From Xanthobacter sp. NM-59 (lineage in GTDB: Bacteria > Pseudomonadota > Alphaproteobacteria > Rhizobiales > Xanthobacteraceae): a stretch of DNA of 64,000 nt. The stretch covers positions 1-64,000 of the forward strand of contig NZ_JACBFQ010000004.1 of the NCBI RefSeq assembly GCF_021401125.1, read 5' to 3'. Positions 1 through 64,000 of this stretch are shown in pieces. How positions within the stretch are numbered: position 1 is the stretch's first letter; each line of letters starts with the position of its first letter. The position numbers and the translations under genes were made by a program. The notes beneath the pieces are model-generated. The model worked only from the letters and a program-made list of their open reading frames with translations. It made no database searches and had not been told where the DNA came from.

Positions 1-2
1 AC

Positions 3-410
3 AACGCGTTCTGCGACAGTGTCGCGGAAGGGGTGTGGAGCGGGCACAGCGCGCTGCTGCTGATCGGCATGGTGGCGGGTGTGGGGCTGCTGTTCGCGGT
101 GGTGTACTGGCTGCTGGGGCTATTCTGCCGGTTTGCGGGGTTCAACCACGCGGACACGACGGCGGTGCTGTTCTGCGGCTCGAAGAAGTCTTTGGCGACG
201 GGGCTTCCCATTGCCAAGGTGATGTTCGGCACCTCGCCGCAGCTGTCGCTGATCATCACGCCGATCATGATCTACCACTTCCTGCAGCTGGTGGTGATCG
301 GCTTCATCGCCGGCGGCCGCGCGGCCAAGGGCGAGGTGCTGGAAGCCCTGGCTCAGGAAGAAGCCGCCGAACCCTCCCTCATCGCCGACGACCCTCGCGA
401 CAAGGCCTGA
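3..410 (+). CDS. SBF-like (bile acid:sodium symporter family) transporter, C-terminal fragment
   Basis: The reading frame is open from the left window edge, so this is the C-terminal part of a gene that starts outside. About 135 residues are visible. They contain two or three hydrophobic segments and the stretch FCGSKKSLATGLPIAKVMFG, which is typical of the SBF-like/YfeH branch of the bile acid:sodium symporter superfamily. The last 30 residues are polar and acidic, as expected of a cytoplasmic tail. The family moves organic anions with sodium across the inner membrane; the substrate cannot be told here. The gene ends 170 bp before the small membrane peptide gene on the same strand. Confidence 0.75.
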   Translation, partial: NAFCDSVAEGVWSGHSALLLIGMVAGVGLLFAVVYWLLGLFCRFAGFNHADTTAVLFCGSKKSLATGLPIAKVMFGTSPQLSLIITPIMIYHFLQLVVIGFIAGGRAAKGEVLEALAQEEAAEPSLIADDPRDKA

Positions 411-579
411 ACAACGGGGCCTGGGAGGCCGCGCGCGAGATTGTCAGCCCCGAGGCGTCGATCCGGGTTTAGATTGAGCGGGGAGGGGAGGGCGAGCCCC
501 AGGCGGAACCCGGCGCCGTGGGCTCATGTCCATGCCGATTTGCTTCGATCGGACGCGGCGGCCGGAGGAGGATCATGCG

Positions 580-699
580 ATGATGTATGGCGACGGCGTT
601 ATGGGCTTCGGCATGTGGGGGTTTTGGCTTTTTGGCCTGCTGGTCCTGATGCTGGTGGTGCTGGGCATCGCCGCCCTCATCAAGTATCTCGGCCGCTAG
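580..699 (+). CDS. Small single-pass membrane peptide, 39 aa
   Basis: This short frame has a strong Shine-Dalgarno sequence (GGAGGAGG at 564-571) eight bases before ATG 580. It encodes a glycine/methionine-rich start (MMYGDGVMGFGMWG), one hydrophobic helix of about 20 residues and a KYLGR end, as in many small inner-membrane peptides. No known domain is recognised. Its TAG stop (697-699) overlaps the stop of the convergent MFS gene within the palindrome CTAG at 696-699, so the two genes end on one another. The ribosome-binding site and the membrane-helix pattern support it; its function is unknown. Confidence 0.6.
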   Translation: MMYGDGVMGFGMWGFWLFGLLVLMLVVLGIAALIKYLGR

Positions 700-1943
700 C
701 GCGCTTTCACCCCTTCCTTTCGGCGCACCGTGCCGGGCGCGATGAGGAGCAGGGCGGCGAGCACCGCGAGGAGTGCGCCGCCGATGAATGTCGCCTGGGC
801 GCCCAGGTTTTCCCACAGCAGGCCGGCCGCAAGGCTGGCGAGCAGCGTGGCGCCGCCGGTGGCGAGGTTGAACAGGCCGAAGGCCGAGCCGCGCAGCTCC
901 GCCGGGGCATGCTGAGCCACGAGCTTGGCGAGCAGCCCTTGGGTGAGTGCCATGTGGGCGCCCCATAGCACGATGCCCAGGAATGCCCCCGGCAGGCCCG
1001 GCGCGAAGGCCAGAGCCAGATCCGCCGCCACCAGCACGGCAAGGCCGCTGAACAGCAGGCGCTGTGCCGGGGCCTGGTCCGCCCAGGCGCCGGCCGGATA
1101 GGCGCCGAGGGAATAGACCACATTCATTGCCACCAGGACGAAGGGCGCGAGCGCCAGCGGCAGCCCCTCGTCATGGGCCTTCAGCACCAGGAAGGCCTCG
1201 CTGAAGCGGGCCAGGGTGAACACCACGCCAATGGCCACCACGCTCCAGAACGGCCGGCCGAGGCGTTTGAGATCGGCCATCCTCACCGGAGGCGGGCGGG
1301 CGCCGGCCTCGGCCGCCACGGCCCGGTCCTCCACGCCCAGCACCACGCAGAGCACCGCCAGCGCGCCGGGGATGAGGGCGACCCAGAACACCGCGCGCAT
1401 ATCATCCGAGAACAGCGCCATGAGGACGATGGCGAGAAGGGGCCCGGCGAAGGCGCCCACCGTGTCGAGGGCCTGGCGCAGGCCATAGGCGCGACCACGG
1501 ATTTCGTCGGGCGTGACATCGGCCACCAGGGCGTCTCGCGGTGCGCCCCTCATGCCCTTGCCAACGCGATCGGCGAACCGCGCCGCCAGGACCATGCCCG
1601 GCGCGCCGGCCAGGGCGAAGAAGGGCTTGGAGGCCGCGCCGAGCCCGTAACCCAGCAGGATCAATGGTTTGCGCCGCCCGAACCGGTCCGAGAGATAGCC
1701 GGAGAACACCTTTGCGATTTGTGCCGTGGATTCCCCGACCCCCTCGATCAGCCCGACCATGGCGATGCTCGCGCCCAGCGTGCCCGTGAGGAACAGGGGC
1801 AGCAGCGCGTGGATCATCTCCGAAGAGATATCCATGAACATGCTCACCAGGCCGAGCGCCCATACGGTGCGCGGAATGGCGGGGCGCGCACCCGCGCGCT
1901 GCGGGCCGGCCTGCGGCTGTGTCGTCTGTTCGCGCGGCGTCAT
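696..1943 (-). CDS. MFS transporter, 12-helix type
   Basis: A 415-residue major facilitator with hydrophobic segments along its whole length, consistent with 12 helices. The loop between helices 2 and 3 reads GYLSDRFGRRKPLIL, a clear MFS signature (G-x-x-x-D-R-x-G-R-R). The N-terminus MFMDISSEMIHALLPLFL is typical of a group of uncharacterised drug- or metabolite-efflux MFS proteins. The start is ATG 1943, preceded by a GGTGAGAG-like site; the upstream extension of the frame is arginine/proline-rich and does not look coding. The substrate is unknown. It converges on the small membrane peptide gene and shares the CTAG stop palindrome with it. Confidence 0.85.
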   Translation of the reverse strand: MTPREQTTQPQAGPQRAGARPAIPRTVWALGLVSMFMDISSEMIHALLPLFLTGTLGASIAMVGLIEGVGESTAQIAKVFSGYLSDRFGRRKPLILLGYGLGAASKPFFALAGAPGMVLAARFADRVGKGMRGAPRDALVADVTPDEIRGRAYGLRQALDTVGAFAGPLLAIVLMALFSDDMRAVFWVALIPGALAVLCVVLGVEDRAVAAEAGARPPPVRMADLKRLGRPFWSVVAIGVVFTLARFSEAFLVLKAHDEGLPLALAPFVLVAMNVVYSLGAYPAGAWADQAPAQRLLFSGLAVLVAADLALAFAPGLPGAFLGIVLWGAHMALTQGLLAKLVAQHAPAELRGSAFGLFNLATGGATLLASLAAGLLWENLGAQATFIGGALLAVLAALLLIAPGTVRRKEGVKAR

Positions 1944-2243
1944 CTGGCTCTCACCATCGTCATCACCCGGGCGCCATATGATACGGGCTGCGGTTCGCGG
2001 GCAACCATTTGACCGGGCGCGCGACGGTTGGCGGCGCGGGCGGCGTATCGCCTCGGCCGATGGCGAAGGGACCTGCGGCGGGGAGTGTTGCCGGCTCTCA
2101 AGGACCAGGAGGCGCAACGGCCCGCGCGCCCACTCGTGAGCGGGACGCATGGCCCTAGCCAAAGCCGGGCGGTCGCTGGCGCTTCTCCGCCATGGCGAGC
2201 GCGCCGCTCCGGAGCTTCGCCCTCCAGGGCACCACGGCGCGCG
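1944..2243. other. Intergenic region without a recognisable gene (300 bp)
   Basis: Lies between the MFS start and the stop of the response-regulator gene, both on the minus strand. It should hold the MFS promoter. Frames crossing it have arginine- and alanine-rich, low-complexity translations and no ribosome-binding site. No terminator hairpin with a T-run was seen. Confidence 0.5.
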
Positions 2244-2969
2244 TCAGCTGCGCTCGACCTCGGGCACGAACAGGTAGCCGGCGCCGCGCACGGTCTTCAC
2301 CATTTCCGGGCCGCCATGGACATCGAGCTGGGCCCCGAGCTTCTTGCGCAGCCGGCTCACCTGGATGTCGATGGCCCGGTCGAAGCCCGTGGCGGTACGG
2401 TTCTTGGCGGCGTCCATGAGCTGGTCGCGGTTCAGCACCCGCTGGGGGTGTTCCAGGAAGGTGACGAGCAGGTCGTATTCACCGGTGGAAAGGTCCACCA
2501 CCGCCCCATCCGGATTGGTCAGCTCCCGGCGGCGCGTATCCAGCGTCCAGCCGCGGAAGGTGAGGCGGGCGCCGCCGGATGTCGCCGTTCCGCCCGCCGG
2601 CCGCGCCCGCCGCAACACTGCGTGAATGCGGGCGAGCAGCTCCCGGGGGTTGAAGGGTTTCGCCAGATAGTCGTCGGCGCCGAGCTCCAGCCCCACGATG
2701 CGGTCCACATCGCCGCCGCGGGCGGTGAGCATGATGATGGGGACCTGCGAGCTGCGCCGGATATCGCGGCACAGGTCCAGACCGCTCACGCCGGGCAGCA
2801 TCACATCCAGGATGATGAGATCCACCGGGCCCGCCGCCATCACCTCCCGCATCTCGCGGGCGTCCTGGGCGGAGGAGACCTTCAGCCCGTTCTCGCGCAG
2901 GAACTTGCCGGCGAGGCGGCGGATCTCCGCATCGTCATCCACGATGAGGATGTGACCTTCGGGCGACAC
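2244..2969 (-). CDS. OmpR/PhoB-family response regulator, orphan
   Basis: A 241-residue two-domain regulator. The receiver domain (about 1-120) has the acidic pair at D11-D12, phosphoacceptor D55 in LIILDVMLPG, the conserved Thr in MLTARG and the Lys in YLAKPF. The DNA-binding domain (about 145-238) is a winged helix ending in the usual VKTVRGAGYLFV. Start choice: GTG 2969 lies ten bases after AGGAG, and GTG 2978 is the alternative. No histidine kinase gene is adjacent on either side, so the partner must be encoded elsewhere or the protein responds to another donor. Transcription is toward the MFS gene. Confidence 0.88.
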   Translation of the reverse strand: MSPEGHILIVDDDAEIRRLAGKFLRENGLKVSSAQDAREMREVMAAGPVDLIILDVMLPGVSGLDLCRDIRRSSQVPIIMLTARGGDVDRIVGLELGADDYLAKPFNPRELLARIHAVLRRARPAGGTATSGGARLTFRGWTLDTRRRELTNPDGAVVDLSTGEYDLLVTFLEHPQRVLNRDQLMDAAKNRTATGFDRAIDIQVSRLRKKLGAQLDVHGGPEMVKTVRGAGYLFVPEVERS

Positions 2970-3389
2970 GGGCAGCACACTCCTGAACCGGCTGCGGCAC
3001 CGCCGGCCGGTGCCGCGCCTTTCTTCTACCCCGCGCCGGTGCGATTGCCGAGAGATGAGCGGCGCGGGGGGCTTCCGGGGCGGGACATTGGACAAGCCGG
3101 AAGACCTGATATGATTGCCGGCACGCATGGACGGGCGCGGGGCACATGCCCCTTGCGGGTTCCACGCGCGAGGCCGATCGGTGGAGGGGCGGGGCAATGG
3201 CGTCCTGGCTCCGGCGGCGGCCGAAGGCTGCGCGCGGCACCGCGCGGAGCGCCCGACAGCACCCATCATCCTGGACCCATCGACGCGGCTGCGCGGGCGC
3301 GGCTCTGGATCCATTGCTCCTGGCTGGCTGGTCCCTGTCGTTTCACGGGCCCGCCCTCATACTCCTTCCAAGAATGAGGGGATCGCAAC
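2970..3389. other. Divergent intergenic region (420 bp)
   Basis: Separates the minus-strand response regulator from the plus-strand amidohydrolase cassette and should carry both promoters. No convincing frame was found: the candidate translations are Arg/Pro/Ala-rich without initiation signals. The only clear element is the ribosome-binding site GAGGGG at 3376-3381 for the amidohydrolase. No strong inverted repeat was noticed. Confidence 0.5.
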
Positions 3390-5030
3390 GTGAGTGAAAT
3401 GACCGTTTTCGAGGCCCGGCGCGTCATCACCATGGACCCGGACCGTCCGGACGCGACCCATCCGGACGCGACTCATGTGGCGGTGCGCGACGGGCGCATC
3501 CTTGCCGTCGGCGCGGCGGAGGATTTCGCGGGCCAGCCGGTGGATCGCCGCTTCGCCGACTGCATGATCCTGCCCGGCTTCGTGGAAGGCCATGCCCATG
3601 TGATGGAAGGCACCCTCTGGAAGCACACCTATGTGGGCGCGGGCGATCGCCGCAACCCCGCGGGCGAGCTGGTTCCCGGCCTCTCCTCCATCGACAGCGT
3701 GGTGGAGCGCCTCGCGCAAGCGCATGCGGCGTCGCCCACGGACGAGACCCTGGTGGGCTGGGGCTTTGATCCGCTGCACATCAAGGGCGCGCGCCTCACG
3801 CGGCGGGACCTCGACAAGGTGTCCGCCGAGCGGCCGATGGTGGTGTTTCATGCCAGCCTGCACATCATCGTGGCCAATAGCCGTGTGCTGGAAATGGCGG
3901 GCTTCGATGCCGACACGCCCATCGCCGGTGTGGTGAAGGGCGCCGATGGCCAGCCCTCGGGCGAGCTCCAGGGCATCGCCGCTCGCCTGCGCCTGCTGCG
4001 CGCCTTGGGCTGGACCTCCTGGGCGGGCGAGCTGGAGGCAGCGGACGTTGCCCGCTTCGGCGCGGCGGCCCAGGTGCAGGGCATCACCACCATTGCCGAC
4101 CTGCATAATGACCTGCCCGACAGTACCATTGAGATCTATCGGGCCGCCTGCACGGAGGATCTGCCGGTGCGGATCGTGCCGGCGCTTGCCTCCGCCTCCT
4201 GCGCGCCAGAGGACGGGGTGGCGCGCATCGCCGCCTTGCGCGCCCACAATACGGAGCGGCTGCGCTTCGGCCTCGTGAAGATCATCGTGGATGGGTCGAT
4301 CCAGGGCTTCACCGCCCGCCTCGGCGCTCCCGGCTATCACAATGGCGCGCCCAACGGCATGTGGTATGTGGCGCCCGATGATTTGAAGCGCATCGTCGGC
4401 ATCTATCACGCGGCAGGTGTGCAGCTTCACATCCACACCAATGGCGATGAGGCGACGGAAGCCGCCCTCGACGCCATCGAGCTGGCTCTGAAGGCCGCGC
4501 CGCGCGCGGATCACCGGCACACGCTGCAGCATTGCCAGCTCGCCCGCCCCGCCCAGCTCGAGCGCGCCAAGGCGCTGGGCGTGTGCCTCAACCTGTTCGC
4601 CAACCACGTCTATTATTGGGGCGACATTCACCGCGACCTCACCGTGGGACCCGAGCGGGTGGCGCGCATGAATGCGGCCAAGAGCGCGGGGCGGCTGGGC
4701 ATTCCATTCTCCATCCATTCGGATGCGCCGGTGACGCCCCTTGGTCCCCTGTTCGCGGCCTGGTGCGCGGTCAACCGCATCTCCTCGTCCGGCGCCGTGC
4801 TCGGGCCCGATGAGCGGCTGAGCGTCGGCGAGGCGCTGCACGCGATCACCCTCGGGGCCGCCCATACGCTGCATATGGACAGCGAGGTGGGCTCCATCAC
4901 CCCCGGCAAGCATGCCGATTTCGCGGTGCTGGCGGAGGATCCCTTCGCGGTGGCTCCGGAAAAGCTGCGGGATATTTCCGTTGTCGCCACCGTGGTGGGC
5001 GGCAAGGTCTTCCCGGCGGCGCGGCCATGA
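3390..5030 (+). CDS. Amidohydrolase family 3 protein (YtcJ-like metal-dependent hydrolase)
   Basis: A 546-residue amidohydrolase-superfamily enzyme of the YtcJ/N-acyl-D-amino-acid-deacylase-like branch. Visible features are the first metal ligands H68-x-H70 in PGFVEGHAHV, later histidines in LHIHTNGDEA (about 347-350) and HTLQHCQ (about 379), the metal/catalytic Asp in SIHSDAP (about 443), and a C-terminal beta-sandwich strand with the family phrase GSITPGKHADFAVL. The start is GTG 3390 with GAGGGG eight bases upstream; ATG 3399 is possible. It overlaps the CobW-type GTPase gene by ATGA and leads a cassette that ends in a peptide importer. It therefore probably hydrolyses an amide, carbamate or N-acyl substrate brought in by that importer; the true substrate is unknown. 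Confidence 0.85.
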   Translation: MSEMTVFEARRVITMDPDRPDATHPDATHVAVRDGRILAVGAAEDFAGQPVDRRFADCMILPGFVEGHAHVMEGTLWKHTYVGAGDRRNPAGELVPGLSSIDSVVERLAQAHAASPTDETLVGWGFDPLHIKGARLTRRDLDKVSAERPMVVFHASLHIIVANSRVLEMAGFDADTPIAGVVKGADGQPSGELQGIAARLRLLRALGWTSWAGELEAADVARFGAAAQVQGITTIADLHNDLPDSTIEIYRAACTEDLPVRIVPALASASCAPEDGVARIAALRAHNTERLRFGLVKIIVDGSIQGFTARLGAPGYHNGAPNGMWYVAPDDLKRIVGIYHAAGVQLHIHTNGDEATEAALDAIELALKAAPRADHRHTLQHCQLARPAQLERAKALGVCLNLFANHVYYWGDIHRDLTVGPERVARMNAAKSAGRLGIPFSIHSDAPVTPLGPLFAAWCAVNRISSSGAVLGPDERLSVGEALHAITLGAAHTLHMDSEVGSITPGKHADFAVLAEDPFAVAPEKLRDISVVATVVGGKVFPAARP

Positions 5031-6043
5031 TGCAGGGCGCCACCCGTTTGGGGCGGCCGCGCCAGCCGCTCACCGTCATCGGCGGCTTCCTGGGGGCGGG
5101 CAAGACCACGTTGGTCAACCGCCTGCTGGCCGGCGGCGCGGGTCGCTATGCCGTCCTGGTCAACGATTTCGGGGCGGTCAACGTGGACAGCGATTTGATC
5201 GCCAGCCACGATGGGGAAACCCTGCGCCTGACCAATGGCTGCATCTGCTGCAGCCTCGGCGACGGCTTCCTGGGCACCCTGGCGCGGGTTCTGGCGGAGC
5301 CGGTGCCGTTCGATCACATCATCATCGAGGCGAGCGGCGTCGGCGACCCCGAGGCCATCGCCGAGATCGCCATCATCGAGCCGGACCTGCGCCTGAGTGC
5401 CATCGTGGTGGTGGTGGACGCGGAAGCCTTCCCCGCCCAGATCGCGGATACCCGCCTGGGCGATACCTTGGCGCGGCAGGTGCGCGCTGCGGATATCCTG
5501 CTTTTGAACAAGTGCGACCTCGCGGGGGATGAAGCCAAGGCGCGTGCGCGCGCGCTCCTCGCGGAGCTGGCGCCGGGGCACCCGGTGGTGGAGACGGTGG
5601 GCGGCCGCATGCCGGCGGACATCGTTGCCCCCGGCCTTATCGGCGAAGAGCGCCCGCGCTTTCGCGCCACGTCCGCCGCCGATCACGAGGTGGCATTCGA
5701 TCGCTTCATCTATCGCCGCCCCGGCGCGTTCGAGGCCGGCGCCCTGCGCGGCGTGCTGGAGCGCGCGCCTTCGTCCGTGCTGCGGCTGAAGGGGTGGGTG
5801 CGCCTGGGCGCGACAGCCGAAACCCGCGTGCTCCAGATGGTGGGGCGCCGGTGGACTCTCGCGCCTGCCTCATCCCCTGCGCGGGGGATTGAGCTGGTGG
5901 GCATCGCGGCCAGTGACGCCCATGCGGGCGAGGCTTTGGCCGATCTTCTGGACCATGCCCTGGTGCCCGCCGCCGATGGTGGGCCCGACTTTTCTTCTGC
6001 CATGTCCCGCAACCCCTACGGAGACGATCCCCGATGCAACTGA
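5027..6043 (+). CDS. COG0523/CobW-family GTP-binding protein (metal chaperone type)
   Basis: A 338-residue P-loop GTPase of the CobW/YjiA/ZigA family. It has Walker A GGFLGAGKTT (about residues 19-28), the metal-binding C-x-C-C in NGCICC (about 71-75), a switch/Walker B segment IIIEASGVGDPEAI, the base-recognition motif NKCD (about 161) and a C-terminal CobW domain. Proteins of this family carry Zn, Co, Ni or Fe to client enzymes. ATG 5027 overlaps the stop of the amidohydrolase, and its own end overlaps the next start by ten bases, so its synthesis is coupled to both. The simplest inference is that it metallates the neighbouring amidohydrolase. Confidence 0.85.
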   Translation: MMQGATRLGRPRQPLTVIGGFLGAGKTTLVNRLLAGGAGRYAVLVNDFGAVNVDSDLIASHDGETLRLTNGCICCSLGDGFLGTLARVLAEPVPFDHIIIEASGVGDPEAIAEIAIIEPDLRLSAIVVVVDAEAFPAQIADTRLGDTLARQVRAADILLLNKCDLAGDEAKARARALLAELAPGHPVVETVGGRMPADIVAPGLIGEERPRFRATSAADHEVAFDRFIYRRPGAFEAGALRGVLERAPSSVLRLKGWVRLGATAETRVLQMVGRRWTLAPASSPARGIELVGIAASDAHAGEALADLLDHALVPAADGGPDFSSAMSRNPYGDDPRCN

Positions 6044-7620
6044 CCAAACGCGCATTCATCGCCGCGGGCTTTTCGTGCCTGCTCGCGCTCGGGGCGCCCG
6101 CCAGGGCCGAGACCATCGCTCCCCTCGTGATCGGCACCACCCAGGTGCCGCGCCACTTCAACGGCGCCGTGCAATCGGGCCTCGCCACCGGCATGGTCTC
6201 CACCCAGCTCTTCGCCAGCCCGCTGCGCTTCGACGACAAGTGGACCCCCAAGCCCTATCTGGCTGAAACGTGGGATGTTTCCCCGGACGGGCGCACGGTG
6301 ACGCTGCACCTGGTGAAGAACGCGGTGTTCCACGACGGCCAGCCGCTGACCTCCGCGGATGTCGCCTTCTCCATCGACATCATCAAGAACAACCACCCGT
6401 TCAAGACCATGCTGGCGCCGGTGGAGAGCGTGGACACGCCGGACGCCTATACGGTGGTGATCCACCTGTCGCGGCCGCATCCCGCCTTGCTCCTGGCCAT
6501 GTCTCCGGCGCTGATGCCGATCCTGCCGAAGCACATCTATGGCGACGGCCAGGACATCCGCACCCATCCGGCCAACCTCGCCGTGGTGGGCTCGGGCCCC
6601 TTCAAGCTGGTGTCGTACAAGCAGGGCGAGACCATCGAGCTGGAGCGGTTCGACAAGTTCTTCCTGCCGGGCCGCCCGAAGCTCGACCGCGTCATCTTCC
6701 GCATCCTGCCGGACAAGAACAGCCTGGTGATCGCCACGGAGCGGCACGAGGTGAACATGCTGCCGTTCCTGACCGGCGTTCTGGACGTGAAGCGCCTTCA
6801 GAAGGCGCCCGGCGTGGAGGTGACCGCCAAGGGTTATGAGGGCATCGGCCCGCTGAACTGGCTGGCCTTCAACACCAAGAAGAAGCCCCTGGACGATGTG
6901 CGCGTGCGCAAGGCGCTGGCCTATGCCGTGAACCGCGATTTCATCACCCAGAAGCTGCTGGGCGGCACGGCCAAGCCCTCCACCGGCCCCATCGTGTCCG
7001 GCTCCCCGCTGTTCGAGCCCAATGTGGAGCAGTACAAGCTGGACCTGAAGAAGGCCGAGCTGCTGCTGGACGAGGCGGGCCTGAAGAAGGGCGCCGACGG
7101 AAGCCGCATAACGCTGACCATCGACTACATTCCCAATCAGAACGAATACCAGCGCAACATCGCCGAATACCTGCGCTCCGCCTTCAAGCGCATCGGCGTG
7201 ACCCTGGAAGTGCGCGCGGCGCCCGACTTCGCGACCTGGGCGCAGCGTGTGTCGAACTTCGACTTCGACCTGACCATGGACTCCGTATTCAACTGGGGTG
7301 ACCCGGTGATCGGTGTGGCGCGCACCTATCTCGGCAGCAATATCCGCAAGGGCGTGATCTGGTCCAACACCCAGCAATACAGCAACCCCCGCGTGGACGA
7401 ACTGCTGGAGGCGGCGGCCATCGAGACCGACCCCGCCAAGCGCAAGGCGCTCTACAGCGAGTTCCAGAAGATCGTGGTGGACGAGGTGCCGATCACCTTC
7501 ATCAACGTGACCCCCTACGAGACCGCCTACGACACGCGCCTCACCGGCCTGCCGGATTCCATCTGGGGCGTGCTGTCTCCGCTCGACGAGCTCACCTGGT
7601 CGTCCGGGGCTGCCAAATGA
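6034..7620 (+). CDS. ABC transporter substrate-binding protein, family 5 (peptide/nickel type)
   Basis: A 528-residue periplasmic binding protein of the DppA/OppA family. A Sec signal peptide is visible (positive MQLTKR, hydrophobic core, likely cleavage after ARA near residue 25). The mature part has the family phrase LAETWDVSPDGRTVTLHLVKNAVFHDGQPLTSADVAFS and the usual late motif KRKALYSEFQKIVVDEVPI. It binds the solute and delivers it to the two permeases encoded next. It overlaps the GTPase gene by 10 bp and the next permease gene by ATGA. Peptides, modified peptides or an opine-like compound are possible substrates; the sequence does not decide. Confidence 0.88.
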   Translation: MQLTKRAFIAAGFSCLLALGAPARAETIAPLVIGTTQVPRHFNGAVQSGLATGMVSTQLFASPLRFDDKWTPKPYLAETWDVSPDGRTVTLHLVKNAVFHDGQPLTSADVAFSIDIIKNNHPFKTMLAPVESVDTPDAYTVVIHLSRPHPALLLAMSPALMPILPKHIYGDGQDIRTHPANLAVVGSGPFKLVSYKQGETIELERFDKFFLPGRPKLDRVIFRILPDKNSLVIATERHEVNMLPFLTGVLDVKRLQKAPGVEVTAKGYEGIGPLNWLAFNTKKKPLDDVRVRKALAYAVNRDFITQKLLGGTAKPSTGPIVSGSPLFEPNVEQYKLDLKKAELLLDEAGLKKGADGSRITLTIDYIPNQNEYQRNIAEYLRSAFKRIGVTLEVRAAPDFATWAQRVSNFDFDLTMDSVFNWGDPVIGVARTYLGSNIRKGVIWSNTQQYSNPRVDELLEAAAIETDPAKRKALYSEFQKIVVDEVPITFINVTPYETAYDTRLTGLPDSIWGVLSPLDELTWSSGAAK

Positions 7621-8612
7621 AGGGAGGCGCCGCCTTGTGGGCGCGGGCCGCCCGGCAAATCGTCAACATCGTCGGTCTGCTGCTGGCGGTCGTCGTCCTC
7701 AACTTCCTGCTGATCCAGACGGCGCCGGGTGACCCGGCGCAGGTGATCGGCGGGGAGATGGGCGGCGCCTCGCCGGAAGTTCTGGCCCAGATCCGCGCGC
7801 AATACGGCCTTGACCGGAGCCTTCCCGAGCAGCTTTTCACCTATCTCGGGAAGGTGGCCCATGGGGATCTCGGCTATTCCTTCTACTTCAACCAGCCGGT
7901 CACCACGCTGATCCTGGACCGCCTGCCGGCGACGATGCTCTTGGTGGTCGCGGCGCTGGTCCTGGCGGTGGTGGTGGGTGGCGGCATGGGGGTGCTGGCG
8001 GCGCGCAAGCCGGATGGGGCGCTGAGCCGCTTCGTTTCGGTGGTGTCCACGGCGGCCCACGCCGCGCCGGTGTTCTGGACCGGCCTGATGCTGCTGGTGC
8101 TGTTCTCCTCCGTGTGGCCCATCCTGCCGGTGGCCGGCATGGTGGACCCCGCCGCCCAGTATTCCGGCCTTGATCACGCGTTGGACGTGGCCCGCCACAT
8201 GGTGCTGCCCACGGTGACGCTCGCCATCGTCTATATCGCCCAATACAGCCGGCTGATGCGCGCGAGCATGATCGATGCGCTCCATGCCGACTATGTGCGC
8301 ACGGCGCGGGCCAAGGGCCTGTCCGAGCGCGTGGTGGTGGGCAAGCATGCGCTGCGCAACGCGCTCATTCCCCTCGTCACCATGGTGGGCATGCAGTTCG
8401 GCCAGATGTTCGCGGGCGCGGTGCTGGTGGAGACGGTGTTTTCATGGCCGGGCCTGGGCCGCCTGGTGTTCGATTCCATCCTGCGGCGCGATTATCCGAC
8501 CCTGCTCGGCATCCTGTTCTTCTCGGCGCTGCTCGTGATCCTTGTGAACCTCGTGACCGACCTGGTCTACCGCCTGATCGATCCCCGCATTCGCACCGGG
8601 AGAGCCGCATGA
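7617..8612 (+). CDS. ABC transporter permease, DppB type
   Basis: A 331-residue inner-membrane permease with about six helices and the inner-membrane coupling loop (ADYVRTARAKGLSERVV...HALRNALIP) that contacts the ATPases. The N-terminal helix and the long periplasmic loop with GDPAQVIGGEMGG and YGLDRSLPEQ are characteristic of DppB/OppB/NikB proteins. The start ATG 7617 overlaps the binding-protein stop (ATGA), and the end overlaps the next permease start in the same way. It forms the heterodimeric channel with the next gene product. Confidence 0.88.
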   Translation: MKGGAALWARAARQIVNIVGLLLAVVVLNFLLIQTAPGDPAQVIGGEMGGASPEVLAQIRAQYGLDRSLPEQLFTYLGKVAHGDLGYSFYFNQPVTTLILDRLPATMLLVVAALVLAVVVGGGMGVLAARKPDGALSRFVSVVSTAAHAAPVFWTGLMLLVLFSSVWPILPVAGMVDPAAQYSGLDHALDVARHMVLPTVTLAIVYIAQYSRLMRASMIDALHADYVRTARAKGLSERVVVGKHALRNALIPLVTMVGMQFGQMFAGAVLVETVFSWPGLGRLVFDSILRRDYPTLLGILFFSALLVILVNLVTDLVYRLIDPRIRTGRAA

Positions 8613-9493
8613 GCGCCTCGCTGCCGACCACACAGACCGGTGCGCCGCAAGGCGTCGCCTCTCCGGCGGGCACGGCGCTGCGCCTGTTCCTGTCCAATCC
8701 CATCGGCCTTGGGGGGCTCATCATCCTGGTGGTGCTGGTGTTCGCCGCGTTGGCGGGGCCGCAGCTCTACGGGGTGGATTCCCTCGACATCGTGGGCATG
8801 CCGTTCCAGCCGCCCGGCGACGATCCCATTTTGGGCACCGACTATCTCGGGCGCGATATCCTGGCGGGCCTGCTCCAGGGCGGGCGGGCGAGCCTGGCGG
8901 TGGGCTTCACATCGGCCCTGATCACGGTGGTGATCGGCGTTGCCTTCGGCTCCCTCGCGGGCTTCTTCGGCGGCGCCGCGGATACGCTGCTCATGAAGAT
9001 CACCGAATTCTTCCAGACCTTGCCGACATTGCTGTTCGCGATGGTTCTGGTGACGCTCTTCGGCCAGCATCTCGTGGTCACCACCATTGCCATCGGCATC
9101 GTCTCCTGGCCGCCCACGGCGCGGCTGGCTCGGGCCGAGTTCCTGCGCCTCAGGGGGCTGGAATTCGTGAAGGCGGCCCGGGCCTCGGGCGCGGCGCCCG
9201 CTTATCTCATCTGGCGGGTGATCCTGCCCAATGCGGCGCCGCCCATCGTGGTTTCCGCCACCCTGGCGGTGGGCACCGCGATCCTGTTCGAGGGGGCGCT
9301 GAGCTTCCTGGGCCTGGGCGATCCCAATGTCATGAGCTGGGGCCTCATGCTGGGCCAGAACCGGGCCTATGCCCTCGATGCGTGGTGGACGGTGATGTTC
9401 CCGGGCGCGGCCATCTTCCTCGCGGTGCTCGGGACCAGCCTGGTGGGTGATGCCTTCAACGACGCCATCAACCCCCGCCTGAGGAAGCGCTGA
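8609..9493 (+). CDS. ABC transporter permease, DppC type
   Basis: A 294-residue partner permease. Its N-terminal domain has the DppC/OppC phrase DPILGTDYLGRDILAGLLQGGRASL, followed by helices and the coupling loop FVKAARASGAAPAYLIWRVILPN. The frame extends upstream, but ATG 8609 (GCATGA, overlapping the stop of the DppB-type gene) gives the normal length for this family and is preferred. Together with the DppB-type permease and the two ATPases it completes a five-part importer. Confidence 0.88.
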   Translation: MSASLPTTQTGAPQGVASPAGTALRLFLSNPIGLGGLIILVVLVFAALAGPQLYGVDSLDIVGMPFQPPGDDPILGTDYLGRDILAGLLQGGRASLAVGFTSALITVVIGVAFGSLAGFFGGAADTLLMKITEFFQTLPTLLFAMVLVTLFGQHLVVTTIAIGIVSWPPTARLARAEFLRLRGLEFVKAARASGAAPAYLIWRVILPNAAPPIVVSATLAVGTAILFEGALSFLGLGDPNVMSWGLMLGQNRAYALDAWWTVMFPGAAIFLAVLGTSLVGDAFNDAINPRLRKR

Positions 9494-9495
9494 GC

Positions 9496-10494
9496 ATGAT
9501 CCCGATTCTGTCCGTTCGCGACCTCACCGTCTCGCTGAAGCGCGCCTCCGGCACGGTGCCCGTGCTCGAACGCCTCTCGTTCGAGCTCGATCGGGGGCGT
9601 ACCATAGCTCTGGTGGGGGAATCCGGCTGCGGCAAGAGCATGACGGCGCTGGCCATCATGGGCCTGCTGCCCGATGGCTTCGCCCTGGAGAAAGGCTCCA
9701 TCCTCCTGGATGGGGAGGACGTCACAAAGGTTCCTCCCGCCCGCCTCCGGGCGCTGCGGGGCAATGCCATGTCCATGATCTTCCAGGAGCCCATGACGGC
9801 GCTCAATCCGGTGTTCACGGTGGGTGACCAGATCTGCGAGGCGCTGCGGCTGCACCAGGGGCTCGGCCGGCAGGCCGCCATGGAGCGGGCTTTGGCCATG
9901 CTGAAGGCGGTGCAGATCCCCGCCGCCGAGCAGCGCCTGCATGCCTATCCCCACGCTCTGTCCGGTGGCATGCGCCAGCGGGTGATGATCGCCATGGCGC
10001 TAGCGTGCCGGCCCAAGCTGCTGATCGCCGACGAGCCCACCACCGCCCTCGACGTGACCGTCCAGGCCCAGGTGTTCGATCTCCTGAAGGAGTTGCAGGA
10101 GGAGATGGGCACGGCCATCGTCCTCATCACCCACGACCTCGGGGCGGTGGCGGACATCACCGATACGGTGGCGGTGCTTTATGCGGGGCGCTGCGTGGAA
10201 CATGGCCCGACCCTGGAGGTGATGGAGGCACCGCGCCATCCCTATACGCGCGGCCTGATGGCCTGCTCGCCCCACCTGCGGCTGGGCGCGGCGGCGGCCG
10301 GCGTGCCCGAGCCGCTGCAGGAAATCCCCGGGCTGGTGCCGCCTCTGGGCCAGCGGCCCCCCTCCTGCGCCTTCGCGCCCCGCTGCGCGCGGGCCACCGA
10401 CAAATGCTCGGCGCAGGACCAGCCGCCTTTGGCGGCGATCTCGCCCGACCATGAGGTCTCCTGCTGGCATCCGGAAGAAAGGGCCGTGGCATGA
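9496..10494 (+). CDS. ABC transporter ATPase, DppD type
   Basis: A 332-residue nucleotide-binding protein. It shows Walker [11 protein letters not shown]-loop [14 protein letters not shown] signature LSGGMRQR, Walker [13 protein letters not shown] and the H-loop ITHDLGAV. The C-terminal oligopeptide/dipeptide domain carries the cysteine motif [14 protein letters not shown], which in DppD-type proteins can hold an iron-sulfur cluster. It starts two bases after the DppC-type stop and overlaps the second ATPase by ATGA, so both ATPases are made together. Confidence 0.9.
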
Positions 10495-11516
10495 CGGCGG
10501 TTGAGAACGCGCGCCCGCGCCCCATTCTCCAGGTCAATGACCTGACGGTGCATTTCCCCGCTGCGGGCGGCAAGGTGGTCCACGCCGTGGATGGCGTGAG
10601 CTTCGTGGTGCATGAGGGGCGCAGCCTTGGCATCGTGGGGGAGTCCGGCTCGGGCAAGTCCACCACGGCGCAGGGGGTGATGCGGCTGGTGCCGGCCACC
10701 TCCGGGCAGGTGGTGCTGCGGGACGAGGATTTCCTCGCCATGCGCGGCGGCCGCCTGCGGGAGGCCCGTCGGCGCATCCAGATGGTGTTCCAGGATCCGT
10801 TCGCCTCGCTGGACCCGCGCCGTCAGGCCGGGGAACTGGTGGCCGAGCCGCTGCGCCTGCTGGAAGGCCTGTCGCGCCGCGCGGCGGCCGATCGGGTGGC
10901 CGAGCTGCTGCCCACCGTGGGCCTGCCGCCGGAAGCGGCCTTCCTCTATCCGCACCAGTTCTCGGGCGGCCAGCGCCAGCGGCTGTGCATCGCACGCGCG
11001 CTCGCCACGGCGCCCGAGCTGATCGTGTGTGACGAGGCGGTGTCGGCCCTCGACGTGGCCATCCAGGCGCAGATCCTCAATCTGCTGCGGCGGCTGCAGC
11101 AGGAGCGGGGCATTGCCTATATCTTCATCTCCCACGATCTGGGCGTAGTGCAGCACCTGTGCGACGAGATCGCGGTGATGTATCTCGGGCAGATCATCGA
11201 GCAGGGCCCCACCGCCAGCTTCTTTTCGGCGCCCCGACATCCCTATAGCTGGTCCCTCATCTCCGCCGCGGTGCCGGCCGGGCCCCTGCGCGAGCGCTTG
11301 AAGGCCCGGTATCTGGTGAAGGGCGAGCCGCCGAGCCCCATCGATCCGCCCGCCGGCTGCCGCTTCGCCGGCCGCTGCGCCTTCGCGGTGGACCGCTGCC
11401 GGACCGAAACGCCGCTGCCGCGCCCCGTGGCGCCCCGCCATTTCGTCGCCTGCCACCGTGCCGGGGAGATCGAGGCCCCGGATTTCTCCAGCGGGGAAAT
11501 GGCCCGGTCGGCATGA
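10491..11516 (+). CDS. ABC transporter ATPase, DppF type
   Basis: A 341-residue nucleotide-binding partner of the preceding gene product. It has Walker A GESGSGKST, Q-loop FQDPFASLDP, signature FSGGQRQR, Walker B LIVCDEAVSALD, an H-loop ISHDLGVV, and the C-terminal oligopeptide domain with CRFAGRCAFAVDRC. It ends the cassette that began at 3390. The last bases (11513-11516, ATGA) also form a possible upstream start in the frame of the MocR gene, but the MocR homology begins about 200 bp further on. Confidence 0.9.
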   Translation: MTAVENARPRPILQVNDLTVHFPAAGGKVVHAVDGVSFVVHEGRSLGIVGESGSGKSTTAQGVMRLVPATSGQVVLRDEDFLAMRGGRLREARRRIQMVFQDPFASLDPRRQAGELVAEPLRLLEGLSRRAAADRVAELLPTVGLPPEAAFLYPHQFSGGQRQRLCIARALATAPELIVCDEAVSALDVAIQAQILNLLRRLQQERGIAYIFISHDLGVVQHLCDEIAVMYLGQIIEQGPTASFFSAPRHPYSWSLISAAVPAGPLRERLKARYLVKGEPPSPIDPPAGCRFAGRCAFAVDRCRTETPLPRPVAPRHFVACHRAGEIEAPDFSSGEMARSA

Positions 11517-11628
11517 ACGACCCTTCGCCTGTCGCGGGGCACGGCTCCAGCGATCTGCACAATAGGCAGGCAATGCCGGATTTCGGGTCGGCCTTGCTCG
11601 CCCCCTGTGCAGCGGCCCGCTCCCCTGG

Positions 11629-11647
11629 AATACCACGCGAAGGTATT
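11629..11647. promoter_or_regulatory. Inverted repeat, candidate MocR operator
   Basis: AATACC and GGTATT form perfect 6-bp arms separated by seven bases, inside a less GC-rich stretch just before the MocR gene. MocR/PdxR regulators often control their own or a divergent promoter through such sites. The position, 67 bp before the preferred start, fits autoregulation. No binding data are available. Confidence 0.35.
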
Positions 11648-11713
11648 AAGGTGGCTCGTGGCATCGAACTTGCTTTTCAAGATGGTCAACGTCTTGGAAG
11701 AGCAGGGGTCGAC

Positions 11714-13222
11714 GTGGAAGACGAACTCCGCTGGAAGCGCATTTTTGGAGAGCCGGACCGCAGCGGCGTGCCTTTGCATGTGCAGCTTCGGCGCTCCATC
11801 GTGCACGCGGTGGAGACCAACACTCTGGGCGCTGATGTGCGCCTGCCGTCCTCGCGCCAGCTCGCGAGCCTGCTGGGTATCGCGCGCAACACGGTGAACG
11901 CCGCCTATCAGCAGCTGGTGGACGAAGGCGTGCTGGTGGCGCGCGAGCGCTGCGGCATTTTCGTGGCCTTGTCGGCGCCGAGCCGGACGCCCCGTCTGGT
12001 GCCGAAGGCCGACGGCGATGACTGGTCGGCGCGCTTCGCGGTGCGCCCCTCGGCTCAGCCCCAGATCGCCAAGCCGCGGGACTGGCTCTCCTATCCCTAT
12101 CCCTTCCTGTTCGGCCAGTTCGACCCGGCCCTGTTTCCCAGCAATAACTGGCGCGAGAGCGTGCGGGCCGCCTCCCATGTGCGGCAGATCAACGGCTGGG
12201 CCGGCGACCTCATCGACGAGGACGACGCTGATCTCGTCGAGCAATTGCGGCTGCAGATCCTTTCCCGGCGGGGTATCATCGCCAGTCCCGACGAAATCAT
12301 CGTCACCATCGGCTCGCAGCAGGCCCTGTCCATGCTGGTGCAGCTTCTGGTGGGCCGCGACACCCCGGTGGGGGTGGAAAATCCCGGCTATACGGACATC
12401 CGCAACATGGCCCGGCTCGCCACCGACGATGTGGTGAACCTGGACGTGGACATGCACGGCGTGGTGCCGGATGCGCGGCTGGCGAGCCGCAAGGTGGCCT
12501 TCGTCACCGTGGGCCATCAATGCCCCACCACGGCGGTGATGCCGCTTTCCCGGCGGCGGGAGCTGCTGGCCATGGCCGAGCGCCACGATGTCGTCCTGGT
12601 GGAGGACGATTACGAGGCCGATGTGGCCTTCGACGGCGGGCCGGCGATCCCTTGCCTGAAGAGCCTCGATACGGCCGGGCGGGTCATCTATGTGGGCAGC
12701 TTCTCGAAGGTGCTCGCGCCGGGGCTGCGGGTCGGCTACATCGTCGCGGCGGCGCCGGTGGTGGCGGAATTGCGGGTGCTACGGCGCCTGATGCTGCGCC
12801 ATCCGCCCTCCAACAATCAGCGCAGCCTCGCCATGTTCATCGCCCTTGGGCACTACCGCCACCATCTGCGGCGGAGCGGGGAGGTGCTGAAGGAGCGGGC
12901 GGACCTCATCAGCTCGCTTTTGCCGGAGCTGTTTCCCCAGTGCCGATGGCGCCGCGACGCCAGCGCCACCAGTTTCTGGATCGAGGCGCCGCAGGGCACC
13001 GACATGAGGGCCCTGGCCGAGACCGCGCGCGAGGCCCATGGGGTGCTCATCGAGCCCGGCGACATTTTCTTCGACCGCCCGGAGGAGGCGCGGCGCTTCT
13101 TCCGGCTGGGCTTCACCTCCATCGCCACGAATCGGATCGAGCCGGGGCTCCGGCGCCTCGCCGCCATCATGCCCGCCCATGCGCCCCATGCGCCCCTGGC
13201 GCGGCTGCGCCAGAAGGGCTGA
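11714..13222 (+). CDS. MocR/PdxR-family transcriptional regulator (GntR HTH plus aminotransferase-like domain)
   Basis: A 502-residue regulator. The N-terminal GntR winged helix (about 10-80) contains GVPLHVQLRRSIVHAVE and LPSSRQLASLLGIARNTVNAAYQQL. A linker leads to a fold-type I aminotransferase-like domain with VEDDYEADVAF and the PLP lysine in YVGSFSKVLAPGLRVGY. MocR proteins sense PLP or amino compounds and control pyridoxal, GABA or taurine genes. Start choice: GTG 11714 follows AGGGG (11704-11708) and gives the family length. The same frame is open back to ATG 11513, but that extension has no homology. It lies between the peptide-importer cassette and the TyrR-like gene, and about 5 kb before the taurine module, so its target is uncertain. 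Confidence 0.82.
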   Translation: MEDELRWKRIFGEPDRSGVPLHVQLRRSIVHAVETNTLGADVRLPSSRQLASLLGIARNTVNAAYQQLVDEGVLVARERCGIFVALSAPSRTPRLVPKADGDDWSARFAVRPSAQPQIAKPRDWLSYPYPFLFGQFDPALFPSNNWRESVRAASHVRQINGWAGDLIDEDDADLVEQLRLQILSRRGIIASPDEIIVTIGSQQALSMLVQLLVGRDTPVGVENPGYTDIRNMARLATDDVVNLDVDMHGVVPDARLASRKVAFVTVGHQCPTTAVMPLSRRRELLAMAERHDVVLVEDDYEADVAFDGGPAIPCLKSLDTAGRVIYVGSFSKVLAPGLRVGYIVAAAPVVAELRVLRRLMLRHPPSNNQRSLAMFIALGHYRHHLRRSGEVLKERADLISSLLPELFPQCRWRRDASATSFWIEAPQGTDMRALAETAREAHGVLIEPGDIFFDRPEEARRFFRLGFTSIATNRIEPGLRRLAAIMPAHAPHAPLARLRQKG

Positions 13223-13433
13223 CGGAGGCTCGGCTCCCGGGGCGGTTCGCGGCATGTGCCGCAGACGTATGCGGTGCTCCGGCGGCGCGGCGTCTCCGGC
13301 CAGCGCGGTGGGCCTTTGGTGGCCGTACCGCCCCGGCTTGCCGCGCGCTCTGGGGACGGCTAACCCTGTGGGATCGGCGCCCCCGGCCGGCCGCACCACT
13401 CGCCGTCAAATTCTCGGCCGAACTCGGATTGTC

Positions 13434-14969
13434 ATGCGCATTGACGTGGCCTTTTGCGATCGGGTCGGCATCGCACACGAAATCCTCGCGGCGCTCGCCA
13501 CCCGCCGCCTCAATGTGACGGCGGTGGAGGTGGCCCCGCCCCACGTCTTCATTGATGCGCCGGATCTCTCGGAAGCGGCCTGGGTCGATCTGTGCGACGC
13601 CCTGCTGTGTGTGGATGGGGTGACCGCCGCGCGGCGGGTGGACATCCTGCCCGTCACGCGGGATCGGCTGCATCTGGAAGCGCTGCTGGCCGGCATGCCG
13701 GATCCGGTGCTGCTGGTGGATGCGCAGGGCACGGTGCTCATCGCCAACGCGGCCACGGCTGCGGTTTCGCGCCGACGGGTGGAGGAGATCTGCGGGCAGG
13801 GCCTGGGGGATCTCCTGGCTGATGGCGGGTTGCTCGCGGATCTGGTGCGCTCGGGCTTTCGCTCCGCCCCTCGGGAGGTGTCGTTCGGCGGGGTGCCGTT
13901 TCAGCTCGACGTGGTGCCGGTCTTCGATGGGGGGCTTTTGGCGGGTGGCGTGGTGACCCTGCTTTCGCCCCACCGGCTGGGGGCCCGCATGCGCGGGCTC
14001 CAGACCCAGCCGGAGCGGGGCTTCGACGCCATCTTGGGCAGCTCATCCGCCATCCAGTCGCTGAGGAAGCGGGCGGCGCGTGTGGCGGAGGTGGATGCCC
14101 CCATCCTCATTCTTGGCGAGACGGGCACCGGCAAGGAGCTGGTGGCCCAGGCCTGCCACCAGGCCAGCCGCCGGCGCGAGGCGCCCTTCCTGGCGCTCAA
14201 CTGCGCGGCGGTGCCGGAAAATCTCGCCGAAAGCGAGCTGTTCGGCTACGCCTCCGGCGCCTTTTCCGGTGCCGAGAGGGGCGGCAAGCCGGGGCTCATG
14301 GAGCTCGCGGACGCGGGAACGGTGTTTCTGGACGAGGTGGGGGAAATGTCCCCCTATCTGCAATCCAAGCTGCTGCGTTTTCTCAATGACGGCTCGTTCC
14401 GGCGGGTGGGGGCGGAACGCGAGAGCCGGGTGGATGTGCGCATCATCTCTGCCACCCACCGCGACCTGGCCGCCATGGTCGCGGCCGGCACCTTCCGCGA
14501 GGATCTCTATTACCGGCTGAACGTGCTCACGCTTGATGTCCCGCCTTTGCGGGAGCGGGGCGAGGACGTGGTCCGCCTTGCCCGCCATTTCGTGGCCCGC
14601 GCCGCAGTGCAGTCGCGCCGGGCGGCACCGCAGCTCTCGCCCGAGGCGGAAGCGGCACTGCAGCGCCAGCCCTGGCCGGGCAATGTCCGCCAGCTGGAGA
14701 ACGTGATCTTCCGGGCGGTCACCATGTCTGATCAGCCGGTGCTGGAGCCCGCCGACCTGATCCTCGCCGACCGCGACGCAGCCACGGCGCGGGTCCTGGC
14801 GGAAGAGGAAATCATGAGCTGGGACAGTGCCATAGAGCGCTTTGAGAAGGCCCTGCTGGCGCGCCTTTATCCGCAATTCCCATCCAGCCGCAAACTGGCG
14901 GCGCGCCTCGCCACCTCGCACACCACCATCGCCGATCGTCTGCGGCGCTATGGGCTGACGCGATCGTAA
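13434..14969 (+). CDS. TyrR-like sigma-54-type activator (ACT-PAS-AAA+-HTH)
   Basis: A 511-residue regulator with the TyrR/PhhR domain order and length (E. coli TyrR is 513). An N-terminal ACT domain (1-70, MRIDVAFCDRVGIAHEIL) is followed by a PAS-like region (about 80-170), an AAA+ domain with Walker A GETGTGKE (about 228-235), Walker B GTVFLDEVGEMSP and R-finger region, and a C-terminal TyrR-type HTH (SSRKLAARLATSHTTIADRLRRYG). The loop that touches sigma-54 reads GAFSGA (275-280), one residue off the canonical GAFTGA. E. coli TyrR lacks this loop and works with sigma-70; the loop here and the sigma-54 promoter downstream argue for true sigma-54 activation. Its stop codon lies inside the first of three repeated palindromes in front of the racemase gene. 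Aromatic or other amino acids are likely ligands. Confidence 0.85.
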   Translation: MRIDVAFCDRVGIAHEILAALATRRLNVTAVEVAPPHVFIDAPDLSEAAWVDLCDALLCVDGVTAARRVDILPVTRDRLHLEALLAGMPDPVLLVDAQGTVLIANAATAAVSRRRVEEICGQGLGDLLADGGLLADLVRSGFRSAPREVSFGGVPFQLDVVPVFDGGLLAGGVVTLLSPHRLGARMRGLQTQPERGFDAILGSSSAIQSLRKRAARVAEVDAPILILGETGTGKELVAQACHQASRRREAPFLALNCAAVPENLAESELFGYASGAFSGAERGGKPGLMELADAGTVFLDEVGEMSPYLQSKLLRFLNDGSFRRVGAERESRVDVRIISATHRDLAAMVAAGTFREDLYYRLNVLTLDVPPLRERGEDVVRLARHFVARAAVQSRRAAPQLSPEAEAALQRQPWPGNVRQLENVIFRAVTMSDQPVLEPADLILADRDAATARVLAEEEIMSWDSAIERFEKALLARLYPQFPSSRKLAARLATSHTTIADRLRRYGLTRS

Positions 14970-14981
14970 GGAAATCCGTAC
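14966..14981. promoter_or_regulatory. Palindromic activator site 1 (candidate enhancer element)
   Basis: GTAAGGAAATCCGTAC, a 16-bp imperfect palindrome (GTAAGGA / TCCGTAC) that overlaps the TAA stop of the TyrR-like gene. Its reverse complement shares 12 consecutive bases (GTACGGATTTCC) with site 3. It lies about 150 bp upstream of the sigma-54 promoter, in the range usual for enhancer sites. Confidence 0.55.
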
Positions 14982-14984
14982 GTC

Positions 14985-15000
14985 GGACGGGTTTCCGGAC
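14985..15000. promoter_or_regulatory. Palindromic activator site 2 (candidate enhancer element)
   Basis: GGACGGGTTTCCGGAC matches site 3 (GTACGGATTTCCGGAC) at 14 of 16 positions in the same orientation. Its centre is 19 bp from the centre of site 1, close to two helical turns, so the pair could bind dimers side by side. Confidence 0.5.
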
Positions 15001-15055
15001 AGTTGCGGCAGGCCATTGAGGAATAAGCGGAAACTCTCCACCCTTGAGCGTGGGT

Positions 15056-15071
15056 GTACGGATTTCCGGAC
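15056..15071. promoter_or_regulatory. Palindromic activator site 3 (candidate enhancer element)
   Basis: GTACGGATTTCCGGAC is an imperfect palindrome (GTACGGA-TT-TCCGGAC, six of seven arm positions complementary). It is the best-formed copy of the motif also seen at 14966-14981 and 14985-15000. Its centre is about 63 bp upstream of the -24 GG of the sigma-54 promoter. Confidence 0.55.
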
Positions 15072-15123
15072 GTGCAGGGCTGTGGTCCTGGTATCAATGC
15101 CTTGATTTTGCAGGAAAAGCGTC

Positions 15124-15139
15124 TTGGCACGGATGATGC
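15124..15139 (+). promoter_or_regulatory. Sigma-54 (-24/-12) promoter of the dadX-dadA operon
   Basis: TTGGCACGGATGATGC contains the -24 element TGGCACG and a -12 element ATGC. The invariant GG (15126-15127) and GC (15138-15139) are exactly ten bases apart, the spacing sigma-54 requires. Transcription should begin near 15151, about 25 bases before the racemase ATG 15176. The gene just upstream encodes a sigma-54-type activator. Confidence 0.75.
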
Positions 15140-15175
15140 GGAGGAAGGGGAAGCCCGTCCAGCAGGTGCCCCGCA

Positions 15176-16360
15176 ATGTCCAGGCCGCTTCCGAAAACCT
15201 CTGCCGAACCCGCTCCCCGTCTCGTCGCAGGCGGGGATGAAAGCCTTGCCGCGCCGACGCGAGCCGGCGCCGTGGTCCATGTGGATCTCGATGCCATCGT
15301 CGGCAACTGGCGGCACCTCATGGCGGTGGCCGCAGGCGTGCCCGCCGCCGCTGTGGTGAAGGCGGATGCCTATGGGCTCGGCTCTGGTCCTGTCGCATCG
15401 GCCCTGGCGCGGGCCGGCTGCCGGACCTTCTTCGTCGCCCACCCGGAAGAGGGGATCGCTTTGCGCGCGGCGGTCCCGGCGGCCGATATCCTCGTGCTGC
15501 ACGGTCTGGTGCTGGGCATGGAGGCGGACATGCGCGCCCATGGGCTCACGCCGGTCCTGTCCACCCTGGGCCAGATCGCGGCTTGGTCGGCGGAGGCCCG
15601 CGCCTGCGGCCGGGCCCTGCCGGCGGCGCTGCATGTGGATACGGGAATGGCCCGGCTCGGCCTGTCGGAAGCGGAGGTGGAGCGCATTGCCGCCGAGCCC
15701 GAGCGGCTGAAGGGGCTGGATCTGCGGCTGGTCATCAGCCATCTGGCCTCGGCGGAAGAGCCTGACAATCCGTCCAACGAGCGCCAGCGCCTCGCCTTCG
15801 AGCGGCTGCGGGCCCGTCTGCCGGCGGCGAAGGCTTCGTTCGCGAACTCTTCCGGCGTGTTCCTGGGCGCGCCCTATCATTTCGACCTGCTGCGACCCGG
15901 CGCGGCCCTCTACGGCATCGCGCCGCGCACCGGCGCGCCCAATCCCATGGCACCCGTGGTGCGCGTTTCCGGCCGGGTCCTGCGCGTGGCCGAGCTGCCG
16001 GAGGGCACGGCGGTGGGCTATGGCGGGCGCTATGTGACGCCCGTGCCCCGGCGCGTCGCCACCGTCTCGGTCGGCTATGCGGACGGCTTCTTCCGGGCGC
16101 TCGCCGGCAAGGCCCATGCGGGGTTCTCGGGTGTGAAGCTGCCCATGGTCGGGGCCGTCTCCATGGACATGATCACCGTGGACGTGAGCGCCCTGCCGCC
16201 CGATGCCCTGCGCGAGGGCGCCTTTATCGATGTGATCGGCGGCGATGCGGATGGCGTGGACACCCTGGCCGCGGCCGCCGGAACGATCGGTTACGAGCTG
16301 CTCACCTCGCTGGGCGCCCGCTATGAGCGCCGCTGGCATGGCGCCGGGCACACCCTCTGA
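15176..16360 (+). CDS. dadX: Alanine racemase, catabolic type
   Basis: A 394-residue fold-type III PLP enzyme that interconverts L- and D-alanine in the cytoplasm. The PLP lysine is K62 in [10 protein letters not shown], the second catalytic base is the Tyr in [10 protein letters not shown] (about 301), and the motif [12 protein letters not shown] is also present. The first 30 residues before VVHVDLDAI are longer than usual and poorly conserved. The start ATG 15176 is the first after the predicted sigma-54 transcription start; its ribosome-binding site is weak. It is followed 38 bp later by dadA, the classical dadX-dadA pairing for catabolism of alanine through the D-isomer. Confidence 0.9.
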
Positions 16361-16398
16361 TTTTGCTGATTTTGGATTCCGGAACCGGGAAGCACGCC

Positions 16399-17655
16399 AT
16401 GAAGGTCATTGTTCTGGGTAGCGGCGTGGTGGGCACCACCACCGCATATTTCCTTGCCCGCGCCGGCCACGAGGTGGAGGTGATCGAGCGCAAGGAGGGG
16501 CCGGCCCTGGAAACCAGCTTCGCCAATGCGGGCGAGGTCTCGCCCGGCTATTCCTCGCCGTGGGCGGCTCCCGGCATTCCCTGGAAAGCGGTGAAGTGGA
16601 TGTTCGCCCGCCACGCGCCCCTGGTCATCCGCCCCACCCTCGATCCGAGGATGTGGAGCTGGATGCTGAAGATGCTCGCCAATTGCAATGCTGCCGCCTA
16701 CGCCGTGAACAAGGGGCGGATGGTGCGCATTGCCGAATATAGCCGCGACGTGCTGCGGGAGCTGCGGGCGCAGACCGGCATTCATTATGACGAGCGCAGC
16801 CAGGGCACGCTGGAGGTGTTCCGCAATCAGAAGCAGATCGATTCCATCGCCGGCGACCTCAAGGTGCTCGATTCCTTCGGCGTGCCCTATGAGGTGCTGG
16901 ACCGGGCCGGCTGCATCGCCGCCGAGCCGGGGCTCGGCCTGGTGGGTGAGAAGATCCTGGGCGGCCTGCGCTTGCCTGGGGACGAGACCGGCGATTGCTT
17001 CCTGTTCACCCAGCGCCTGGCGGAGATCTCCAAGGGCCTGGGCGTGACCTATCGCTTCGGCACCGGCATCGAGCGCATCGTGGCGTCGGGCGGGCGGGTG
17101 AGCGGCGTCGTCACCTCCGCCGGCACCCTGCGGGCGGATGCGGTGGTGGTGGCGCTGGGGAGCTGGTCGCCCGATCTCGTGCGGCCGCTGGGCTTCTCTT
17201 TGCCGGTCTATCCGGTGAAGGGCTATTCCCTCACCCTGCCTATCGTGGATGCCGACGCGGCCCCGGTATCGACGGTGATGGACGAGGCCCATAAGGTGGC
17301 CATCACCCGCCTCGGCGACCGCATCCGCGTGGCGGGCATGGCGGAGATCTGCGGCTTTGACCTGAAGCTGCGCGAGCAGCGCCGGGCCACGGTGGCGCAT
17401 GTGGTATCGGACCTGTTCCCCAAGGGCGGCGATCTCGCCAAGGCGGAATTCTGGTGCGGCCTTCGGCCCATGACGCCGGACGGCACGCCGGTGATCGGCG
17501 CCACCTCCTGCAAGGGCCTGTTCCTGAACACCGGCCACGGCACGCTCGGCTGGACCATGGCCTGCGGCTCGGCCCGTCTGCTGGCCGACATCATGTCCGA
17601 GCGCAAGCCCGACATCTCCACCGAGGGCCTGGATTTGGGCCGCTACGCCGCCTGA
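16399..17655 (+). CDS. dadA: D-amino-acid dehydrogenase, small subunit type
   Basis: A 418-residue FAD flavoprotein of the DadA/DAO family. It oxidises D-amino acids to 2-oxo acids and ammonia and passes electrons to the respiratory chain at the inner membrane. The N-terminal dinucleotide fold is [28 protein letters not shown]. Further family motifs are [20 protein letters not shown] and, near the end, [16 protein letters not shown] and [16 protein letters not shown]. The start is ATG 16399, which puts the Rossmann motif at residues 4-30 as in other DadA proteins. With dadX it converts either alanine isomer to pyruvate; other D-amino acids are probably also used. Confidence 0.9.
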
Positions 17656-18231
17656 AAAGCCTGTCGCGAAATGCCCGTGTGGTGTTCGTCACGCGGGCCG
17701 AGATTCAAGGCGCACCGGCCTTCCATGAGTGCCCGACCAGCCCCGCGAGCGCCCGCGCATTCGCGGGGTTTTTCGTTTGCGTTTTGCCTCGCGCTGCTCC
17801 TGCTCGGCCGCGTTGCCGCTTGGGCCTGAACCCTGGCATGTGGGCCGGTGGCCCCGTCATTGACCGCCGACTGGACCTTATGCCCACGGCCGATCGCACC
17901 ACAAATGGGAGCCACGATCCAACAGGCGCAACGCGCGCCGGAAGAAAGGGCGCCCGCCATGGGACGATCCGGAACGAACGTCCGCGCCAGCGGCTGAGGC
18001 ACATCCCCCGTTGCACGGGCGGGATGGCCCTAGCGCATTGATTCGAAATGATTTGTTGCGCGCGCCCGGGCTTCCCACCCGCTTGAAGACGCTTGACGTT
18101 CGGTCTGAAGGCCGCCGTTGCGCGCTCCGCTCCGCGGCGTCCGGCCACTGCGCCGGCCGCGTTCCCCCGCACCCCTTCGCATGTCTTCTGATCGCCGCCG
18201 CGCGATGTTCCGGGACCAGGTGCCGAATTCC
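17656..18231. other. Intergenic region between dadA and the taurine module (576 bp)
   Basis: It contains the dadXA terminator at 17741-17773, an isolated CTGGACCTTA at 17871-17880 that differs at one position from the CTGGACYTAA repeat known for TauR in Rhodobacter, and an AT-rich patch around 18036-18057 that may belong to the promoter of the next operon. No convincing gene was found. The beginning of the exporter gene is uncertain and may reach back to 18181. Confidence 0.5.
17741..17773 (+). terminator. Rho-independent terminator after dadA
   Basis: CCCCGCGA (17741-17748) pairs perfectly with TCGCGGGG (17761-17768) across a 12-base loop and is followed by TTTTT. It lies 85 bp after the dadA stop and closes the dadX-dadA operon. 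Confidence 0.8.
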
Positions 18232-18981
18232 ATGTCCATGCTTCTTTTCGGCGGCATCTCCTTCCTGGCCGCGGCCTTTCGTGGACTGACCGGCTTCGGC
18301 TACGCGCTCATCGCGGCGCTGGGCCTGTTCATCTTTCCGTCGCCGGCCGATGGCGTCGCCTTCATCCTCTTCATCGACCTGGTGTTGACGGTTCTCCTCC
18401 TGCTGGATCGGGACCATGGCCGGGTGGATTGGCCGGTGACGCGGCTGCTGCTGGTCATGGGGGCCGCCGGGGCGCTGTGCGGCAGCCTGCTGGCGGTCCA
18501 TCTCGACGACCAGACGTCCAAGCAGGTTGTCGCCCTCGCCATCTTCCTCGCGGCGTGCGTGGCCATGATCCGCCGGCCGCCCGCGTGGCTGCGGCACACC
18601 GCCTTCGGCGCCGGCATCGCCTTCCTGGTGGGCGGGCTGCTCGCCGCCTTCGCCGTCGGGGGGCCGCTGATCGCCGCATGGCTGCTGGCGCGCAGTTCCG
18701 ACCGGCGCCTGGTGAAGGGCACGCTGGCCGTCTTCTTCGGCGCGGTGGATGCGCTGAGCCTTCTGGCGCGCGGGATCGTCGGCGCGCTGGGCCCGGACCT
18801 TCCCGACCACATCGCGGTCTATGCCCTGCCCACCTTCGCGGGTTTCGCGCTCGGCCGCGCTTTGAGCAGCCGCATGGGCTTCGAGACCTGGCGCCGCATT
18901 TCGACCGGGGGCCTTCTCGCCATCGCCGCCGCCGGCCTCATTCAGACCGTCCTCGCGCTCAGCCGGGACCTCCTCCCATGA
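18232..18981 (+). CDS. TauE/SafE-family exporter (IsfE-like)
   Basis: A 249-residue membrane protein (with this start) of the TauE/SafE (DUF81) family, with about eight hydrophobic helices and the family pattern FRGLTGFGYALIAALGLF near the N-terminus and AFAVGGPLIAAWLLA in the middle. The family exports sulfite, sulfoacetate or isethionate. In Klebsiella oxytoca TauN1 a relative (IsfE) is encoded with IsfD and a taurine aminotransferase. Start uncertain: ATG 18232 is preferred because the first helix then begins at once; ATG 18205 and 18181 are possible, and none has a strong ribosome-binding site. Its stop overlaps an ATG (18978) in the frame of the next gene. Confidence 0.8.
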   Translation: MSMLLFGGISFLAAAFRGLTGFGYALIAALGLFIFPSPADGVAFILFIDLVLTVLLLLDRDHGRVDWPVTRLLLVMGAAGALCGSLLAVHLDDQTSKQVVALAIFLAACVAMIRRPPAWLRHTAFGAGIAFLVGGLLAAFAVGGPLIAAWLLARSSDRRLVKGTLAVFFGAVDALSLLARGIVGALGPDLPDHIAVYALPTFAGFALGRALSSRMGFETWRRISTGGLLAIAAAGLIQTVLALSRDLLP

Positions 18982-18998
18982 AAATGAAGGGCGACAGA

Positions 18999-19760
18999 AT
19001 GTCGAAGATCGCACTTGTGACGGGCGCCACCGCCGGCTTCGGCGACGCCATCGCGCACCGCCTGGTGGGTGATGGCTGGCGCATCATCGCCACCGGCCGG
19101 CGCCGCGAGCGGCTGGAGGCGCTGGTGGCCGAGCTGGGCGGGCCACGGGTGGTGCACGCGCTCGCCTTCGATATCCGCGACGAAGCCGCCACCAAGGCGG
19201 CCCTCGCCGGGCTGCCCGAGGACTTCCGGCCGATTTCCGCGCTGGTGAACAATGCCGGCCTCGCACTGGGGACGGGGGGCGCGCAGGACAGCGACCTCGA
19301 CCAGTGGAAAATGATGATCGACACCAATGTGACGGGCCTCGTCACCATCACCCGGCTGGTGCTGGATCAGCTCATCGCCACGCGGGGCGTCATCGTCAAT
19401 CTCGCCTCCATCGCGTCCAACTGGCCCTATCCCGGCAGCAACGTCTATGGGGGCACCAAGGCCTTCGTGCGCCAGTTCTCCCTGGGCCTGCGCTGCGACC
19501 TGTCGCGGCACGGGGTGCGGGTGACCTCGCTGGAGCCGGGCCTCTCGGAGAGCGAGTTCACCCTGGTGCGCACCGGCGGCGACCAGGCCGCCTATGACGC
19601 CCTTTATGCCGGCGCCAACGCGCTCCAGCCCCGGGACATCGCGGAGGCGGTGCGCTGGGTCGTCTCGCTGCCCGCCCATGTGAACGTGAACAGCCTGGAA
19701 ATCATGCCGGTGAGCCAGTCCTGGGCGCCCTTCGCGGTGCATCGGGCGTCGGCGAGCTGA
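18999..19760 (+). CDS. Short-chain dehydrogenase/reductase, IsfD/YdfG-like (probable sulfoacetaldehyde reductase)
   Basis: A 253-residue classical SDR. The NADP(H)-binding start is TGATAGFG, with ATGRRRER downstream suggesting NADPH preference. NNAGLALG follows, and the catalytic set lies in VNLASIASNWPYPGSNVYGGTK with Ser and Y-x-x-x-K near residues 138-154. This is the YdfG/serine-3-hydroxy-acid dehydrogenase subgroup, which includes IsfD, the enzyme that reduces sulfoacetaldehyde to isethionate. The start ATG 18999 has AAGGG seven bases upstream; in-frame ATGs at 18978 and 18984 are also possible. The flanking exporter and taurine aminotransferase make sulfoacetaldehyde the best substrate guess; a hydroxy-acid role cannot be excluded. 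Confidence 0.8.
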   Translation: MSKIALVTGATAGFGDAIAHRLVGDGWRIIATGRRRERLEALVAELGGPRVVHALAFDIRDEAATKAALAGLPEDFRPISALVNNAGLALGTGGAQDSDLDQWKMMIDTNVTGLVTITRLVLDQLIATRGVIVNLASIASNWPYPGSNVYGGTKAFVRQFSLGLRCDLSRHGVRVTSLEPGLSESEFTLVRTGGDQAAYDALYAGANALQPRDIAEAVRWVVSLPAHVNVNSLEIMPVSQSWAPFAVHRASAS

Positions 19761-19827
19761 GCCGCGCCCTGCTTTGAAATTCAGGCCGCGCATCGCCGCG
19801 GGCCATCCCCATGCAAGGAGAAGATCG

Positions 19828-21207
19828 ATGAACGGAAGCCTCCGGTCGAATGACATGCAAGAGGTGATCGAGGCCGACCGGGCCCATGTCTGGCATCATT
19901 TGTTCCAGCACAAGGCGTTCGAGACCACCGACCCGCGCGTGTTCGTGGAAGGCAAGGGCATGCGGCTGTGGGACGCCACCGGCCGCGAATTCCTGGATGC
20001 CGTCTCCGGCGGTGTGTGGACGGTGAATGTGGGCTATGGCCGCGCCAGCATCGCCGATGCGGTGCGCGACCAGCTGGTGAAGCTGAACTATTTCGCGGGT
20101 TCGGCGGGCTCCATTCCGGCGGCCCTGTTCTCCCAGCGGCTCATCGAGAAGATGCCGGGCATGACCCGCGTCTATTATTCGAACTCCGGTTCCGAGGCGA
20201 ACGAGAAGGTGTTCAAGATGGTGCGCCAGATCGCGCACCGGCACCATGGCGGGCGCAAGTCCAAGATCCTGTTCCGTGAGCGGGATTATCATGGCACCAC
20301 GCTCGGCACCCTGGCCGCCTGCGGCCAGCCCCAGCGCGCCGAGCAGTATGGCCCGTTCCCGGCCGGCTTCGTGGAAGTGCCGCACTGCCTCGAATATCGC
20401 AGCCAGTTCGGCAAGGTGGACAATTACGGCGAGATGGCCGCCGATGCCATCGAGCAGGTGATTTTGCGCGAGGGGCCGGACACTGTCGGCGCCCTCTGCC
20501 TGGAGCCCATCACCGCCGGCGGTGGCGTCATCACCCCGCCCGCCGGATATTGGGAGAAGGTGCAGGACATCTGCCAGCGCCACTCCGTGCTGCTGCACAT
20601 CGACGAGGTGGTGTGCGGCGTGGGGCGCACGGGCGCCTGGTTCGGCTACCAGCACTATGGGATCAAGCCGGACTTCGTGACCATGGCGAAGGGGGTGGCC
20701 TCGGGCTACGCGGCCATTTCCTGCACTACCTCCACCGAGGAGGTGTTCAACCTCTTCAAGGATGACCCGGCCGATCCCATGTCGTTCTTCCGCGACATTT
20801 CCACCTTCGGAGGCTGCGTGGCGGGGCCGGCGGCGGCGCTGGAGAACATGCGCATCATCGAGGACGAGAACCTGCTGGAGAACGCCCGCAACATGGGCAT
20901 GCGCCTGATGGACGGCCTGAACGCCCTTTCGGAGCGCCATGCCGCCATCGGCGAGGTGCGCGGCAAGGGCCTGTTCTGCGGCGCCGAACTGGTGGCGGAC
21001 CGGGCCACCCGCGAGCCCGCCGACGAAAAGCTTGTCCAGGCGGTGGTGGCGGACTGCATGGCCCATGGCGTCATCATTGGCGCCACCAACCGCTCGCTGC
21101 CGGGCTACAACAATACCCTGTGCCTCAGCCCCGCCTTGATCGCCTCCGCCGACGACATCGACCGGATCGTGGAGGCCATCGACGGGGCCCTGTCCCGCGT
21201 GTTCTGA
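19828..21207 (+). CDS. tpa: Taurine:pyruvate aminotransferase-type class III aminotransferase
   Basis: A 459-residue class III PLP aminotransferase. Visible are YYSNSGSEANEKVFKMVRQ, the PLP-stacking IDEVVCGVGRTG and the Schiff-base lysine K288 in FVTMAKGVASGYAA. Overall it matches the taurine--pyruvate aminotransferase group (Bilophila Tpa), which converts taurine and pyruvate to sulfoacetaldehyde and L-alanine. The start ATG 19828 follows AAGGAG by seven bases. It is the third gene of the exporter-reductase-aminotransferase operon. The alanine it makes could feed the dadX-dadA pair encoded just upstream. Other omega-amino acids such as beta-alanine remain possible substrates. Confidence 0.82.
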   Translation: MNGSLRSNDMQEVIEADRAHVWHHLFQHKAFETTDPRVFVEGKGMRLWDATGREFLDAVSGGVWTVNVGYGRASIADAVRDQLVKLNYFAGSAGSIPAALFSQRLIEKMPGMTRVYYSNSGSEANEKVFKMVRQIAHRHHGGRKSKILFRERDYHGTTLGTLAACGQPQRAEQYGPFPAGFVEVPHCLEYRSQFGKVDNYGEMAADAIEQVILREGPDTVGALCLEPITAGGGVITPPAGYWEKVQDICQRHSVLLHIDEVVCGVGRTGAWFGYQHYGIKPDFVTMAKGVASGYAAISCTTSTEEVFNLFKDDPADPMSFFRDISTFGGCVAGPAAALENMRIIEDENLLENARNMGMRLMDGLNALSERHAAIGEVRGKGLFCGAELVADRATREPADEKLVQAVVADCMAHGVIIGATNRSLPGYNNTLCLSPALIASADDIDRIVEAIDGALSRVF

Positions 21208-21259
21208 ACAGCGCCGGGGCGCTGCCCCGGCCGCTCCCGCCGCGCCTTGGGCCGAAAAT

Positions 21260-21303
21260 ACAGAGGGCCGGGATCGTCATCGGCGATCCCGGCCCTCTGT
21301 TTC
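21260..21303. terminator. Bidirectional terminator between tpa and the amidase gene
   Basis: ACAGAGGGCCGGGATCG (21260-21276) and its exact reverse complement (21284-21300) form a 17-bp perfect stem with a 7-base loop. TTT follows on the plus strand, and an AAAATA stretch on the other side gives a U-rich tail for the minus-strand transcript. It sits between convergent genes. Confidence 0.85.
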
Positions 21304-21334
21304 TGGAAAGGATGCGAAGGCGCCGCGGCCGTCT

Positions 21335-22747
21335 TCAGAGCGCGCCGGTCTTGAACGGCAGGATGGCCTCGTACGCCTTGGCGAAGGCGAGCAAGGCGCG
21401 GTCGTCGCGCGGGCGGCCGATGAGCTGCATGCCCATGGGCAGCCCCTCCCGGAAGCCCACCGGCACGCTGATGACCGGGCACCCCGAGAGGGTGGCGGGC
21501 ACGATCACTTCCATCCAGCGATGGTAGCTGTCCATGGCGCGGGCGCCGATGGCGCGCGGCCAGGTGGTCTCCGCCGCGAATGGGAACACCTGCGCCGAGG
21601 GGATGGCCAGCACGTCGAACGTATCGAAAAGGCGGCAGACCTCCCCATACCAGCGCCCGCGCGCCTGGATCGCGGCCGACACGTCCGCGGCGCTGAGGGC
21701 CAGCCCGCCTTCCACTTCCCAAATGGCTTCGGGCTTGAGCAGGGGCCGCTTTTGCGGATCCTCATAGAGGGGCTTGAGGCGGGCGAGCTGGTTGAATTGC
21801 CTCAGCACCACGAAGGTGCGCCACAGCTCCTCGAAGTCGAAGCGCGGGGTGATGGCCTCCACCTTCGCGCCCATGGCATCCATGGACTTGAGGGCGCTCT
21901 CGCACAGCTCGATGATGCCGTTCTCGAACGGCAGGTGGCCGCCAAGATCGCCGAGCCAGCCCACGCGTGGGGCCGTGGGCGCCACGAGATCGCCGAAGAG
22001 GGGATGGGCCGGGTCGAGGGAGAGGGGCGCGCGCCGATCATAGCCGGCCATCACCTCCAGCAGCAAAGCGAGGTCCTCGACCGTGCGGGCCATGGGACCA
22101 TCGGTGCTGAGCTGGCCGAAATAGGGGTCGGCCGCCGGCCAGGACGGAACCCGGCCCTGCGACGGGCGAAAGCCGAAGATGTTGTTGTAGGCCGCCGGAT
22201 TGCGCAGCGAGCCGCCGAAGTCGCTGCCATCAGCCGCCGGAACCATCCCCAGCGCCAGCGCCACCGCCGCTCCGCCGCTCGATCCGCCGGAGGTGCGGGA
22301 AGGGTCGAAGGCGTTGCGCGTTGCGCCGAAGACGGGATTGTAGGTCTGCGAGCCGAGGCCGAATTCCGGCGTGTTGGTCTTGCCGATGATCAGCGCGCCG
22401 GCGGCCCTCAGGCGCTCCACCAGCAGCGAATCCGTCTGCGGGACGAAGTCCGCGTAAATGGGCGAGCCGAATGTGGTGCGCAGGCCGCGCGTGGGGCTCA
22501 GATCCTTCACCGCCAACGGCAGGCCGTGGAGCGGACCGAGCGGCGAGCCCGCCGCCACCTGGGCATCGGCGGCCTCTGCCTCGCGCAGCAGCTGCTCGCG
22601 CGGACGCAGCGAGACCACGGCGTTGTAGGTGGGGTTGAGGGCCTCGATGCGGTCGAGAAAGGCGGCGACGATCTCGCGGCTCGAAGCCTGCCGGCCGTGA
22701 ACCAGGCGGCTGAGAGGCGCGGCGCCCAATTCATGAAATGCAGTCAT
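21335..22747 (-). CDS. Amidase (amidase-signature family)
   Basis: A 470-residue amidase-signature enzyme with the full Ser-cisSer-Lys triad: K81 in LAVKDL, S157 in [10 protein letters not shown] and nucleophile S181 in [14 protein letters not shown]. The family hydrolyses amides, often of short or aryl acids, to acid plus ammonia. The start ATG 22747 is chosen because the homologous N-terminus begins there; the frame upstream has no resemblance to the family. It stands alone and converges on tpa. It could be an indole-acetamide or general aliphatic amidase; the sequence does not decide. Confidence 0.88.
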
Positions 22748-23189
22748 GTGGGATGGCTCGTCGTTCGGATGGGATCTGTGATGGGCCGGGGTAGCCCGCC
22801 ATTGTGCCCAGTCCAAGCCCGTTCGTCGGAATTCTCCAGATCCAGACACGCCCGAAGCACGGGTCCACGCCCGCGCGCGTTGGGGGCGCTGGGCCCAGGT
22901 GACCTCAGAACATTCCCCGCTTCGCGGAACAGGCGGTACCCGGCGGCGTGTTGCCTTGACGCGCCCCCTCCCTCTCCCGCTTGTCGGGCAGGGGCAGGGG
23001 CAGGGGCAGGCGTGGTGGCAGATGAACGCCGCGCCCCAGTGAACGCCTTCCGCCCCGACGAGCTGCCGCGCGTTCAAAGCCGGCATTCTGAATAATCGGG
23101 AGCATCCCGGCTCCCTCCCGCATCCCCCCGCAGATGGGAGAGGGAGGGAGATGCTTGCCAAACCCCGTCGCCGGAAGGCCGATCCGCTC
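22748..23189. other. Intergenic region with repeats (442 bp)
   Basis: It lies upstream of the amidase gene and downstream of the chemoreceptor gene, both on the minus strand. It holds a run of about four GGGGCA hexamers (22986-23010) and a 13-bp inverted repeat, CCCTCCCTCTCCC at 22966-22978 and GGGAGAGGGAGGG at 23136-23148. No gene was recognised. Confidence 0.5.
22966..23148. repeat. Spaced inverted repeat with internal GGGGCA tandem repeat
   Basis: The 13-base arms at 22966-22978 and 23136-23148 are exact reverse complements 157 bp apart. Between them are four near-perfect GGGGCA units (22986-23010). Such CCCTCTCCC/GGGAGAGGG pairs occur in dispersed intergenic repeats of GC-rich alphaproteobacteria, but whether this one is dispersed cannot be judged from one window. 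Confidence 0.45.
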
Positions 23190-24956
23190 CTACAGCTTGT
23201 AGGAGCTGCGGAAGGCGCCCCAATGGCGGCCGGCGATGAAGATGGGGGCATCCACCTCGCGCATCATCACCACCTCGTTTCCCATCTGCCGGGCATAGAC
23301 CTGCACCAGATAGGGCTTGGTGTTGCGTGCCGCCAGCAGGCCCGCACGGTCGTCGAAGATGCGACGGTTGCGGCAGTTGGCGTTGTTCCACACCGGGTCG
23401 CCTGCCCGCTGGGGCTTGGAATAGCGGGCATTGTGCACCGGCAGGTAGCCGTTGATGTCCACCGCGACGCAGAATGCGAGGCTGCGGTCTTCCTCGACAA
23501 TCGCCTCGATCAGGGTGGGTAGCAGCCGCTCCAGCAGCGGCAGGGATGGCGTCACCATCTGCTGGGGGTCGGTGCCGGGCACCGGCTGGTAGTGGGTATC
23601 GAACAATTCTTCCTGCGAGATCAGCCTTTTCCTCAAGGCCTCTTCCAGGGCCAGCTGGATCTTCTCGGCGGCGGCCGTGGCGCGGGCGATGGCGGGGGCC
23701 GCATCATGGGCGAGGGCGGCGATGCGCGCGATGACCGCAGGTGCTGCCTGATCGTCGAAGGCGATGTGGCAGCCCAGTTCGCTGAGCCCCACCACCCGCC
23801 CGGAGAGGGTGCCCATGCCGGCCAGTTCCAGCCGCACCGTGTTGCCAACCACGGGCGCCGGCGACAGGGCGGCAAGCAGCACGCCGCCCTGGGAGAGGTC
23901 CAGCGTCCTCACGCTTTGGCTGGAGCCCGCGAAGCTGATGTGGCCGGGGATTTCCACCGGCCAGCGCTCGAAGCGGCGGCGATCGCCCATGGCGGTCTGC
24001 CGCAGCACGCTGAGCAGGTGGCGCGACATCTCACGCACCCCATCGGCCACCTTGCCGGTGCTTCGCTCGATCTCGGCGCCGGTTTCCGCCGCGGCGCCGG
24101 TGGCGGCGCGGATGGATTCGGCGCGGGTCGCCACCGTCTCCGCGAACCGCTCCACGGCCTCCGCGCTCTGGCGGATCTCGTCCATGGTCGCCACCTGTCC
24201 GGCGACCGCATCGGCCACCCGCGCCGCCACCGGGCTGATCTCCGCGATGGTGCTGCTGACCCGCCCAATGGCCTGGTCGCTGGACTTGGCGGCGGCGTCC
24301 AGGCGCTCGATCTTCTGGGAGATGTCGGCGGTCGCCTTCTGGGTCTGGCCGGCCAGCGACTTCACCTCGTTCGCGACCACGGCGAAGCCGGCGCCCGCCG
24401 ATCCCGCCCGCGCCGCCTCGATGGAGGCGTTGAGGGCCAGAAGGTTGGTCTGGCGCGCAATGTCCGCGATCAGCGCCACGATGGCCTGGATCTGGGTGAT
24501 CGCGCCGTGCAGTTCCTGGGTCGCGGTGACCACGTCACGGCTGGCCGCCTCGGCCTCGCCGGCGAGCCGCCCCGATTCCTGGGCCTGGCGGCCGATCTCG
24601 AAGGTGGTTTCCGCAAAGGCCCCGATGGCCCGGGCAAGGCCGGCCGCATCCTCCTTGGCGGAGGCGGTTTCCGCGGTCATCTCCTCGCTGTCGCCGCGGA
24701 TGCGCTCCATGTCGCGCACGCCGGCGGCGGCGCTCGCGCGCATCTCGGCGCCCGCACTCGCAAGCTTGCTCTCCGCGCGCCGGATGTCGGCTTCCAGCAG
24801 GATGATGAGATTATCGTCCCTGCGGGCGGCGTGCGCCGGCGCCGCTTCCGCTGGCGCCGCTTCCGCTGGCGCCGGTTCTTCGGGCGCCGGTTTGCTCGTC
24901 GGCTGTGCCGCGGCAATGTCGACCCTGGCCGTATTCCTTGCCGGAAATCCCCACAT
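23190..24956 (-). CDS. Soluble methyl-accepting chemotaxis-type receptor with PilZ and C-terminal sensor-like domain
   Basis: A 588-residue protein without a membrane segment. The order is: short N-terminus, an Ala/Pro/Glu linker with repeated APAEA units (about 25-45), a coiled-coil MCP signalling domain (about 55-330) with the hairpin tip [23 protein letters not shown] and [13 protein letters not shown], a PilZ domain (about 335-430) with RRFER and DLSQGG, the two c-di-GMP-binding motifs, and a C-terminal domain (about 450-588) with [12 protein letters not shown] and [11 protein letters not shown], found at the end of other MCP-like proteins. The start ATG 24956 has GGAGGGGG upstream. It probably couples c-di-GMP and an internal signal to CheA; no che genes are nearby. 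Confidence 0.82.
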
Positions 24957-25675
24957 CAGAGTGTTCCCCCTCCTCAGTGAATGGGGCGCCGGCGAGCGGG
25001 TCGGTCCGCTGCGCACGCACCCATTCCCTCGCCCGCTGGCGCCTCTTTGCGGGCGCCATGGGGGCGTTTCAGCGCGCAGCCTACCCATCTCCCGCCACCG
25101 GTTTCAAGCGCGCGCAGGCGTTGCCGACTTTCGTCGAATACGCGCTGCGGGGCGAGACGCGCCCTCCGGCTGTCATGCGCGGACAATGGGGACCGAGCGG
25201 CGCGCTTCCCCCCTGTCCGAGCTCTGATGCGTCCTTTGCCGGCGCATCATTTGCGGGAGAGGGTGGCCGGCGCGCCGCCCTTCAACCGTGGCTCGGCGCT
25301 GTGCCGGCGAGCGGTCCGCCGCTCCAGGGATCGAGGCCGCCACCCAATGCCGTGCCTCGATGCCGGGAGCCTTGAACGCCGGCACAACGCGAGCCGATGG
25401 CAGGGGAGCACTCTTTGCCGGGGGCGGCAACGCGGGAAGCTTCAGATATGGAGTGAAGCGGCCTTCTGCGTGCATTGCGGCGCGGCATTGCACGCCGGCT
25501 ATCATGCGGCGCGCGATCCTCCCAGCGCCGACGGCGCCGGTCTCAGGAGATGCGCGAGACGGTGCGGGGCAGATGGCAAGGTTGTCTTGCTCAGGGACAG
25601 GCAGCAGTGTCTTCAGGCGAAGTGGAGTTCGCCTCGCCTGAAGAATATGCGTGGCGTGACTATCCGCGTTTTCTC
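24957..25675. other. Intergenic region (719 bp)
   Basis: It lies between the start of the chemoreceptor gene and the end of the first amine dehydrogenase gene. The candidate frames give Arg/Ala/Pro-rich translations with no initiation signals, so no gene is called. The hairpin at 25611-25643 is the only clear structure. Confidence 0.5.
25611..25643. repeat. Inverted repeat downstream of the amine dehydrogenase gene
   Basis: CTTCAGGCGA (25611-25620) and TCGCCTGAAG (25634-25643) are exact 10-bp arms with a 13-base loop. The loop can also extend an alternative stem AGGCGAA/TTCGCCT. It lies 33 bp past the stop of the minus-strand gene. There is no T-run, so it may be a 3'-end stabilising hairpin or a protein site rather than a classical terminator. 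Confidence 0.4.
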
Positions 25676-27781
25676 TCAGTGTCCTGAGACGGACGGATGA
25701 TGCAGCGGCCCGAGCTCCGTCACCTCGCGCTGGAACGGCAGGTCGTCTCCGAGATCGGGCATGTCGAGCTCGCGGGCATAGCGGTGACCGGCATACGTCG
25801 CCCAGGCGATGGGCGCGGGTGCGGCCGCGTCGCCGATGATCTTCACCGATTTGATTCCCGCATCGGCCCAGTCATCGCGCCTCGACAACAGATCCTGATA
25901 GAGCTGATCTTCGCCGATGCGCGAGGCGACCATCACCACGCCGTCGCAGGGCAGCGGCCGGCGCGCGTCCGTATAGGTGCAGTTGGTCTCCACCGCACCG
26001 GCCGCGATGGCCGTGACACCGGTGTTGAGGCGGATCTCGACCCCCAGGCCGGCCAGGCGCACATGGATGGCGCCCTGCTCCAGCGTGTTGCGCGTCCAGT
26101 CGGACACGTAGGCGGCGGGGGTGATGAGGATGACGTGCGCTCCAGCCTTGGCCATGACTTCGGCCAGCACGCCGCCCATGTAATAATGGTCGTCGTCATA
26201 GACCACGATGGTCTTGCCGCTCAGATTCTCCGGATAGGCGCCGGCCATGATGTCGTCGGGCGTCCAGACCGGCATGGCGGCATCCATCGGCATCGCCACC
26301 ACATGCTGGCGCGCCACCCCGTCGCGCCGCCAGCGCGAGCCGGTGGCGATAGCCACGTGCTCGAAGCCGAACGCCATGATGTCGTCGGCGGAAAGGTGGC
26401 TGTCGAAATAGGTTTCGACATTGGAGCGCTGGGAAATCTGATACTGGCGGTAGTCGACCACGCGGCCCCAGGCGGAAAGGCCGGGCAGCAGCCGTTCGCG
26501 GGCGACACGGCCGCCCAGCGTGGTGCCGGCTTCCGCCATGGCCACATCATAGCCGCGCAAGGCGAGGGCGCGCGTGGCCTCCAGCCCGGCGGGGCCGGCG
26601 CCCACCACCAGCACGTTCGCGCTGTCGCCCTTGGGGTTCATCCGCTCGGGATGCCAGCCCTTGCGCCATTCTTCCATGAAGGTGGGGTTCTGCGTGCAGC
26701 GGCTGATGGACATGGTCATGTCGCCGGTGATGCAGATGTTGCAGCCGATACACTCGCGAATATCTTCGATCCGCCCTTCCTCGACTTTCTTCGGTAAGAA
26801 AGGATCGGCAATGGAGGGGCGCGCGCAGCCGATGAAATCGAGCACGCCCTGGCGGATCATGCGCGCCATCACATCGGGCGAGGTGAAGCGGCCGACGCCC
26901 ACCACGGGGCGCGAGGACAGCTCGCGGATGCCCTTCACCAGCAGTTCCTGGGCGCCTTCCTCCTTGAAGCGGGAGGGGCCGGAGCAGTCTTCCCAGGTGC
27001 CGTGGGCGAGGTCCCACAGGTCCGGCAGATCGGCATTCATCTCGACATATTCGCGCACCTCGGCATTGGAGAAGCCGAGATCGCCGATGCTCTCGTCAAG
27101 GCTCACGCGCATGGTGATGGCCATGGTGTCGCCCACCGCATCGCGAATGTCGGCAACCACTTCCTGGGCGAAGCGCGAGCGGTTCTCCAGGCTGCCGCCG
27201 TATTCGTCGGTGCGCTGGTTGGTGGCGCGGGACAGGAAGTGCTGGAAGATGCCGAAGCCGTGGGCGCCGTAGAGGCAGATCAGGTCGAAGCCGGCGCCCT
27301 TCGAGCGCCGGGCGGCGTTCACGAACCAGCGCCGCAGGTTACAGATGTCCGTGCGGTCGAGCGCGCGGGCCTGGACGGGATCGTTGGTAAAGGTGCGGAT
27401 GGGCAAGGCGGAAGGCGCGAGCGGCACCTCCTTGGTGTAGAAGTTCGGCCCGTTAATGCCGGAATATGCGAGCTGGATGCCCGCCAGGGCCCCGTGGGTC
27501 TTCATCGCCTCCGACATCCGCCGCAGGCCGGGAATATCCTTGTCCTCCCATAGCCGCAGCTCGATGAAGGGGGTGATCTCGGAGGTGTGGTGCATCTCCG
27601 TCTGCTCGGTGAAGATGACGCCCCACCCGCCCTCGGACTTAATGCCGCGCATGGCTGCCGCGGCCGACGGGTCGCGATAGCCGCCGCCATTGCAGTGCGG
27701 CACCTGATAGAAGCGGTTCTTCGCCGTCAGCGGGCCGATCCGGCAGGGCTCGAAGAGGATATCGTATCGCGCGTCGCGCAT
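25676..27781 (-). CDS. TMADH/DMADH/histamine dehydrogenase-family amine dehydrogenase 1
   Basis: A 701-residue OYE-type iron-sulfur flavoprotein. The FMN domain begins ARYDILFEPCRIGP, with C30 in NRFYQVPHC as the 6-S-cysteinyl-FMN site. The 4Fe-4S ligands are in CIGCNICITGDMTMSISRC (about 343-362), followed by an ADP/FAD-binding half (VLVVGAGPAGLEA). The active-site Y-x-x-H of trimethylamine dehydrogenase is kept (YGAH). At the TMADH substrate-bowl positions Tyr60/Trp264/Trp355 it has Gln60, Trp and Asp, the pattern I recall for histamine dehydrogenase. It should oxidise an amine to aldehyde plus ammonia or a smaller amine, with ETF as acceptor. The start ATG 27781 follows AGGAA. It is the last gene of a five-gene minus-strand operon. 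Confidence 0.85.
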   Translation of the reverse strand: MRDARYDILFEPCRIGPLTAKNRFYQVPHCNGGGYRDPSAAAAMRGIKSEGGWGVIFTEQTEMHHTSEITPFIELRLWEDKDIPGLRRMSEAMKTHGALAGIQLAYSGINGPNFYTKEVPLAPSALPIRTFTNDPVQARALDRTDICNLRRWFVNAARRSKGAGFDLICLYGAHGFGIFQHFLSRATNQRTDEYGGSLENRSRFAQEVVADIRDAVGDTMAITMRVSLDESIGDLGFSNAEVREYVEMNADLPDLWDLAHGTWEDCSGPSRFKEEGAQELLVKGIRELSSRPVVGVGRFTSPDVMARMIRQGVLDFIGCARPSIADPFLPKKVEEGRIEDIRECIGCNICITGDMTMSISRCTQNPTFMEEWRKGWHPERMNPKGDSANVLVVGAGPAGLEATRALALRGYDVAMAEAGTTLGGRVARERLLPGLSAWGRVVDYRQYQISQRSNVETYFDSHLSADDIMAFGFEHVAIATGSRWRRDGVARQHVVAMPMDAAMPVWTPDDIMAGAYPENLSGKTIVVYDDDHYYMGGVLAEVMAKAGAHVILITPAAYVSDWTRNTLEQGAIHVRLAGLGVEIRLNTGVTAIAAGAVETNCTYTDARRPLPCDGVVMVASRIGEDQLYQDLLSRRDDWADAGIKSVKIIGDAAAPAPIAWATYAGHRYARELDMPDLGDDLPFQREVTELGPLHHPSVSGH

Positions 27782-27887
27782 TGCAGATGTTCCTGGCACC
27801 CTCGGTCGAGCGGCGCTGGGTGGAAAGAGGGGCCGGCGGCGGCCGCCGGCCGAACAGGAGTTGGGAAGAAGGGCAGGGAGAGGCCGT

Positions 27888-29384
27888 TCAGATCTTGTAT
27901 TTGATCCAGGTGGTCTTGAGCGCCGTGTATTTCTCCAGCGAATGCAAGGAGAGATCGCGGCCGAACCCGGATTGCTTCATGCCGCCGAAGGGCGTCTGGG
28001 CCGAAAGCGCATCCACCGTGTTGACGGAGACGGTGCCCACGTGGAGCTGCTCGGACACGCGCAGCGCGCGGCTGAGATTGTCGGTCCACACCGAGGCGGC
28101 AAGGCCGTAGATGGAATCGTTGGCCATTCGGATGGCCTCCTCTTCCGTGTCGAAGGCGATGACGGACAGAACCGGGCCGAAGATTTCGTCCCGCGCCAGC
28201 GGGTCGTCGGGGCGCACGTCCTCGAAGATGGTGGGCGCCACGAAGCAGCCTTTGCCCTCAACGTGCACGCGCTCACCGCCGGCGACGAGGTTGGCGCTGG
28301 CCTTGCCGGCCTCGATGAAGCGCAGGATGCCCTGGGTCTGCTTCTCATCCACGATCGCGCCCATGCGCGAGGCGGGGTCGAGGGGGTCGCCCGGCTGGGC
28401 CGCCTTGGCGCGGGCGATCAGCTTTTCCACCAGCGCGTCCTTGATGGAGCGCTCCACATAAAGCCGGGAATTGGCGGAACACACCTCGCCCTGGTTGAAG
28501 AAGATACCGAAGGCGGCCATGTCGGCGGCGGCATCCAGATCCCCGCAATCGGCGAAGATGATGTTGGGGCTCTTGCCGCCGGTCTCGGGCCACACCTGCT
28601 TCAGGTTCGACTGCCCCGAATACTGCATGAACATCTTGCCGACTTCGGTGGAGCCGGTGAAGGCGAGACAGTCCACGTCCATGTGCAGCCCCAGGGCCTT
28701 GCCTGCCGTGGCGCCATAGCCCGGAACCACGTTGAACACGCCGTCGGGAATGCCGGCCTCCGCCGCCAGCTCGGCCAGCCGGAGGGCGGAAAGGGGCGAT
28801 TGCTCGGCCGGCTTCAGCACCACGGAATTGCCCGCCGCCAGCGCCGCGGAGCTTTTCCAGGTGGCCATGTCGAGGGGAAAGTTCCACGGCACCACGGCGC
28901 CCACCACGCCCAGCGGCACCCGGCGCACCAGCGCGAGATCGCCACGGGCGGTGGGCGCGACTTCGTCATAGACCTTGTCGATGGCCTCGGCATACCACTG
29001 GAAGAAGTGGGCCGAGCCGGGGGCGTCGATGGTGGCGGCGTCGGTCACCAGCTTGCCCATGTCGAGGCTGTCGAGCAGGGCCATTTCCTCGAGATTGGCG
29101 CGGATCAGCTCGGCCAGGCGCAGCAGCACCGCTTTGCGGTCTCCCGGCGCCATGCGCGACCAGCGCCCGTCCTCGAACGCGCGCCGGCCGGCCGCCACCG
29201 CGCGGTCGATATCGGCGGCGCCACAGGCGGCGACCTTCGCCAGCACCTCGCCGGTGGCGGGGTTGATGCTGTCGAAGGTCTCGCCCGAGAGGGCGTCGAC
29301 GAACTTGCCGTCGATGAAAGCCTGTCGGCGGAAGGTGATCTGCGCGGCGCGCGCCTTCCAGTCCTCACGGGTGTGGTTCGCCAT
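27888..29384 (-). CDS. Aldehyde dehydrogenase, PuuC/GabD-like
   Basis: A 498-residue NAD(P)-dependent aldehyde dehydrogenase. Visible features are the Rossmann stretch GVVGAVVPWNFPLDMATWKS, the general-base segment PETGGKSPNIIFADC (Glu before TGGK in place of the usual LGGK), the catalytic Cys in NQGEVCSANSRLYVE and the C-terminal PFGGMKQSGFGRDLSLHSLEKYTALKT. That last stretch resembles PuuC, which oxidises gamma-glutamyl-aminobutyraldehyde. ATG 29384 follows GAGGAAGG, 15 bp after the DUF1028 stop. Placed directly before an amine dehydrogenase gene, it should oxidise the aldehyde that enzyme releases. Confidence 0.88.
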   Translation of the reverse strand: MANHTREDWKARAAQITFRRQAFIDGKFVDALSGETFDSINPATGEVLAKVAACGAADIDRAVAAGRRAFEDGRWSRMAPGDRKAVLLRLAELIRANLEEMALLDSLDMGKLVTDAATIDAPGSAHFFQWYAEAIDKVYDEVAPTARGDLALVRRVPLGVVGAVVPWNFPLDMATWKSSAALAAGNSVVLKPAEQSPLSALRLAELAAEAGIPDGVFNVVPGYGATAGKALGLHMDVDCLAFTGSTEVGKMFMQYSGQSNLKQVWPETGGKSPNIIFADCGDLDAAADMAAFGIFFNQGEVCSANSRLYVERSIKDALVEKLIARAKAAQPGDPLDPASRMGAIVDEKQTQGILRFIEAGKASANLVAGGERVHVEGKGCFVAPTIFEDVRPDDPLARDEIFGPVLSVIAFDTEEEAIRMANDSIYGLAASVWTDNLSRALRVSEQLHVGTVSVNTVDALSAQTPFGGMKQSGFGRDLSLHSLEKYTALKTTWIKYKI

Positions 29385-29399
29385 GGCTGCCTTCCTCTG

Positions 29400-30074
29400 T
29401 CACTCGTCGCCGGGAACGCCGTAGGACGGGGCTTCCCGCGGGTCGAGGGCGCGCTGGATATAGGCGCCCATCTGCGGCTTGTAGATGGTCCACGCGGTGG
29501 CGAGGGCCTCGATGGGGCAATCCTCGGTCCAGTCGCAGCGCAGGTCCGCGATCGGCCAGGACACCTTGTCGACGACCTTGAGGCCGGCCGAGTGCACCGG
29601 TCCGGCCTCGCCGCCGGCAGCCAGGCCGGCCTTGAGGGCGGCCAGCAGCCGGTCTCCCAGATGGCCCGTGGCCGCCTGGAACGCGTCCACCATGGCTTGC
29701 GGAACCTCGCTGTCAGCCAGCAGGTTGCCGCCAGCCGCGACGTTCTCCCCCCAGGCCTCCGCCCACAGGCCGAGGGCCTTGGCCCCGGAGTGGATGGCCG
29801 CGCCGCCGTCGCGGTCCACTGCCAGAACCTGGCGATAGTCCAGGAACTGGCTGCGCCGGCGCACCTCGGCGATGGCCTCGCGGGCGCTCATGCCGGACTC
29901 CAGCAGATCGAGCGTGAGCGGGCCCAGGGAAGGGTCCGTCACGTTCTGCGAGGCCACCGCGCCGACGCCCGCGCGGGCGAAGGAGCAGCGCGCGGCCACC
30001 GCCGGCGACGACGAGGAGATGGCGAGGCCGAACATGCCGGTTTCGGCGCACCGGGCGACCAGGGAGAAGGTCAT
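29400..30074 (-). CDS. DUF1028 family protein
   Basis: A 224-residue DUF1028 protein, a family with an Ntn-hydrolase-like fold and no settled function. It begins MTFSLVARCAETGMFGLAISSSSPAVAARCSFARAGVGAVASQN, which is the family signature. The chain shows no signal peptide. It is separated from the Rid-family gene by four bases and from the aldehyde dehydrogenase gene by fifteen, so all three are co-transcribed. DUF1028 genes recur beside amidohydrolases, Rid proteins and peptidases, which suggests hydrolysis of an amide-type intermediate here; this is inference. Confidence 0.82.
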   Translation of the reverse strand: MTFSLVARCAETGMFGLAISSSSPAVAARCSFARAGVGAVASQNVTDPSLGPLTLDLLESGMSAREAIAEVRRRSQFLDYRQVLAVDRDGGAAIHSGAKALGLWAEAWGENVAAGGNLLADSEVPQAMVDAFQAATGHLGDRLLAALKAGLAAGGEAGPVHSAGLKVVDKVSWPIADLRCDWTEDCPIEALATAWTIYKPQMGAYIQRALDPREAPSYGVPGDE

Positions 30075-30078
30075 CGTG

Positions 30079-30495
30079 TCACTCCGGAATGACGGCGGTT
30101 CCGTCGATTTCCACCAGCCAGTCGGGCCGGGCGAGGGCGCTCACCACCAGCCCGGTGGAGACGGGGTGAACGCCCTTGATGTATTCGCCCATGGTCCGGT
30201 AGACGGCCTCGCGATGGCGCACATCTGTAATGTAGACCACCACCTTGACCAGATGCTCCATGGTGCCGCCCGCCTCTTCGATGAGCTGCTTCATGTTCTG
30301 CATGACCTTGTGGGTCTGCTCCACCGGGTCGTGGCTGTTGATGTTGACGGCGTCGTCGAGATTCTGCGGGCACTGGCCGCGCAGCCACACGATCTTGCCG
30401 CCCTGGGTCACGACCGCCTGGGCAAGGTCGTTGTCCAGCTTCTGCTCGGGATAGGTGTCCTTGGTGTTGAACTTGCGAATTCGGGTGTGCGCCAT
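30079..30495 (-). CDS. Rid (YjgF/YER057c/UK114) family protein lacking the RidA arginine
   Basis: A 138-residue Rid-family protein, expected to be a trimer with ligand sites between subunits. The conserved core GGKIVWLRGQCPQN, VKVVVYITDVRHREAVYRTMGEYI and LVEIDGTAVI is clear. The arginine that precedes the final strand in archetypal RidA (R105 in E. coli numbering) and is needed for imine or enamine deamination is replaced by Ser (VSTGLVVSALARPDWLVEID). It therefore belongs to a non-archetypal Rid subgroup, and imine hydrolysis should not be assumed. It sits between the flavin monooxygenase and DUF1028 genes. Confidence 0.85.
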   Translation of the reverse strand: MAHTRIRKFNTKDTYPEQKLDNDLAQAVVTQGGKIVWLRGQCPQNLDDAVNINSHDPVEQTHKVMQNMKQLIEEAGGTMEHLVKVVVYITDVRHREAVYRTMGEYIKGVHPVSTGLVVSALARPDWLVEIDGTAVIPE

Positions 30496-30591
30496 TTCGC
30501 TCTCCGATGCTGATGGATGCGCCGAAGCCCATGGGCGCTGCGCCCAGGGTTTCGGCGGGATGGTGTCTTTGGCGGGATCGGCCCCTCGCGC

Positions 30592-31878
30592 TCAGGCGGG
30601 TTCCATCTCGCGCCGGGCGGAGCTGTGATACTCCATGTACTTGCGCTGGATCACGATCTGGTCTGCCAGATACTTGGCATCGTGCCACGCGCCCCAGATG
30701 AAGCTGGAACCGCGCCGCGACTGCCACGGCAGGCCGAGGAAATAGATGCCCGCTTCGGTGGAAACGCCGCGCTGGTGCTTCGGCCTTCCATTGGCGTCGA
30801 AGGCGTTCACCTTCATCCAGCTATAGTCCACCGCGAAGCCGGTGGCCCAGATGATGGTGGTGATGCCGGCCTTGGCGAGATCGAGGGACAAAATGGGGTT
30901 CGTCACGCACTCGGAATCGGGAACGCTCATGCGCGCTTCCGGCTCCTCCGGCAGATCGAGGCCGTTGCGGGCGATATAGGCGTCAGCCTCGTCCAGCAGG
31001 GCGCGGTTGTCGGCGTCGCCCATCGCCAGATTCTGGGCGAGGTCGGGGGCAAACGTCATGGCGCCGTCCTGATAGGCCAGGGTGCGGCCCACCAGGGTCA
31101 TGCCCTGCGCGGCAAGGCGGCGGAAGTCGATGGTGTGGCCGCCATGGGCGCCGCTGACGGCGATGGTCACATGCTCCTTGCCGGGCTCCTGGGCGGCGGC
31201 GTCCCACTTGCCGAGCACGCCCAGCCACCACACGAAGTCACGGCCGCGATAGCTGCGCGGCGGCCGGTCGTGGGGGCCGACAGAGAGATAGACGCGCTTG
31301 CCGGCGGCCAGCAGTTCCTCGGCGATCTGCACGCCAGAGGAGCCCGCGCCCACCACCAGCACAGCCCCTTCGGGGAGCTGGCCGGGGTTGCGGTAGGAAA
31401 CCGAATGCATCTGCGTCAGGCCGGCGGCGGTGGGCACGACGGCGGGGATGATGGGCCGCTGGAAGGGGCCGGTGGCGGCCACCACGCGCTGGGCCTCGAT
31501 CACCCCGGCGGAGGTCTCCACGCGGAAACCGGGGCGACCCTCGTTCCGCTCCACCTTCAGCACCTCGACGCCGCACCGCACGGGGGCCTCTATCTTCTTG
31601 GCATAGGCCACGAAATAATCGGCCACCGTTTCCTTGGGCACGAACACGTCCGGCCCCATGGCGGGGTCGATCTCGGAGAAGTCCAGGTCGGGGAAGCGGT
31701 CGTGCCAGGCCGGGCCGTTGGCCACCAGCGAATCCCACCGCTCCGAGCGCCAGCGCTCGGCAATGCGCGAACGCTCCAGCACGAGATGCGGCACGCCATT
31801 TCTCCGCAAATGCTCGCTCATGGCCAGTCCGGCCTGGCCCGCGCCGATGACCAGCGTGTCCGTCTTCTCAACCGACAT
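30592..31878 (-). CDS. Flavin-containing monooxygenase-like oxidoreductase (CzcO/FMO type)
   Basis: A 428-residue FAD/NADPH enzyme. FAD binding is at residues 10-17 (VIGAGQAG), and a second dinucleotide motif VVGAGSSG lies near residue 175. The intervening SLVANGPAWHDRFPDLDF and IWATGFAVDYSWM are typical of the CzcO/FMO group. These enzymes oxygenate soft nitrogen or sulfur atoms or carry out Baeyer-Villiger reactions. It is the first gene of the minus-strand operon that runs to 25676. The start ATG 31878 is preceded by GAGGGTTGAGAG. In this setting it could N-oxygenate the amine substrate or a ring intermediate. Confidence 0.82.
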   Translation of the reverse strand: MSVEKTDTLVIGAGQAGLAMSEHLRRNGVPHLVLERSRIAERWRSERWDSLVANGPAWHDRFPDLDFSEIDPAMGPDVFVPKETVADYFVAYAKKIEAPVRCGVEVLKVERNEGRPGFRVETSAGVIEAQRVVAATGPFQRPIIPAVVPTAAGLTQMHSVSYRNPGQLPEGAVLVVGAGSSGVQIAEELLAAGKRVYLSVGPHDRPPRSYRGRDFVWWLGVLGKWDAAAQEPGKEHVTIAVSGAHGGHTIDFRRLAAQGMTLVGRTLAYQDGAMTFAPDLAQNLAMGDADNRALLDEADAYIARNGLDLPEEPEARMSVPDSECVTNPILSLDLAKAGITTIIWATGFAVDYSWMKVNAFDANGRPKHQRGVSTEAGIYFLGLPWQSRRGSSFIWGAWHDAKYLADQIVIQRKYMEYHSSARREMEPA

Positions 31879-31955
31879 CTCTCAACCCTCGTTCGCCCTC
31901 GAAGAATTCCGGATGAAATCCCGAGGTTTGATCGACAACCTAGCGGCCGCGCTGG

Positions 31956-31972
31956 ATCATAAAAAATATGAT
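31956..31972. promoter_or_regulatory. AT-rich palindrome upstream of the flavin monooxygenase operon
   Basis: ATCATA and TATGAT are perfect 6-bp arms around AAAAA, in a locally AT-rich stretch that contrasts with the GC-rich surroundings. It lies 78 bp upstream of the flavin monooxygenase start, in the 254-bp gap behind the second amine dehydrogenase gene, and is a good candidate operator or promoter part for the operon. Confidence 0.4.
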
Positions 31973-32132
31973 TTTCTGCTGTAGTGCTTCGGATATCCCT
32001 AAACACGTATCAGCGTGCTTTGGCGTTGCTTGCCATGCGCCAGGCACGCGTCATCGCGCCGGGGCCAGGGGGCTCCAGCGCGGCATGGGAACGGGGCAAC
32101 GGGCGCCGGGGCAACGCCCGGCGCCTTCGGCA

Positions 32133-34235
32133 TCAATGGGCGGCGGCCCAGGGCAGGGGGCCGGCGTCGAGGCCCGCCACCTCGCGGCGGAAGGGCAGGT
32201 CGTCGAGGCCGCGCGGCGGGGCGTCCAGCTCCTCGGCGAAGCGGCGGCCCGCCCACACGGCGGCGGCGATGGTGCCCGGTGCCAGTGCGTCGCCCACGCG
32301 GGTCACCGATTGAAGGCCGGCATCGGCCCATTCGGTCCGGCGTGCTTCCAGCTCCTCCGCCAGCCCCTTCTGCGGCAGGCGCGCGGTGACGAGCACGATG
32401 GAGGCGCAGGCGCGCCGCTCCGTGCGGCCCGAATAGACGCAGGCAAGCTCGATCTCGCCCTTGTCCACCCGCGTGGGCAAGCGATGGGGCACGATGGTGA
32501 CCCCCACCTCCATCAGCCGCGCCTGCACGAAGTGCTGCTCCATGGTCATCTTCATCCAGGTGGAGGCCTCGCCATTGGCGGTGACCAGCGCCACCTCATG
32601 GCCCTCGCGCGCCAGCAGCTCGGCCAGCACGCCGCCCATGTAATAATGGTCGTCGTCGAAGACGATCACGGGTCCGGCACCGGGGCGGCGGCCGGCCATC
32701 AGGTCGTCGGGCGTCAGCACCGCCACGCCCTCGGCCAGGGGCAGGGGCTTCAAGAGGCGGCGGCCGATGCCGTCGGCCCGCCATTTCGAGCCGGTGGCCA
32801 CCGCCACATGGGCGAAGCCGAAGCCCAAGACGTCTTCCGCCGTCAGCCGGCTTTCGCGATAAACCTCCACATTGGTCATGGGGTCGATCTGGCCCACGCG
32901 GTAGTCCACCACCCGGCCCCAGGCGGAAAGGCCGGGCAGGCGGCGCTCCGCCACCAGGCGGCCACCGAGGTCGCGGGTGGCCTCGGCCAGCGCCACCTCA
33001 TAGCCGCGTCGCCCCAGCATCATGCTCGCTTCAAGACCGGCGGGGCCGGCGCCCACCACCAGCACCTTGGCCTCGCTCTCCTTGGCGCGGATGCGCTCGG
33101 GATGCCAGCCGCGCCGCCATTCCTCACCCATGGAGGGGTTCTGGGTGCAGCGGATGGGCGTGGTCGTGTGGTCGCCGGAAACGCACATGTTGCAGCCGAT
33201 GCATTCCCGGATGTCCTCCATGCGCCCTTCCTCCACCTTCTTCGGCAGGAAGGGGTCGGCGATGGAGGGGCGCGCGGCGCCCACGAGGTCCAGGATGCCC
33301 TGGCGGATCATGCGCACCATGGTGTCGGGCGAGGTGAAGCGCCCCACGCCCACCACCGGCTTGGTGGTGAGCTTCTTCACACCGGTGACGAATGGCTCCT
33401 GATAGCCCTCGTCGGCGAAGCGGGAGGTCTGGCTGTCATTGTCCCAGCTGGAGAGAGTGAGGTCCCACAGGTCCGGCACCTCGGCCAGATGGGAGATGAT
33501 GTCCCGCGCCTCGGCCGCATGCAGGCCCTCCGGCCCGATCAGTTCGTCGACCGAGATACGGCAGGCCACGCCCATGGTGTCGCCCACGGCGTCCTTGGTG
33601 TCCTCGATCAGCTCCTTCAGGAGCCGGCAGCGGTTCTCGAGGCTGCCGCCATATTCGTCGGTGCGGTTGTTGTAGCGCCGGGAGAGGAAGAACATGGCGC
33701 CGCCGAACAGCTTGCCGGCATAGATGTAAGTGATGTCGTAGCCGGCCTTTTTCGCCCTGAGCGCGGCGGCGCGGTGCCAGTGGCGCAGGTTGCGGATGTC
33801 GGTCTTGTCCATGGCCCGGGCCTGGACCGGATCGTCATAGATGGAGAACACCGGCAGGTCGGCCGGGCCGAAGGGGATTTCGCGCGAATAGAGGTTCGGC
33901 GCGTTCATGCCGTTGTGCGCGAGCTGGAGGCCGGCGAGCGCGCCATGGGCGTGCACCGCATCGGCCATGCGGGCGAGGGCCGGCACGTCCTGATCGGACC
34001 AGTTGCGCAGCTCGATGAAGGGCGCGATGTCGCCGGTGGGGTGAATTTCCACCTGTTCCGTGCACACCACGCCCCAGCCGCCTTCCGCCTTGATGGCGCG
34101 CATGGTGGCGAGCGCGGTGGGGTCGCGATAGCCCATGCCGTTGCAGTGGGGCACCTGGTAGAAGCGGTTACGGGTGGTGACAGGGCCGATCTTCACCGGC
34201 TCGAACAGGATGTCGTAACGGGGATCGCGGGGCAC
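32133..34235 (-). CDS. TMADH/DMADH/histamine dehydrogenase-family amine dehydrogenase 2
   Basis: A 700-residue paralogue of the enzyme at 25676-27781 with the same layout: C31 in NRFYQVPHC for 6-S-cysteinyl FMN, 4Fe-4S ligands in CIGCNMCVSGDHTTTPIRC, and the C-terminal dinucleotide fold VLVVGAGPAGLEA. It also has Gln (Q61) and Asp at the substrate-bowl positions. It differs where TMADH and paralogue 1 have Y-G-A-H: here the sequence is YIYAGK, with Lys replacing the active-site His. Mechanism or substrate may therefore differ. GTG 34235 follows GGAGGAG by seven bases. It is divergent from the ArgE-like gene across a 164-bp region that holds a LysR-type box. Confidence 0.85.
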   Translation of the reverse strand: MPRDPRYDILFEPVKIGPVTTRNRFYQVPHCNGMGYRDPTALATMRAIKAEGGWGVVCTEQVEIHPTGDIAPFIELRNWSDQDVPALARMADAVHAHGALAGLQLAHNGMNAPNLYSREIPFGPADLPVFSIYDDPVQARAMDKTDIRNLRHWHRAAALRAKKAGYDITYIYAGKLFGGAMFFLSRRYNNRTDEYGGSLENRCRLLKELIEDTKDAVGDTMGVACRISVDELIGPEGLHAAEARDIISHLAEVPDLWDLTLSSWDNDSQTSRFADEGYQEPFVTGVKKLTTKPVVGVGRFTSPDTMVRMIRQGILDLVGAARPSIADPFLPKKVEEGRMEDIRECIGCNMCVSGDHTTTPIRCTQNPSMGEEWRRGWHPERIRAKESEAKVLVVGAGPAGLEASMMLGRRGYEVALAEATRDLGGRLVAERRLPGLSAWGRVVDYRVGQIDPMTNVEVYRESRLTAEDVLGFGFAHVAVATGSKWRADGIGRRLLKPLPLAEGVAVLTPDDLMAGRRPGAGPVIVFDDDHYYMGGVLAELLAREGHEVALVTANGEASTWMKMTMEQHFVQARLMEVGVTIVPHRLPTRVDKGEIELACVYSGRTERRACASIVLVTARLPQKGLAEELEARRTEWADAGLQSVTRVGDALAPGTIAAAVWAGRRFAEELDAPPRGLDDLPFRREVAGLDAGPLPWAAAH

Positions 34236-34321
34236 GCGGCGGCTCCTCCGGAGCGTTCTGGAAGGTCTGGCAAAAGCTAACGGTGGGCCGGCGCCATCGA
34301 AATTCGCTTTTTTCTAAGCTC

Positions 34322-34341
34322 TGGTTCGGGAGTTCCGAGAT
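34322..34341. promoter_or_regulatory. LysR-type box (T-N11-A) between divergent genes
   Basis: TGGTTCGGG-AG-TTCCGA includes TCGGGAGTTCCGA (34326-34338), a T-N11-A element with dyad symmetry. Fifteen of its first 17 bases match the copy at 35561-35581. It is 62 bp before the ArgE-like start and 87 bp behind the start of amine dehydrogenase 2. Confidence 0.5.
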
Positions 34342-34399
34342 CGATGCCGGCGGCATGGCTGTTAAAGCTCAACGCGGCCCATCGTCCCGGAGACGTTCC

Positions 34400-35554
34400 A
34401 TGTCCGCCCGATCCCTCGATCTTCTCGAACGGCTGATCGCCTTTCCCACCGTGTCGTCCGCCTCCAACCGGGAGCTGGTTTCCTTTGTGGTGGCGTTCCT
34501 GGCGGAGCGCGGCATCGAGGCGATGCTGGTACCCAATGCCGATGGCACCAAGGCCAATCTGTTCGCCACCATCGGTCCCCGGGACAAAGGCGGCGTCATG
34601 CTCTCGGGCCACACGGACGTGGTTCCCGTGGAAGGCCAGGCCTGGACCGGCGACCCGTTCCGGCTGCGGGAGGAAGGCGGGCGCCTGCTGGGGCGCGGCA
34701 CCACGGACATGAAGGGCTTCCTGGCCTGCGCCCTCGCTGCGGCCGACCGTGCCGCGCGCATGGAGCTGGCGGTGCCTCTGCACCTCGCCTTCTCCTATGA
34801 CGAGGAAATCGGCTGCGTGGGGGTGCGCGGGCTGCTGGATGCGCTGGCAAGGGCGCCGTTTCGGCCGGAAATGGCGATCATCGGGGAGCCCACCTCCATG
34901 CGCATCGCCACCGGCCACAAGGGCAAGACGGCGCTGCGGGCCCTGTGCTGCGGCCGCGAGGCCCATTCCGCGCTCGCGCCCACGGCGCTCAACGCCATCC
35001 ACCTCGCGGCCGATTACGTGGAAAAGATCCGCGCCCGGCAGGCGCTCTACGCGGACCGGGGCGCGCGCGACACGGCCTATGACGTGCCCTACACCACCCT
35101 CCATGTGGGGCGCATCCAGGGCGGAACCGCGCTCAACATCGTGCCCAATGCCTGCACGCTGGAGCTGGAATTCCGCAACCTCGCGCAGGACGATCCCGCC
35201 ACCCTGCTCGCGGAGCTGGAGGCCGACGCCGAGGCGGTCGCCCGGCCGTGGAAAGCGGAGTTTCCCGAAGCGGCGGTGCGGCTGGAGGCGACCAACAGCT
35301 ATCCGGGCCTCGCCACGGCCGATGACGAGCCGGTGGTGGCCTTCGCCCAGTCGCTCACCGGCGCCAATGCGCGCATCAAGCTGGCGTTCGGCACCGAGGG
35401 CGGGCTGTTCCGCACCCGCCTGTCCATCCCCACCGTGGTGTGCGGCCCTGGCTCCATGGACCAGGGCCACAAGCCGGACGAATGGGTTTCCAAAGACCAG
35501 ATCGCCGCCTGCGACAGCTTCATGGATGCGCTTCTGGCGCGGCTGGCAGCCTGA
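34400..35554 (+). CDS. M20 peptidase, ArgE-like deacetylase/deacylase
   Basis: A 384-residue zinc hydrolase of the ArgE/DapE group, the same length as E. coli ArgE (383). Metal ligand H71 and D73 are in LSGHTDVVPV, the bridging Asp is in GRGTTDMKGF (about 104), the catalytic Glu pair in YDEEIGCVG (about 134-135), and a dimerisation domain follows. ArgE-type enzymes remove acetyl or formyl groups from the alpha-nitrogen of amino acids. Here it is next to amine oxidation genes, not arginine synthesis genes, so an N-acyl intermediate of the pathway is a likely substrate. ATG 34400 follows CGGAG by seven bases. A LysR-type box lies just upstream. Confidence 0.85.
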   Translation: MSARSLDLLERLIAFPTVSSASNRELVSFVVAFLAERGIEAMLVPNADGTKANLFATIGPRDKGGVMLSGHTDVVPVEGQAWTGDPFRLREEGGRLLGRGTTDMKGFLACALAAADRAARMELAVPLHLAFSYDEEIGCVGVRGLLDALARAPFRPEMAIIGEPTSMRIATGHKGKTALRALCCGREAHSALAPTALNAIHLAADYVEKIRARQALYADRGARDTAYDVPYTTLHVGRIQGGTALNIVPNACTLELEFRNLAQDDPATLLAELEADAEAVARPWKAEFPEAAVRLEATNSYPGLATADDEPVVAFAQSLTGANARIKLAFGTEGGLFRTRLSIPTVVCGPGSMDQGHKPDEWVSKDQIAACDSFMDALLARLAA

Positions 35555-35560
35555 GGACGT

Positions 35561-35581
35561 TGGTTCGGGCTTTCCGAACCA
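35561..35581. promoter_or_regulatory. LysR-type box before the HpaB-like gene
   Basis: TGGTTCGG-GCTTT-CCGAACCA has perfect 8-bp arms. TCGGGCTTTCCGA (35565-35577) is a T-N11-A element. The same motif occurs at 34322-34341. It starts seven bases after the deacylase stop and is 112 bp before the hydroxylase start; a LysR-family gene follows at 37355. Confidence 0.6.
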
Positions 35582-35692
35582 TTGGAGAGGAAAGCAATAT
35601 TTTCATCTCCCCTGCCGTGGCGACAGGATCGGCGCCGCAGACGGCGGGGCGGCGCACGCCCGCCATTTCGTTTTCCCGGCAGAGGTTTCGCC

Positions 35693-37213
35693 ATGATCCG
35701 CACCGGCGCGCAATATCTCGACTCCATCCGCGACGGGCGCGAGGTCTATATCAATGGCGAGCGCGTGCGCGATGTGCCCTCCCACCCCATGTTCAAGCCG
35801 CTCGTGGACATTCGCGCGCGTATCTACGACATGCAGTGGGAGGCCCGCACCCGCGATGTGATGACCTTCACCCAGGATGGCGAGGTCAACGGCATCGGCA
35901 ACAAGCTGCCCATCACCCAGGAGGATTGGTGGGACAAGCGCCGGGCGACCGATTGCGTGATGCGCGAGGTTGGCGGCATCGTCACCCGGGTGGGGGACGA
36001 GACCGTGGGCGAGATGTGGTCGCTGTTCGACGGGCAGGATGTGCTCAACGAGGTGGACCCCCGCTTTTCCGCGAACATCCGTGACCACATCGACCGGGTG
36101 CTTCACCACGACCCCTTCCACGTCTCCGCCAACACCGATCCCAAGGGCGACCGCTCCCGCCTGCCGCAGGAGCAGGACCCGGACATGCTGCTGCATGTGG
36201 TGAAGGAGACCGATGCCGGCCTCATCGTGCGCGGTGCCAAGTATGAGACGGCGGCGCCCTATGCCAACCAGGCCTTCACCAAGCCCACCATCGCCAATTG
36301 GGGGGACAGCGCCTATTCCGACTATGCGGTGGGGTTCATCTGCGATCTGGGGTCGCCGGGCATCAAGTTCATCTGCCGCACCGGGTTCGCCGGCCGCCGG
36401 CCGGTGGAAGACTACCCCCTTTCCAGCCGCTTCGACGAGGTGGAGGCGCTCGTCATCTTCGATGACGTGCTGATCCCCTGGGAGAACGTGCTGTTCTACC
36501 GCCACACCCGGGCCGCCATGTTCATGCGCGCGACCCTGCACCGCTACTCGGCCTTCGCCTTCGTGCAGCGCAGCCTCACCTTCGCGGACATGCTCATTGG
36601 CGCGGCCTTGTTCAACGCGCGCCAGACCGGGCTCGACAAGCTGCAGGCGGTGCAGGAAAAATTGGCGGAGCTGGCGGTCTATAGGGAGGGCATCAACGCC
36701 CACCTCACTGCGTCGGTGACCCTGGCCGAGCGCTCGCCCAGTGGACTTTCCATGCCGAACCAGTCGCTGCTCTATGCAGGCCGCGTGCTGGCCTGTTCCC
36801 AGCTCCACCACGTCATGCACATCGCCCGCGAACTGTGTGGCGGGCAGATCTGCATTACGCCGGACGCTGCCGCCTTCGCCCATCCCGATACCAAGCCGTG
36901 GCTGGACAAGTTCTATACCCTCAATGAGGAGTGGGGGGCGGAGGACCGCCGCAGGCTTCTCGCCTTCGCGCGCGATATGCTGAACTCCGATTATGCGGGC
37001 CACCGCCTGAGCTTCCAGCTCTTCGCCCAGTCGCCGCCTTATGCCCACCTTGCGGCGGTGTACCGGAACTTCGACTGGGACGGGCCGCTGGACTTCGTGA
37101 AACGGTCCGCGGGCTTGTCCGACAATGTGATGGGCAAGGCCACGCGTGCCGCGGCCGACAGCGCTGTTTCGCGCTGGTTCGACCCGGCTATGAAGCCGCG
37201 CGCGGCGGAGTAA
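35693..37213 (+). CDS. HpaB-family FADH2-dependent hydroxylase
   Basis: A 506-residue member of the 4-hydroxyphenylacetate 3-monooxygenase oxygenase family, with an acyl-CoA-dehydrogenase-like fold. Characteristic pieces are MIRTGAQYLDSIRDGREVYINGERV, HPMFKPLVDIRARIYDM, FDDVLIPWENVLFYRH and HHVMHIARELCGGQICITPD. The length fits the family (about 480-520). It uses free FADH2 supplied by a separate reductase; no HpaC-like gene is seen in the window. The start ATG 35693 follows AGAGG. The family hydroxylates phenols, pyrroles or pyridines, so a ring-bearing amine catabolite is possible. Expression is probably under the LysR box at 35561-35581. Confidence 0.85.
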   Translation: MIRTGAQYLDSIRDGREVYINGERVRDVPSHPMFKPLVDIRARIYDMQWEARTRDVMTFTQDGEVNGIGNKLPITQEDWWDKRRATDCVMREVGGIVTRVGDETVGEMWSLFDGQDVLNEVDPRFSANIRDHIDRVLHHDPFHVSANTDPKGDRSRLPQEQDPDMLLHVVKETDAGLIVRGAKYETAAPYANQAFTKPTIANWGDSAYSDYAVGFICDLGSPGIKFICRTGFAGRRPVEDYPLSSRFDEVEALVIFDDVLIPWENVLFYRHTRAAMFMRATLHRYSAFAFVQRSLTFADMLIGAALFNARQTGLDKLQAVQEKLAELAVYREGINAHLTASVTLAERSPSGLSMPNQSLLYAGRVLACSQLHHVMHIARELCGGQICITPDAAAFAHPDTKPWLDKFYTLNEEWGAEDRRRLLAFARDMLNSDYAGHRLSFQLFAQSPPYAHLAAVYRNFDWDGPLDFVKRSAGLSDNVMGKATRAAADSAVSRWFDPAMKPRAAE

Positions 37214-37354
37214 GGTGGCACCGGCCGGGTCGCCATGCCCCAGGCGCATTGACATTTCCGCTGAAGGCCACGATCAGGCATCGGGTTGCGCTCCGCCAGG
37301 AGTGCGCTCGGGGATTGCTCGCGCGGGCCCCCGGAAAAGGGGTAGGGGACGCCC

Positions 37355-38305
37355 ATGCGCTACACGCTGAGGCAACTGGAATATTTCATCGCGGCCGGGG
37401 AGACCGGCTCGATCACGCTCGCGTCCGAGCGCATCAACATTTCCCAGCCCTCCATCTCCACCGCCATCAGCCACCTGGAGCAGGAGCTGGGGGTGCAGCT
37501 GTTCGTGCGCCACCACGCCCAGGGCCTTTCGCTGACCCCCGCCGGCCGTAAGCTGCTGGCCGAGGCCAAGCACCTGATCGAGCAGGCCGAGGGCCTCTAC
37601 GCCGTCGCCTCCGAGGCAACGGACCAGGTGCGCGGGCAACTCTCCGTGGGCTGCATGGTCACGCTCGCCCCCATGATCCTGCCGGAACTGTCCCACGGCT
37701 TCATGTCCGCATTCCCGGCCACTCAGGTGCGCCATGTGGAGGCCAACCAGGAATGGCTGCTGGAAGGGCTGCGGCGCGCCGAGATCGACATTGCGCTGAC
37801 CTACGACCTGCAGATTCCCGACGGCATCACCTTCACCCCCCTGGCCAGCCTGCCGCCCCATGTGGTGGTGAGCGAAGGCCATCCGTTCGCGCGGCTCTCG
37901 GCGGTGAGCCTGCAGGATCTGGCGGACGAGCCCTTGATTCTGCTCGATCTGCCCATCAGTCGCGAATACTTCCTGGCGCTGTTCCTCAAGGAGGGGTTGC
38001 AGCCGAAGATCCATTCCCGCTCCGCCTATCAGGAGGTGGTGCGCACCATGGTCGCCAACGGCTATGGCTACACCCTCTTCAATGTGCGCCCGCGCTCGGA
38101 TTTCGCGCTCGACGGGCGGCGCGTGGTGCGGGTGCGGCTGTCCGGCGAGCACCGGCCCATGGTGGTGGGCACCGCCACCGTCTCGCAGTTCAAGAAATCC
38201 CGCCTGCTCCAGGCGTTCGAGGCCCATTGCCGGTCCTTCATCTCCGATGCCTACATCCCCGGCATGGTGCCGCCGGCCCTCGACCGCCGGGTGCGCAAGC
38301 CGTGA
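37355..38305 (+). CDS. LysR-family transcriptional regulator
   Basis: A 316-residue LysR regulator. The N-terminal winged helix (1-60) reads YTLRQLEYFIAAGETGSITLASERINISQPSISTAISHLEQELGVQLF, followed by the linker helix and a periplasmic-binding-like effector domain (about 90-300). It lies 141 bp after the HpaB-like gene on the same strand. The T-N11-A boxes at 34322 and 35561 are likely targets, which would place the deacylase, the hydroxylase and perhaps amine dehydrogenase 2 under its control. Confidence 0.88.
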   Translation: MRYTLRQLEYFIAAGETGSITLASERINISQPSISTAISHLEQELGVQLFVRHHAQGLSLTPAGRKLLAEAKHLIEQAEGLYAVASEATDQVRGQLSVGCMVTLAPMILPELSHGFMSAFPATQVRHVEANQEWLLEGLRRAEIDIALTYDLQIPDGITFTPLASLPPHVVVSEGHPFARLSAVSLQDLADEPLILLDLPISREYFLALFLKEGLQPKIHSRSAYQEVVRTMVANGYGYTLFNVRPRSDFALDGRRVVRVRLSGEHRPMVVGTATVSQFKKSRLLQAFEAHCRSFISDAYIPGMVPPALDRRVRKP

Positions 38306-38602
38306 CGGCCAGGCGGGCACACGTGCCTGTTTTCAAGGGATGGCGCGGGGCGCGGAGCGAGGCTTGGGGGCAGGGGGCCTCCTACTTAGGCCAAGGCGAG
38401 GCAAAACCCCCGAAAAGACTATTTTTGCCGAAGAAGGGTGCATGTTTAGCTCGTCTCCGGAGCTGATCTCCGGGGTTTTACTGAGGTCGCGAGGGTGTCC
38501 AAGCCCTTTCCGGCCGCGGGATAAAGTCTGGATGTCAGCGCGTTCCACCCGGCCAGGACCGCATGCGCGAGCCGGCCGCGACCCGCGACGGAACCCGAAT
38601 CC
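38306..38602. other. Intergenic region before the NitT/TauT-type importer (297 bp)
   Basis: It separates the LysR gene from the binding-protein gene. CTCCGGAG and CTCCGG at 38455-38473 form a short dyad followed by GGTTTTA, a weak terminator candidate for the LysR transcript. The remainder should hold the importer promoter. No T-N11-A match to the upstream boxes was seen. Confidence 0.45.
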
Positions 38603-39586
38603 ATGATCAAAAAGACCTTCCAGACCGCCACCCTTCTCGCCGGCCTCGCCGCCGGTCTCGCGTTCGGTTCCCCCGCCGAGGCCGGCCAGATCCGCCTGGG
38701 CATGACCACCTGGGTCGGCTACGGCCCGCTCTATCTCGCCCGCGACCTTGGTTACTTCAAGGAAGCCGGCCTCGACGTGGAGCTGAAGACCATTGAGGAT
38801 GCGGCCATCTACATGGCGGCCGTGGCGTCCGGCGACCTCGACGGCATGGCCTCCACCGTGGACGAGGTGATGAAGTGGCGTTCGCCGGACTTCTGCTTCA
38901 AGTCGGTGCTGGCCCTCGACGACAGCCATGGCGGCGATGGCGTGCTCGCCGGCAAGGACGTCAAGTCGCTGAAGGATCTCAAGGGCAAGGAAGTGGCGCT
39001 GAACGAGGGCTCGGTGTCCGAGTTCTGGTTCAACATCCTGCTCGACAAGGCGGGCATGGCGGAAAAGGACGTGCAGGTCACCAACATGACCTCCGATGAC
39101 GCCGCCGCCGCCTTCATCGCTGGCCGCGTTCCCGCCGCCGTCACCTGGGAGCCTCACCTCACCGAGGTGCGCAAGTCCGGCAAGGGTCAGGTGCTGATCG
39201 ATTCCACCGCCACCCCCGGCGCCATCGTCGACACGGTCGGCCTCAAGTGCGACTTCATCGCCGCCAACAAGGCCGACATCGCCGCCTTCGTGAAGGCCTA
39301 TTACAAGGCCCTCGACTACATGAAGGCCAATCCCGAGAAGTCCTACGAGATCATGGCCAAGGGTGTGGGCGGCTATCTCGCCGACCCGAAGGAGTTCGCC
39401 GACGCCGCCAAGGGCGTGAACTTCTATGACAAGGCCCGCAACATCGAGTTCTTCGGCAATCCGCAGAAGGGCGAGGCGGCCGAGCTCATCCAGCTTGCCA
39501 ACAAGATCTGGGGCAGCAAGGGGATGATGAAGATGAAGGTGGATTACGACACCCTCGTCGACCCCTCCTTCGCCACTGCCCAGTGA
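38603..39586 (+). CDS. ABC transporter substrate-binding protein, NitT/TauT (SsuA/NMT1) type
   Basis: A 327-residue periplasmic protein. The signal peptide is MIKKTFQTATLLAGLAAGLAFG with cleavage near AEA (about 27). The mature start IRLGMTTWVGYGPLYLARDLGYFKEAGLDVEL is typical of the NMT1/THI5-like binding proteins for nitrate, sulfonates, pyrimidines or amides. Codon use is strongly biased to common codons, as for an abundant protein. It is followed by a stable hairpin (39608-39636) and then by the permease and ATPase genes. Its ligand is unknown; proximity to the amine genes makes an amine or its precursor plausible. Confidence 0.85.
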   Translation: MIKKTFQTATLLAGLAAGLAFGSPAEAGQIRLGMTTWVGYGPLYLARDLGYFKEAGLDVELKTIEDAAIYMAAVASGDLDGMASTVDEVMKWRSPDFCFKSVLALDDSHGGDGVLAGKDVKSLKDLKGKEVALNEGSVSEFWFNILLDKAGMAEKDVQVTNMTSDDAAAAFIAGRVPAAVTWEPHLTEVRKSGKGQVLIDSTATPGAIVDTVGLKCDFIAANKADIAAFVKAYYKALDYMKANPEKSYEIMAKGVGGYLADPKEFADAAKGVNFYDKARNIEFFGNPQKGEAAELIQLANKIWGSKGMMKMKVDYDTLVDPSFATAQ

Positions 39587-39607
39587 CCTTACCGGTCAAG
39601 GCCCGCC

Positions 39608-39636
39608 GCCGCCGGTTCCCATGCGGAACCGGCGGC
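39608..39636 (+). repeat. Intercistronic hairpin after the binding-protein gene
   Basis: GCCGCCGGTTCC (39608-39619) pairs perfectly with GGAACCGGCGGC (39625-39636) around a 5-base loop, without a T-run. Stable hairpins at this place are known to protect binding-protein mRNA and lower expression of the permease part. The function here is inferred from position. Confidence 0.55.
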
Positions 39637-39656
39637 ATGCCGGCAGGAGAGAAGAC

Positions 39657-40463
39657 ATGAGTTCCCGACGCGCACCCTGGACCTTGATGACCACGCCGTT
39701 CCGGGACATTTCCCGCCGGGCGGTGATCACCACCGGGATCATCGTGTGGGTCATGGTGGTGGCGGGGTGGTGGATCCTCTCCCACACGAACCTGGTGCCC
39801 CCCATGTTCCTGCCCTCGCCGGAGAAGGTGTGGGCCGCGGGCGTGCGGCTGATGTCCGATGGCAGCCTGTTCGTCCACACCCTGGCGAGCCTTGAGGTGG
39901 TGATGCTCGGCTTCGCCATCTCCTCCGTCCTCGCCATTCCCATCGGGTTGTGGATGGGCAGCTACCGCGCCGTGCAGGCGGTGCTCGAGCCGCTGGTGAA
40001 CTTCGTGCGCTACCTGCCGGTGACGGCCTTCGTCCCGCTGCTCATCCTGTGGATCGGCATCGGCATCCAGCAGCGGGTCAGCGTCATCATCCTTGGCACC
40101 TTCTTCCAGCAGGTGGTGATGATCGCCGACAGCGCCCGGGCGGTGCCGCGCGATCTGGTGAACGCCTCCTACACCCTGGGCACCAAGCGGTCCGAGGTGG
40201 TGTGGCACGTGATCTTCCCCGCCGCTCTGCCGGATATCCTCGATACGCTGCGCGTCACGCTCGGCTGGGCATGGTCCTATCTGGTGGTGGCCGAGCTCGT
40301 GGCCGCGTCTTCCGGCCTTGGCTACATCACCATCAAGGCCATGCGCGGCTTTCAGGTGGACGTGATCTTCATGGCCATCGCCACCATCGGCGTGCTGGGC
40401 CTGCTCTCCGATCTCTTCTTCCGCTTCCTTCGCGCGAGGGTCGCGCCATGGGCACATCGATGA
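39657..40463 (+). CDS. ABC transporter permease, NitT/TauT type
   Basis: A 268-residue BPD-type permease with six hydrophobic helices and the coupling-loop sequence ARAVPRDLVNASYTLGTKRSEVVWHVIFPAALPDILDTLRVTLGWAW. The phrase PPMFLPSPEKVW near the first periplasmic loop is usual in SsuC/TauC proteins. The start ATG 39657 has AGGAGAG upstream; the longer frame lacks a signal. The gene overlaps the ATPase start by 16 bp. Confidence 0.87.
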   Translation: MSSRRAPWTLMTTPFRDISRRAVITTGIIVWVMVVAGWWILSHTNLVPPMFLPSPEKVWAAGVRLMSDGSLFVHTLASLEVVMLGFAISSVLAIPIGLWMGSYRAVQAVLEPLVNFVRYLPVTAFVPLLILWIGIGIQQRVSVIILGTFFQQVVMIADSARAVPRDLVNASYTLGTKRSEVVWHVIFPAALPDILDTLRVTLGWAWSYLVVAELVAASSGLGYITIKAMRGFQVDVIFMAIATIGVLGLLSDLFFRFLRARVAPWAHR

Positions 40464-41308
40464 CCGAGCTTTCCCCTTCCTCCCCCATGGAAACGACAGC
40501 GGTGGAGCTGTTCCCCAAGAAGCGGCGGGCGCTGGGCTCGCCGGCGCGGCTCGCCATCGAGAATGTCACGCTGCGCTATGGCGGCCCCGCGGGCACCCTG
40601 GCGGTGGACGATGTGTCCATCGATGTGGAGCAGAACGAGTTCTGCGTCATCGTCGGTCCCTCCGGCTGCGGCAAGTCGAGCCTGCTCTACCTTGCCGCCG
40701 GCCTCACCGAGCTGACCGCCGGCGACATCCGCGTGGATGGGCACATCGTGACCGAGCCGGGGCCGGATCGCGGCATGGTGTTCCAGGGCTACACCCTGTT
40801 CCCCTGGCTCACGGTCCGGCAGAACGTGGAATATGGCCCCAAGCGCAAGGGGCTCGGCAAGGCCGAGCGGCGCGCGGTGGCCGAGCGCTTCCTCGGCGAG
40901 GTGGGTTTGGGCCAGTTCGCCGATGCCTTCCCCGCGCAGCTCTCCGGCGGCATGAAGCAGCGCGTGGCGCTGGCCCGCGCGCTAGCGAACGACCCCAGCG
41001 TGCTGTTCATGGATGAGCCTTTCGGCGCGCTCGACAGCCAGACCCGCGGCACCATGCAGAAGCTGCTGCTGCGGGTGTGGGAACACACCCAGAAGACCGT
41101 GCTGTTCGTGACTCACGACATTGACGAGGCCATCCTGCTGGGTGACCGCGTGGTGGTGATGACCGCGCGTCCCGGGCGCATCAAGGCTGAGATCAAGGTG
41201 GACTTTCCCCGGCCGCGCTCCATGGACCTCGTTCTTGAGCCGGAATTCATCGCCCTGAAGCGGCGCATCCTGGGCCTGCTGCACGACGAGATCGACGAGG
41301 AGCATTGA
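40448..41308 (+). CDS. ABC transporter ATPase, NitT/TauT type
   Basis: A 286-residue nucleotide-binding subunit with Walker A VGPSGCGKSS, Q-loop FQGYTLFPWLTV, signature LSGGMKQRVALARAL, Walker B VLFMDEPFGALD and H-loop VTHDIDEA, as in SsuB/TauB/NrtD. About 40 extra residues precede the domain. The start ATG 40448 follows GAGGG by seven bases and overlaps the permease end; ATG 40460 is an alternative. It completes the importer begun at 38603. Confidence 0.88.
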   Translation: MGTSMTELSPSSPMETTAVELFPKKRRALGSPARLAIENVTLRYGGPAGTLAVDDVSIDVEQNEFCVIVGPSGCGKSSLLYLAAGLTELTAGDIRVDGHIVTEPGPDRGMVFQGYTLFPWLTVRQNVEYGPKRKGLGKAERRAVAERFLGEVGLGQFADAFPAQLSGGMKQRVALARALANDPSVLFMDEPFGALDSQTRGTMQKLLLRVWEHTQKTVLFVTHDIDEAILLGDRVVVMTARPGRIKAEIKVDFPRPRSMDLVLEPEFIALKRRILGLLHDEIDEEH

Positions 41309-41349
41309 TCACCGCTCTCCGCTTCAAGGGCATGCCCTTTCGTCCCCTA

Positions 41350-41392
41350 AGCCCCCGTGCGCGCTGAGCGTTTCACGGGGGCTTTCCGTTCT
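41350..41392 (+). terminator. Terminator after the NitT/TauT-type importer
   Basis: AGCCCCCGTG (41350-41359) pairs exactly with CACGGGGGCT (41374-41383) across a 14-base loop, followed by TTCCGTTCT. It lies 41 bp after the ATPase stop. Confidence 0.7.
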
Positions 41393-42270
41393 GCCTCAGG
41401 TGAGCGCGGCGCGCTCCGGACGTCGCTTTCGGCACGGTGGGTGAGCGTCCGCGCGCCCTGAAGTGCCTTCTCGCGCCCGCGGTGGGGCGGGTCGCGCGGG
41501 GGCGTCTCGCTCATATCCCTCCTGTCGGCCCTGCGCGTCCTTCTGTGCGCCGAGGGCGTTCACAGAGCCAACTGCGCTGGCGCTTTCCGATCCGGCGGCC
41601 CGCCCTCCGGGACGGCCTTTATTCCCCCATGACGGCAGACGGGGCAGCGCCGCGTTCCGGGCTGAACCGCGCCCCGTTCGGAAGCGGGTTGGCTTCGCCC
41701 ATCCGCCGACCTCGCTCTTCGGGCCCTGGTGCTCCTGGAGCCATGGGGCGGACCTTCTTCGCGACTGCATCCTGACAATTCATGGAATGCGCGACCCGCA
41801 TAACGCGCATCCGCGCCCGTGCACAGGAATACCGGGTGGCGTTGCGGCGGCGCCATGGCTGGGCCTTTGCTTCCACCCGCGCGTCGGTCGCCGATTCATC
41901 GAGGAATTCGGCACCTCCGTCGAATGGCGCTTGTGAGCTGCGGGGGGCGCTGCAAAACCTGGATGTCACAGGGGAAAGGTCTGCCCCGGCGCAAATGTGA
42001 TGCGGTCATCTGCTCTGAATATCAAGTGCAGAACCGCGCAGATGGCCTCGCGAGGTGCTGAGCCGATGTATAAATTCGCATTTTACTCGAATTAATTGGC
42101 GCTCCGGGCATCTGAATCGCCCGCAGGCCCGCAATTGAAGATCTGCCCCGCAGCAATTCCAAGCCCGCGCCTCTGTGCGTGGCCGTTGACGCCGAAGAAA
42201 GCGGAAGACGCACCGCGATCTTCTCGCCAAGGCAGCGTCCGCGCCATTTATCGCTTCCGGAGATCTCCCC
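41393..42270. other. Long non-coding gap before the autotransporter gene (about 880 bp)
   Basis: No frame here has a start signal or a plausible protein composition. Near its right end the sequence turns AT-rich (42065-42105). There AATTCG-N9-CGAATT (42073-42093) forms a perfect dyad, about 178 bp before the autotransporter start. The gap is the largest in the window and probably holds the autotransporter promoter and a long leader. A small RNA is possible but nothing specific supports one. Confidence 0.45.
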
Positions 42271-45200
42271 GTGTCCCTTTCCGCTGCCGATCCGCGCCCC
42301 CTCAACCTTCCCCAGAACCCCCGCGCGCGCCGCGCGCTGGTCCGCGATCTGCCCCTTGGTGTGCTCTCCCTCGCGCCGCTCTTCATGGCCATTTCCAGCG
42401 GTGCGGCGGTGGCGCAGACGGCCGTGCCGAGCTGCGCCGATGTCTCCGGTGGCGTGGCCTGCACCATCTCGGCGGGAACCTACACCGCCCCGGCGGCGGC
42501 GAGCGCGGGCGCGCTTTCGGTGGATGATTACGGCACCTTCACCCTCTCCATCGGGGACAGCACGGCCGCTGGCGTCTCCGCCAGCGCGCTGGGGGTCGCG
42601 GGCGCGGACTCCAGCTCCAGCCGCGCGAAGGATGGCAGTGCGGCGGGCTATCTCAGTCTGATCGCCCATGATTCCGGTGCCATCACCGTCACCGGGCAGG
42701 CCTCGTCATACGTCCCGATCTCCGCCCTGCTGGGCCAGGCCGTGGGCGGCAATGGCGGCCAGTATTCCGGCGACGACAATGCCTATGACGGTGGCAATGG
42801 CGGCAGCGCGCTGGGCGGTGTCTATGTCAGCAACTCCCAGGCCATCACCGCCCTCGGGGAGTTCCCGGGCGGCCTTGCCCTGGTGCTCGCGACCGCCACA
42901 GGCGGGGATGGCGGCAAGGGCGCAAGCGGCGGCTCGGGCGGCTTTGGCGGCACCGTGCAGCTGGAGAATTATGCGGCGGTCAATATTGGCAGCGCCACCT
43001 CGTTCGTCGCGGGGTCCACGGGCGGCAGTGTGGGCAGCGCTATCAGCGCCTTGCAGGCGTCCTCGTTCGGCGGATCTGCGGGCGAAAGCACGGCGAGCGA
43101 CGAGCGTTTCGGTGGCTCCGGCGGCCTCGCGAGCGTCTATAGCACCGCGCCGGTGAGCGTCTATTGGACCTGGCAGGGCGCCGGACCGGGCGTTGGCGAA
43201 TCCCAGCTCTATGGCGTGGTGGCCGGGTCCGAAGGCGGGGTGAGCTCAAACAAGGCCCAGAAGGGCTTTAATGGCGGGGCGGGTGGCAGCGCCTATGGCG
43301 CGGTTGTGACCCTCACCGCCGATGCTGACGTGACCGTGGTGGCGCAGAACACCGCAGGGGCCATCGCCTATGACGACACGGGCAAGCTGGCCAGCACCGC
43401 GCTGACCGGCGCGGCGGTGGCCGCCCTCTCCCAGGGCCGGGACGGCGGCCTGACCTATGGCAATGATGCGGCCGCCGGCGCTGGTGGCGACGCGGGCATC
43501 GGCGACACCCTCACCAGCGTGAGCATCACCGGCGCACAGGTGTCCGTTTCGGGCAATGCCATGGCCGGCGTGGAGGCGCGCAATGCGGGCGGCGCCGGCG
43601 GCACCGGCAATTCTAAGGACAATGATGGCGAGCCCTACGGCGGCAGCAAGACGGATGGCGGCGCGGGTGGCTCGGCGGGGGCCCTGTCGGTCAGCCTCTC
43701 CAATGGGACGACGATCACCGCCTCCGGCACCCTGGCGCCGGGCGTGGTGGCGGCGGCTATCGGCGGGGTGGGTGGCGACGGCGCGAGCTATTATGGCTGG
43801 AACTCCGACGCCGGCAATGGCTCGGCGGGCGGCAGCGCCGACGCGGTGACCGTGAGCCTGAGCAATACGTCCGTGGCCACCAATGGTGACTATTCGGCGG
43901 GCATCGTCGCCCTCTCCATCGGCGGCAATGGCGGCAATGGCGGCGACCGCAAGTCGGGCAATTCCGGCGATGCCGGCGGCGGCGGCAATGCGGGATCGGG
44001 CGGCTCCGTCACGGTGGAGCTCGGGGCGGGTTCCAGCGTCACCACCAACGGCTATTCGTCCGCCGGCGTGATCGCCTATTCCGCGGGCGGGTCCGGTGGC
44101 AATGGCGGCATTGGTGAGGTCAACATGACCGGCAGCCCGCGCAATGGTGGCAATGGCGGCAGTAGCGGCTTCGTCAGTGCAACGGTGGATGCCGGCGCCA
44201 CCATCACCACCCAGGGCGATGCCTCCGGGGGCCTCGTGGCCATCAGCATCAGCGGCTTTGGCGGCAATGGCAACACCGTCTCGAACGTCGGATCGAGTCA
44301 TGGCGGCGATGGCGGCACGGGCGGCCAGGCCGGCTCCACCGTCAATGGCGTGCTGACGGCGGTGGAGGCCGTGAACAACGGCGTCATCACCACCCTGGGC
44401 GACGATTCCGCCGCCATCCAGGCCGTGGCCGCCACCGGCGGCGGCGGTGGCGGCGGCCAGACCGGCGGCATCTTCTTCGTCTCGGCCGGTACGGGCGCGT
44501 CGGCCGGCGTGGTGGGCGAGGTGATCGCCACCAATTCCGCGACTGGCTCCCTCAGCACCAGCGGCATGGCCGCCGTCGGCATCCTGGCCCAGTCCATCTC
44601 TGGCGATGGCGGCAATGGCGGCAATCTGGACATGGCCAATACGGGCCTGGGCGGCTCCGCCGGCTTTGCCACCAATGGCGGCACCGTCCAGGTGACGAAC
44701 CTGGGCTCCATCCTCACCACGGGCTTCAACGGCATCGGCATCCTCGCCCAGAGCATCGGCGGCGGCGGCGGGGCCGGCGGCTCGGCGGACAATCTCGCCT
44801 CCATCGGCGGCGAGGGCGGCGGCGGTGGTGGGGGCGGCGCGGTGAACGTGAATGCGGGCGGCACCATCTCCACCGAGGGGGATCTGGCGGCCGCCATCCT
44901 CGCCCAGTCGGTGGGCGGCGGCGGCGGCGATGGCGGCAATGTCACCGCCACCTCGGTGGGCGTGAGCCTCGCCATTGGCGGGGTGGGCGGCGCCGGCGGG
45001 GCGGGCGGCGCCGTGACCCTCACCGGCACCGACCTTGCCATCAAGACCCTGGGATCGCAGTCGGTGGGCATTGTGGCGCAATCGGTGGGCGGCGGCGGCG
45101 GTGTCGGCGGCTCGGCGTTCGACATGACGGCCAGCGCGGGCTTCGGCGCCGCGGTGGCCGCGGGCGGGCAGGGCGGGGACGGCGGCAGCGCGGGCGCGGC

Positions 45201-48200
45201 AACCGTGAACCTCACGAAGACCACCATCGTGACCGCCGCGAGCGTGCAGGATGCCACCAATCCGGAAGACGCCGCCTATGGCACGGTGCTCGATCCGCTG
45301 GCCGTGGATTCCTATGGCGTGCTCGTGCAGTCCATCGGCGGCGGCGGCGGCCTGGGCGGCGCCTCGGCCGCGAAGGCCTTCGTGCAGGATGTGACCATTC
45401 CGGGGAGCGAGGGGCTTTCAGGCTTCGCGGTTTCCCTCACTTATTCGGCGGGCGGCGATGGCGGCGGGGGCGGCAATGGCGGCACCGCGACCCTCAATCT
45501 CGCCAGCGATGTCAGCATCCTGACCTATGGCAATGGGGCCCATGCGCTCATGGTGCAGTCCATTGGCGGGGGCGGCGGCACGGGTGGCGATTCATCGTCC
45601 AATTCCACCACCTTCGGCTTCAAGACCCTGTCGAAGGTGACGGGGCAGGCCAATTACAACGTGGATCTCACGCTCAATGTGGGTTCCAATGGCGGCACCA
45701 GCGGAAATGGCGGGACGGTGAACGTCACCCTGGGCGGAACCGATGGCGTGGCCGACGCGGACGCGGCGACCGATCCTGTGCAGATCGTTACCCTCGGGGA
45801 CGCGGCCTATGGCGTGCTCGCGCAGTCGCAGGGCGGGGGCGGCGGCAATGCGGGCAGCGGCTCGGGCTCCACCCAGAACGGCACCAGCGGCAGCACGGCG
45901 CTGAAGTTCGGGCTGACCCTCGGCGGGCAGGGGACGGGCGGCGGCACCGGCGGCGAGGTGAACGTGACCGCCTTCACCGGCACCTCCATCCAGACCTATG
46001 GCGATGGCGCCATCGGCATCCTCGCGGAAAGCACGGGCGGCGGCGGCGGCAATTCCGGCGGCGGCTCGTTCCAGCTCGGCCTGCCGAGCCTGGATGAGGT
46101 GGGCAAGGTCATCACCGGCTCCACCACCGGTTGGACAGTGGGCAAGCTCACCTCCTCCGTCACCATCCGGAATGGCAATACGGGCGGCGGCGGCGGCGAT
46201 GGCGGCACGGTCAATGTGGCCCTCACCGGCACCACGGTGACCACCAGCGCCGAGGGCGCCACCGGCATTTCCGCCATGAGCGTGGGCGGCGGCGGCGGCA
46301 AGGGCGGCTCGGCCGGCTCCTCGGGCTCCTCCGACAATCCCAACGTCATCGATGACCTGAAGGCGGACAAGAAGTTCGTGAGCGGCATCGCGAACTACAT
46401 GACCGATATCCTGAAGAAGGTTCAGGATGGGGCTGGCTGGTCGCAGGCCATGCGGGATTCCCTCAGCAATTTCCTGCCCTCCCTCAATATCTCCCTCTCC
46501 CTGGGCGGCGATGGGGGAACCGGCGGCAATGGCGGCACGGTGAAGGTCTCCCTGACCGACAGCACCGTCGCGACGCTGGATGATTATGCCTATGGGGTGT
46601 CGGCGCAGTCTGTCGGTGGCGGCGGTGGCGATGGCGGAGCGGCGGTGGCGGGCGGCTCGTCCGGCATTGGCAGCATCATGAAGCTCAATGCCAACATCGC
46701 CCTCGGCTCCACGGGCGGCGCCGCCGGCGATGGTGGCGCGGTGAGCGTGACCCTAGCGGATTCGGTCATCTCCACCGCCGGTTACGCCTCCTATGGCATC
46801 CTGGCGCAGAGCGTGGGCGGCGGCGGCGGCACGGCGGGATCGGCACAGACCAATTCCAGCGGCTATTTCTCCCTCGGCGCCAGCCGCAGCCTTACCGCCG
46901 CCGAAATGGGCAATGGCGGCAGCGTCACCCTGGCCTCGGCGAGCGGCAGCGGGCCCACCAGCATCACAACCGCCGGCGACGCCGCCATGGCCGTGTTCCT
47001 CCAGTCCATCGGCGGCGGTGGCGGCGTGGCGGGCGACGGCTTCACCCTGACGCCCGGCATCCTGCAATTCGGCGGAGACGTCTCCCTGTCTGCGGGTGGC
47101 TCCGGGGTGATCGGCGATGGCGGGGCGGTGACGTTCGATGCCGCGAACCTGCCCTATCTCACCATCGCGACCAGCGGGGCGAATGCCTATGGCATCCTGG
47201 CGCAGAGCATCGGCGGCGGTGGCGGCCTGGTGTTCCGCCAGGCGGGCAGCAGCACCAAAACCGGCGTTTACGAGCTCGGTGGCGCCACCGGTTATTCCAA
47301 TGGCGGCGCGGTCAGCGTGGCGCTGCATGACGACAGTTCAATCGCCACGTCGGGCGCGGGCGCGCACGCCATCTTCGCCCAGTCGGTGGGCGGCGGCGGC
47401 GGCATCGTCGGCTTTGCCGGCGGAACCACCACCATGAGCATGGCGACATCGCAGGATGGGCCCAATTTCGGTACTTCCGGCAATGGCGGCGATGTCACTG
47501 TCAACACCGGCAACAGCTCCATCACCACCACGGGCGCGAGCGCCTATGGCATCTTCGCCCAGAGCGTGGGCGCCGGCGGCGGCGTGAGGTCGAGCAATGA
47601 CGGGCTGTCCGTGATCGCGGGCTCGACCGGCGGAACCGGCTCCCTGGGCAGCGGCGGCAAGGTGACCATCACCGAAGGCGCGGGCGGGCTCATCTATACC
47701 ACCGGCGAAAACGCGGTGGGCATCTTCGCCCAGAGCGTCGGCCAGAATGGCTATAGCACCTCGTCGAGCGGCGGGGTCTCCATCAACGTGAATGGCAAGG
47801 TGATCGGCGGCTATGGCGAAGATGGCACCGCCATCTGGGTGGACTCCGACAGCACCACCAATTCCATCCTGATCTCGTCCACCGGCTTCCTCAGCGCCAC
47901 CTCCAACCTCGCCATCCGCTCCACCGGCGAGGGCATCACCAACGTGACCAATCATGGCGCGGTGGCGGGCAATTGGGATCTCACCGCGGGCAGCACCTTC
48001 TCCAACGGCGACGCTCTCGTGGCCACGGCGAAGAGCAGCAGCATGCCGACCTACGGCACCTTCACCAATGCCAGCGACGGCACGCTGGTCGCCGGCAGTG
48101 CCATGGCGGGCCATCTGGTGAATGACGGCACCCTGGTGCTGGGCGCATTGGAAAGCGATCGCACCACCCGCCTTTCCGGATCGCTCACCCAGGGCGAAAG

Positions 48201-49545
48201 CGGCGTCATCATCGCCAATGCTGACTTCGCCGCCGGCACCATCGACCTGTTGTCGGTGGGGGGCGATGCGGAGCTGAAGGGGCGGGTGGAGGTGGTGGCC
48301 TCCTCCCTGCTGCCGAACCGCAAGCTCACCTTCCTCGAGGTGGACGGTGTGGCGGTGGGCACGCTGGATGGCTCCACCAGCAACGTGTTCGACTATGTGG
48401 TCGACAAGTCCGGCAGCGCCTATTCGGTGATCGCCACCGCCGATTTCTCCAATTCGGGCGGCAGCCTCAACGCCATCGAGCAGCGGGTGGCGAACTATCT
48501 GCAGGGCATCTGGAACAGCGGTGGCAGCGGCTATGGCTCGGTGTTCGGCCACCTGTCCACCCTCGACAGCGGCCTTTATGCCAATGCGCTGTCCCAGCTC
48601 GGGGAGGGCACGGCCAATGCGCCGGCGGGCGAGAACATCGCGCTGGCCCAGCAGCATCTCGACCGGCTGATGAGCTGCCCGGTGTTCCAGGGCGAAACCG
48701 CCATCGTCACCCAGACGAGCTGCATGTGGGCCGTGGGCGCGGGGCAGAGCTTTGACCAGAGCGCCTTCGACGGGGCTGGCGGCTATGGCAGCACCACCTA
48801 CAGCTTCGCCATGGGCATGCAGAAGGAGGTGGCGTCCGGCTGGTTCCTGGGCCTCGCCGGCGGCTATGACGACAGCCGCATCAGCTCCGCCAACATGTCT
48901 ATCGACGGCAGCAGCGGCTGGGGTGGCGTGACGGTGAAGTACGAGACCGGGCCGTGGCTGTTCGCCGCCGCGCTCACCGGCTCCTATGGCAGCTTCGACG
49001 GCGAGCGTTCCATCTATCTCGGCACCATCGGCGGCATCGCCAAGGGCACCAACGATCTGTGGGGCTTCGGCGGGCGTGGGCGCATCGCCTATACGGTGGG
49101 CGCGGAGAGCTTCTATGCCCGTCCCTTCGTGGACCTGGACGTGCTCTACAACAGCATGTCCGGCTACACGGAAATGGGCGCCGGCGTGCTCGACCGCATG
49201 GTGGCGGGCAGTGACCAGTGGACCGGCCTTGCCACCCCCGGCGTCGAGGTGGGCGCGCGCATCAACCTCGATCCGGATTTCGTGCTGCGGGGCTATGCCC
49301 GGTTCGGGGGCACCTTCTCCACCACCGATTCCTGGACCTCCACCACCGCTTTGGTGGGCGCGCCTTTGGGGCTGGGCGGGCTCGACGTGGTGTTGCCGCT
49401 GGACACGGTCTATGGGCGGGTCGGCGCCGGCCTGGACCTTGCGGCGGTCAAGCACGGCATGAACCTGCGGGCGGAATATGAGGGCGCCTTCTCCGAGCAT
49501 ACTTCGCGCAACATGGGCACGCTGCGCTTCTCGGTGAACTTCTGA
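42271..49545 (+). CDS. Giant glycine-rich autotransporter (type Va) surface protein
   Basis: A 2424-residue protein. It has a long N-terminal signal (positive RARRALVRD, hydrophobic core, AVA cleavage site near residue 49), then a passenger of about 2,000 residues. The first third is rich in NGGNGGS-type repeats. From about residue 720 to 1820 there are some fifteen units built on AYGILAQSVGGGGG, predicted to form a beta-helix with glycine loops. The C-terminal autotransporter barrel (about 2150-2424) starts near TYSFAMGMQKEVASGWFLG and ends in Phe (LRFSVNF), the outer-membrane insertion signal. Two cysteines lie before the barrel (SCPVFQ, TSCMW). The start is GTG 42271 with CGGAG eight bases before. 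It is probably an adhesin or aggregation factor; no protease motif is evident. Confidence 0.88.
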   Translation: MSLSAADPRPLNLPQNPRARRALVRDLPLGVLSLAPLFMAISSGAAVAQTAVPSCADVSGGVACTISAGTYTAPAAASAGALSVDDYGTFTLSIGDSTAAGVSASALGVAGADSSSSRAKDGSAAGYLSLIAHDSGAITVTGQASSYVPISALLGQAVGGNGGQYSGDDNAYDGGNGGSALGGVYVSNSQAITALGEFPGGLALVLATATGGDGGKGASGGSGGFGGTVQLENYAAVNIGSATSFVAGSTGGSVGSAISALQASSFGGSAGESTASDERFGGSGGLASVYSTAPVSVYWTWQGAGPGVGESQLYGVVAGSEGGVSSNKAQKGFNGGAGGSAYGAVVTLTADADVTVVAQNTAGAIAYDDTGKLASTALTGAAVAALSQGRDGGLTYGNDAAAGAGGDAGIGDTLTSVSITGAQVSVSGNAMAGVEARNAGGAGGTGNSKDNDGEPYGGSKTDGGAGGSAGALSVSLSNGTTITASGTLAPGVVAAAIGGVGGDGASYYGWNSDAGNGSAGGSADAVTVSLSNTSVATNGDYSAGIVALSIGGNGGNGGDRKSGNSGDAGGGGNAGSGGSVTVELGAGSSVTTNGYSSAGVIAYSAGGSGGNGGIGEVNMTGSPRNGGNGGSSGFVSATVDAGATITTQGDASGGLVAISISGFGGNGNTVSNVGSSHGGDGGTGGQAGSTVNGVLTAVEAVNNGVITTLGDDSAAIQAVAATGGGGGGGQTGGIFFVSAGTGASAGVVGEVIATNSATGSLSTSGMAAVGILAQSISGDGGNGGNLDMANTGLGGSAGFATNGGTVQVTNLGSILTTGFNGIGILAQSIGGGGGAGGSADNLASIGGEGGGGGGGGAVNVNAGGTISTEGDLAAAILAQSVGGGGGDGGNVTATSVGVSLAIGGVGGAGGAGGAVTLTGTDLAIKTLGSQSVGIVAQSVGGGGGVGGSAFDMTASAGFGAAVAAGGQGGDGGSAGAATVNLTKTTIVTAASVQDATNPEDAAYGTVLDPLAVDSYGVLVQSIGGGGGLGGASAAKAFVQDVTIPGSEGLSGFAVSLTYSAGGDGGGGGNGGTATLNLASDVSILTYGNGAHALMVQSIGGGGGTGGDSSSNSTTFGFKTLSKVTGQANYNVDLTLNVGSNGGTSGNGGTVNVTLGGTDGVADADAATDPVQIVTLGDAAYGVLAQSQGGGGGNAGSGSGSTQNGTSGSTALKFGLTLGGQGTGGGTGGEVNVTAFTGTSIQTYGDGAIGILAESTGGGGGNSGGGSFQLGLPSLDEVGKVITGSTTGWTVGKLTSSVTIRNGNTGGGGGDGGTVNVALTGTTVTTSAEGATGISAMSVGGGGGKGGSAGSSGSSDNPNVIDDLKADKKFVSGIANYMTDILKKVQDGAGWSQAMRDSLSNFLPSLNISLSLGGDGGTGGNGGTVKVSLTDSTVATLDDYAYGVSAQSVGGGGGDGGAAVAGGSSGIGSIMKLNANIALGSTGGAAGDGGAVSVTLADSVISTAGYASYGILAQSVGGGGGTAGSAQTNSSGYFSLGASRSLTAAEMGNGGSVTLASASGSGPTSITTAGDAAMAVFLQSIGGGGGVAGDGFTLTPGILQFGGDVSLSAGGSGVIGDGGAVTFDAANLPYLTIATSGANAYGILAQSIGGGGGLVFRQAGSSTKTGVYELGGATGYSNGGAVSVALHDDSSIATSGAGAHAIFAQSVGGGGGIVGFAGGTTTMSMATSQDGPNFGTSGNGGDVTVNTGNSSITTTGASAYGIFAQSVGAGGGVRSSNDGLSVIAGSTGGTGSLGSGGKVTITEGAGGLIYTTGENAVGIFAQSVGQNGYSTSSSGGVSINVNGKVIGGYGEDGTAIWVDSDSTTNSILISSTGFLSATSNLAIRSTGEGITNVTNHGAVAGNWDLTAGSTFSNGDALVATAKSSSMPTYGTFTNASDGTLVAGSAMAGHLVNDGTLVLGALESDRTTRLSGSLTQGESGVIIANADFAAGTIDLLSVGGDAELKGRVEVVASSLLPNRKLTFLEVDGVAVGTLDGSTSNVFDYVVDKSGSAYSVIATADFSNSGGSLNAIEQRVANYLQGIWNSGGSGYGSVFGHLSTLDSGLYANALSQLGEGTANAPAGENIALAQQHLDRLMSCPVFQGETAIVTQTSCMWAVGAGQSFDQSAFDGAGGYGSTTYSFAMGMQKEVASGWFLGLAGGYDDSRISSANMSIDGSSGWGGVTVKYETGPWLFAAALTGSYGSFDGERSIYLGTIGGIAKGTNDLWGFGGRGRIAYTVGAESFYARPFVDLDVLYNSMSGYTEMGAGVLDRMVAGSDQWTGLATPGVEVGARINLDPDFVLRGYARFGGTFSTTDSWTSTTALVGAPLGLGGLDVVLPLDTVYGRVGAGLDLAAVKHGMNLRAEYEGAFSEHTSRNMGTLRFSVNF
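44431..47745 (+). repeat. Coding tandem-like repeats (SVGGGGG units) of the autotransporter
   Basis: About fifteen imperfect units, 60-100 codons apart, share the peptide S-[VI]-GGGGG preceded by AYG-[IV]-L-[AV]-Q. At DNA level they carry runs of GGC codons. Thirteen keep five or more glycines in a row; the last two are degenerate (VGAGGG, VGQNG). Such repeats make the gene prone to recombination and assembly error. Confidence 0.75.
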
Positions 49546-49569
49546 GGCGGGTTCAATACCTGTGAAGGA

Positions 49570-49591
49570 GGGGGCTTCGGCCCCCTTTTTT
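49570..49591 (+). terminator. Terminator after the autotransporter gene
   Basis: GGGGGC, a stable TTCG tetraloop and GCCCCC are followed by TTTTTT, 24 bp after the stop. A textbook intrinsic terminator. Confidence 0.92.
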
Positions 49592-49711
49592 CATGGGACG
49601 CCCATGGCCGATGAGCGGTCCCCATGGGCCCCGGGGTCAACCCCGCGTAGCGTTGCAGCGGACCGGATTGGCACCGGGAGAAGACCGGGGCCGAGGGTCC
49701 CGGCGGGGGCG

Positions 49712-50644
49712 TCAGCGGGCGGACAGGGCGCGCACGGCGGCGGCCGCCGCGGAGGCGCGATTTTCCACCCCGATCTTGGCGTAGATCTGCTCCAGGTGCT
49801 TGTTCACCGTGCGTGGCGAAAGGCCGAGGATCTCGGCGATGTCGCGGTTGGGCTTGCCGTGGGCGATCCAGCCCAGCACCTCGGCTTCGCGCGAGGTCAG
49901 GCCAAAGGCGCGGCGCAGCACGTCCTCGCTGCTCACGCGCTCCACCTCGGCCACGCGCAGAAGCAGCTCCTGGGGGCCCACCTGCCCCACATAGGAGAAG
50001 CTCAGGCGCGCGGTCCCCTCGGCATCGGTGAGGTTGATGGTGTCGGCGCCGCCAGCCACCGGGCCCGCGCGCATGGCCGCGAGCCAGGTGCGCACCGCCT
50101 CCGGCAGCAGATAGCCCTCGCCAGCCACGGTCTGCAGGTGCGTGCCGATGAGCCGGTTCGCTTGTGGCGTACTCCACAGCACGCGCCCGTCCAGCGACGC
50201 CGACATGAGGAAGCGGCCGGCGGCGTCGAGCGCCACCTGGGCGCTCTGGGTCTGGCGGGCATTGGCCAGATGCACCCGCATGCGGGCAATGATCTCATCC
50301 GGCACCACGGGCTTGGCCACGTAATCCACCCCGCCGGCATCGAGCCCGCGCACGATGTGCTCGGTTTCCGAAAGGCCCGTCATGAAGATGACGGGCACAT
50401 GGGCCAGCGCCTTGTCGGCCTTCAGCCGCCGGCAGGTTTCGAAGCCGTCGAGCCCGGGCATGACGGCGTCCATGAGGATCACGTCCGGGGTGATCTGCTG
50501 GACCAGGGTGAGGGCGTTGGCGCCCTCCGTGGCTACCAGCACCGTGACGCCCGCATCTTCGAGGGCGTCGGTGAGCAGGCTCAGGGTTTCGGGCGAATCG
50601 TCCACCACCAGGACGATGTCACGCCGTGTCGCGCTATGGATCAT
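49712..50644 (-). CDS. Response regulator with LuxR-type HTH
   Basis: A 310-residue regulator: a receiver domain (about 8-125) with D15-D16, phosphoacceptor D59 in DVILMDAVMPG and the Lys in DYVAKPV, then a PAS-like middle part (about 135-230) and a LuxR/NarL HTH (about 245-305) with FGLTSREAEVLGWIAHGKPNRDIAEILGLSPRTVNKHLEQIYAKIGV. ATG 50644 overlaps the end of the hybrid kinase gene by 11 bp, so the two are a cognate pair. It is a likely activator of the divergent urt-fmd operon; the 18-bp palindrome at 54300 is a candidate target. Confidence 0.85.
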   Translation of the reverse strand: MIHSATRRDIVLVVDDSPETLSLLTDALEDAGVTVLVATEGANALTLVQQITPDVILMDAVMPGLDGFETCRRLKADKALAHVPVIFMTGLSETEHIVRGLDAGGVDYVAKPVVPDEIIARMRVHLANARQTQSAQVALDAAGRFLMSASLDGRVLWSTPQANRLIGTHLQTVAGEGYLLPEAVRTWLAAMRAGPVAGGADTINLTDAEGTARLSFSYVGQVGPQELLLRVAEVERVSSEDVLRRAFGLTSREAEVLGWIAHGKPNRDIAEILGLSPRTVNKHLEQIYAKIGVENRASAAAAAVRALSAR

Positions 50645-53600
50645 CGCTGCGGAAGGCCTCCAGAACGGCCATGTAGCGGTTGAGGTCGAAATTGCGGACG
50701 ATGTCATTCATCTGGGCCACGAATGGCCCATGGGCGGGGGATTCCTCCGCCAGAGCCTCCAGCTTGGCGCGGATGCCGCGCACATAGCCGATGCGGCCGA
50801 GCTTCAGCAGCTCCTCGATATGCGCGGCAGCCGGCGGGGCCACGGTGTCGGGCGCGGCGGCCGGCAAAGCGGGGCTATCGGCCTCGAAAGTCCATTCGAG
50901 ACCCAGCAGGGTGCGGATCTTCTCCAGCAGCGTGCGCATGTCGACCGGCTTCACGCACTGGTCGTCATGGAAGGAGGCTTCGTCCGTGCGGGTGATGTCG
51001 CCGGCATTGGCGGAAATCATGATGATGTGGGAGCTGGGCGCGACCTTGGTGCGCAGCGCCTCGGCCACATCCCAGCCGGTGAGGTGGGGCATGGAGATGT
51101 CGAGCAGCACCAGATCAGGCTTGACCTCAGCCGCCATGGCCACCGAGCTCGGCCCGTCATCCGCGGTGAAGACGATGAAGCCGAGCGGACGCAGCAGCTC
51201 GCACATGAGATCGCGATGGGCGGCATCGTCATCAGCCACGAGCACGGTGCGCGGCGGCCCCTCATAGCCCTCGATGCGCCGTTCCGCGGGCGCGGTGTCG
51301 GGGCGCGGCGCGGCCTCGGAGAGCAGCAGGCGAACCCTGAACGTGGTGCCGGTGTCCACCTCGCTCTGCAGCGAGATGTCGCCGCCCATGATCTCCGTGA
51401 GCAGCTTGGTGATGGTGAGGCCGAGCCCGATGCCGATGGTGTTGAAGGTGCCCGCCCGGCTGCCCCGCTCGAACGGCTCGAAGATGCGCTCACGTTCCTC
51501 GGCCGGAATGCCGATGCCGCTGTCGGTGATCTCGAACTCCGCCACTTGGTTGCGATAGGCCACCGAGAAGGTCACATGCCCGCGGGCCGTGAACTTGATG
51601 GCGTTGGAGAGCAGGTTGATGAGGATCTGTCGCAGCCGCTTCTCGTCCGTGTGCACCACCTGTGGCAGGCGCGGCGAGCGGGCGTGGCGGAACTCGATTC
51701 CCCGCGCCTGGGCCTGGAGGCGGAACATGTCCACGATCTGGTCCAGGAGCTCGTGGATGCGCACCTCGTCGCGATAGAGGTGCAGCCGGCCGGCCTCGAT
51801 CTTGGAGATGTCCAGCAGGCCGTCAATGAGGCCCGACAGGTGCTCGGACGAGCGGCGCACCACCCGGATGGCGTCGCGCCGGTGGGCGGGAATGGAGCTG
51901 TCGCGCTCCAGGAGCTGGGCATAGCCGAGAATGGCGTTGAGTGGCGTGCGCAGCTCGTGGCTGATCCCCACCACATAGCGGCTCTTGGCCAGATTGGCCG
52001 CCTCCGCCGCCTCCTTGGCCTTTTGCAGCTTGGCGTCGGTGCGCTTGTGGGCCTCGATCTCGCGCATGAGGAGGGCGGTCTGGCGCTGGCTTTCCTCCTG
52101 CGCCACGCGCCGGCTCTCCTGGGCCAGCACGAACAGCCACGCCACCACGCCGACGATGATCATCAGCACGAAATAAAGCGTCCACAGGGTGGTGCGGATG
52201 GCATCGCCATGCAGGGGCGATTCCAGGCGGGCGTGGGAATAGATGAGCGCCAGGATGCCGCCGATGACGCCGGCCAGCAAAGCGAGGATGGCGAGATAAT
52301 GCCCCACGCGGGTATTGAGCCGGCCCACCACGGCCTGGGGCAGGGTCGCGGCCAGCACGCCCATGAGCTGGTCGGAGGCGCGGGCCTTGCTCTTACAGCG
52401 GTCGTTGCAGCGCGCATCCAGCGAGCAGCACAGGGAGCAGATGGGGCCGGCATAGACCGGGCACTGGGCCATGTCCTCCGCTTCGAACCGATGCTCGCAG
52501 ATACAGCAACGCACCAGGCCGTTGTGGCGTTGGGCGGCGGGCGCCCAATCGGTCTTGGGCTCGCGGGCCATGTAATAGCGTCCGCCGGTGGCGAAGGCGA
52601 TGGCGGGAGCGGCGAGGAAGGAAGCGATGAGGGCGATGAACACGCACAGCGCCTGTGCGGTCACGCCCAGAAGGCCGGCATAGGCGGTGAGGGCGAGGCT
52701 GGTGCCGATGAGCACCGCGCCCACGCCCACCGGGTTGATGTCATAGAGATGGGCGCGCTTGAACTCGATGGTGGGCGGGGAGAGGCCGAGCGGCTTGTTC
52801 ACCACCAAGTCCCCCACCAGCGCCGCCACCCAGGCCACCGCGATGATGGCATAGATGCCGAGGATCTGGTCCAGCGCCTTGTAGATGCCCAGCTCCATGA
52901 GCAGCAGCGCGATGGTGACGTTGAACACCAGCCACACCACCCGCCCCGGATGTGAATGGGTGAGGCGGGAGAAGAAGTTCGACCAGGCGATGGAGCCCGC
53001 ATAGGAATTGGTGACGTTGATCTTGAGCTGGGAGACGATGACGAACAGGCCGGTGAGCACCAAGGCCGCCTGGTGCGACGGCACCACATCCTGGAACGCC
53101 AGCAGATACATGCGCGTCGGCTCGGCCGCTGCGGCCAGGGGCACCCCGCTTTCAAACACCAGATAGGCGAGGAAGGAACCCGCCAGCATCTTCAGCGCGC
53201 CGGGCACGATCCAGCCTGGGCCGGCCGCCAGCAGGCTGCCCCACCAGCGCAGGTCACCCACTCCCTTGCGCTGCGGCAGGAAGCGCAGGAAGTCCACCTG
53301 CTCGCCGATCTGCGCCACCAGCGCGAACACCACGGTGGAGGCGGAGCCGAAGGCGAGAAGGTCGAAGCGCCCGTCCGGCGGGCCCCACTGGCCGGAAAAC
53401 GCCATCCATTCGGGAAGCTGGCTTTCGCGGTGAACCAGCAGAAGGCCGAGCGGCACCAGATGAAGCCCCAGCCACAAGGGCTGGGTCCAGGTCTGGAACC
53501 GGCTGATGAAGGTGATGCCGTGGGTGACGAGGGGGATCACCGCCACTGCCCCCATCACATAGCCGATGGCGAGCGGGATGCCGAAGCTCATCTCCAGCGC

Positions 53601-54065
53601 CAGCGCCAGGATTACCGCCTCGATGGCGAAGAAGATGAAGGTGAAGGAGGCGTAGATCAGCGAGGTGACCGTGGAGCCGAGATAGCCGAAGCCCGCCCCG
53701 CGGGTGAGCAGGTCGATATCCACCCCGAAACGGGCGGCGTAATAGCTGATGGGCAGGCCGGTGGCGAAGATGATGGCGCTGACCGCCAGGATGGCCGCCA
53801 CCGCATTGGTGAATCCATAGCTGAGCGTCACCGCCCCGCCGATGGCCTCCAGCGCCAGGAAGGAGATGGCGCCAAGCGCCGTGTTCGCCACCCGGAATGC
53901 GGACCAGCGCCGTGCGCTCTTCGCGGTGAAGCGCAGCGCGAAGTCTTCCAGTGTCTCGTTACGCACCCATTGATTGTACTGGCGTCTGACGCGGACAATC
54001 CTCTGTTCCGCCCCCATGGCTTCAGGTCCCATCGCCTGCTGGTTCGAAAGGACCTCCTCTTGCAT
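50634..54065 (-). CDS. NCS1-permease-like/histidine kinase/receiver fusion
   Basis: A 1143-residue hybrid sensor. Residues about 45-500 resemble a cytosine/purine-type (NCS1) permease with about 12 helices. A cysteine cluster follows (about 518-560) with nine Cys and a His, starting CCICEHRFEAEDMAQC and ending CNDRCK, which may bind zinc or an Fe-S cluster. Two more helices (about 570-640), a coiled coil, the HisKA domain with SHELRTPLNAILGY (His about 702), an HATPase domain (NLLSNAIKF, GIGLGLTITK), a receiver with phosphoacceptor Asp about 988 in LVLLDISMP and a helical tail complete it. The permease half may act as the sensor for an amide, urea or nucleobase. The start at ATG 54065 is uncertain; ATG 54032 and 54017 are in frame. 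It is divergent from the urt operon. Confidence 0.85.
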   Translation of the reverse strand: MQEEVLSNQQAMGPEAMGAEQRIVRVRRQYNQWVRNETLEDFALRFTAKSARRWSAFRVANTALGAISFLALEAIGGAVTLSYGFTNAVAAILAVSAIIFATGLPISYYAARFGVDIDLLTRGAGFGYLGSTVTSLIYASFTFIFFAIEAVILALALEMSFGIPLAIGYVMGAVAVIPLVTHGITFISRFQTWTQPLWLGLHLVPLGLLLVHRESQLPEWMAFSGQWGPPDGRFDLLAFGSASTVVFALVAQIGEQVDFLRFLPQRKGVGDLRWWGSLLAAGPGWIVPGALKMLAGSFLAYLVFESGVPLAAAAEPTRMYLLAFQDVVPSHQAALVLTGLFVIVSQLKINVTNSYAGSIAWSNFFSRLTHSHPGRVVWLVFNVTIALLLMELGIYKALDQILGIYAIIAVAWVAALVGDLVVNKPLGLSPPTIEFKRAHLYDINPVGVGAVLIGTSLALTAYAGLLGVTAQALCVFIALIASFLAAPAIAFATGGRYYMAREPKTDWAPAAQRHNGLVRCCICEHRFEAEDMAQCPVYAGPICSLCCSLDARCNDRCKSKARASDQLMGVLAATLPQAVVGRLNTRVGHYLAILALLAGVIGGILALIYSHARLESPLHGDAIRTTLWTLYFVLMIIVGVVAWLFVLAQESRRVAQEESQRQTALLMREIEAHKRTDAKLQKAKEAAEAANLAKSRYVVGISHELRTPLNAILGYAQLLERDSSIPAHRRDAIRVVRRSSEHLSGLIDGLLDISKIEAGRLHLYRDEVRIHELLDQIVDMFRLQAQARGIEFRHARSPRLPQVVHTDEKRLRQILINLLSNAIKFTARGHVTFSVAYRNQVAEFEITDSGIGIPAEERERIFEPFERGSRAGTFNTIGIGLGLTITKLLTEIMGGDISLQSEVDTGTTFRVRLLLSEAAPRPDTAPAERRIEGYEGPPRTVLVADDDAAHRDLMCELLRPLGFIVFTADDGPSSVAMAAEVKPDLVLLDISMPHLTGWDVAEALRTKVAPSSHIIMISANAGDITRTDEASFHDDQCVKPVDMRTLLEKIRTLLGLEWTFEADSPALPAAAPDTVAPPAAAHIEELLKLGRIGYVRGIRAKLEALAEESPAHGPFVAQMNDIVRNFDLNRYMAVLEAFRSDDP

Positions 54066-54409
54066 CGCTCCCGACAGTCTCTGTTCGGCTTGCCGCCATT
54101 ATGGTTTCGGCGCCCGGCAAGGGGCTGCGCTGTGGCCGCCTCCTGCCGGTCGCCGCCGGCTGTGGCCCGGGTGAAACCCGGTGCCGGTTTCGTTCGGCGG
54201 GGCAGTGTCGTGCTTCGCCGCGGATTTGTCACCTCCCGCCGCGCCGCCCAGTCCCGCCGAGCGTCCAGGGCCAAGATAAACGGACCTGTCGCGGGCCATA
54301 TACGTCAATTGACGTATTGCTGATCCGGCCCGAACCCGGGAAGCATCACCCCACCAAAAAGCTTCCAGACACTTTGAAACCATCCTGTCATCGCGATGGA
54401 GGGGGAAGT
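54066..54409. other. Divergent regulatory region between the kinase and urt-fmd genes (344 bp)
   Basis: No gene fits here. It contains the perfect 18-bp palindrome at 54300-54317 and should carry both promoters. TTGACG within the palindrome could serve as a -35 element on either strand, but no good -10 partner was found. The ribosome-binding site for the plus-strand operon is GGAGGGGGA just before ATG 54410. Confidence 0.55.
54300..54317. promoter_or_regulatory. Perfect 18-bp palindrome, candidate operator of the urt-fmd operon
   Basis: ATACGTCAATTGACGTAT equals its own reverse complement over all 18 bases. It is 93 bp before the binding-protein start and about 235 bp from the divergent kinase start. 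A dimeric regulator such as the LuxR-type protein encoded at 49712-50644 is a plausible ligand. Confidence 0.6.
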
Positions 54410-55702
54410 ATGTCTTCTGATGATCAGCGGTCCGGTCGAGGTCTGTCCCAGATGAACCTGGGGCGGCGCCAAATCCTGAAGGGCCTCGCGGCCATGCCCG
54501 TTGCTTCGGCTTTCGGGGCGTCCGCCTTCTTCTCGTCCTCGGCCTTCGCCCAGGCGCCGGCGACGTCCGCCGTGAATACGACCGGGCTTGCCGTGACGGA
54601 CACGGAAGTGACCGTGGGCATCCTGCACTCAGTCACCGGGACCATGGCCATTTCCGAAACCGGATCGGTGCAGGCGGAAAAGCTCGCCATCGACCAGATC
54701 AACGCCTCCGGCGGCGTGCTGGGTCGCAAGATCAAGTACGTTCAGGAAGACGGCGCCTCCGATTGGCCAACCTTCGCGGAGAAGGCCAAGAAGCTCCTGG
54801 TGCAGGACAAGTGCGCCTCGGTGTTCGGTTGCTGGACCTCCGCTTCGCGCAAGGCGGTTTTGCCGGTGTTCGAGCAGTATAACGGCATGCTCTATTATCC
54901 GACCTTCTATGAAGGCCTGGAGCAGTCCAAGAATGTCATCTATACGGGCCAGGAGGCGACGCAGCAGATCATTGCCGGCCTCAACTGGGTGGTGCAGAAT
55001 CGCGGCGCGCAGACCTTCTATCTCCTGGGCTCGGACTATATCTGGCCGCGCACCTCCAACAAGATCGCCCGCAAGCACATCGAGAACTTCCTCAACCTGA
55101 AGGTGGTGGGTGAGGAGTATTTCCCGCTCGGTCATACCCAGTTCAATTCGGCCATCAACAAGATCAAGCTGAAGAAGCCGGATGTCATCTACGCCATCAT
55201 CGTCGGCGGTTCCAACGTCGCCTTCTACAAGCAGCTCAAGGCGGCAGGCATCGACCTGTCCAAGCAGACCCTGCTCACCATTTCGGTGACGGAAGACGAG
55301 ATCCTGGGCATCGGCGGCGAGAATATCGCGGGCGCGCTCGCCTGCATGAAGTATTTCCAATCCCTCGATAATCCCAACAACAAGGCGTTCGTCGAGGCGT
55401 TCAAGAAGGCCTATGGCCCCAACATGGTCATCGGCGACGTGACCCAGGCCGCCTATCTCGGCCCCTGGCTGTGGAAGCTCACGGTGGAGAAGGCTGGCTC
55501 CTTCGACATCGACAAGGTGGCCGCGGCCTCCCCGGGCGTCGCCTTCGACAAGGCGCCGGAAGGCTATGTGCGCATCCACGAGAACCACCATCTGTGGAGC
55601 AAGACCCGCGTCGGCAAGGCGCGCCCGGATGGGCAGTTCGACGTGCTCTACGAGACCGCCGAGCTGGTGGAGCCGAACCCCTTCCCCAAGGGCTACCAGT
55701 GA
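54410..55702 (+). CDS. urtA: Urea/short-chain amide ABC transporter binding protein (UrtA/FmdD type)
   Basis: A 430-residue periplasmic binding protein of the UrtA family. The leader NLGRRQILKGLAAMPVASAFGASAFF has a twin-arginine-like pair and a hydrophobic core with cleavage near AFA. The mature part has the family phrase VTVGILHSVTGTMAISETGSVQAEKLAIDQINASGGVLG and VFGCWTSASRKAVLPVFE. ATG 54410 is preceded by GGAGGGGGA. Because formamidase lies at the end of the same operon, the true ligand may be formamide or acetamide as well as urea, as in the fmd cluster of Methylophilus. No urease genes are in the window. Confidence 0.88.
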   Translation: MSSDDQRSGRGLSQMNLGRRQILKGLAAMPVASAFGASAFFSSSAFAQAPATSAVNTTGLAVTDTEVTVGILHSVTGTMAISETGSVQAEKLAIDQINASGGVLGRKIKYVQEDGASDWPTFAEKAKKLLVQDKCASVFGCWTSASRKAVLPVFEQYNGMLYYPTFYEGLEQSKNVIYTGQEATQQIIAGLNWVVQNRGAQTFYLLGSDYIWPRTSNKIARKHIENFLNLKVVGEEYFPLGHTQFNSAINKIKLKKPDVIYAIIVGGSNVAFYKQLKAAGIDLSKQTLLTISVTEDEILGIGGENIAGALACMKYFQSLDNPNNKAFVEAFKKAYGPNMVIGDVTQAAYLGPWLWKLTVEKAGSFDIDKVAAASPGVAFDKAPEGYVRIHENHHLWSKTRVGKARPDGQFDVLYETAELVEPNPFPKGYQ

Positions 55703-55807
55703 GCCGAGCGCTCCCACGCCGCGCCGCTTTCGCCTGAAAAGCGGCGCGCCACCCGTCCGCGCGCGGCGCGGGCGGGCTCCATCCGGCCCGAGGAGGGGTC
55801 CGGGGTC

Positions 55808-56764
55808 ATGCGGCCGGAGCCGCTGCGGAGTGCTTCGATGTTCATGGGATATTCGCTGGGGGAGCTCGGCTCCATCTTCGCCATGCAGGCCTTCGCCGGC
55901 CTGATCCTGTTCTCCGTCTTCGTGCTCATGTCGCTGGGTCTCGCCATCATCTTTGGCCAGATGGGCGTGATCAACATGGCGCACGGCGAGTTCATGATCC
56001 TCGGCGCCTACATGACCTACCTCACCTCGCAGGCGTTTCAGGCTTTCGCGCCGGGGCTCTACGGAATCTACTTCTTCGTCGCCATGGTGGTGGCCTTTTG
56101 TGCCTCCGGCGCGCTGGGAATGCTGGTGGAGTGGAGCATGATCCGCTTCCTCTACAAGCGCCCGCTCGACACGCTGCTGGCCACCTGGGGCCTCTCTCTC
56201 ATCATGCAGCAGGCGTTCCGCTCCATCTTCGGCGCCCGCGAGGTGGGCGTGGAGCTGCCCGAATGGATGATGGGCTCGCTCGCCATCACCGACACCATTG
56301 AGGTGCAGATCAACGGCCTGTTCGTGATGGGCCTCACCACCCTCATTGCCATCGCCGTCTATCTGCTCATGTTCCGCTCGCGCTGGGGCCTGCAGGTGCG
56401 GGCCGTGGTGTTGAACCGGCCCATGGCGGGCGCGGTGGGCATCGACAGCGAGCGGGTGGACCGTTTCACCTTCGGCCTCGGCTGCGGCATTGCCGGCATC
56501 GCCGGCAGCGCTTTCACCATGATCGGGTCCACGGGCCCCACGGCGGGCCAGCTCTACATCGTCGACACCTTCCTGGTGGTGGTGTTCGGCGGCGCGGCCT
56601 CCCTCGCGGGCACCATCGCTTCGGCCTTCACCATCTCCCAGGCGCAGTCGACCATGGAATTCTTCATGTCCGGTTCCATGGCCAAGGTGCTCACGCTGCT
56701 GGTGGTGGTCTGCATCCTCATGGTGCGCCCGGAAGGCCTGTTCGTCCTCAAGGTCCGGCGCTGA
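55808..56764 (+). CDS. urtB: Urea/amide ABC transporter permease UrtB type
   Basis: A 318-residue branched-chain-type permease with about eight helices. The start region LGLAIIFGQMGVINMAHGEFMILGAYMTY is the LivH/UrtB signature, and the coupling segment VVLNRPMAGAVGIDSERVDRFTFGLGCGIAGIAG follows. ATG 55808 has AGGAGGGG nine bases upstream; ATG 55838 with CGGAG is a good alternative. It lacks the long N-terminal domain found on some UrtB proteins. Eleven bases separate it from urtC. Confidence 0.88.
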   Translation: MRPEPLRSASMFMGYSLGELGSIFAMQAFAGLILFSVFVLMSLGLAIIFGQMGVINMAHGEFMILGAYMTYLTSQAFQAFAPGLYGIYFFVAMVVAFCASGALGMLVEWSMIRFLYKRPLDTLLATWGLSLIMQQAFRSIFGAREVGVELPEWMMGSLAITDTIEVQINGLFVMGLTTLIAIAVYLLMFRSRWGLQVRAVVLNRPMAGAVGIDSERVDRFTFGLGCGIAGIAGSAFTMIGSTGPTAGQLYIVDTFLVVVFGGAASLAGTIASAFTISQAQSTMEFFMSGSMAKVLTLLVVVCILMVRPEGLFVLKVRR

Positions 56765-56775
56765 GGAGGCCTGAC

Positions 56776-57900
56776 ATGACGCAAGCGCTCTCCCCCCGTT
56801 TCAAGAACCTCATCGGCCTTCTTCTCCTTGCCGTGCTTCTGGCGGTGGTACTGCCGCTGGTGCTGGAGCCCTTCCGCCTCAACATGGTGGGCAAGTATCT
56901 CACCTACGCCTTCGTGGCGGTGGGCCTGGTGCTGTGCTGGGGCAATGCGGGCATCCTCTCCCTCGGCCAGGGGGTGTTCTTCGGTCTCGGCGGCTATGCC
57001 ATGGCCATGTATCTGAAGCTTCAGTCCTCCACGCTAGAGGCCACCAAGATCCAGTCCACCCCCGGCATTCCCGATTTCATGGACTGGAACCAGATTACCG
57101 AGCTACCCTTCTTCTGGGTGCCCTTCAAGTCGTTGCCGCTGTCCTTGCTGGCGGTGGTGCTGGTGCCCATGGCGTTCGCCTTCATCGTGTCCTTTCCCAT
57201 GTTCAAGCGGCGGGTGGGTGGCGTCTACTTCGCCATCATCACCCAGGCGCTGGCGGCCATCATGACGATCCTCATCGTCGGCCAGCAGGGCTATACGGGC
57301 GGCATCAACGGCATTACCGATCTGCGCACCCTGGCCGGCTGGGACATCCGCACCGACAGCGCCAAGACCATCCTTTATTTCGTGAACGTGGCGCTGCTGC
57401 TTGGGGCCATCGGGCTGTGCCTGCTGGTGCGCGGCTCCAAGCTCGGCCGCATCCTCGTCGCCATGCGCGACAAGGAGGACCGGGTGCGGTTCTCCGGCTA
57501 CGACGTGGCGAGCTTCAAGGTGTTCGTGTTCTGCCTGGCCGCGGCGCTGGCGGGCGTGGGCGGGGCCATGTTCACCCTGCAGGTGGGGTTCATGTCGCCG
57601 TCCTTCGTCGGCATCGTGCCCTCCATCGAAATGGTCATCTACACGGCGGTGGGCGGGCGGCTCTCTCTGTTCGGCGCGGTCTACGGCACGCTGCTGGTGA
57701 ACTGGGCGAAGACCTCCTTCTCCGAAAGCTTTCCGGAGCTGTGGCTGTTCGGCCTCGGTGCCCTCTTCATCGCGGTGGTGCTGCTGTTCCCCAACGGTCT
57801 TGCGGGCCTCTACCGCAGCCATGTGGAGCCGCGCATCGACGCCTTCCTCGGTCGCAAGGGGCGCTCCGGCTCCACCCCCGCGCCCGCTCCGGCTGAATGA
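56776..57900 (+). CDS. urtC: Urea/amide ABC transporter permease UrtC type
   Basis: A 374-residue LivM/UrtC-type permease. It shows VGLVLCWGNAGILSLGQGVFFGLGGYAMAMYL near the start, and ILVAMRDKEDRVRFSGYDVASFKVFVFCLAAALAGVGGA in the coupling region. ATG 56776 is six bases after GAGGAGG. It pairs with UrtB to form the membrane channel and is followed within 12 bp by the first ATPase gene. Confidence 0.9.
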   Translation: MTQALSPRFKNLIGLLLLAVLLAVVLPLVLEPFRLNMVGKYLTYAFVAVGLVLCWGNAGILSLGQGVFFGLGGYAMAMYLKLQSSTLEATKIQSTPGIPDFMDWNQITELPFFWVPFKSLPLSLLAVVLVPMAFAFIVSFPMFKRRVGGVYFAIITQALAAIMTILIVGQQGYTGGINGITDLRTLAGWDIRTDSAKTILYFVNVALLLGAIGLCLLVRGSKLGRILVAMRDKEDRVRFSGYDVASFKVFVFCLAAALAGVGGAMFTLQVGFMSPSFVGIVPSIEMVIYTAVGGRLSLFGAVYGTLLVNWAKTSFSESFPELWLFGLGALFIAVVLLFPNGLAGLYRSHVEPRIDAFLGRKGRSGSTPAPAPAE

Positions 57901-57911
57901 GGAGGTGAGCC

Positions 57912-58691
57912 ATGAACGCGCAAGCTGCCACCAACGTCATCACCGACCAGATGGGCCCCGATTTCCTGCTGGCGGTGGAGGGGCTGACCGTCTCCTTCGA
58001 CGGCTTCAAGGCGGTCGACGACCTGTCCTTCTATGTGGATGAGAACGAGATCCGGGTCATCATTGGCCCCAACGGTGCCGGCAAGACCACGGTGCTTGAT
58101 CTCATCTGCGGCCGCACCAAAGCCACATCAGGTTCCGTGAAGTTCAAGAATACGGAGCTGACCCGCCTCAAGGAATACGAGATCGTCCGCGCCGGGGTGG
58201 GGCGCAAGTTCCAGAACCCGTCCATCTATGAAGATCTCACGGTGTTCGAAAACCTGGAGATTTCCTTTCCGCGCGGACGCGGCGTGTTCGGTGCGCTCGC
58301 CTTCAAGCGGGATGCGGAAGTGATCGGGCGGGTGGAGGAGGTGGCGCAGACCATCTTTCTGGCCGACCAGCTCCACCAGCGGGCCGAATACTTGAGTCAC
58401 GGCCAGAAGCAATGGCTGGAAATCGGCATGCTGCTGATCCAGGACCCTGAGCTTTTGATGCTGGACGAGCCGGTGGCCGGCATGAGCGTGGCCGAACGTA
58501 AGAAGACGGCGGAATTGCTCAACACCATCATCAAGGATCGCTCGGTGATCGTGATCGAGCACGACATGAAGTTCGTGGAGGACATCGCCCACAAGGTCAC
58601 GGTGCTGCACCAGGGCAAGATCCTCGCCGAGGGGCCCATGGCCAAGGTGCAGGCCGATCCCAAAGTCATCGAAGTCTATCTCGGCCACTGA
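57912..58691 (+). CDS. urtD: Urea/amide ABC transporter ATPase UrtD type
   Basis: A 259-residue ATPase of the LivG/UrtD group, with Walker A GPNGAGKTT, the family-specific Q-loop region VGRKFQNPSIYEDLTVFENLE, a degenerate signature LSHGQKQWLEIGM usual for UrtD, Walker B LLMLDEPVAG and H-loop IEHDMKFVE. It starts with a near-perfect ribosome-binding site GGAGGTGA. It works as a heterodimer with UrtE. Confidence 0.9.
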   Translation: MNAQAATNVITDQMGPDFLLAVEGLTVSFDGFKAVDDLSFYVDENEIRVIIGPNGAGKTTVLDLICGRTKATSGSVKFKNTELTRLKEYEIVRAGVGRKFQNPSIYEDLTVFENLEISFPRGRGVFGALAFKRDAEVIGRVEEVAQTIFLADQLHQRAEYLSHGQKQWLEIGMLLIQDPELLMLDEPVAGMSVAERKKTAELLNTIIKDRSVIVIEHDMKFVEDIAHKVTVLHQGKILAEGPMAKVQADPKVIEVYLGH

Positions 58692-58703
58692 GGGGAACCG
58701 ACC

Positions 58704-59393
58704 ATGCTCAACGTCGACAACCTCGTCGTCTCCTATGGCCAGAGCGAGGTGCTGCACGGCTTGTCCTTCGGCGTGGCGCCGGGGGAGATCGTCGCCATCA
58801 TGGGCCGCAACGGCATGGGCAAGACCACGCTCATGAAATCGCTGATGGGCGTGGTGCCCACCCGCTCCGGCACGGTGGCCCTGGGCACCGACACGATCAC
58901 CGATCTCAAGAGCTGCCAGCGGGTGGCGCGCGGCATCGCCTATGTGCCGCAGGGGCGGATGATTTTTTCTTCCATGACGGTTCAGGAGAACATCGAAACC
59001 GGCCTCATCGTCCACAATGACAGCAAAGTGCCGCCGGACATCTATGAGCTGTTCCCGGTGTTGCTGGACATGAAGCACCGGCGCGGTGGCAACCTTTCCG
59101 GCGGCCAGCAACAGCAATTGGCCATCGCGAGGGCGCTCGCCACCCGGCCCAAGGTTCTGCTGCTGGACGAGCCCACCGAGGGCATCCAGCCCTCCATCAT
59201 CCGCGAGATGGCCCGCACCCTGAAGCGCATCCGCGATGAGCGGGGCCTGTCCATCGTGGTGTCGGAACAGGTGCTCTCCTTCGCCCTCGACATCGCCGAC
59301 CGCGTCCTGGTGATCGAGAACGGCGAGATCGTCCATGAGGACCTGCGCGCCGACATCGACGAAGCCAAGGTCGCCAAGTTCCTGTCCGTCTGA
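58704..59393 (+). CDS. urtE: Urea/amide ABC transporter ATPase UrtE type
   Basis: A 229-residue LivF/UrtE-type ATPase with Walker A GRNGMGKTT, Q-loop VPQGRMIFSSMTVQENIE, signature LSGGQQQQLAIARAL, Walker B VLLLDEPTEGIQPS and the switch-His position replaced by Gln (VSEQVLSFAL), as is normal for this group. It is 12 bp after urtD and 32 bp before the formamidase gene. Confidence 0.9.
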   Translation: MLNVDNLVVSYGQSEVLHGLSFGVAPGEIVAIMGRNGMGKTTLMKSLMGVVPTRSGTVALGTDTITDLKSCQRVARGIAYVPQGRMIFSSMTVQENIETGLIVHNDSKVPPDIYELFPVLLDMKHRRGGNLSGGQQQQLAIARALATRPKVLLLDEPTEGIQPSIIREMARTLKRIRDERGLSIVVSEQVLSFALDIADRVLVIENGEIVHEDLRADIDEAKVAKFLSV

Positions 59394-59425
59394 ACCTTTT
59401 TCGCCTTCAACCCTGAGGAAGAGCC

Positions 59426-60658
59426 ATGCCTGAGACCTTGATCTCGGTCGACCTGTCGCGGCCGGCCACGGAGAATGAGAACCTCCACAACCGCTGGCAT
59501 CCGGATATCCCGATCGCCGTGTGGGTGGAGCCCGGCGCCGATTTCCGGGTGGAGACGGTGGACTGGACCGGCGGCGCCATCAAGAACGATGACAGCGCGG
59601 ACGACATTCGCGACGTGGACCTCACCACCGTGCATTACCTGTCCGGCCCCATCGGCGTGAAGGGCGCCGAGCCCGGCGACCTGCTGGTGGTGGATATTCT
59701 GGACGCCGGCACGCTGGAAGGCCACGAATGGGGCTTCAACGGCTTCTTCTCCAAGAAGAATGGCGGCGGCTTCCTGACCGACCACTTCCCGCTGGCGCAG
59801 AAGTCCGTGTGGCATTACGAGGGCATGTTCACCCGCTCGCGGCACGTGCCGGGCGTGGGCTTTGCGGGCCTCATCCATCCTGGCCTCATCGGCACCCTGC
59901 CGTCGAAGTCGCTGCTCGATACCTGGAACGCCCGCGAGCAGGCGCTGATTGACACCAACCCCACCCGCAGCCCGCCGCTGGCCAACCCACCCTTCGCCAA
60001 GACCGCCCATCTCGGCCGCCTCACCGGTGACGACAAGGCGCGCGTGGCGGCGGAAGGCGCGCGCACCGTGCCGCCCCGCGAACATGGCGGCAATTGCGAT
60101 ATCAAGGATCTGTCGCGCGGCTCGCGCATTTATTTCCCGGTTTATGTGCCCGGTGCCGGCCTTTCCATGGGCGACATGCACTTCTCCCAGGGCGATGGCG
60201 AAATCACCTTCTGCGGCGCCATCGAGATGTTCGGCGCGTGGCTCCACATCAAGGTGGACCTCATCAAGGAGGGGATGACCAAGTACGGCATCAAGAATCC
60301 CATCTTCAAGCCGTCGCCCATCACCCCCAACTACAAGGATTATCTCATCTTCGAGGGCATCTCGGTGGATGAGACCGGCACCCAGCATTATCTCGATGCC
60401 AATGTGGCCTACCGTCAGGCCTGCCTGAATGCCATCGAATACCTGAAGAAGTTCGGATATTCTGGTGCCCAGGCCTATTCGCTGCTCGGCGTCGCGCCGG
60501 TGCAGGGGCACTTGTCGGGCGTGGTGGATATTCCCAATTCCTGCGCCACCTTGTGGCTGCCCACCGAGATCTTCGACTTTGACATCAAGCCTTCGGCGGC
60601 CGGCCCGCAGAAGTTCCTTGATGGCTCCATCGACATGCCCGTCGCGCTGGAAGACTGA
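59426..60658 (+). CDS. fmdA: Formamidase (FmdA/AmdA acetamidase-formamidase family)
   Basis: A 410-residue cytoplasmic amidase that hydrolyses formamide and, more slowly, acetamide to the acid and ammonia. The start MPETLISVDLSRPATENENLHNRWHPDIP and later VPPREHGGNCDIKDLSRGSRIYFPVYVPGAGLSMGDMHFSQGDGE are diagnostic of the family; the latter includes the metal/active-site segment. The length matches the Methylophilus enzyme (about 407). ATG 59426 follows GAGGAAGA. It is co-directional with the importer and upstream of fmdB, the arrangement known from fmd clusters, so imported amide is probably its substrate. Confidence 0.92.
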   Translation: MPETLISVDLSRPATENENLHNRWHPDIPIAVWVEPGADFRVETVDWTGGAIKNDDSADDIRDVDLTTVHYLSGPIGVKGAEPGDLLVVDILDAGTLEGHEWGFNGFFSKKNGGGFLTDHFPLAQKSVWHYEGMFTRSRHVPGVGFAGLIHPGLIGTLPSKSLLDTWNAREQALIDTNPTRSPPLANPPFAKTAHLGRLTGDDKARVAAEGARTVPPREHGGNCDIKDLSRGSRIYFPVYVPGAGLSMGDMHFSQGDGEITFCGAIEMFGAWLHIKVDLIKEGMTKYGIKNPIFKPSPITPNYKDYLIFEGISVDETGTQHYLDANVAYRQACLNAIEYLKKFGYSGAQAYSLLGVAPVQGHLSGVVDIPNSCATLWLPTEIFDFDIKPSAAGPQKFLDGSIDMPVALED

Positions 60659-60666
60659 ACCCCTCT

Positions 60667-60698
60667 CCGCCGGGGCGCTCGCGCTCCGGCGGCTTTTT
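60667..60698 (+). terminator. Terminator between fmdA and fmdB
   Basis: CCGCCGGGGCGC (60667-60678) pairs with GCGCTCCGGCGG (60681-60692) with one G-U pair and a 2-base gap. TTTTT follows at 60694-60698. It lies nine bases after the fmdA stop and 31 bases before fmdB, so fmdB depends on read-through or its own promoter. Confidence 0.8.
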
Positions 60699-60728
60699 CC
60701 TTCCAATCGAATGACGCGGAGGATGCCC

Positions 60729-61082
60729 ATGCCGGTCTATGATTATATGTGCGAGGACTGCGGGCCGTTCACCCAGATGCACCCGATGAGCCAGTGCGAC
60801 GAGGCGCAGCCCTGCCCCGAGTGCCGGGCCTTCTCCCCGCGCGCTTTCCTCACCGCGCCCCATGTGGCGGGCATGGATGCGGGCCGCCGCAATGCCTTCG
60901 CAGCCAATGAGCGCAGTGCCAACGCCCCCATGAGCGTGGGTGAATATGCGGAGAAGAGCGCGCGCGCCAAGCACAAGGCTGGCTGCGCCTGCTGCGCGCC
61001 GAAGATGAAGAGCCGCACCCGCGTCTCGCCCACCGGCGCCAAAAGCTTCCCGACCGCGCGGCCATGGATGATCAGTCATTGA
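60729..61082 (+). CDS. fmdB: FmdB-family zinc-ribbon protein
   Basis: A 117-residue protein with the FmdB N-terminal zinc ribbon: MPVYDYMCEDCGPF and CPECRAFSPRAFL supply two Cys pairs. A basic tail contains a second cysteine group (CACCAPK). FmdB is described as a regulator of amide genes in Methylophilus. ATG 60729 follows GGAGG by six bases; ATG 60723 is too close to the site. It ends the operon, before a strong bidirectional terminator. Confidence 0.85.
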   Translation: MPVYDYMCEDCGPFTQMHPMSQCDEAQPCPECRAFSPRAFLTAPHVAGMDAGRRNAFAANERSANAPMSVGEYAEKSARAKHKAGCACCAPKMKSRTRVSPTGAKSFPTARPWMISH

Positions 61083-61128
61083 TGGCCGGGAAATCGTTCG
61101 CATAGGTATTCGCCGCCCATGGCGTCAA

Positions 61129-61160
61129 AAGGCCCGCCACGATCTCTCGTGGCGGGCCTT
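61129..61160. terminator. Bidirectional terminator between fmdB and the hydratase gene
   Basis: AAGGCCCGCCACGA (61129-61142) and TCGTGGCGGGCCTT (61147-61160) form a perfect 14-bp stem around TCTC. An AAAA run on the left gives a U-tail for the minus-strand transcript. It lies between convergent genes. Confidence 0.85.
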
Positions 61161-61196
61161 CATCGTCAGCGCTCGTCTTCGCGCGGGGCGTGAGCG

Positions 61197-62009
61197 TCAG
61201 GCCCCAAATGTCGCGCGCACGGAGCCGAGGCCCATCACCTGCGCCTCATAGCTCTCGCCGGGCTTGACCGCGACCATGGGGCCGAGCGCGCCGGAAAGCA
61301 CCGTATCCCCCGCCTGCAGCGGCCGGCCCGCGCGGGCCATGGTGCGTGCCAGCCACCACACAGCGTTCAGCGGATGGCCGAGGCACGCCGCGCCCACGCC
61401 CACCGACACCAGATCGCCCCGGCAGGTCATGGCCATGCCGGCGAGGCGCAGGTCGAGCCCCTCCAGCAGGCAGGGGGTATTGCCCAGCACGTAGAGGCCC
61501 GAGGAGGCATTGTCGGCGATGGTGTCGACGATGCCGATCTTCCAGTCAGCGATGCGCGAATCCACCACCTCGATGGCCGGCACGGCATAGTCCACCGCCC
61601 CGATCACCTCGGCGAGGGTGATGCGCTCGCTGTCCAGATCGCGTCCCATGACGAAGGCGATCTCCGCCTCCACCTTGGGTTGGATCAGGCGGCCGGCGGG
61701 AATTTCCCAGCCATCGGGCACGGCCATGTCGTCGAACAGCATGCCGTAATCGGGCTGGTCCACGCCGAGCTGCTTCTGCACCGCCTTGGAGGTGAGGCCG
61801 ATCTTGCGCCCCACCAGCGCGCGGCCCTCCGCCAGCGCCCGCAGGGTGCCGATTTCCTGCACGCGATAGGCGGCATCAAGGTCGCCCGCCGGCAGCAGGG
61901 AGGCGATGGGCGCGCACGGCGTGCGGCTCTCCGCCGCCTGCCGCAGCTTTTCGGCAACTGCGGCAATGGCGGTGTCGGCGGCGACGGCCGCCGTTTGCGG
62001 ATCAGTCAT
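61197..62009 (-). CDS. 2-oxopent-4-enoate hydratase-like protein (MhpD family)
   Basis: A 270-residue member of the 2-keto-4-pentenoate hydratase family. Family features are [45 protein letters not shown] with the metal-binding Glu pair, and [16 protein letters not shown]-like and GLYVLGNTP segments. The enzymes add water to 2-hydroxydienoates after ring meta-cleavage; decarboxylase relatives exist. It starts eight bases after the alpha/beta-hydrolase stop, so the two are co-transcribed. No ring-cleaving dioxygenase or aldolase gene is visible here; they may lie elsewhere. Confidence 0.85.
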
Positions 62010-62017
62010 AGCGTGTC

Positions 62018-62932
62018 TCAGCGATCCAGCAGGAAGTCGATGTGGATGCGGTTGAAGGTGTCGGGGTCCTCATATTGCGGCCAGTGCCCGCAATTTTCCA
62101 TCACCACGAAGCGGCTACCCTTCACCATGTTCGCCATGCGCTGGCCCACTTCCACCGAAGCGGTCGGGTCATGGGTGGTCCACAGCACCAGGGTGTCGGC
62201 GGTGATGCGGCCGAGTTCCTCGGGGGTGAGCAGGTTGCGCATGCGCACATCCATGTCCTGGAGGCACATGATGCGTTCCATGGCCTCCACCATGCCCGGG
62301 CGGCGGAAGCAGGCGAAGCGCGCCTCCACCAGGTCCTCGGTGACGATGGTGGGGTCGAGCATCAGGAATTCCAGGCGCTTGCGGGTGGCCTCCCGGTCGG
62401 GCGAGCGCACGGCGGCAAGGCTCAGGGTCTTGAGGCGCTCCATCACCTTGGGGTCGGCGATCATGCCGCCGGCGGTGTTCAGCACCAGCCGGTCCACGCG
62501 CTCGGGATAGGTGGCGGCAAAGCGCGCCGCCACCCAGCCGCCCAGGGATTCGCCCGAAAGGTGCACCTTCTCGACGCCCAGCGCGTCGATGAGATCGTGC
62601 AGATGCTCCACATAATCGGAGATCTCGTAATTGCGGGCCGGCTTGTCGGTGAAGCCGTGGCCCAGCATGTCCACCGCCAGCACCCGGAAATGCTCGGCGT
62701 GGGGCAGGATGTTGCGGTGATAGGCCTCGAGATGGCCGGAGACGCCGTGAAGCAGGATCAGCACCGGGCCCGAGCCGGCCTCCAGCACGCGCGTGCGAAC
62801 GCCCTTGGCGTCAATATAGTGCAGGTGCACGTCCCCACCCGCGATGGCGGACCACAGAGAGCGCAGCTCGGGCTGGGTGGTGGAGGTGGGGTGAGGGGAT
62901 GCTGGGACCGTGGTCCGGGCCGCTTCCGACAT
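62018..62932 (-). CDS. Alpha/beta hydrolase, meta-cleavage product hydrolase type (MhpC/BphD-like)
   Basis: A 304-residue alpha/beta hydrolase. The oxyanion region is [16 protein letters not shown], the nucleophile is Ser in [14 protein letters not shown], the Asp lies in [14 protein letters not shown] and the His in [16 protein letters not shown]. The last segment is typical of carbon-carbon hydrolases acting on 2-hydroxy-6-oxodienoates. ATG 62932 follows GAGGAA by six bases; the longer frame has no family resemblance. It is translated ahead of the hydratase gene and behind the LysR gene, all on the minus strand. Confidence 0.85.
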
Positions 62933-63033
62933 GGCGTGTTCCTCGGCTGTGTTTTGAAAGCCGGGGCAAGATGGAGAACAGCACCGGGACCACGCCAATA
63001 CATAATCCATCGCATATTAAGATGCGTTGCGTC

Positions 63034-63927
63034 TCAGTCGGCGCTCTGCGCGAGGGCTTCGAGCACAAGTTCCCGAAAGGCGGCCAGCTCGGGCATGTCG
63101 TTTTCGCAGTGCCAGACCATGGCAAGATCCACGAAAGTCTGGCGGCCGCGGAACGGGCGCGTGGTGACATTTCGGAACAGCAGATGCTCCACATAGTCAG
63201 GCAGAATGGAAAATCCGGTTCGCAGCCCGACCAGGGTCATCATCGTCATCACGTTGTCGACGTCCTGGACTGGCGTAACCTCCGCTTTATTGGCCTTGAG
63301 AAATCCTTCAACGATATCGTGCAGGCCGCCGGCATGGCCGGGTGAAATCCTTAGAAACGGGATCTTGGCGAGCTCCGTGATGTCGACTTCCTCAACGCGG
63401 GCGAGGGGGTGGTCGGCGGGGATCACCGCCACCAGCCGCTCGCGCAGGACGGAGACGTGCCGGAGGGCGGGGTCCTTCACCGGCAGGCGCAGAAAGCCCA
63501 CATCGATATCCCGGCGCGATAGCGCCTCTTCCTGTTCCATGGTGGTGAGGCTGCGAAAGACGAGGTTGAGCTCGGGAAAGCGCGCCCGCATCACCGTCAG
63601 CATGGAGGGAAAGATCTTTACCTCCGCTGACGGCAGGAAGCCGATGACGAGACGGCGCTCATCCAGCTGAGCCGCGCGCCGCGCCATTTCCACCGCCCGA
63701 TGGGCTTGGGCGAGCACCAGGCGGGCCTCATCGAGGAAGACCCGCCCGGCTTCGGTGAGGGCCACCCGCCTCTTGGTCCGGGTGAGCAAAGGCGTGCCGA
63801 TCTCCTCCTCCAGGTCACGGATCTGCTGGCTGAAGGAGGGCTGCGCGGTACGCAGGCGCGCCGCCGCGCGGGTGAAGTTCAGCTCCTCGGCGACGGCGAC
63901 GAAATAGCGAAGGTGTCTCAGCTCCAT
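63034..63927 (-). CDS. LysR-family regulator, CatR/HcaR-like
   Basis: A 297-residue LysR regulator. The winged helix is MELRHLRYFVAVAEELNFTRAAARLRTAQPSFSQQIRDLEEEIGTPLLTR, the form common in regulators of aromatic degradation. The effector domain begins at LVIGFLPSAEVKIFP. ATG 63927 is chosen over an ATG six codons upstream because the family starts at MELRHLRYF. It lies 101 bp before the hydrolase gene and probably controls it. The AT-rich stretch beyond 63940 at the window end should hold its promoter. Confidence 0.88.
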   Translation of the reverse strand: MELRHLRYFVAVAEELNFTRAAARLRTAQPSFSQQIRDLEEEIGTPLLTRTKRRVALTEAGRVFLDEARLVLAQAHRAVEMARRAAQLDERRLVIGFLPSAEVKIFPSMLTVMRARFPELNLVFRSLTTMEQEEALSRRDIDVGFLRLPVKDPALRHVSVLRERLVAVIPADHPLARVEEVDITELAKIPFLRISPGHAGGLHDIVEGFLKANKAEVTPVQDVDNVMTMMTLVGLRTGFSILPDYVEHLLFRNVTTRPFRGRQTFVDLAMVWHCENDMPELAAFRELVLEALAQSAD

Positions 63928-64000
63928 GGGCGCAGTTAGACGCAAAATGTCTCATACAGCAAGGAAGAAAATATTTCTGGTTGTTCTAAGTCGATGTTTA

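Follow-up and report, generated by a model that had tools for sequence, protein, structure and literature searches.

The locus described here, which lies in a 64,000-nucleotide stretch of DNA from Xanthobacter sp. NM-59 (the window), appears from its gene content to be a Hin-type cluster for the conversion of histamine to aspartate, with a histamine dehydrogenase replacing the aminotransferase HinC. Gene families, residues, synteny, co-occurrence and trees together make it very probable that the whole is a catabolic cluster leading from histamine to aspartate. Its tail, consisting of a flavin monooxygenase (FMO), a Rid protein, a DUF1028 protein and an M20 deacylase, is already known from Pseudomonas; what is new is the presence of an HpaB-type gene in a histamine-type cluster.

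Gene layout and the two amine dehydrogenases

All the genes named in the first-pass annotation were found, each at the place and on the strand given below. The minus strand is transcribed in the order HADH2, FMO, Rid, DUF1028, aldehyde dehydrogenase and HADH1 (34235 to 25676), and the plus strand in the order M20/ArgE-type deacylase, HpaB-type oxygenase, LysR, substrate-binding protein, permease and ATPase (34283 to 41308).

25676..27799, minus strand: HADH1, histamine dehydrogenase type (6-S-Cys FMN, 4Fe-4S), from phmmer and 12 residues
27888..29384, minus strand: aldehyde dehydrogenase, putative HinD role (imidazoleacetaldehyde to imidazoleacetate); Pfam Aldedh, 555 bits
29400..30074, minus strand: DUF1028 protein, putative HinH role; PF06267, 225 bits
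30079..30495, minus strand: Rid protein, putative HinL role; PF01042, 68 bits
30592..31878, minus strand: single-component FMO, putative HinF role (imidazoleacetate monooxygenase, EC 1.14.13.5); TIGR04046
32133..34235, minus strand: HADH2, histamine dehydrogenase paralogue, triad His replaced by Lys; 3k30 and 6de6 matches
34400..35554, plus strand: M20 deacylase, putative HinG role (N-formylaspartate deformylase, EC 3.5.1.8); PRK07522; open reading frame 34283-35554, likely start Met40 at 34400
35693..37213, plus strand: HpaB-type group D flavin monooxygenase with an Arg-Glu-Ser signature; HpaB_N 274 bits, HpaB 198 bits; open reading frame 35582-37213, likely start Met38 at 35693
37355..38305, plus strand: LysR-type regulator, probable regulator of the cluster; Pfam
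38603..39586, plus strand: NMT1/SsuA-type substrate-binding protein of an ABC importer; PF09084, 102 bits
39621..40463, plus strand: ABC importer permease; BPD_transp_1, 99.8 bits
40460..41308 (start approximate), plus strand: ABC importer ATPase; ABC_tran, 108 bits

Both dehydrogenases belong to the histamine/trimethylamine dehydrogenase family and are full length, with the Cys that binds FMN covalently and the Cys motif for the 4Fe-4S cluster. HADH1 gives a near-full-length match to PDB 6de6, the histamine dehydrogenase from Rhizobium sp. 4-9 (PMC10180351), with a phmmer score of 1432 bits, as compared with 838 bits for 3k30 and 520 bits for the trimethylamine dehydrogenase 1djn. Moreover, none of the 12 residues taken from the available text of PMC10180351 (Cys30, Gln60, Ile69, Phe72, Glu74, Asn110, Tyr171, His174, Phe176, Trp263, Asp265 and Asp354) differs between the two proteins. 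The first-pass annotation had named trimethylamine enzymes, and a lack of joint conservation of the genes, as outcomes that would count against it; neither came true, since on this sequence comparison HADH1 is of the histamine type and not of the trimethylamine type, and the genes are conserved together, as described below. With regard to its surroundings, 27 of the 80 named loci, themselves the best of 587 candidates, have HADH1 within 10 kb of the FMO, and an FMO or HpaB gene was found inside the fetched stretch in 15 of the 25 HADH1-type loci of the order sample, window included. Neither was present in the stretch fetched for the other ten (L038, L045, L046 and L048-L054), some of which lie near contig ends, and the linkage between HADH1 and an oxygenase is therefore common, not universal.

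HADH2, which is 56% identical to HADH1, scores 937 bits against 3k30 and 910 bits against 6de6, and keeps 10 of the 12 checked residues. Where the Rhizobium enzyme has His174 it has Lys175, and an Asn aligns with Asp265, but an Asp follows at the spacing seen in N. simplex. The eight HADH2 copies with at least 66% identity, window included, all carry the motif YAGK and stand with HpaB, an FMO or an importer like that of the window. No description was found, in the papers searched, of HADH2, which we tentatively propose to deaminate an amine related to histamine, at somewhat less than an even chance.

The putative imidazoleacetate tail

The Hin histamine pathway is known from P. putida U and P. 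aeruginosa (PMC8231116, PMC6467879), and in the available text of PMC8231116 the Pseudomonas genes hinFLHG correspond to PA5393-PA5390 and lead from imidazoleacetate to aspartate. The HinF, HinL, HinH and HinG families are all four present in the window, as is a HinD-type aldehyde dehydrogenase. The order FMO-Rid-DUF1028-M20 was found on one strand in 19 of 21 Pseudomonas loci, and HinH is equated with DUF1028 because of this gene order in Pseudomonas species other than PAO1. One of these 19 loci, L094, matches the same family models as the window: TIGR04046 gives 370 bits for the window FMO and 369 bits for that of L094, both under the cut-off of 498, and PRK07522 gives 517 bits for the M20 deacylase, over its cut-off of 412, while the fourth gene of L094 reaches 584 bits with this model. 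The FMO is 72-74% identical to the Pseudomonas copies. The remaining two loci, L116 and L142, have genes for an aldehyde dehydrogenase and a class-III aminotransferase within the cluster, in agreement with what is expected for HinD and HinC; the window aldehyde dehydrogenase is 64-65% identical to its counterparts there. No HinC counterpart was found within the window, whose class-III aminotransferase (19774-21207) is just 30-31% identical to those of L116 and L142.

The FMO neighbourhoods were sampled as named loci, taken with the FMO alignment, and the sample is weighted to close relatives because it comprises the best 80 of 587 candidates. Within it, Rid and DUF1028 each lie within 5 kb of the FMO in 69 of 80 loci and the deacylase in 60, while both Rid and DUF1028 are absent near the FMO in nine. 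Since the whole genome of the window holds a single DUF1028 match, such a grouping is far beyond chance, and the genes are indeed conserved together in relatives. The substrate-binding protein gene is found within 10 kb of the FMO in 14 of these 80 loci.

DUF1028 has 2imh as a structure relative and a Thr2 conserved in at least 97% of the covering rows of a 130-row alignment, and we infer that it is Ntn-hydrolase-like. Rid adjoins DUF1028 in many relatives; when aligned, the Rid protein of the window lacks the catalytic Arg of RidA, which speaks against a firm assignment of its reaction. The LysR protein is 92-97% identical to those whose genes adjoin DUF1028-Rid-HpaB in the Ancylobacter locus L072 and in locus L074.

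The proposed route would begin with the uptake of histamine or an imidazole acid by the ABC importer, after which HADH1 would oxidatively deaminate histamine to imidazoleacetaldehyde and the aldehyde dehydrogenase would convert this to imidazole-4-acetate. The HinF-type FMO would hydroxylate the imidazole ring, and DUF1028 (HinH), Rid (HinL) and the M20 protein (HinG) would open it and remove ammonia and formate to yield aspartate, the Rid and DUF1028 steps following a presumed sequence; the LysR protein may act as regulator. The logic proposed in the first-pass annotation, from import through oxidative deamination, aldehyde oxidation and ring oxygenation to deacylation, agrees with a Hin-type set. 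That annotation recognised no described pathway with these enzymes, a view which no longer holds as the Hin pathway fits once histamine dehydrogenase is taken for HinC; for the ArgE-like gene, thought to release an N-acylated amine, N-formylaspartate deformylase fits better.

The HpaB-type oxygenase and rival readings

In the class sample, a relative of HpaB stands directly upstream of Rid, with the FMO absent within 5 kb, in 27 of 31 fetched loci. Rid lies within 5 kb of HpaB in 25 of the 31 and DUF1028 in 20, the deacylase in only two and a dehydrogenase of the histamine/trimethylamine family in two. Of 25 HADH1 genomes, six lack an FMO (E up to 1e-100), and all six have HpaB. Furthermore, closely similar cassettes carry HpaB (L196, L197 and L203) or, in its place, an FMO (L226), the DUF1028 tree shows at least nine changes of the adjacent oxygenase, and a single clade of FMO-neighboured members was rejected. 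HpaB thus seems to stand in for the HinF-type FMO in some relatives. Nevertheless, the two are not mutually exclusive: both occur in 7 of 385 class genomes, where about 1.1 would be expected by chance, with four of the seven in one genus. They stand side by side in the genome of the window and on different contigs or far apart in the other six. Among the FMO loci of order genomes that hold HpaB (L223-L229), Rid and DUF1028 are nearby in only one of seven, L226.

The best-surviving alternative holds that two adjacent pathways are present, one for histamine (HADH1, aldehyde dehydrogenase, FMO, Rid, DUF1028 and M20) and one in which HADH2, HpaB, LysR and the importer serve another imidazole or heteroaromatic amine, such as methylated histamine, and borrow Rid, DUF1028 and M20. 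The Lys that replaces the triad His in HADH2, the company kept by its eight copies, and L059 and L062, which pair HADH2 with the importer in stretches devoid of HADH1, speak for it. Different substrates for HpaB and FMO can also be argued because of the seven genomes that hold both and because G351 has a separate complete locus for each oxygenase (L222 and L226). Conversely, HADH1, HpaB and DUF1028 share one locus with no FMO match (E up to 1e-100) in G010, G335 and G571, joined by Rid in G010 and G571, an arrangement which suggests that HpaB can act in the HADH1 pathway. In addition, HADH2 occurs with an FMO and no HpaB in L036, from genome G085, which has no HpaB match, and in L229, as far as the fetched stretch extends. 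Two pathways are hence a real possibility, albeit the less probable reading.

A conventional role for HpaB in the hydroxylation of phenols or 4-hydroxyphenylacetate, serving tyramine or a similar aromatic amine, with an incidental position in the locus, is highly unlikely. Its family membership is clear, 4-hydroxyphenylacetate hydroxylases are the nearest solved relatives, the Arg100 equivalent is kept, a Thr stands at the Ser197 carboxylate anchor, and many relatives have a flavin reductase close by. However, the equivalog scores fall far under their cut-offs (230 bits against 480, 160 against 885), Rid and DUF1028 are the usual neighbours, and, within the Arg100-Tyr104-His142 triad of HpaB (PMC10537072), all 74 rows, among them the window, keep the catalytic Arg but have Glu in place of the phenol-binding Tyr104 and Ser in place of His142, which also binds the phenol, giving the signature Arg136, Glu140 and Ser182.

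HpaB has no adjacent flavin reductase gene in the window, and the closest on the same contig is about 147 kb away; the genome holds seven. Among relatives, a flavin reductase match is found within 9 kb of HpaB in 32 of 76 rows, and Pfam confirmed it in all seven tested, that of L202 about 5 kb away. In some lineages a LysR-type ligand-binding domain forms part of the reductase, and the supply of reduced flavin could in this way be substrate-gated.

We know of no role for the FMO-Rid-DUF1028-M20 set in polyamine or methylamine routes, and its match to the imidazoleacetate-to-aspartate module makes the first suggestion, a pathway not yet described that would degrade putrescine, agmatine, dimethylamine or a similar amine, very improbable, even if PuuC is the best-scoring model for the aldehyde dehydrogenase (617 bits, under the cut-off of 850) and the Rhizobium enzyme also accepts agmatine, at 10% of its histamine rate, and 1,3-diaminopropane, at 13% (PMC10180351).

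From its sequence, the HpaB-type protein would be a two-component oxygenase unrelated to HinF; no description of it in such loci was found in the papers searched. That it serves, with a reductase in trans, as a second ring oxygenase for imidazoleacetate or a close analogue is narrowly favoured. The broader proposal, that Arg-Glu-Ser HpaB-type proteins and a flavin reductase have repeatedly been swapped with HinF above the same downstream enzymes, and that HpaB-Rid-DUF1028 is a widespread unrecognised imidazole-type ring-opening module, stands at about an even chance.

Comparison with known systems

These findings suggest that bacterial histamine breakdown is modular, in that the same tail can be fed either by an aminotransferase or by an FMN/4Fe-4S dehydrogenase, or else by a histamine oxidase, as published work proposes for Brevibacterium, and can apparently be started by two kinds of ring oxygenase. 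DUF1028, of unknown function, and subgroups of Rid and HpaB would be tied to one chemistry, imidazole ring opening, and functions are proposed for genes that models label as unknown, ArgE-like or 4-hydroxyphenylacetate hydroxylase. Histamine removal is relevant to food safety and host-microbe signalling.

In the Rut pyrimidine pathway, the flavin oxygenase RutA opens an N-heteroring and the Rid protein RutC comes next, a likeness in flavin-dependent ring opening followed by a Rid protein, although the oxygenase and the substrate are unrelated to those proposed here. The putative Brevibacterium pathway has homologues of HinA, D, F, G, H, I and L, with histamine oxidase proposed for the HinC step (PMC6467879); HpaB is unmentioned in the available text of that paper, and the entry enzyme belongs to a different family from that in the window. 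The Pseudomonas Hin pathway shares with the window the FMO, Rid, DUF1028 and M20 families, the F-L-H order with the M20 gene close by, the aldehyde dehydrogenase and the presence of a LysR-type gene; the Pseudomonas regulator is HinK, which senses imidazoleacetate, and the LysR protein of the window is a candidate counterpart. It differs in that entry is by the aminotransferase HinC and the permease HinA, whereas the window has an FMN/4Fe-4S histamine dehydrogenase and an ABC importer, places its M20 gene on the opposite strand and has HADH2 and HpaB in addition.

The locus and its two amine dehydrogenases

All of the genes named in the first-pass annotation, which had read the region as a candidate amine-degradation locus, are present on the strands it gave, according to the list of open reading frames and to Pfam and NCBIfam scans. 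They are arranged in two blocks:

34235 to 25676, minus strand: HADH2 (a paralogue of the dehydrogenase HADH1), a single-component flavin monooxygenase (FMO), a Rid protein, a DUF1028 protein, an aldehyde dehydrogenase and HADH1, in that order and in one direction
about 34400 to 41308, plus strand: an M20 deacylase, an HpaB-type oxygenase (HpaB), a LysR gene and an ABC importer, in that order

The longest open reading frames are too long at some starts, and homology places the start of the deacylase at about 34400 and that of HpaB at about 35693. Consensus scans were uninformative both for promoters (3 promoter-like sites versus 1.5 in shuffles, sd 1.1) and for terminators (6 terminator-like sites versus 7.2). 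Two genes were rejected as cluster members, namely an upstream amidase, of which other loci give only weak relatives of at most 38% identity, and an MCP-PilZ gene, whose MCP is without a relative in the other loci searched. The latter gene (23190-25088, minus), in which a methyl-accepting chemotaxis domain is joined to a PilZ domain, adjoins the cluster. A 2424-codon open frame with no Pfam match is found at 42271-49545 (plus), and may encode a large unknown protein or be a high-G+C artefact.

Among solved proteins, HADH1 has its best match in histamine dehydrogenase 6de6 (1432 bits, residues 5-698), whose source is a Rhizobium sp. according to the available part of PMC10180351. HADH1 keeps 12 of the 12 residues checked from the active-site list named in that text, the FMN-binding Cys30 among them, and is, as judged from its sequence, a predicted histamine dehydrogenase. 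Its assignment as a trimethylamine or dimethylamine dehydrogenase was rejected, as the score to trimethylamine dehydrogenase is 520 bits, well below that to histamine dehydrogenase. The same portion of PMC10180351 gives the Rhizobium enzyme a side activity of 10% of the histamine rate for agmatine and 13% for 1,3-diaminopropane.

HADH2 shares 56% identity with HADH1, and its top score is with the N. simplex enzyme 3k30 (937 bits). It keeps 10 of the 12 active-site residues; His174 of the triad is replaced by Lys, and the triad Asp is spaced as in the N. simplex enzyme. All eight HADH2 copies at or above the cut-off of 66% identity, the one in the window counted, have the Lys form (YAGK). The importer's binding protein accompanies seven of these eight copies, and HpaB or FMO is found in the stretch for six. 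The dehydrogenase of locus L057, just under the cut-off (it rounds to 66%), has His and also adjoins the same importer. We infer that the ABC importer is the uptake system of the cluster. A third dehydrogenase of the family, 41% identical to HADH1, is encoded elsewhere in the genome from which the window comes (G000:C33:214845-216998).

The HpaB-type oxygenase and its neighbourhoods

In 4-hydroxyphenylacetate hydroxylases, the binding residues are Arg100, Tyr104 and His142 for the phenol and Ser197 and Thr198 for the carboxylate, as described in the available part of PMC10537072. The counterparts in the HpaB of the window, counted by hand on an alignment, are Arg136, Glu140, Ser182, Thr236 and Ile237, respectively. 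Among the 74 HpaB rows with at least 58% identity and at least 430 aligned residues, Arg136, Glu140 and Ser182 are invariant and Thr236 is found in 73. A role as a phenol hydroxylase was rejected, since the Arg is kept but the phenol-contact residues Tyr104 and His142 are replaced by Glu and Ser in every row. An aryl-acetate enzyme devoid of the phenol contacts and with a partial carboxylate anchor would suit imidazoleacetate. Three HpaB relatives at 40-42% identity (loci L236-L238) were rejected as a negative control, given that DUF1028 is again a neighbour and the Arg-Glu-Ser residues are unchanged; the family was widened instead, which leaves the solved 4-hydroxyphenylacetate hydroxylase as the sole negative control. 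Because these loci still show the HpaB-DUF1028 pairing at such identity, the pairing predates the studied clade.

HpaB relatives were detected in 29 of the 385 class genomes and in 45 of the 397 order genomes, two of the 45 through matches at just 41-42% identity, and three order-sample matches at 41-42% identity did not enter the cluster counts. The 31 class loci fetched hold, within 5 kb of HpaB, Rid in 25 and DUF1028 in 20 (at least 40% identity), and FMO in none. With Rid accepted from 30% identity, 27 of the 31 have both genes on one strand with HpaB immediately preceding Rid, and the gap is shorter than 200 bases in 25 of these. Across 76 rows, the genes found at most 9 kb from HpaB were Rid (67), DUF1028 (59), a flavin reductase match (32), the deacylase (24) and FMO (7); HpaB and FMO adjoin each other in L086, L205 and L221.

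Flavin reductases near HpaB were confirmed by Pfam in L058, L190, L196 and L230. Three HpaB loci encode, by Pfam, a fusion of flavin reductase and LysR substrate-binding domain (L159:7922-9106, L040:6064-7227 and L202:15477-16784, with about 5 kb separating the last from HpaB), which is possibly a substrate-sensing reductase. In a set of cassettes that resemble each other closely and include a branched-chain-type ABC importer, the oxygenase is HpaB in L196, L197, L200, L202 and L203, and FMO in L226; no deacylase was found in the fetched stretch of L200.

Other arrangements were also observed. L162, L164, L170 and L173 contain two HpaB genes, each followed by Rid, with a single DUF1028 gene between the sets; the second HpaB has about 61-64% identity to that of the window. 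In L183, L184 and L185, an HpaB-Rid pair without DUF1028 nearby has as neighbours relatives of an S15-type peptidase, an MTTB-type methyltransferase and a 2-hydroxyacid dehydrogenase, and likely acts on another substrate.

Distribution of FMO and HpaB

Co-occurrence was assessed in the 25 order genomes whose HADH1 reaches at least 64% identity, the source of the window counted, with FMO and HpaB accepted at E up to 1e-100. FMO was found in 19 and HpaB in 13 of them: both in seven, FMO only in 12, HpaB only in six (G010, G135, G150, G208, G308 and G335, three of which belong to one genus) and neither in none (Fisher p 0.015, uncorrected for kinship). In G571, a class genome that is 93% complete, HADH1 and HpaB share a locus and FMO gave no match. 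A need for FMO and HpaB to act one after the other was rejected, as the Pseudomonas and Mesorhizobium loci compared have no HpaB nearby and FMO is without a match in six of the HADH1 genomes. Strict mutual exclusion was also rejected: seven of the 385 class genomes hold both oxygenases, versus about 1.1 expected (15 x 29 / 385), four of the seven being from one genus. These joint genomes, together with G351, which has two complete loci, one per oxygenase (L222 and L226), count against a simple exchange of FMO and HpaB.

By contrast, among the seven FMO loci fetched from order genomes that hold HpaB (L223-L229), Rid and DUF1028 both occur in the stretch of L226 alone, so that most of these FMO copies have no tail enzymes next to them. 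The FMO copies of L223, L224, L225, L227 and L228 have neither gene in their stretches, and their genomes also have HpaB.

The trees are quick builds with several long branches. In that of DUF1028 (130 rows, omitting the duplicate or overlapping loci L092, L101, L106, L188 and L189), the neighbouring oxygenase changes at least nine times. The set used for the AU test was reduced to 92 rows by additionally removing five long-branch rows, one that lacked an oxygenase label and 32 near-identical ones. This thinned set gave 9 oxygenase changes versus a mean of 30.3 when the labels were shuffled 50 times, which shows clustering of the labels but not one split; constraining the FMO-linked rows together was rejected (AU p of about 5e-52). 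Well-supported switches place L034 (HpaB) beside L036 (FMO), and L040 and L159 (both HpaB) within the FMO group. In the HpaB tree, all rows flagged for a nearby HADH1 (at least 64% identity) or HADH2 (at least 66%) sit in one 27-row clade (SH-aLRT 98), L184 being unflagged since its dehydrogenase is at 55%.

In the genus sample, HADH1 is found in 2 of the 14 genomes, that of the window and G777 (89% identity); four other genomes of the 14, as well as the third copy in the window's genome, give relatives at 40-41%. A more distant HpaB is present in six other genus members, and in the five of these fetched, HpaB is accompanied by Rid, DUF1028, the deacylase and a flavin reductase match. This patchy distribution may reflect horizontal gain.

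Proposed route and comparison with the Hin pathway

HADH1 would convert histamine to imidazoleacetaldehyde, which the aldehyde dehydrogenase would oxidise to imidazole-4-acetate. FMO would then yield a ring-hydroxylated acid, from which DUF1028, Rid and M20 would produce aspartate by ring hydrolysis, ammonia release and formate removal, although how Rid and DUF1028 divide these steps is conjectural. Thr2 of DUF1028 is kept in at least 97% of the covering rows, out of 130, and 2imh is its sole solved relative by sequence; an N-terminal Thr is compatible with an Ntn-type hydrolase. Among the open-licence papers listed, no publication was found on DUF1028, none linking HpaB or DUF1028 to imidazoleacetate, and none linking a histamine dehydrogenase to hin genes, which makes for a weak negative.

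Of the 25 HADH1-type loci of the order sample, the window included, 15 contain FMO or HpaB within the fetched stretch; of the other ten, some at contig ends, one has the deacylase only and nine are without cluster genes. FMO loci were sampled by an alignment scan of named genomes, and the best 80 of 587 candidates were kept, which favours close relatives. Among these 80, Rid and DUF1028 were each found within 5 kb of FMO in 69 and the M20 deacylase in 60, both Rid and DUF1028 being absent from nine; HADH1 and the importer binding protein were found within 10 kb in 27 and 14, respectively.

In P. putida U, Hin proteins take histamine to aspartate: HinC and HinD make imidazole-4-acetate, which HinF, L, H and G carry to aspartate, the PAO1 genes hinF, L, H and G being PA5393, PA5392, PA5391 and PA5390 (available part of PMC8231116). 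HinF is an FAD monooxygenase (EC 1.14.13.5), HinL an enamine deaminase, HinH an amidase and HinG EC 3.5.1.8 (available part of PMC6467879). The one-strand order FMO, Rid, DUF1028, M20, which is that of hinF-L-H-G, occurs in 19 of the 21 Pseudomonas loci. In the remaining two, L116 and L142, FMO is clustered with Rid, DUF1028, M20, a class-III aminotransferase and an aldehyde dehydrogenase with 64-65% identity to that of the window. Family models also agree between the window and the one Pseudomonas cluster scanned (L094), with 370 and 369 bits for FMO against TIGR04046 (both below the model cut-off), 517 and 584 bits for M20 against PRK07522 (both above it) and 225 and 230 bits for the DUF1028 model. 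The gene order in the Pseudomonas loci and the agreeing family models thus argue that the window would encode a Hin pathway with a dehydrogenase as its entry enzyme.
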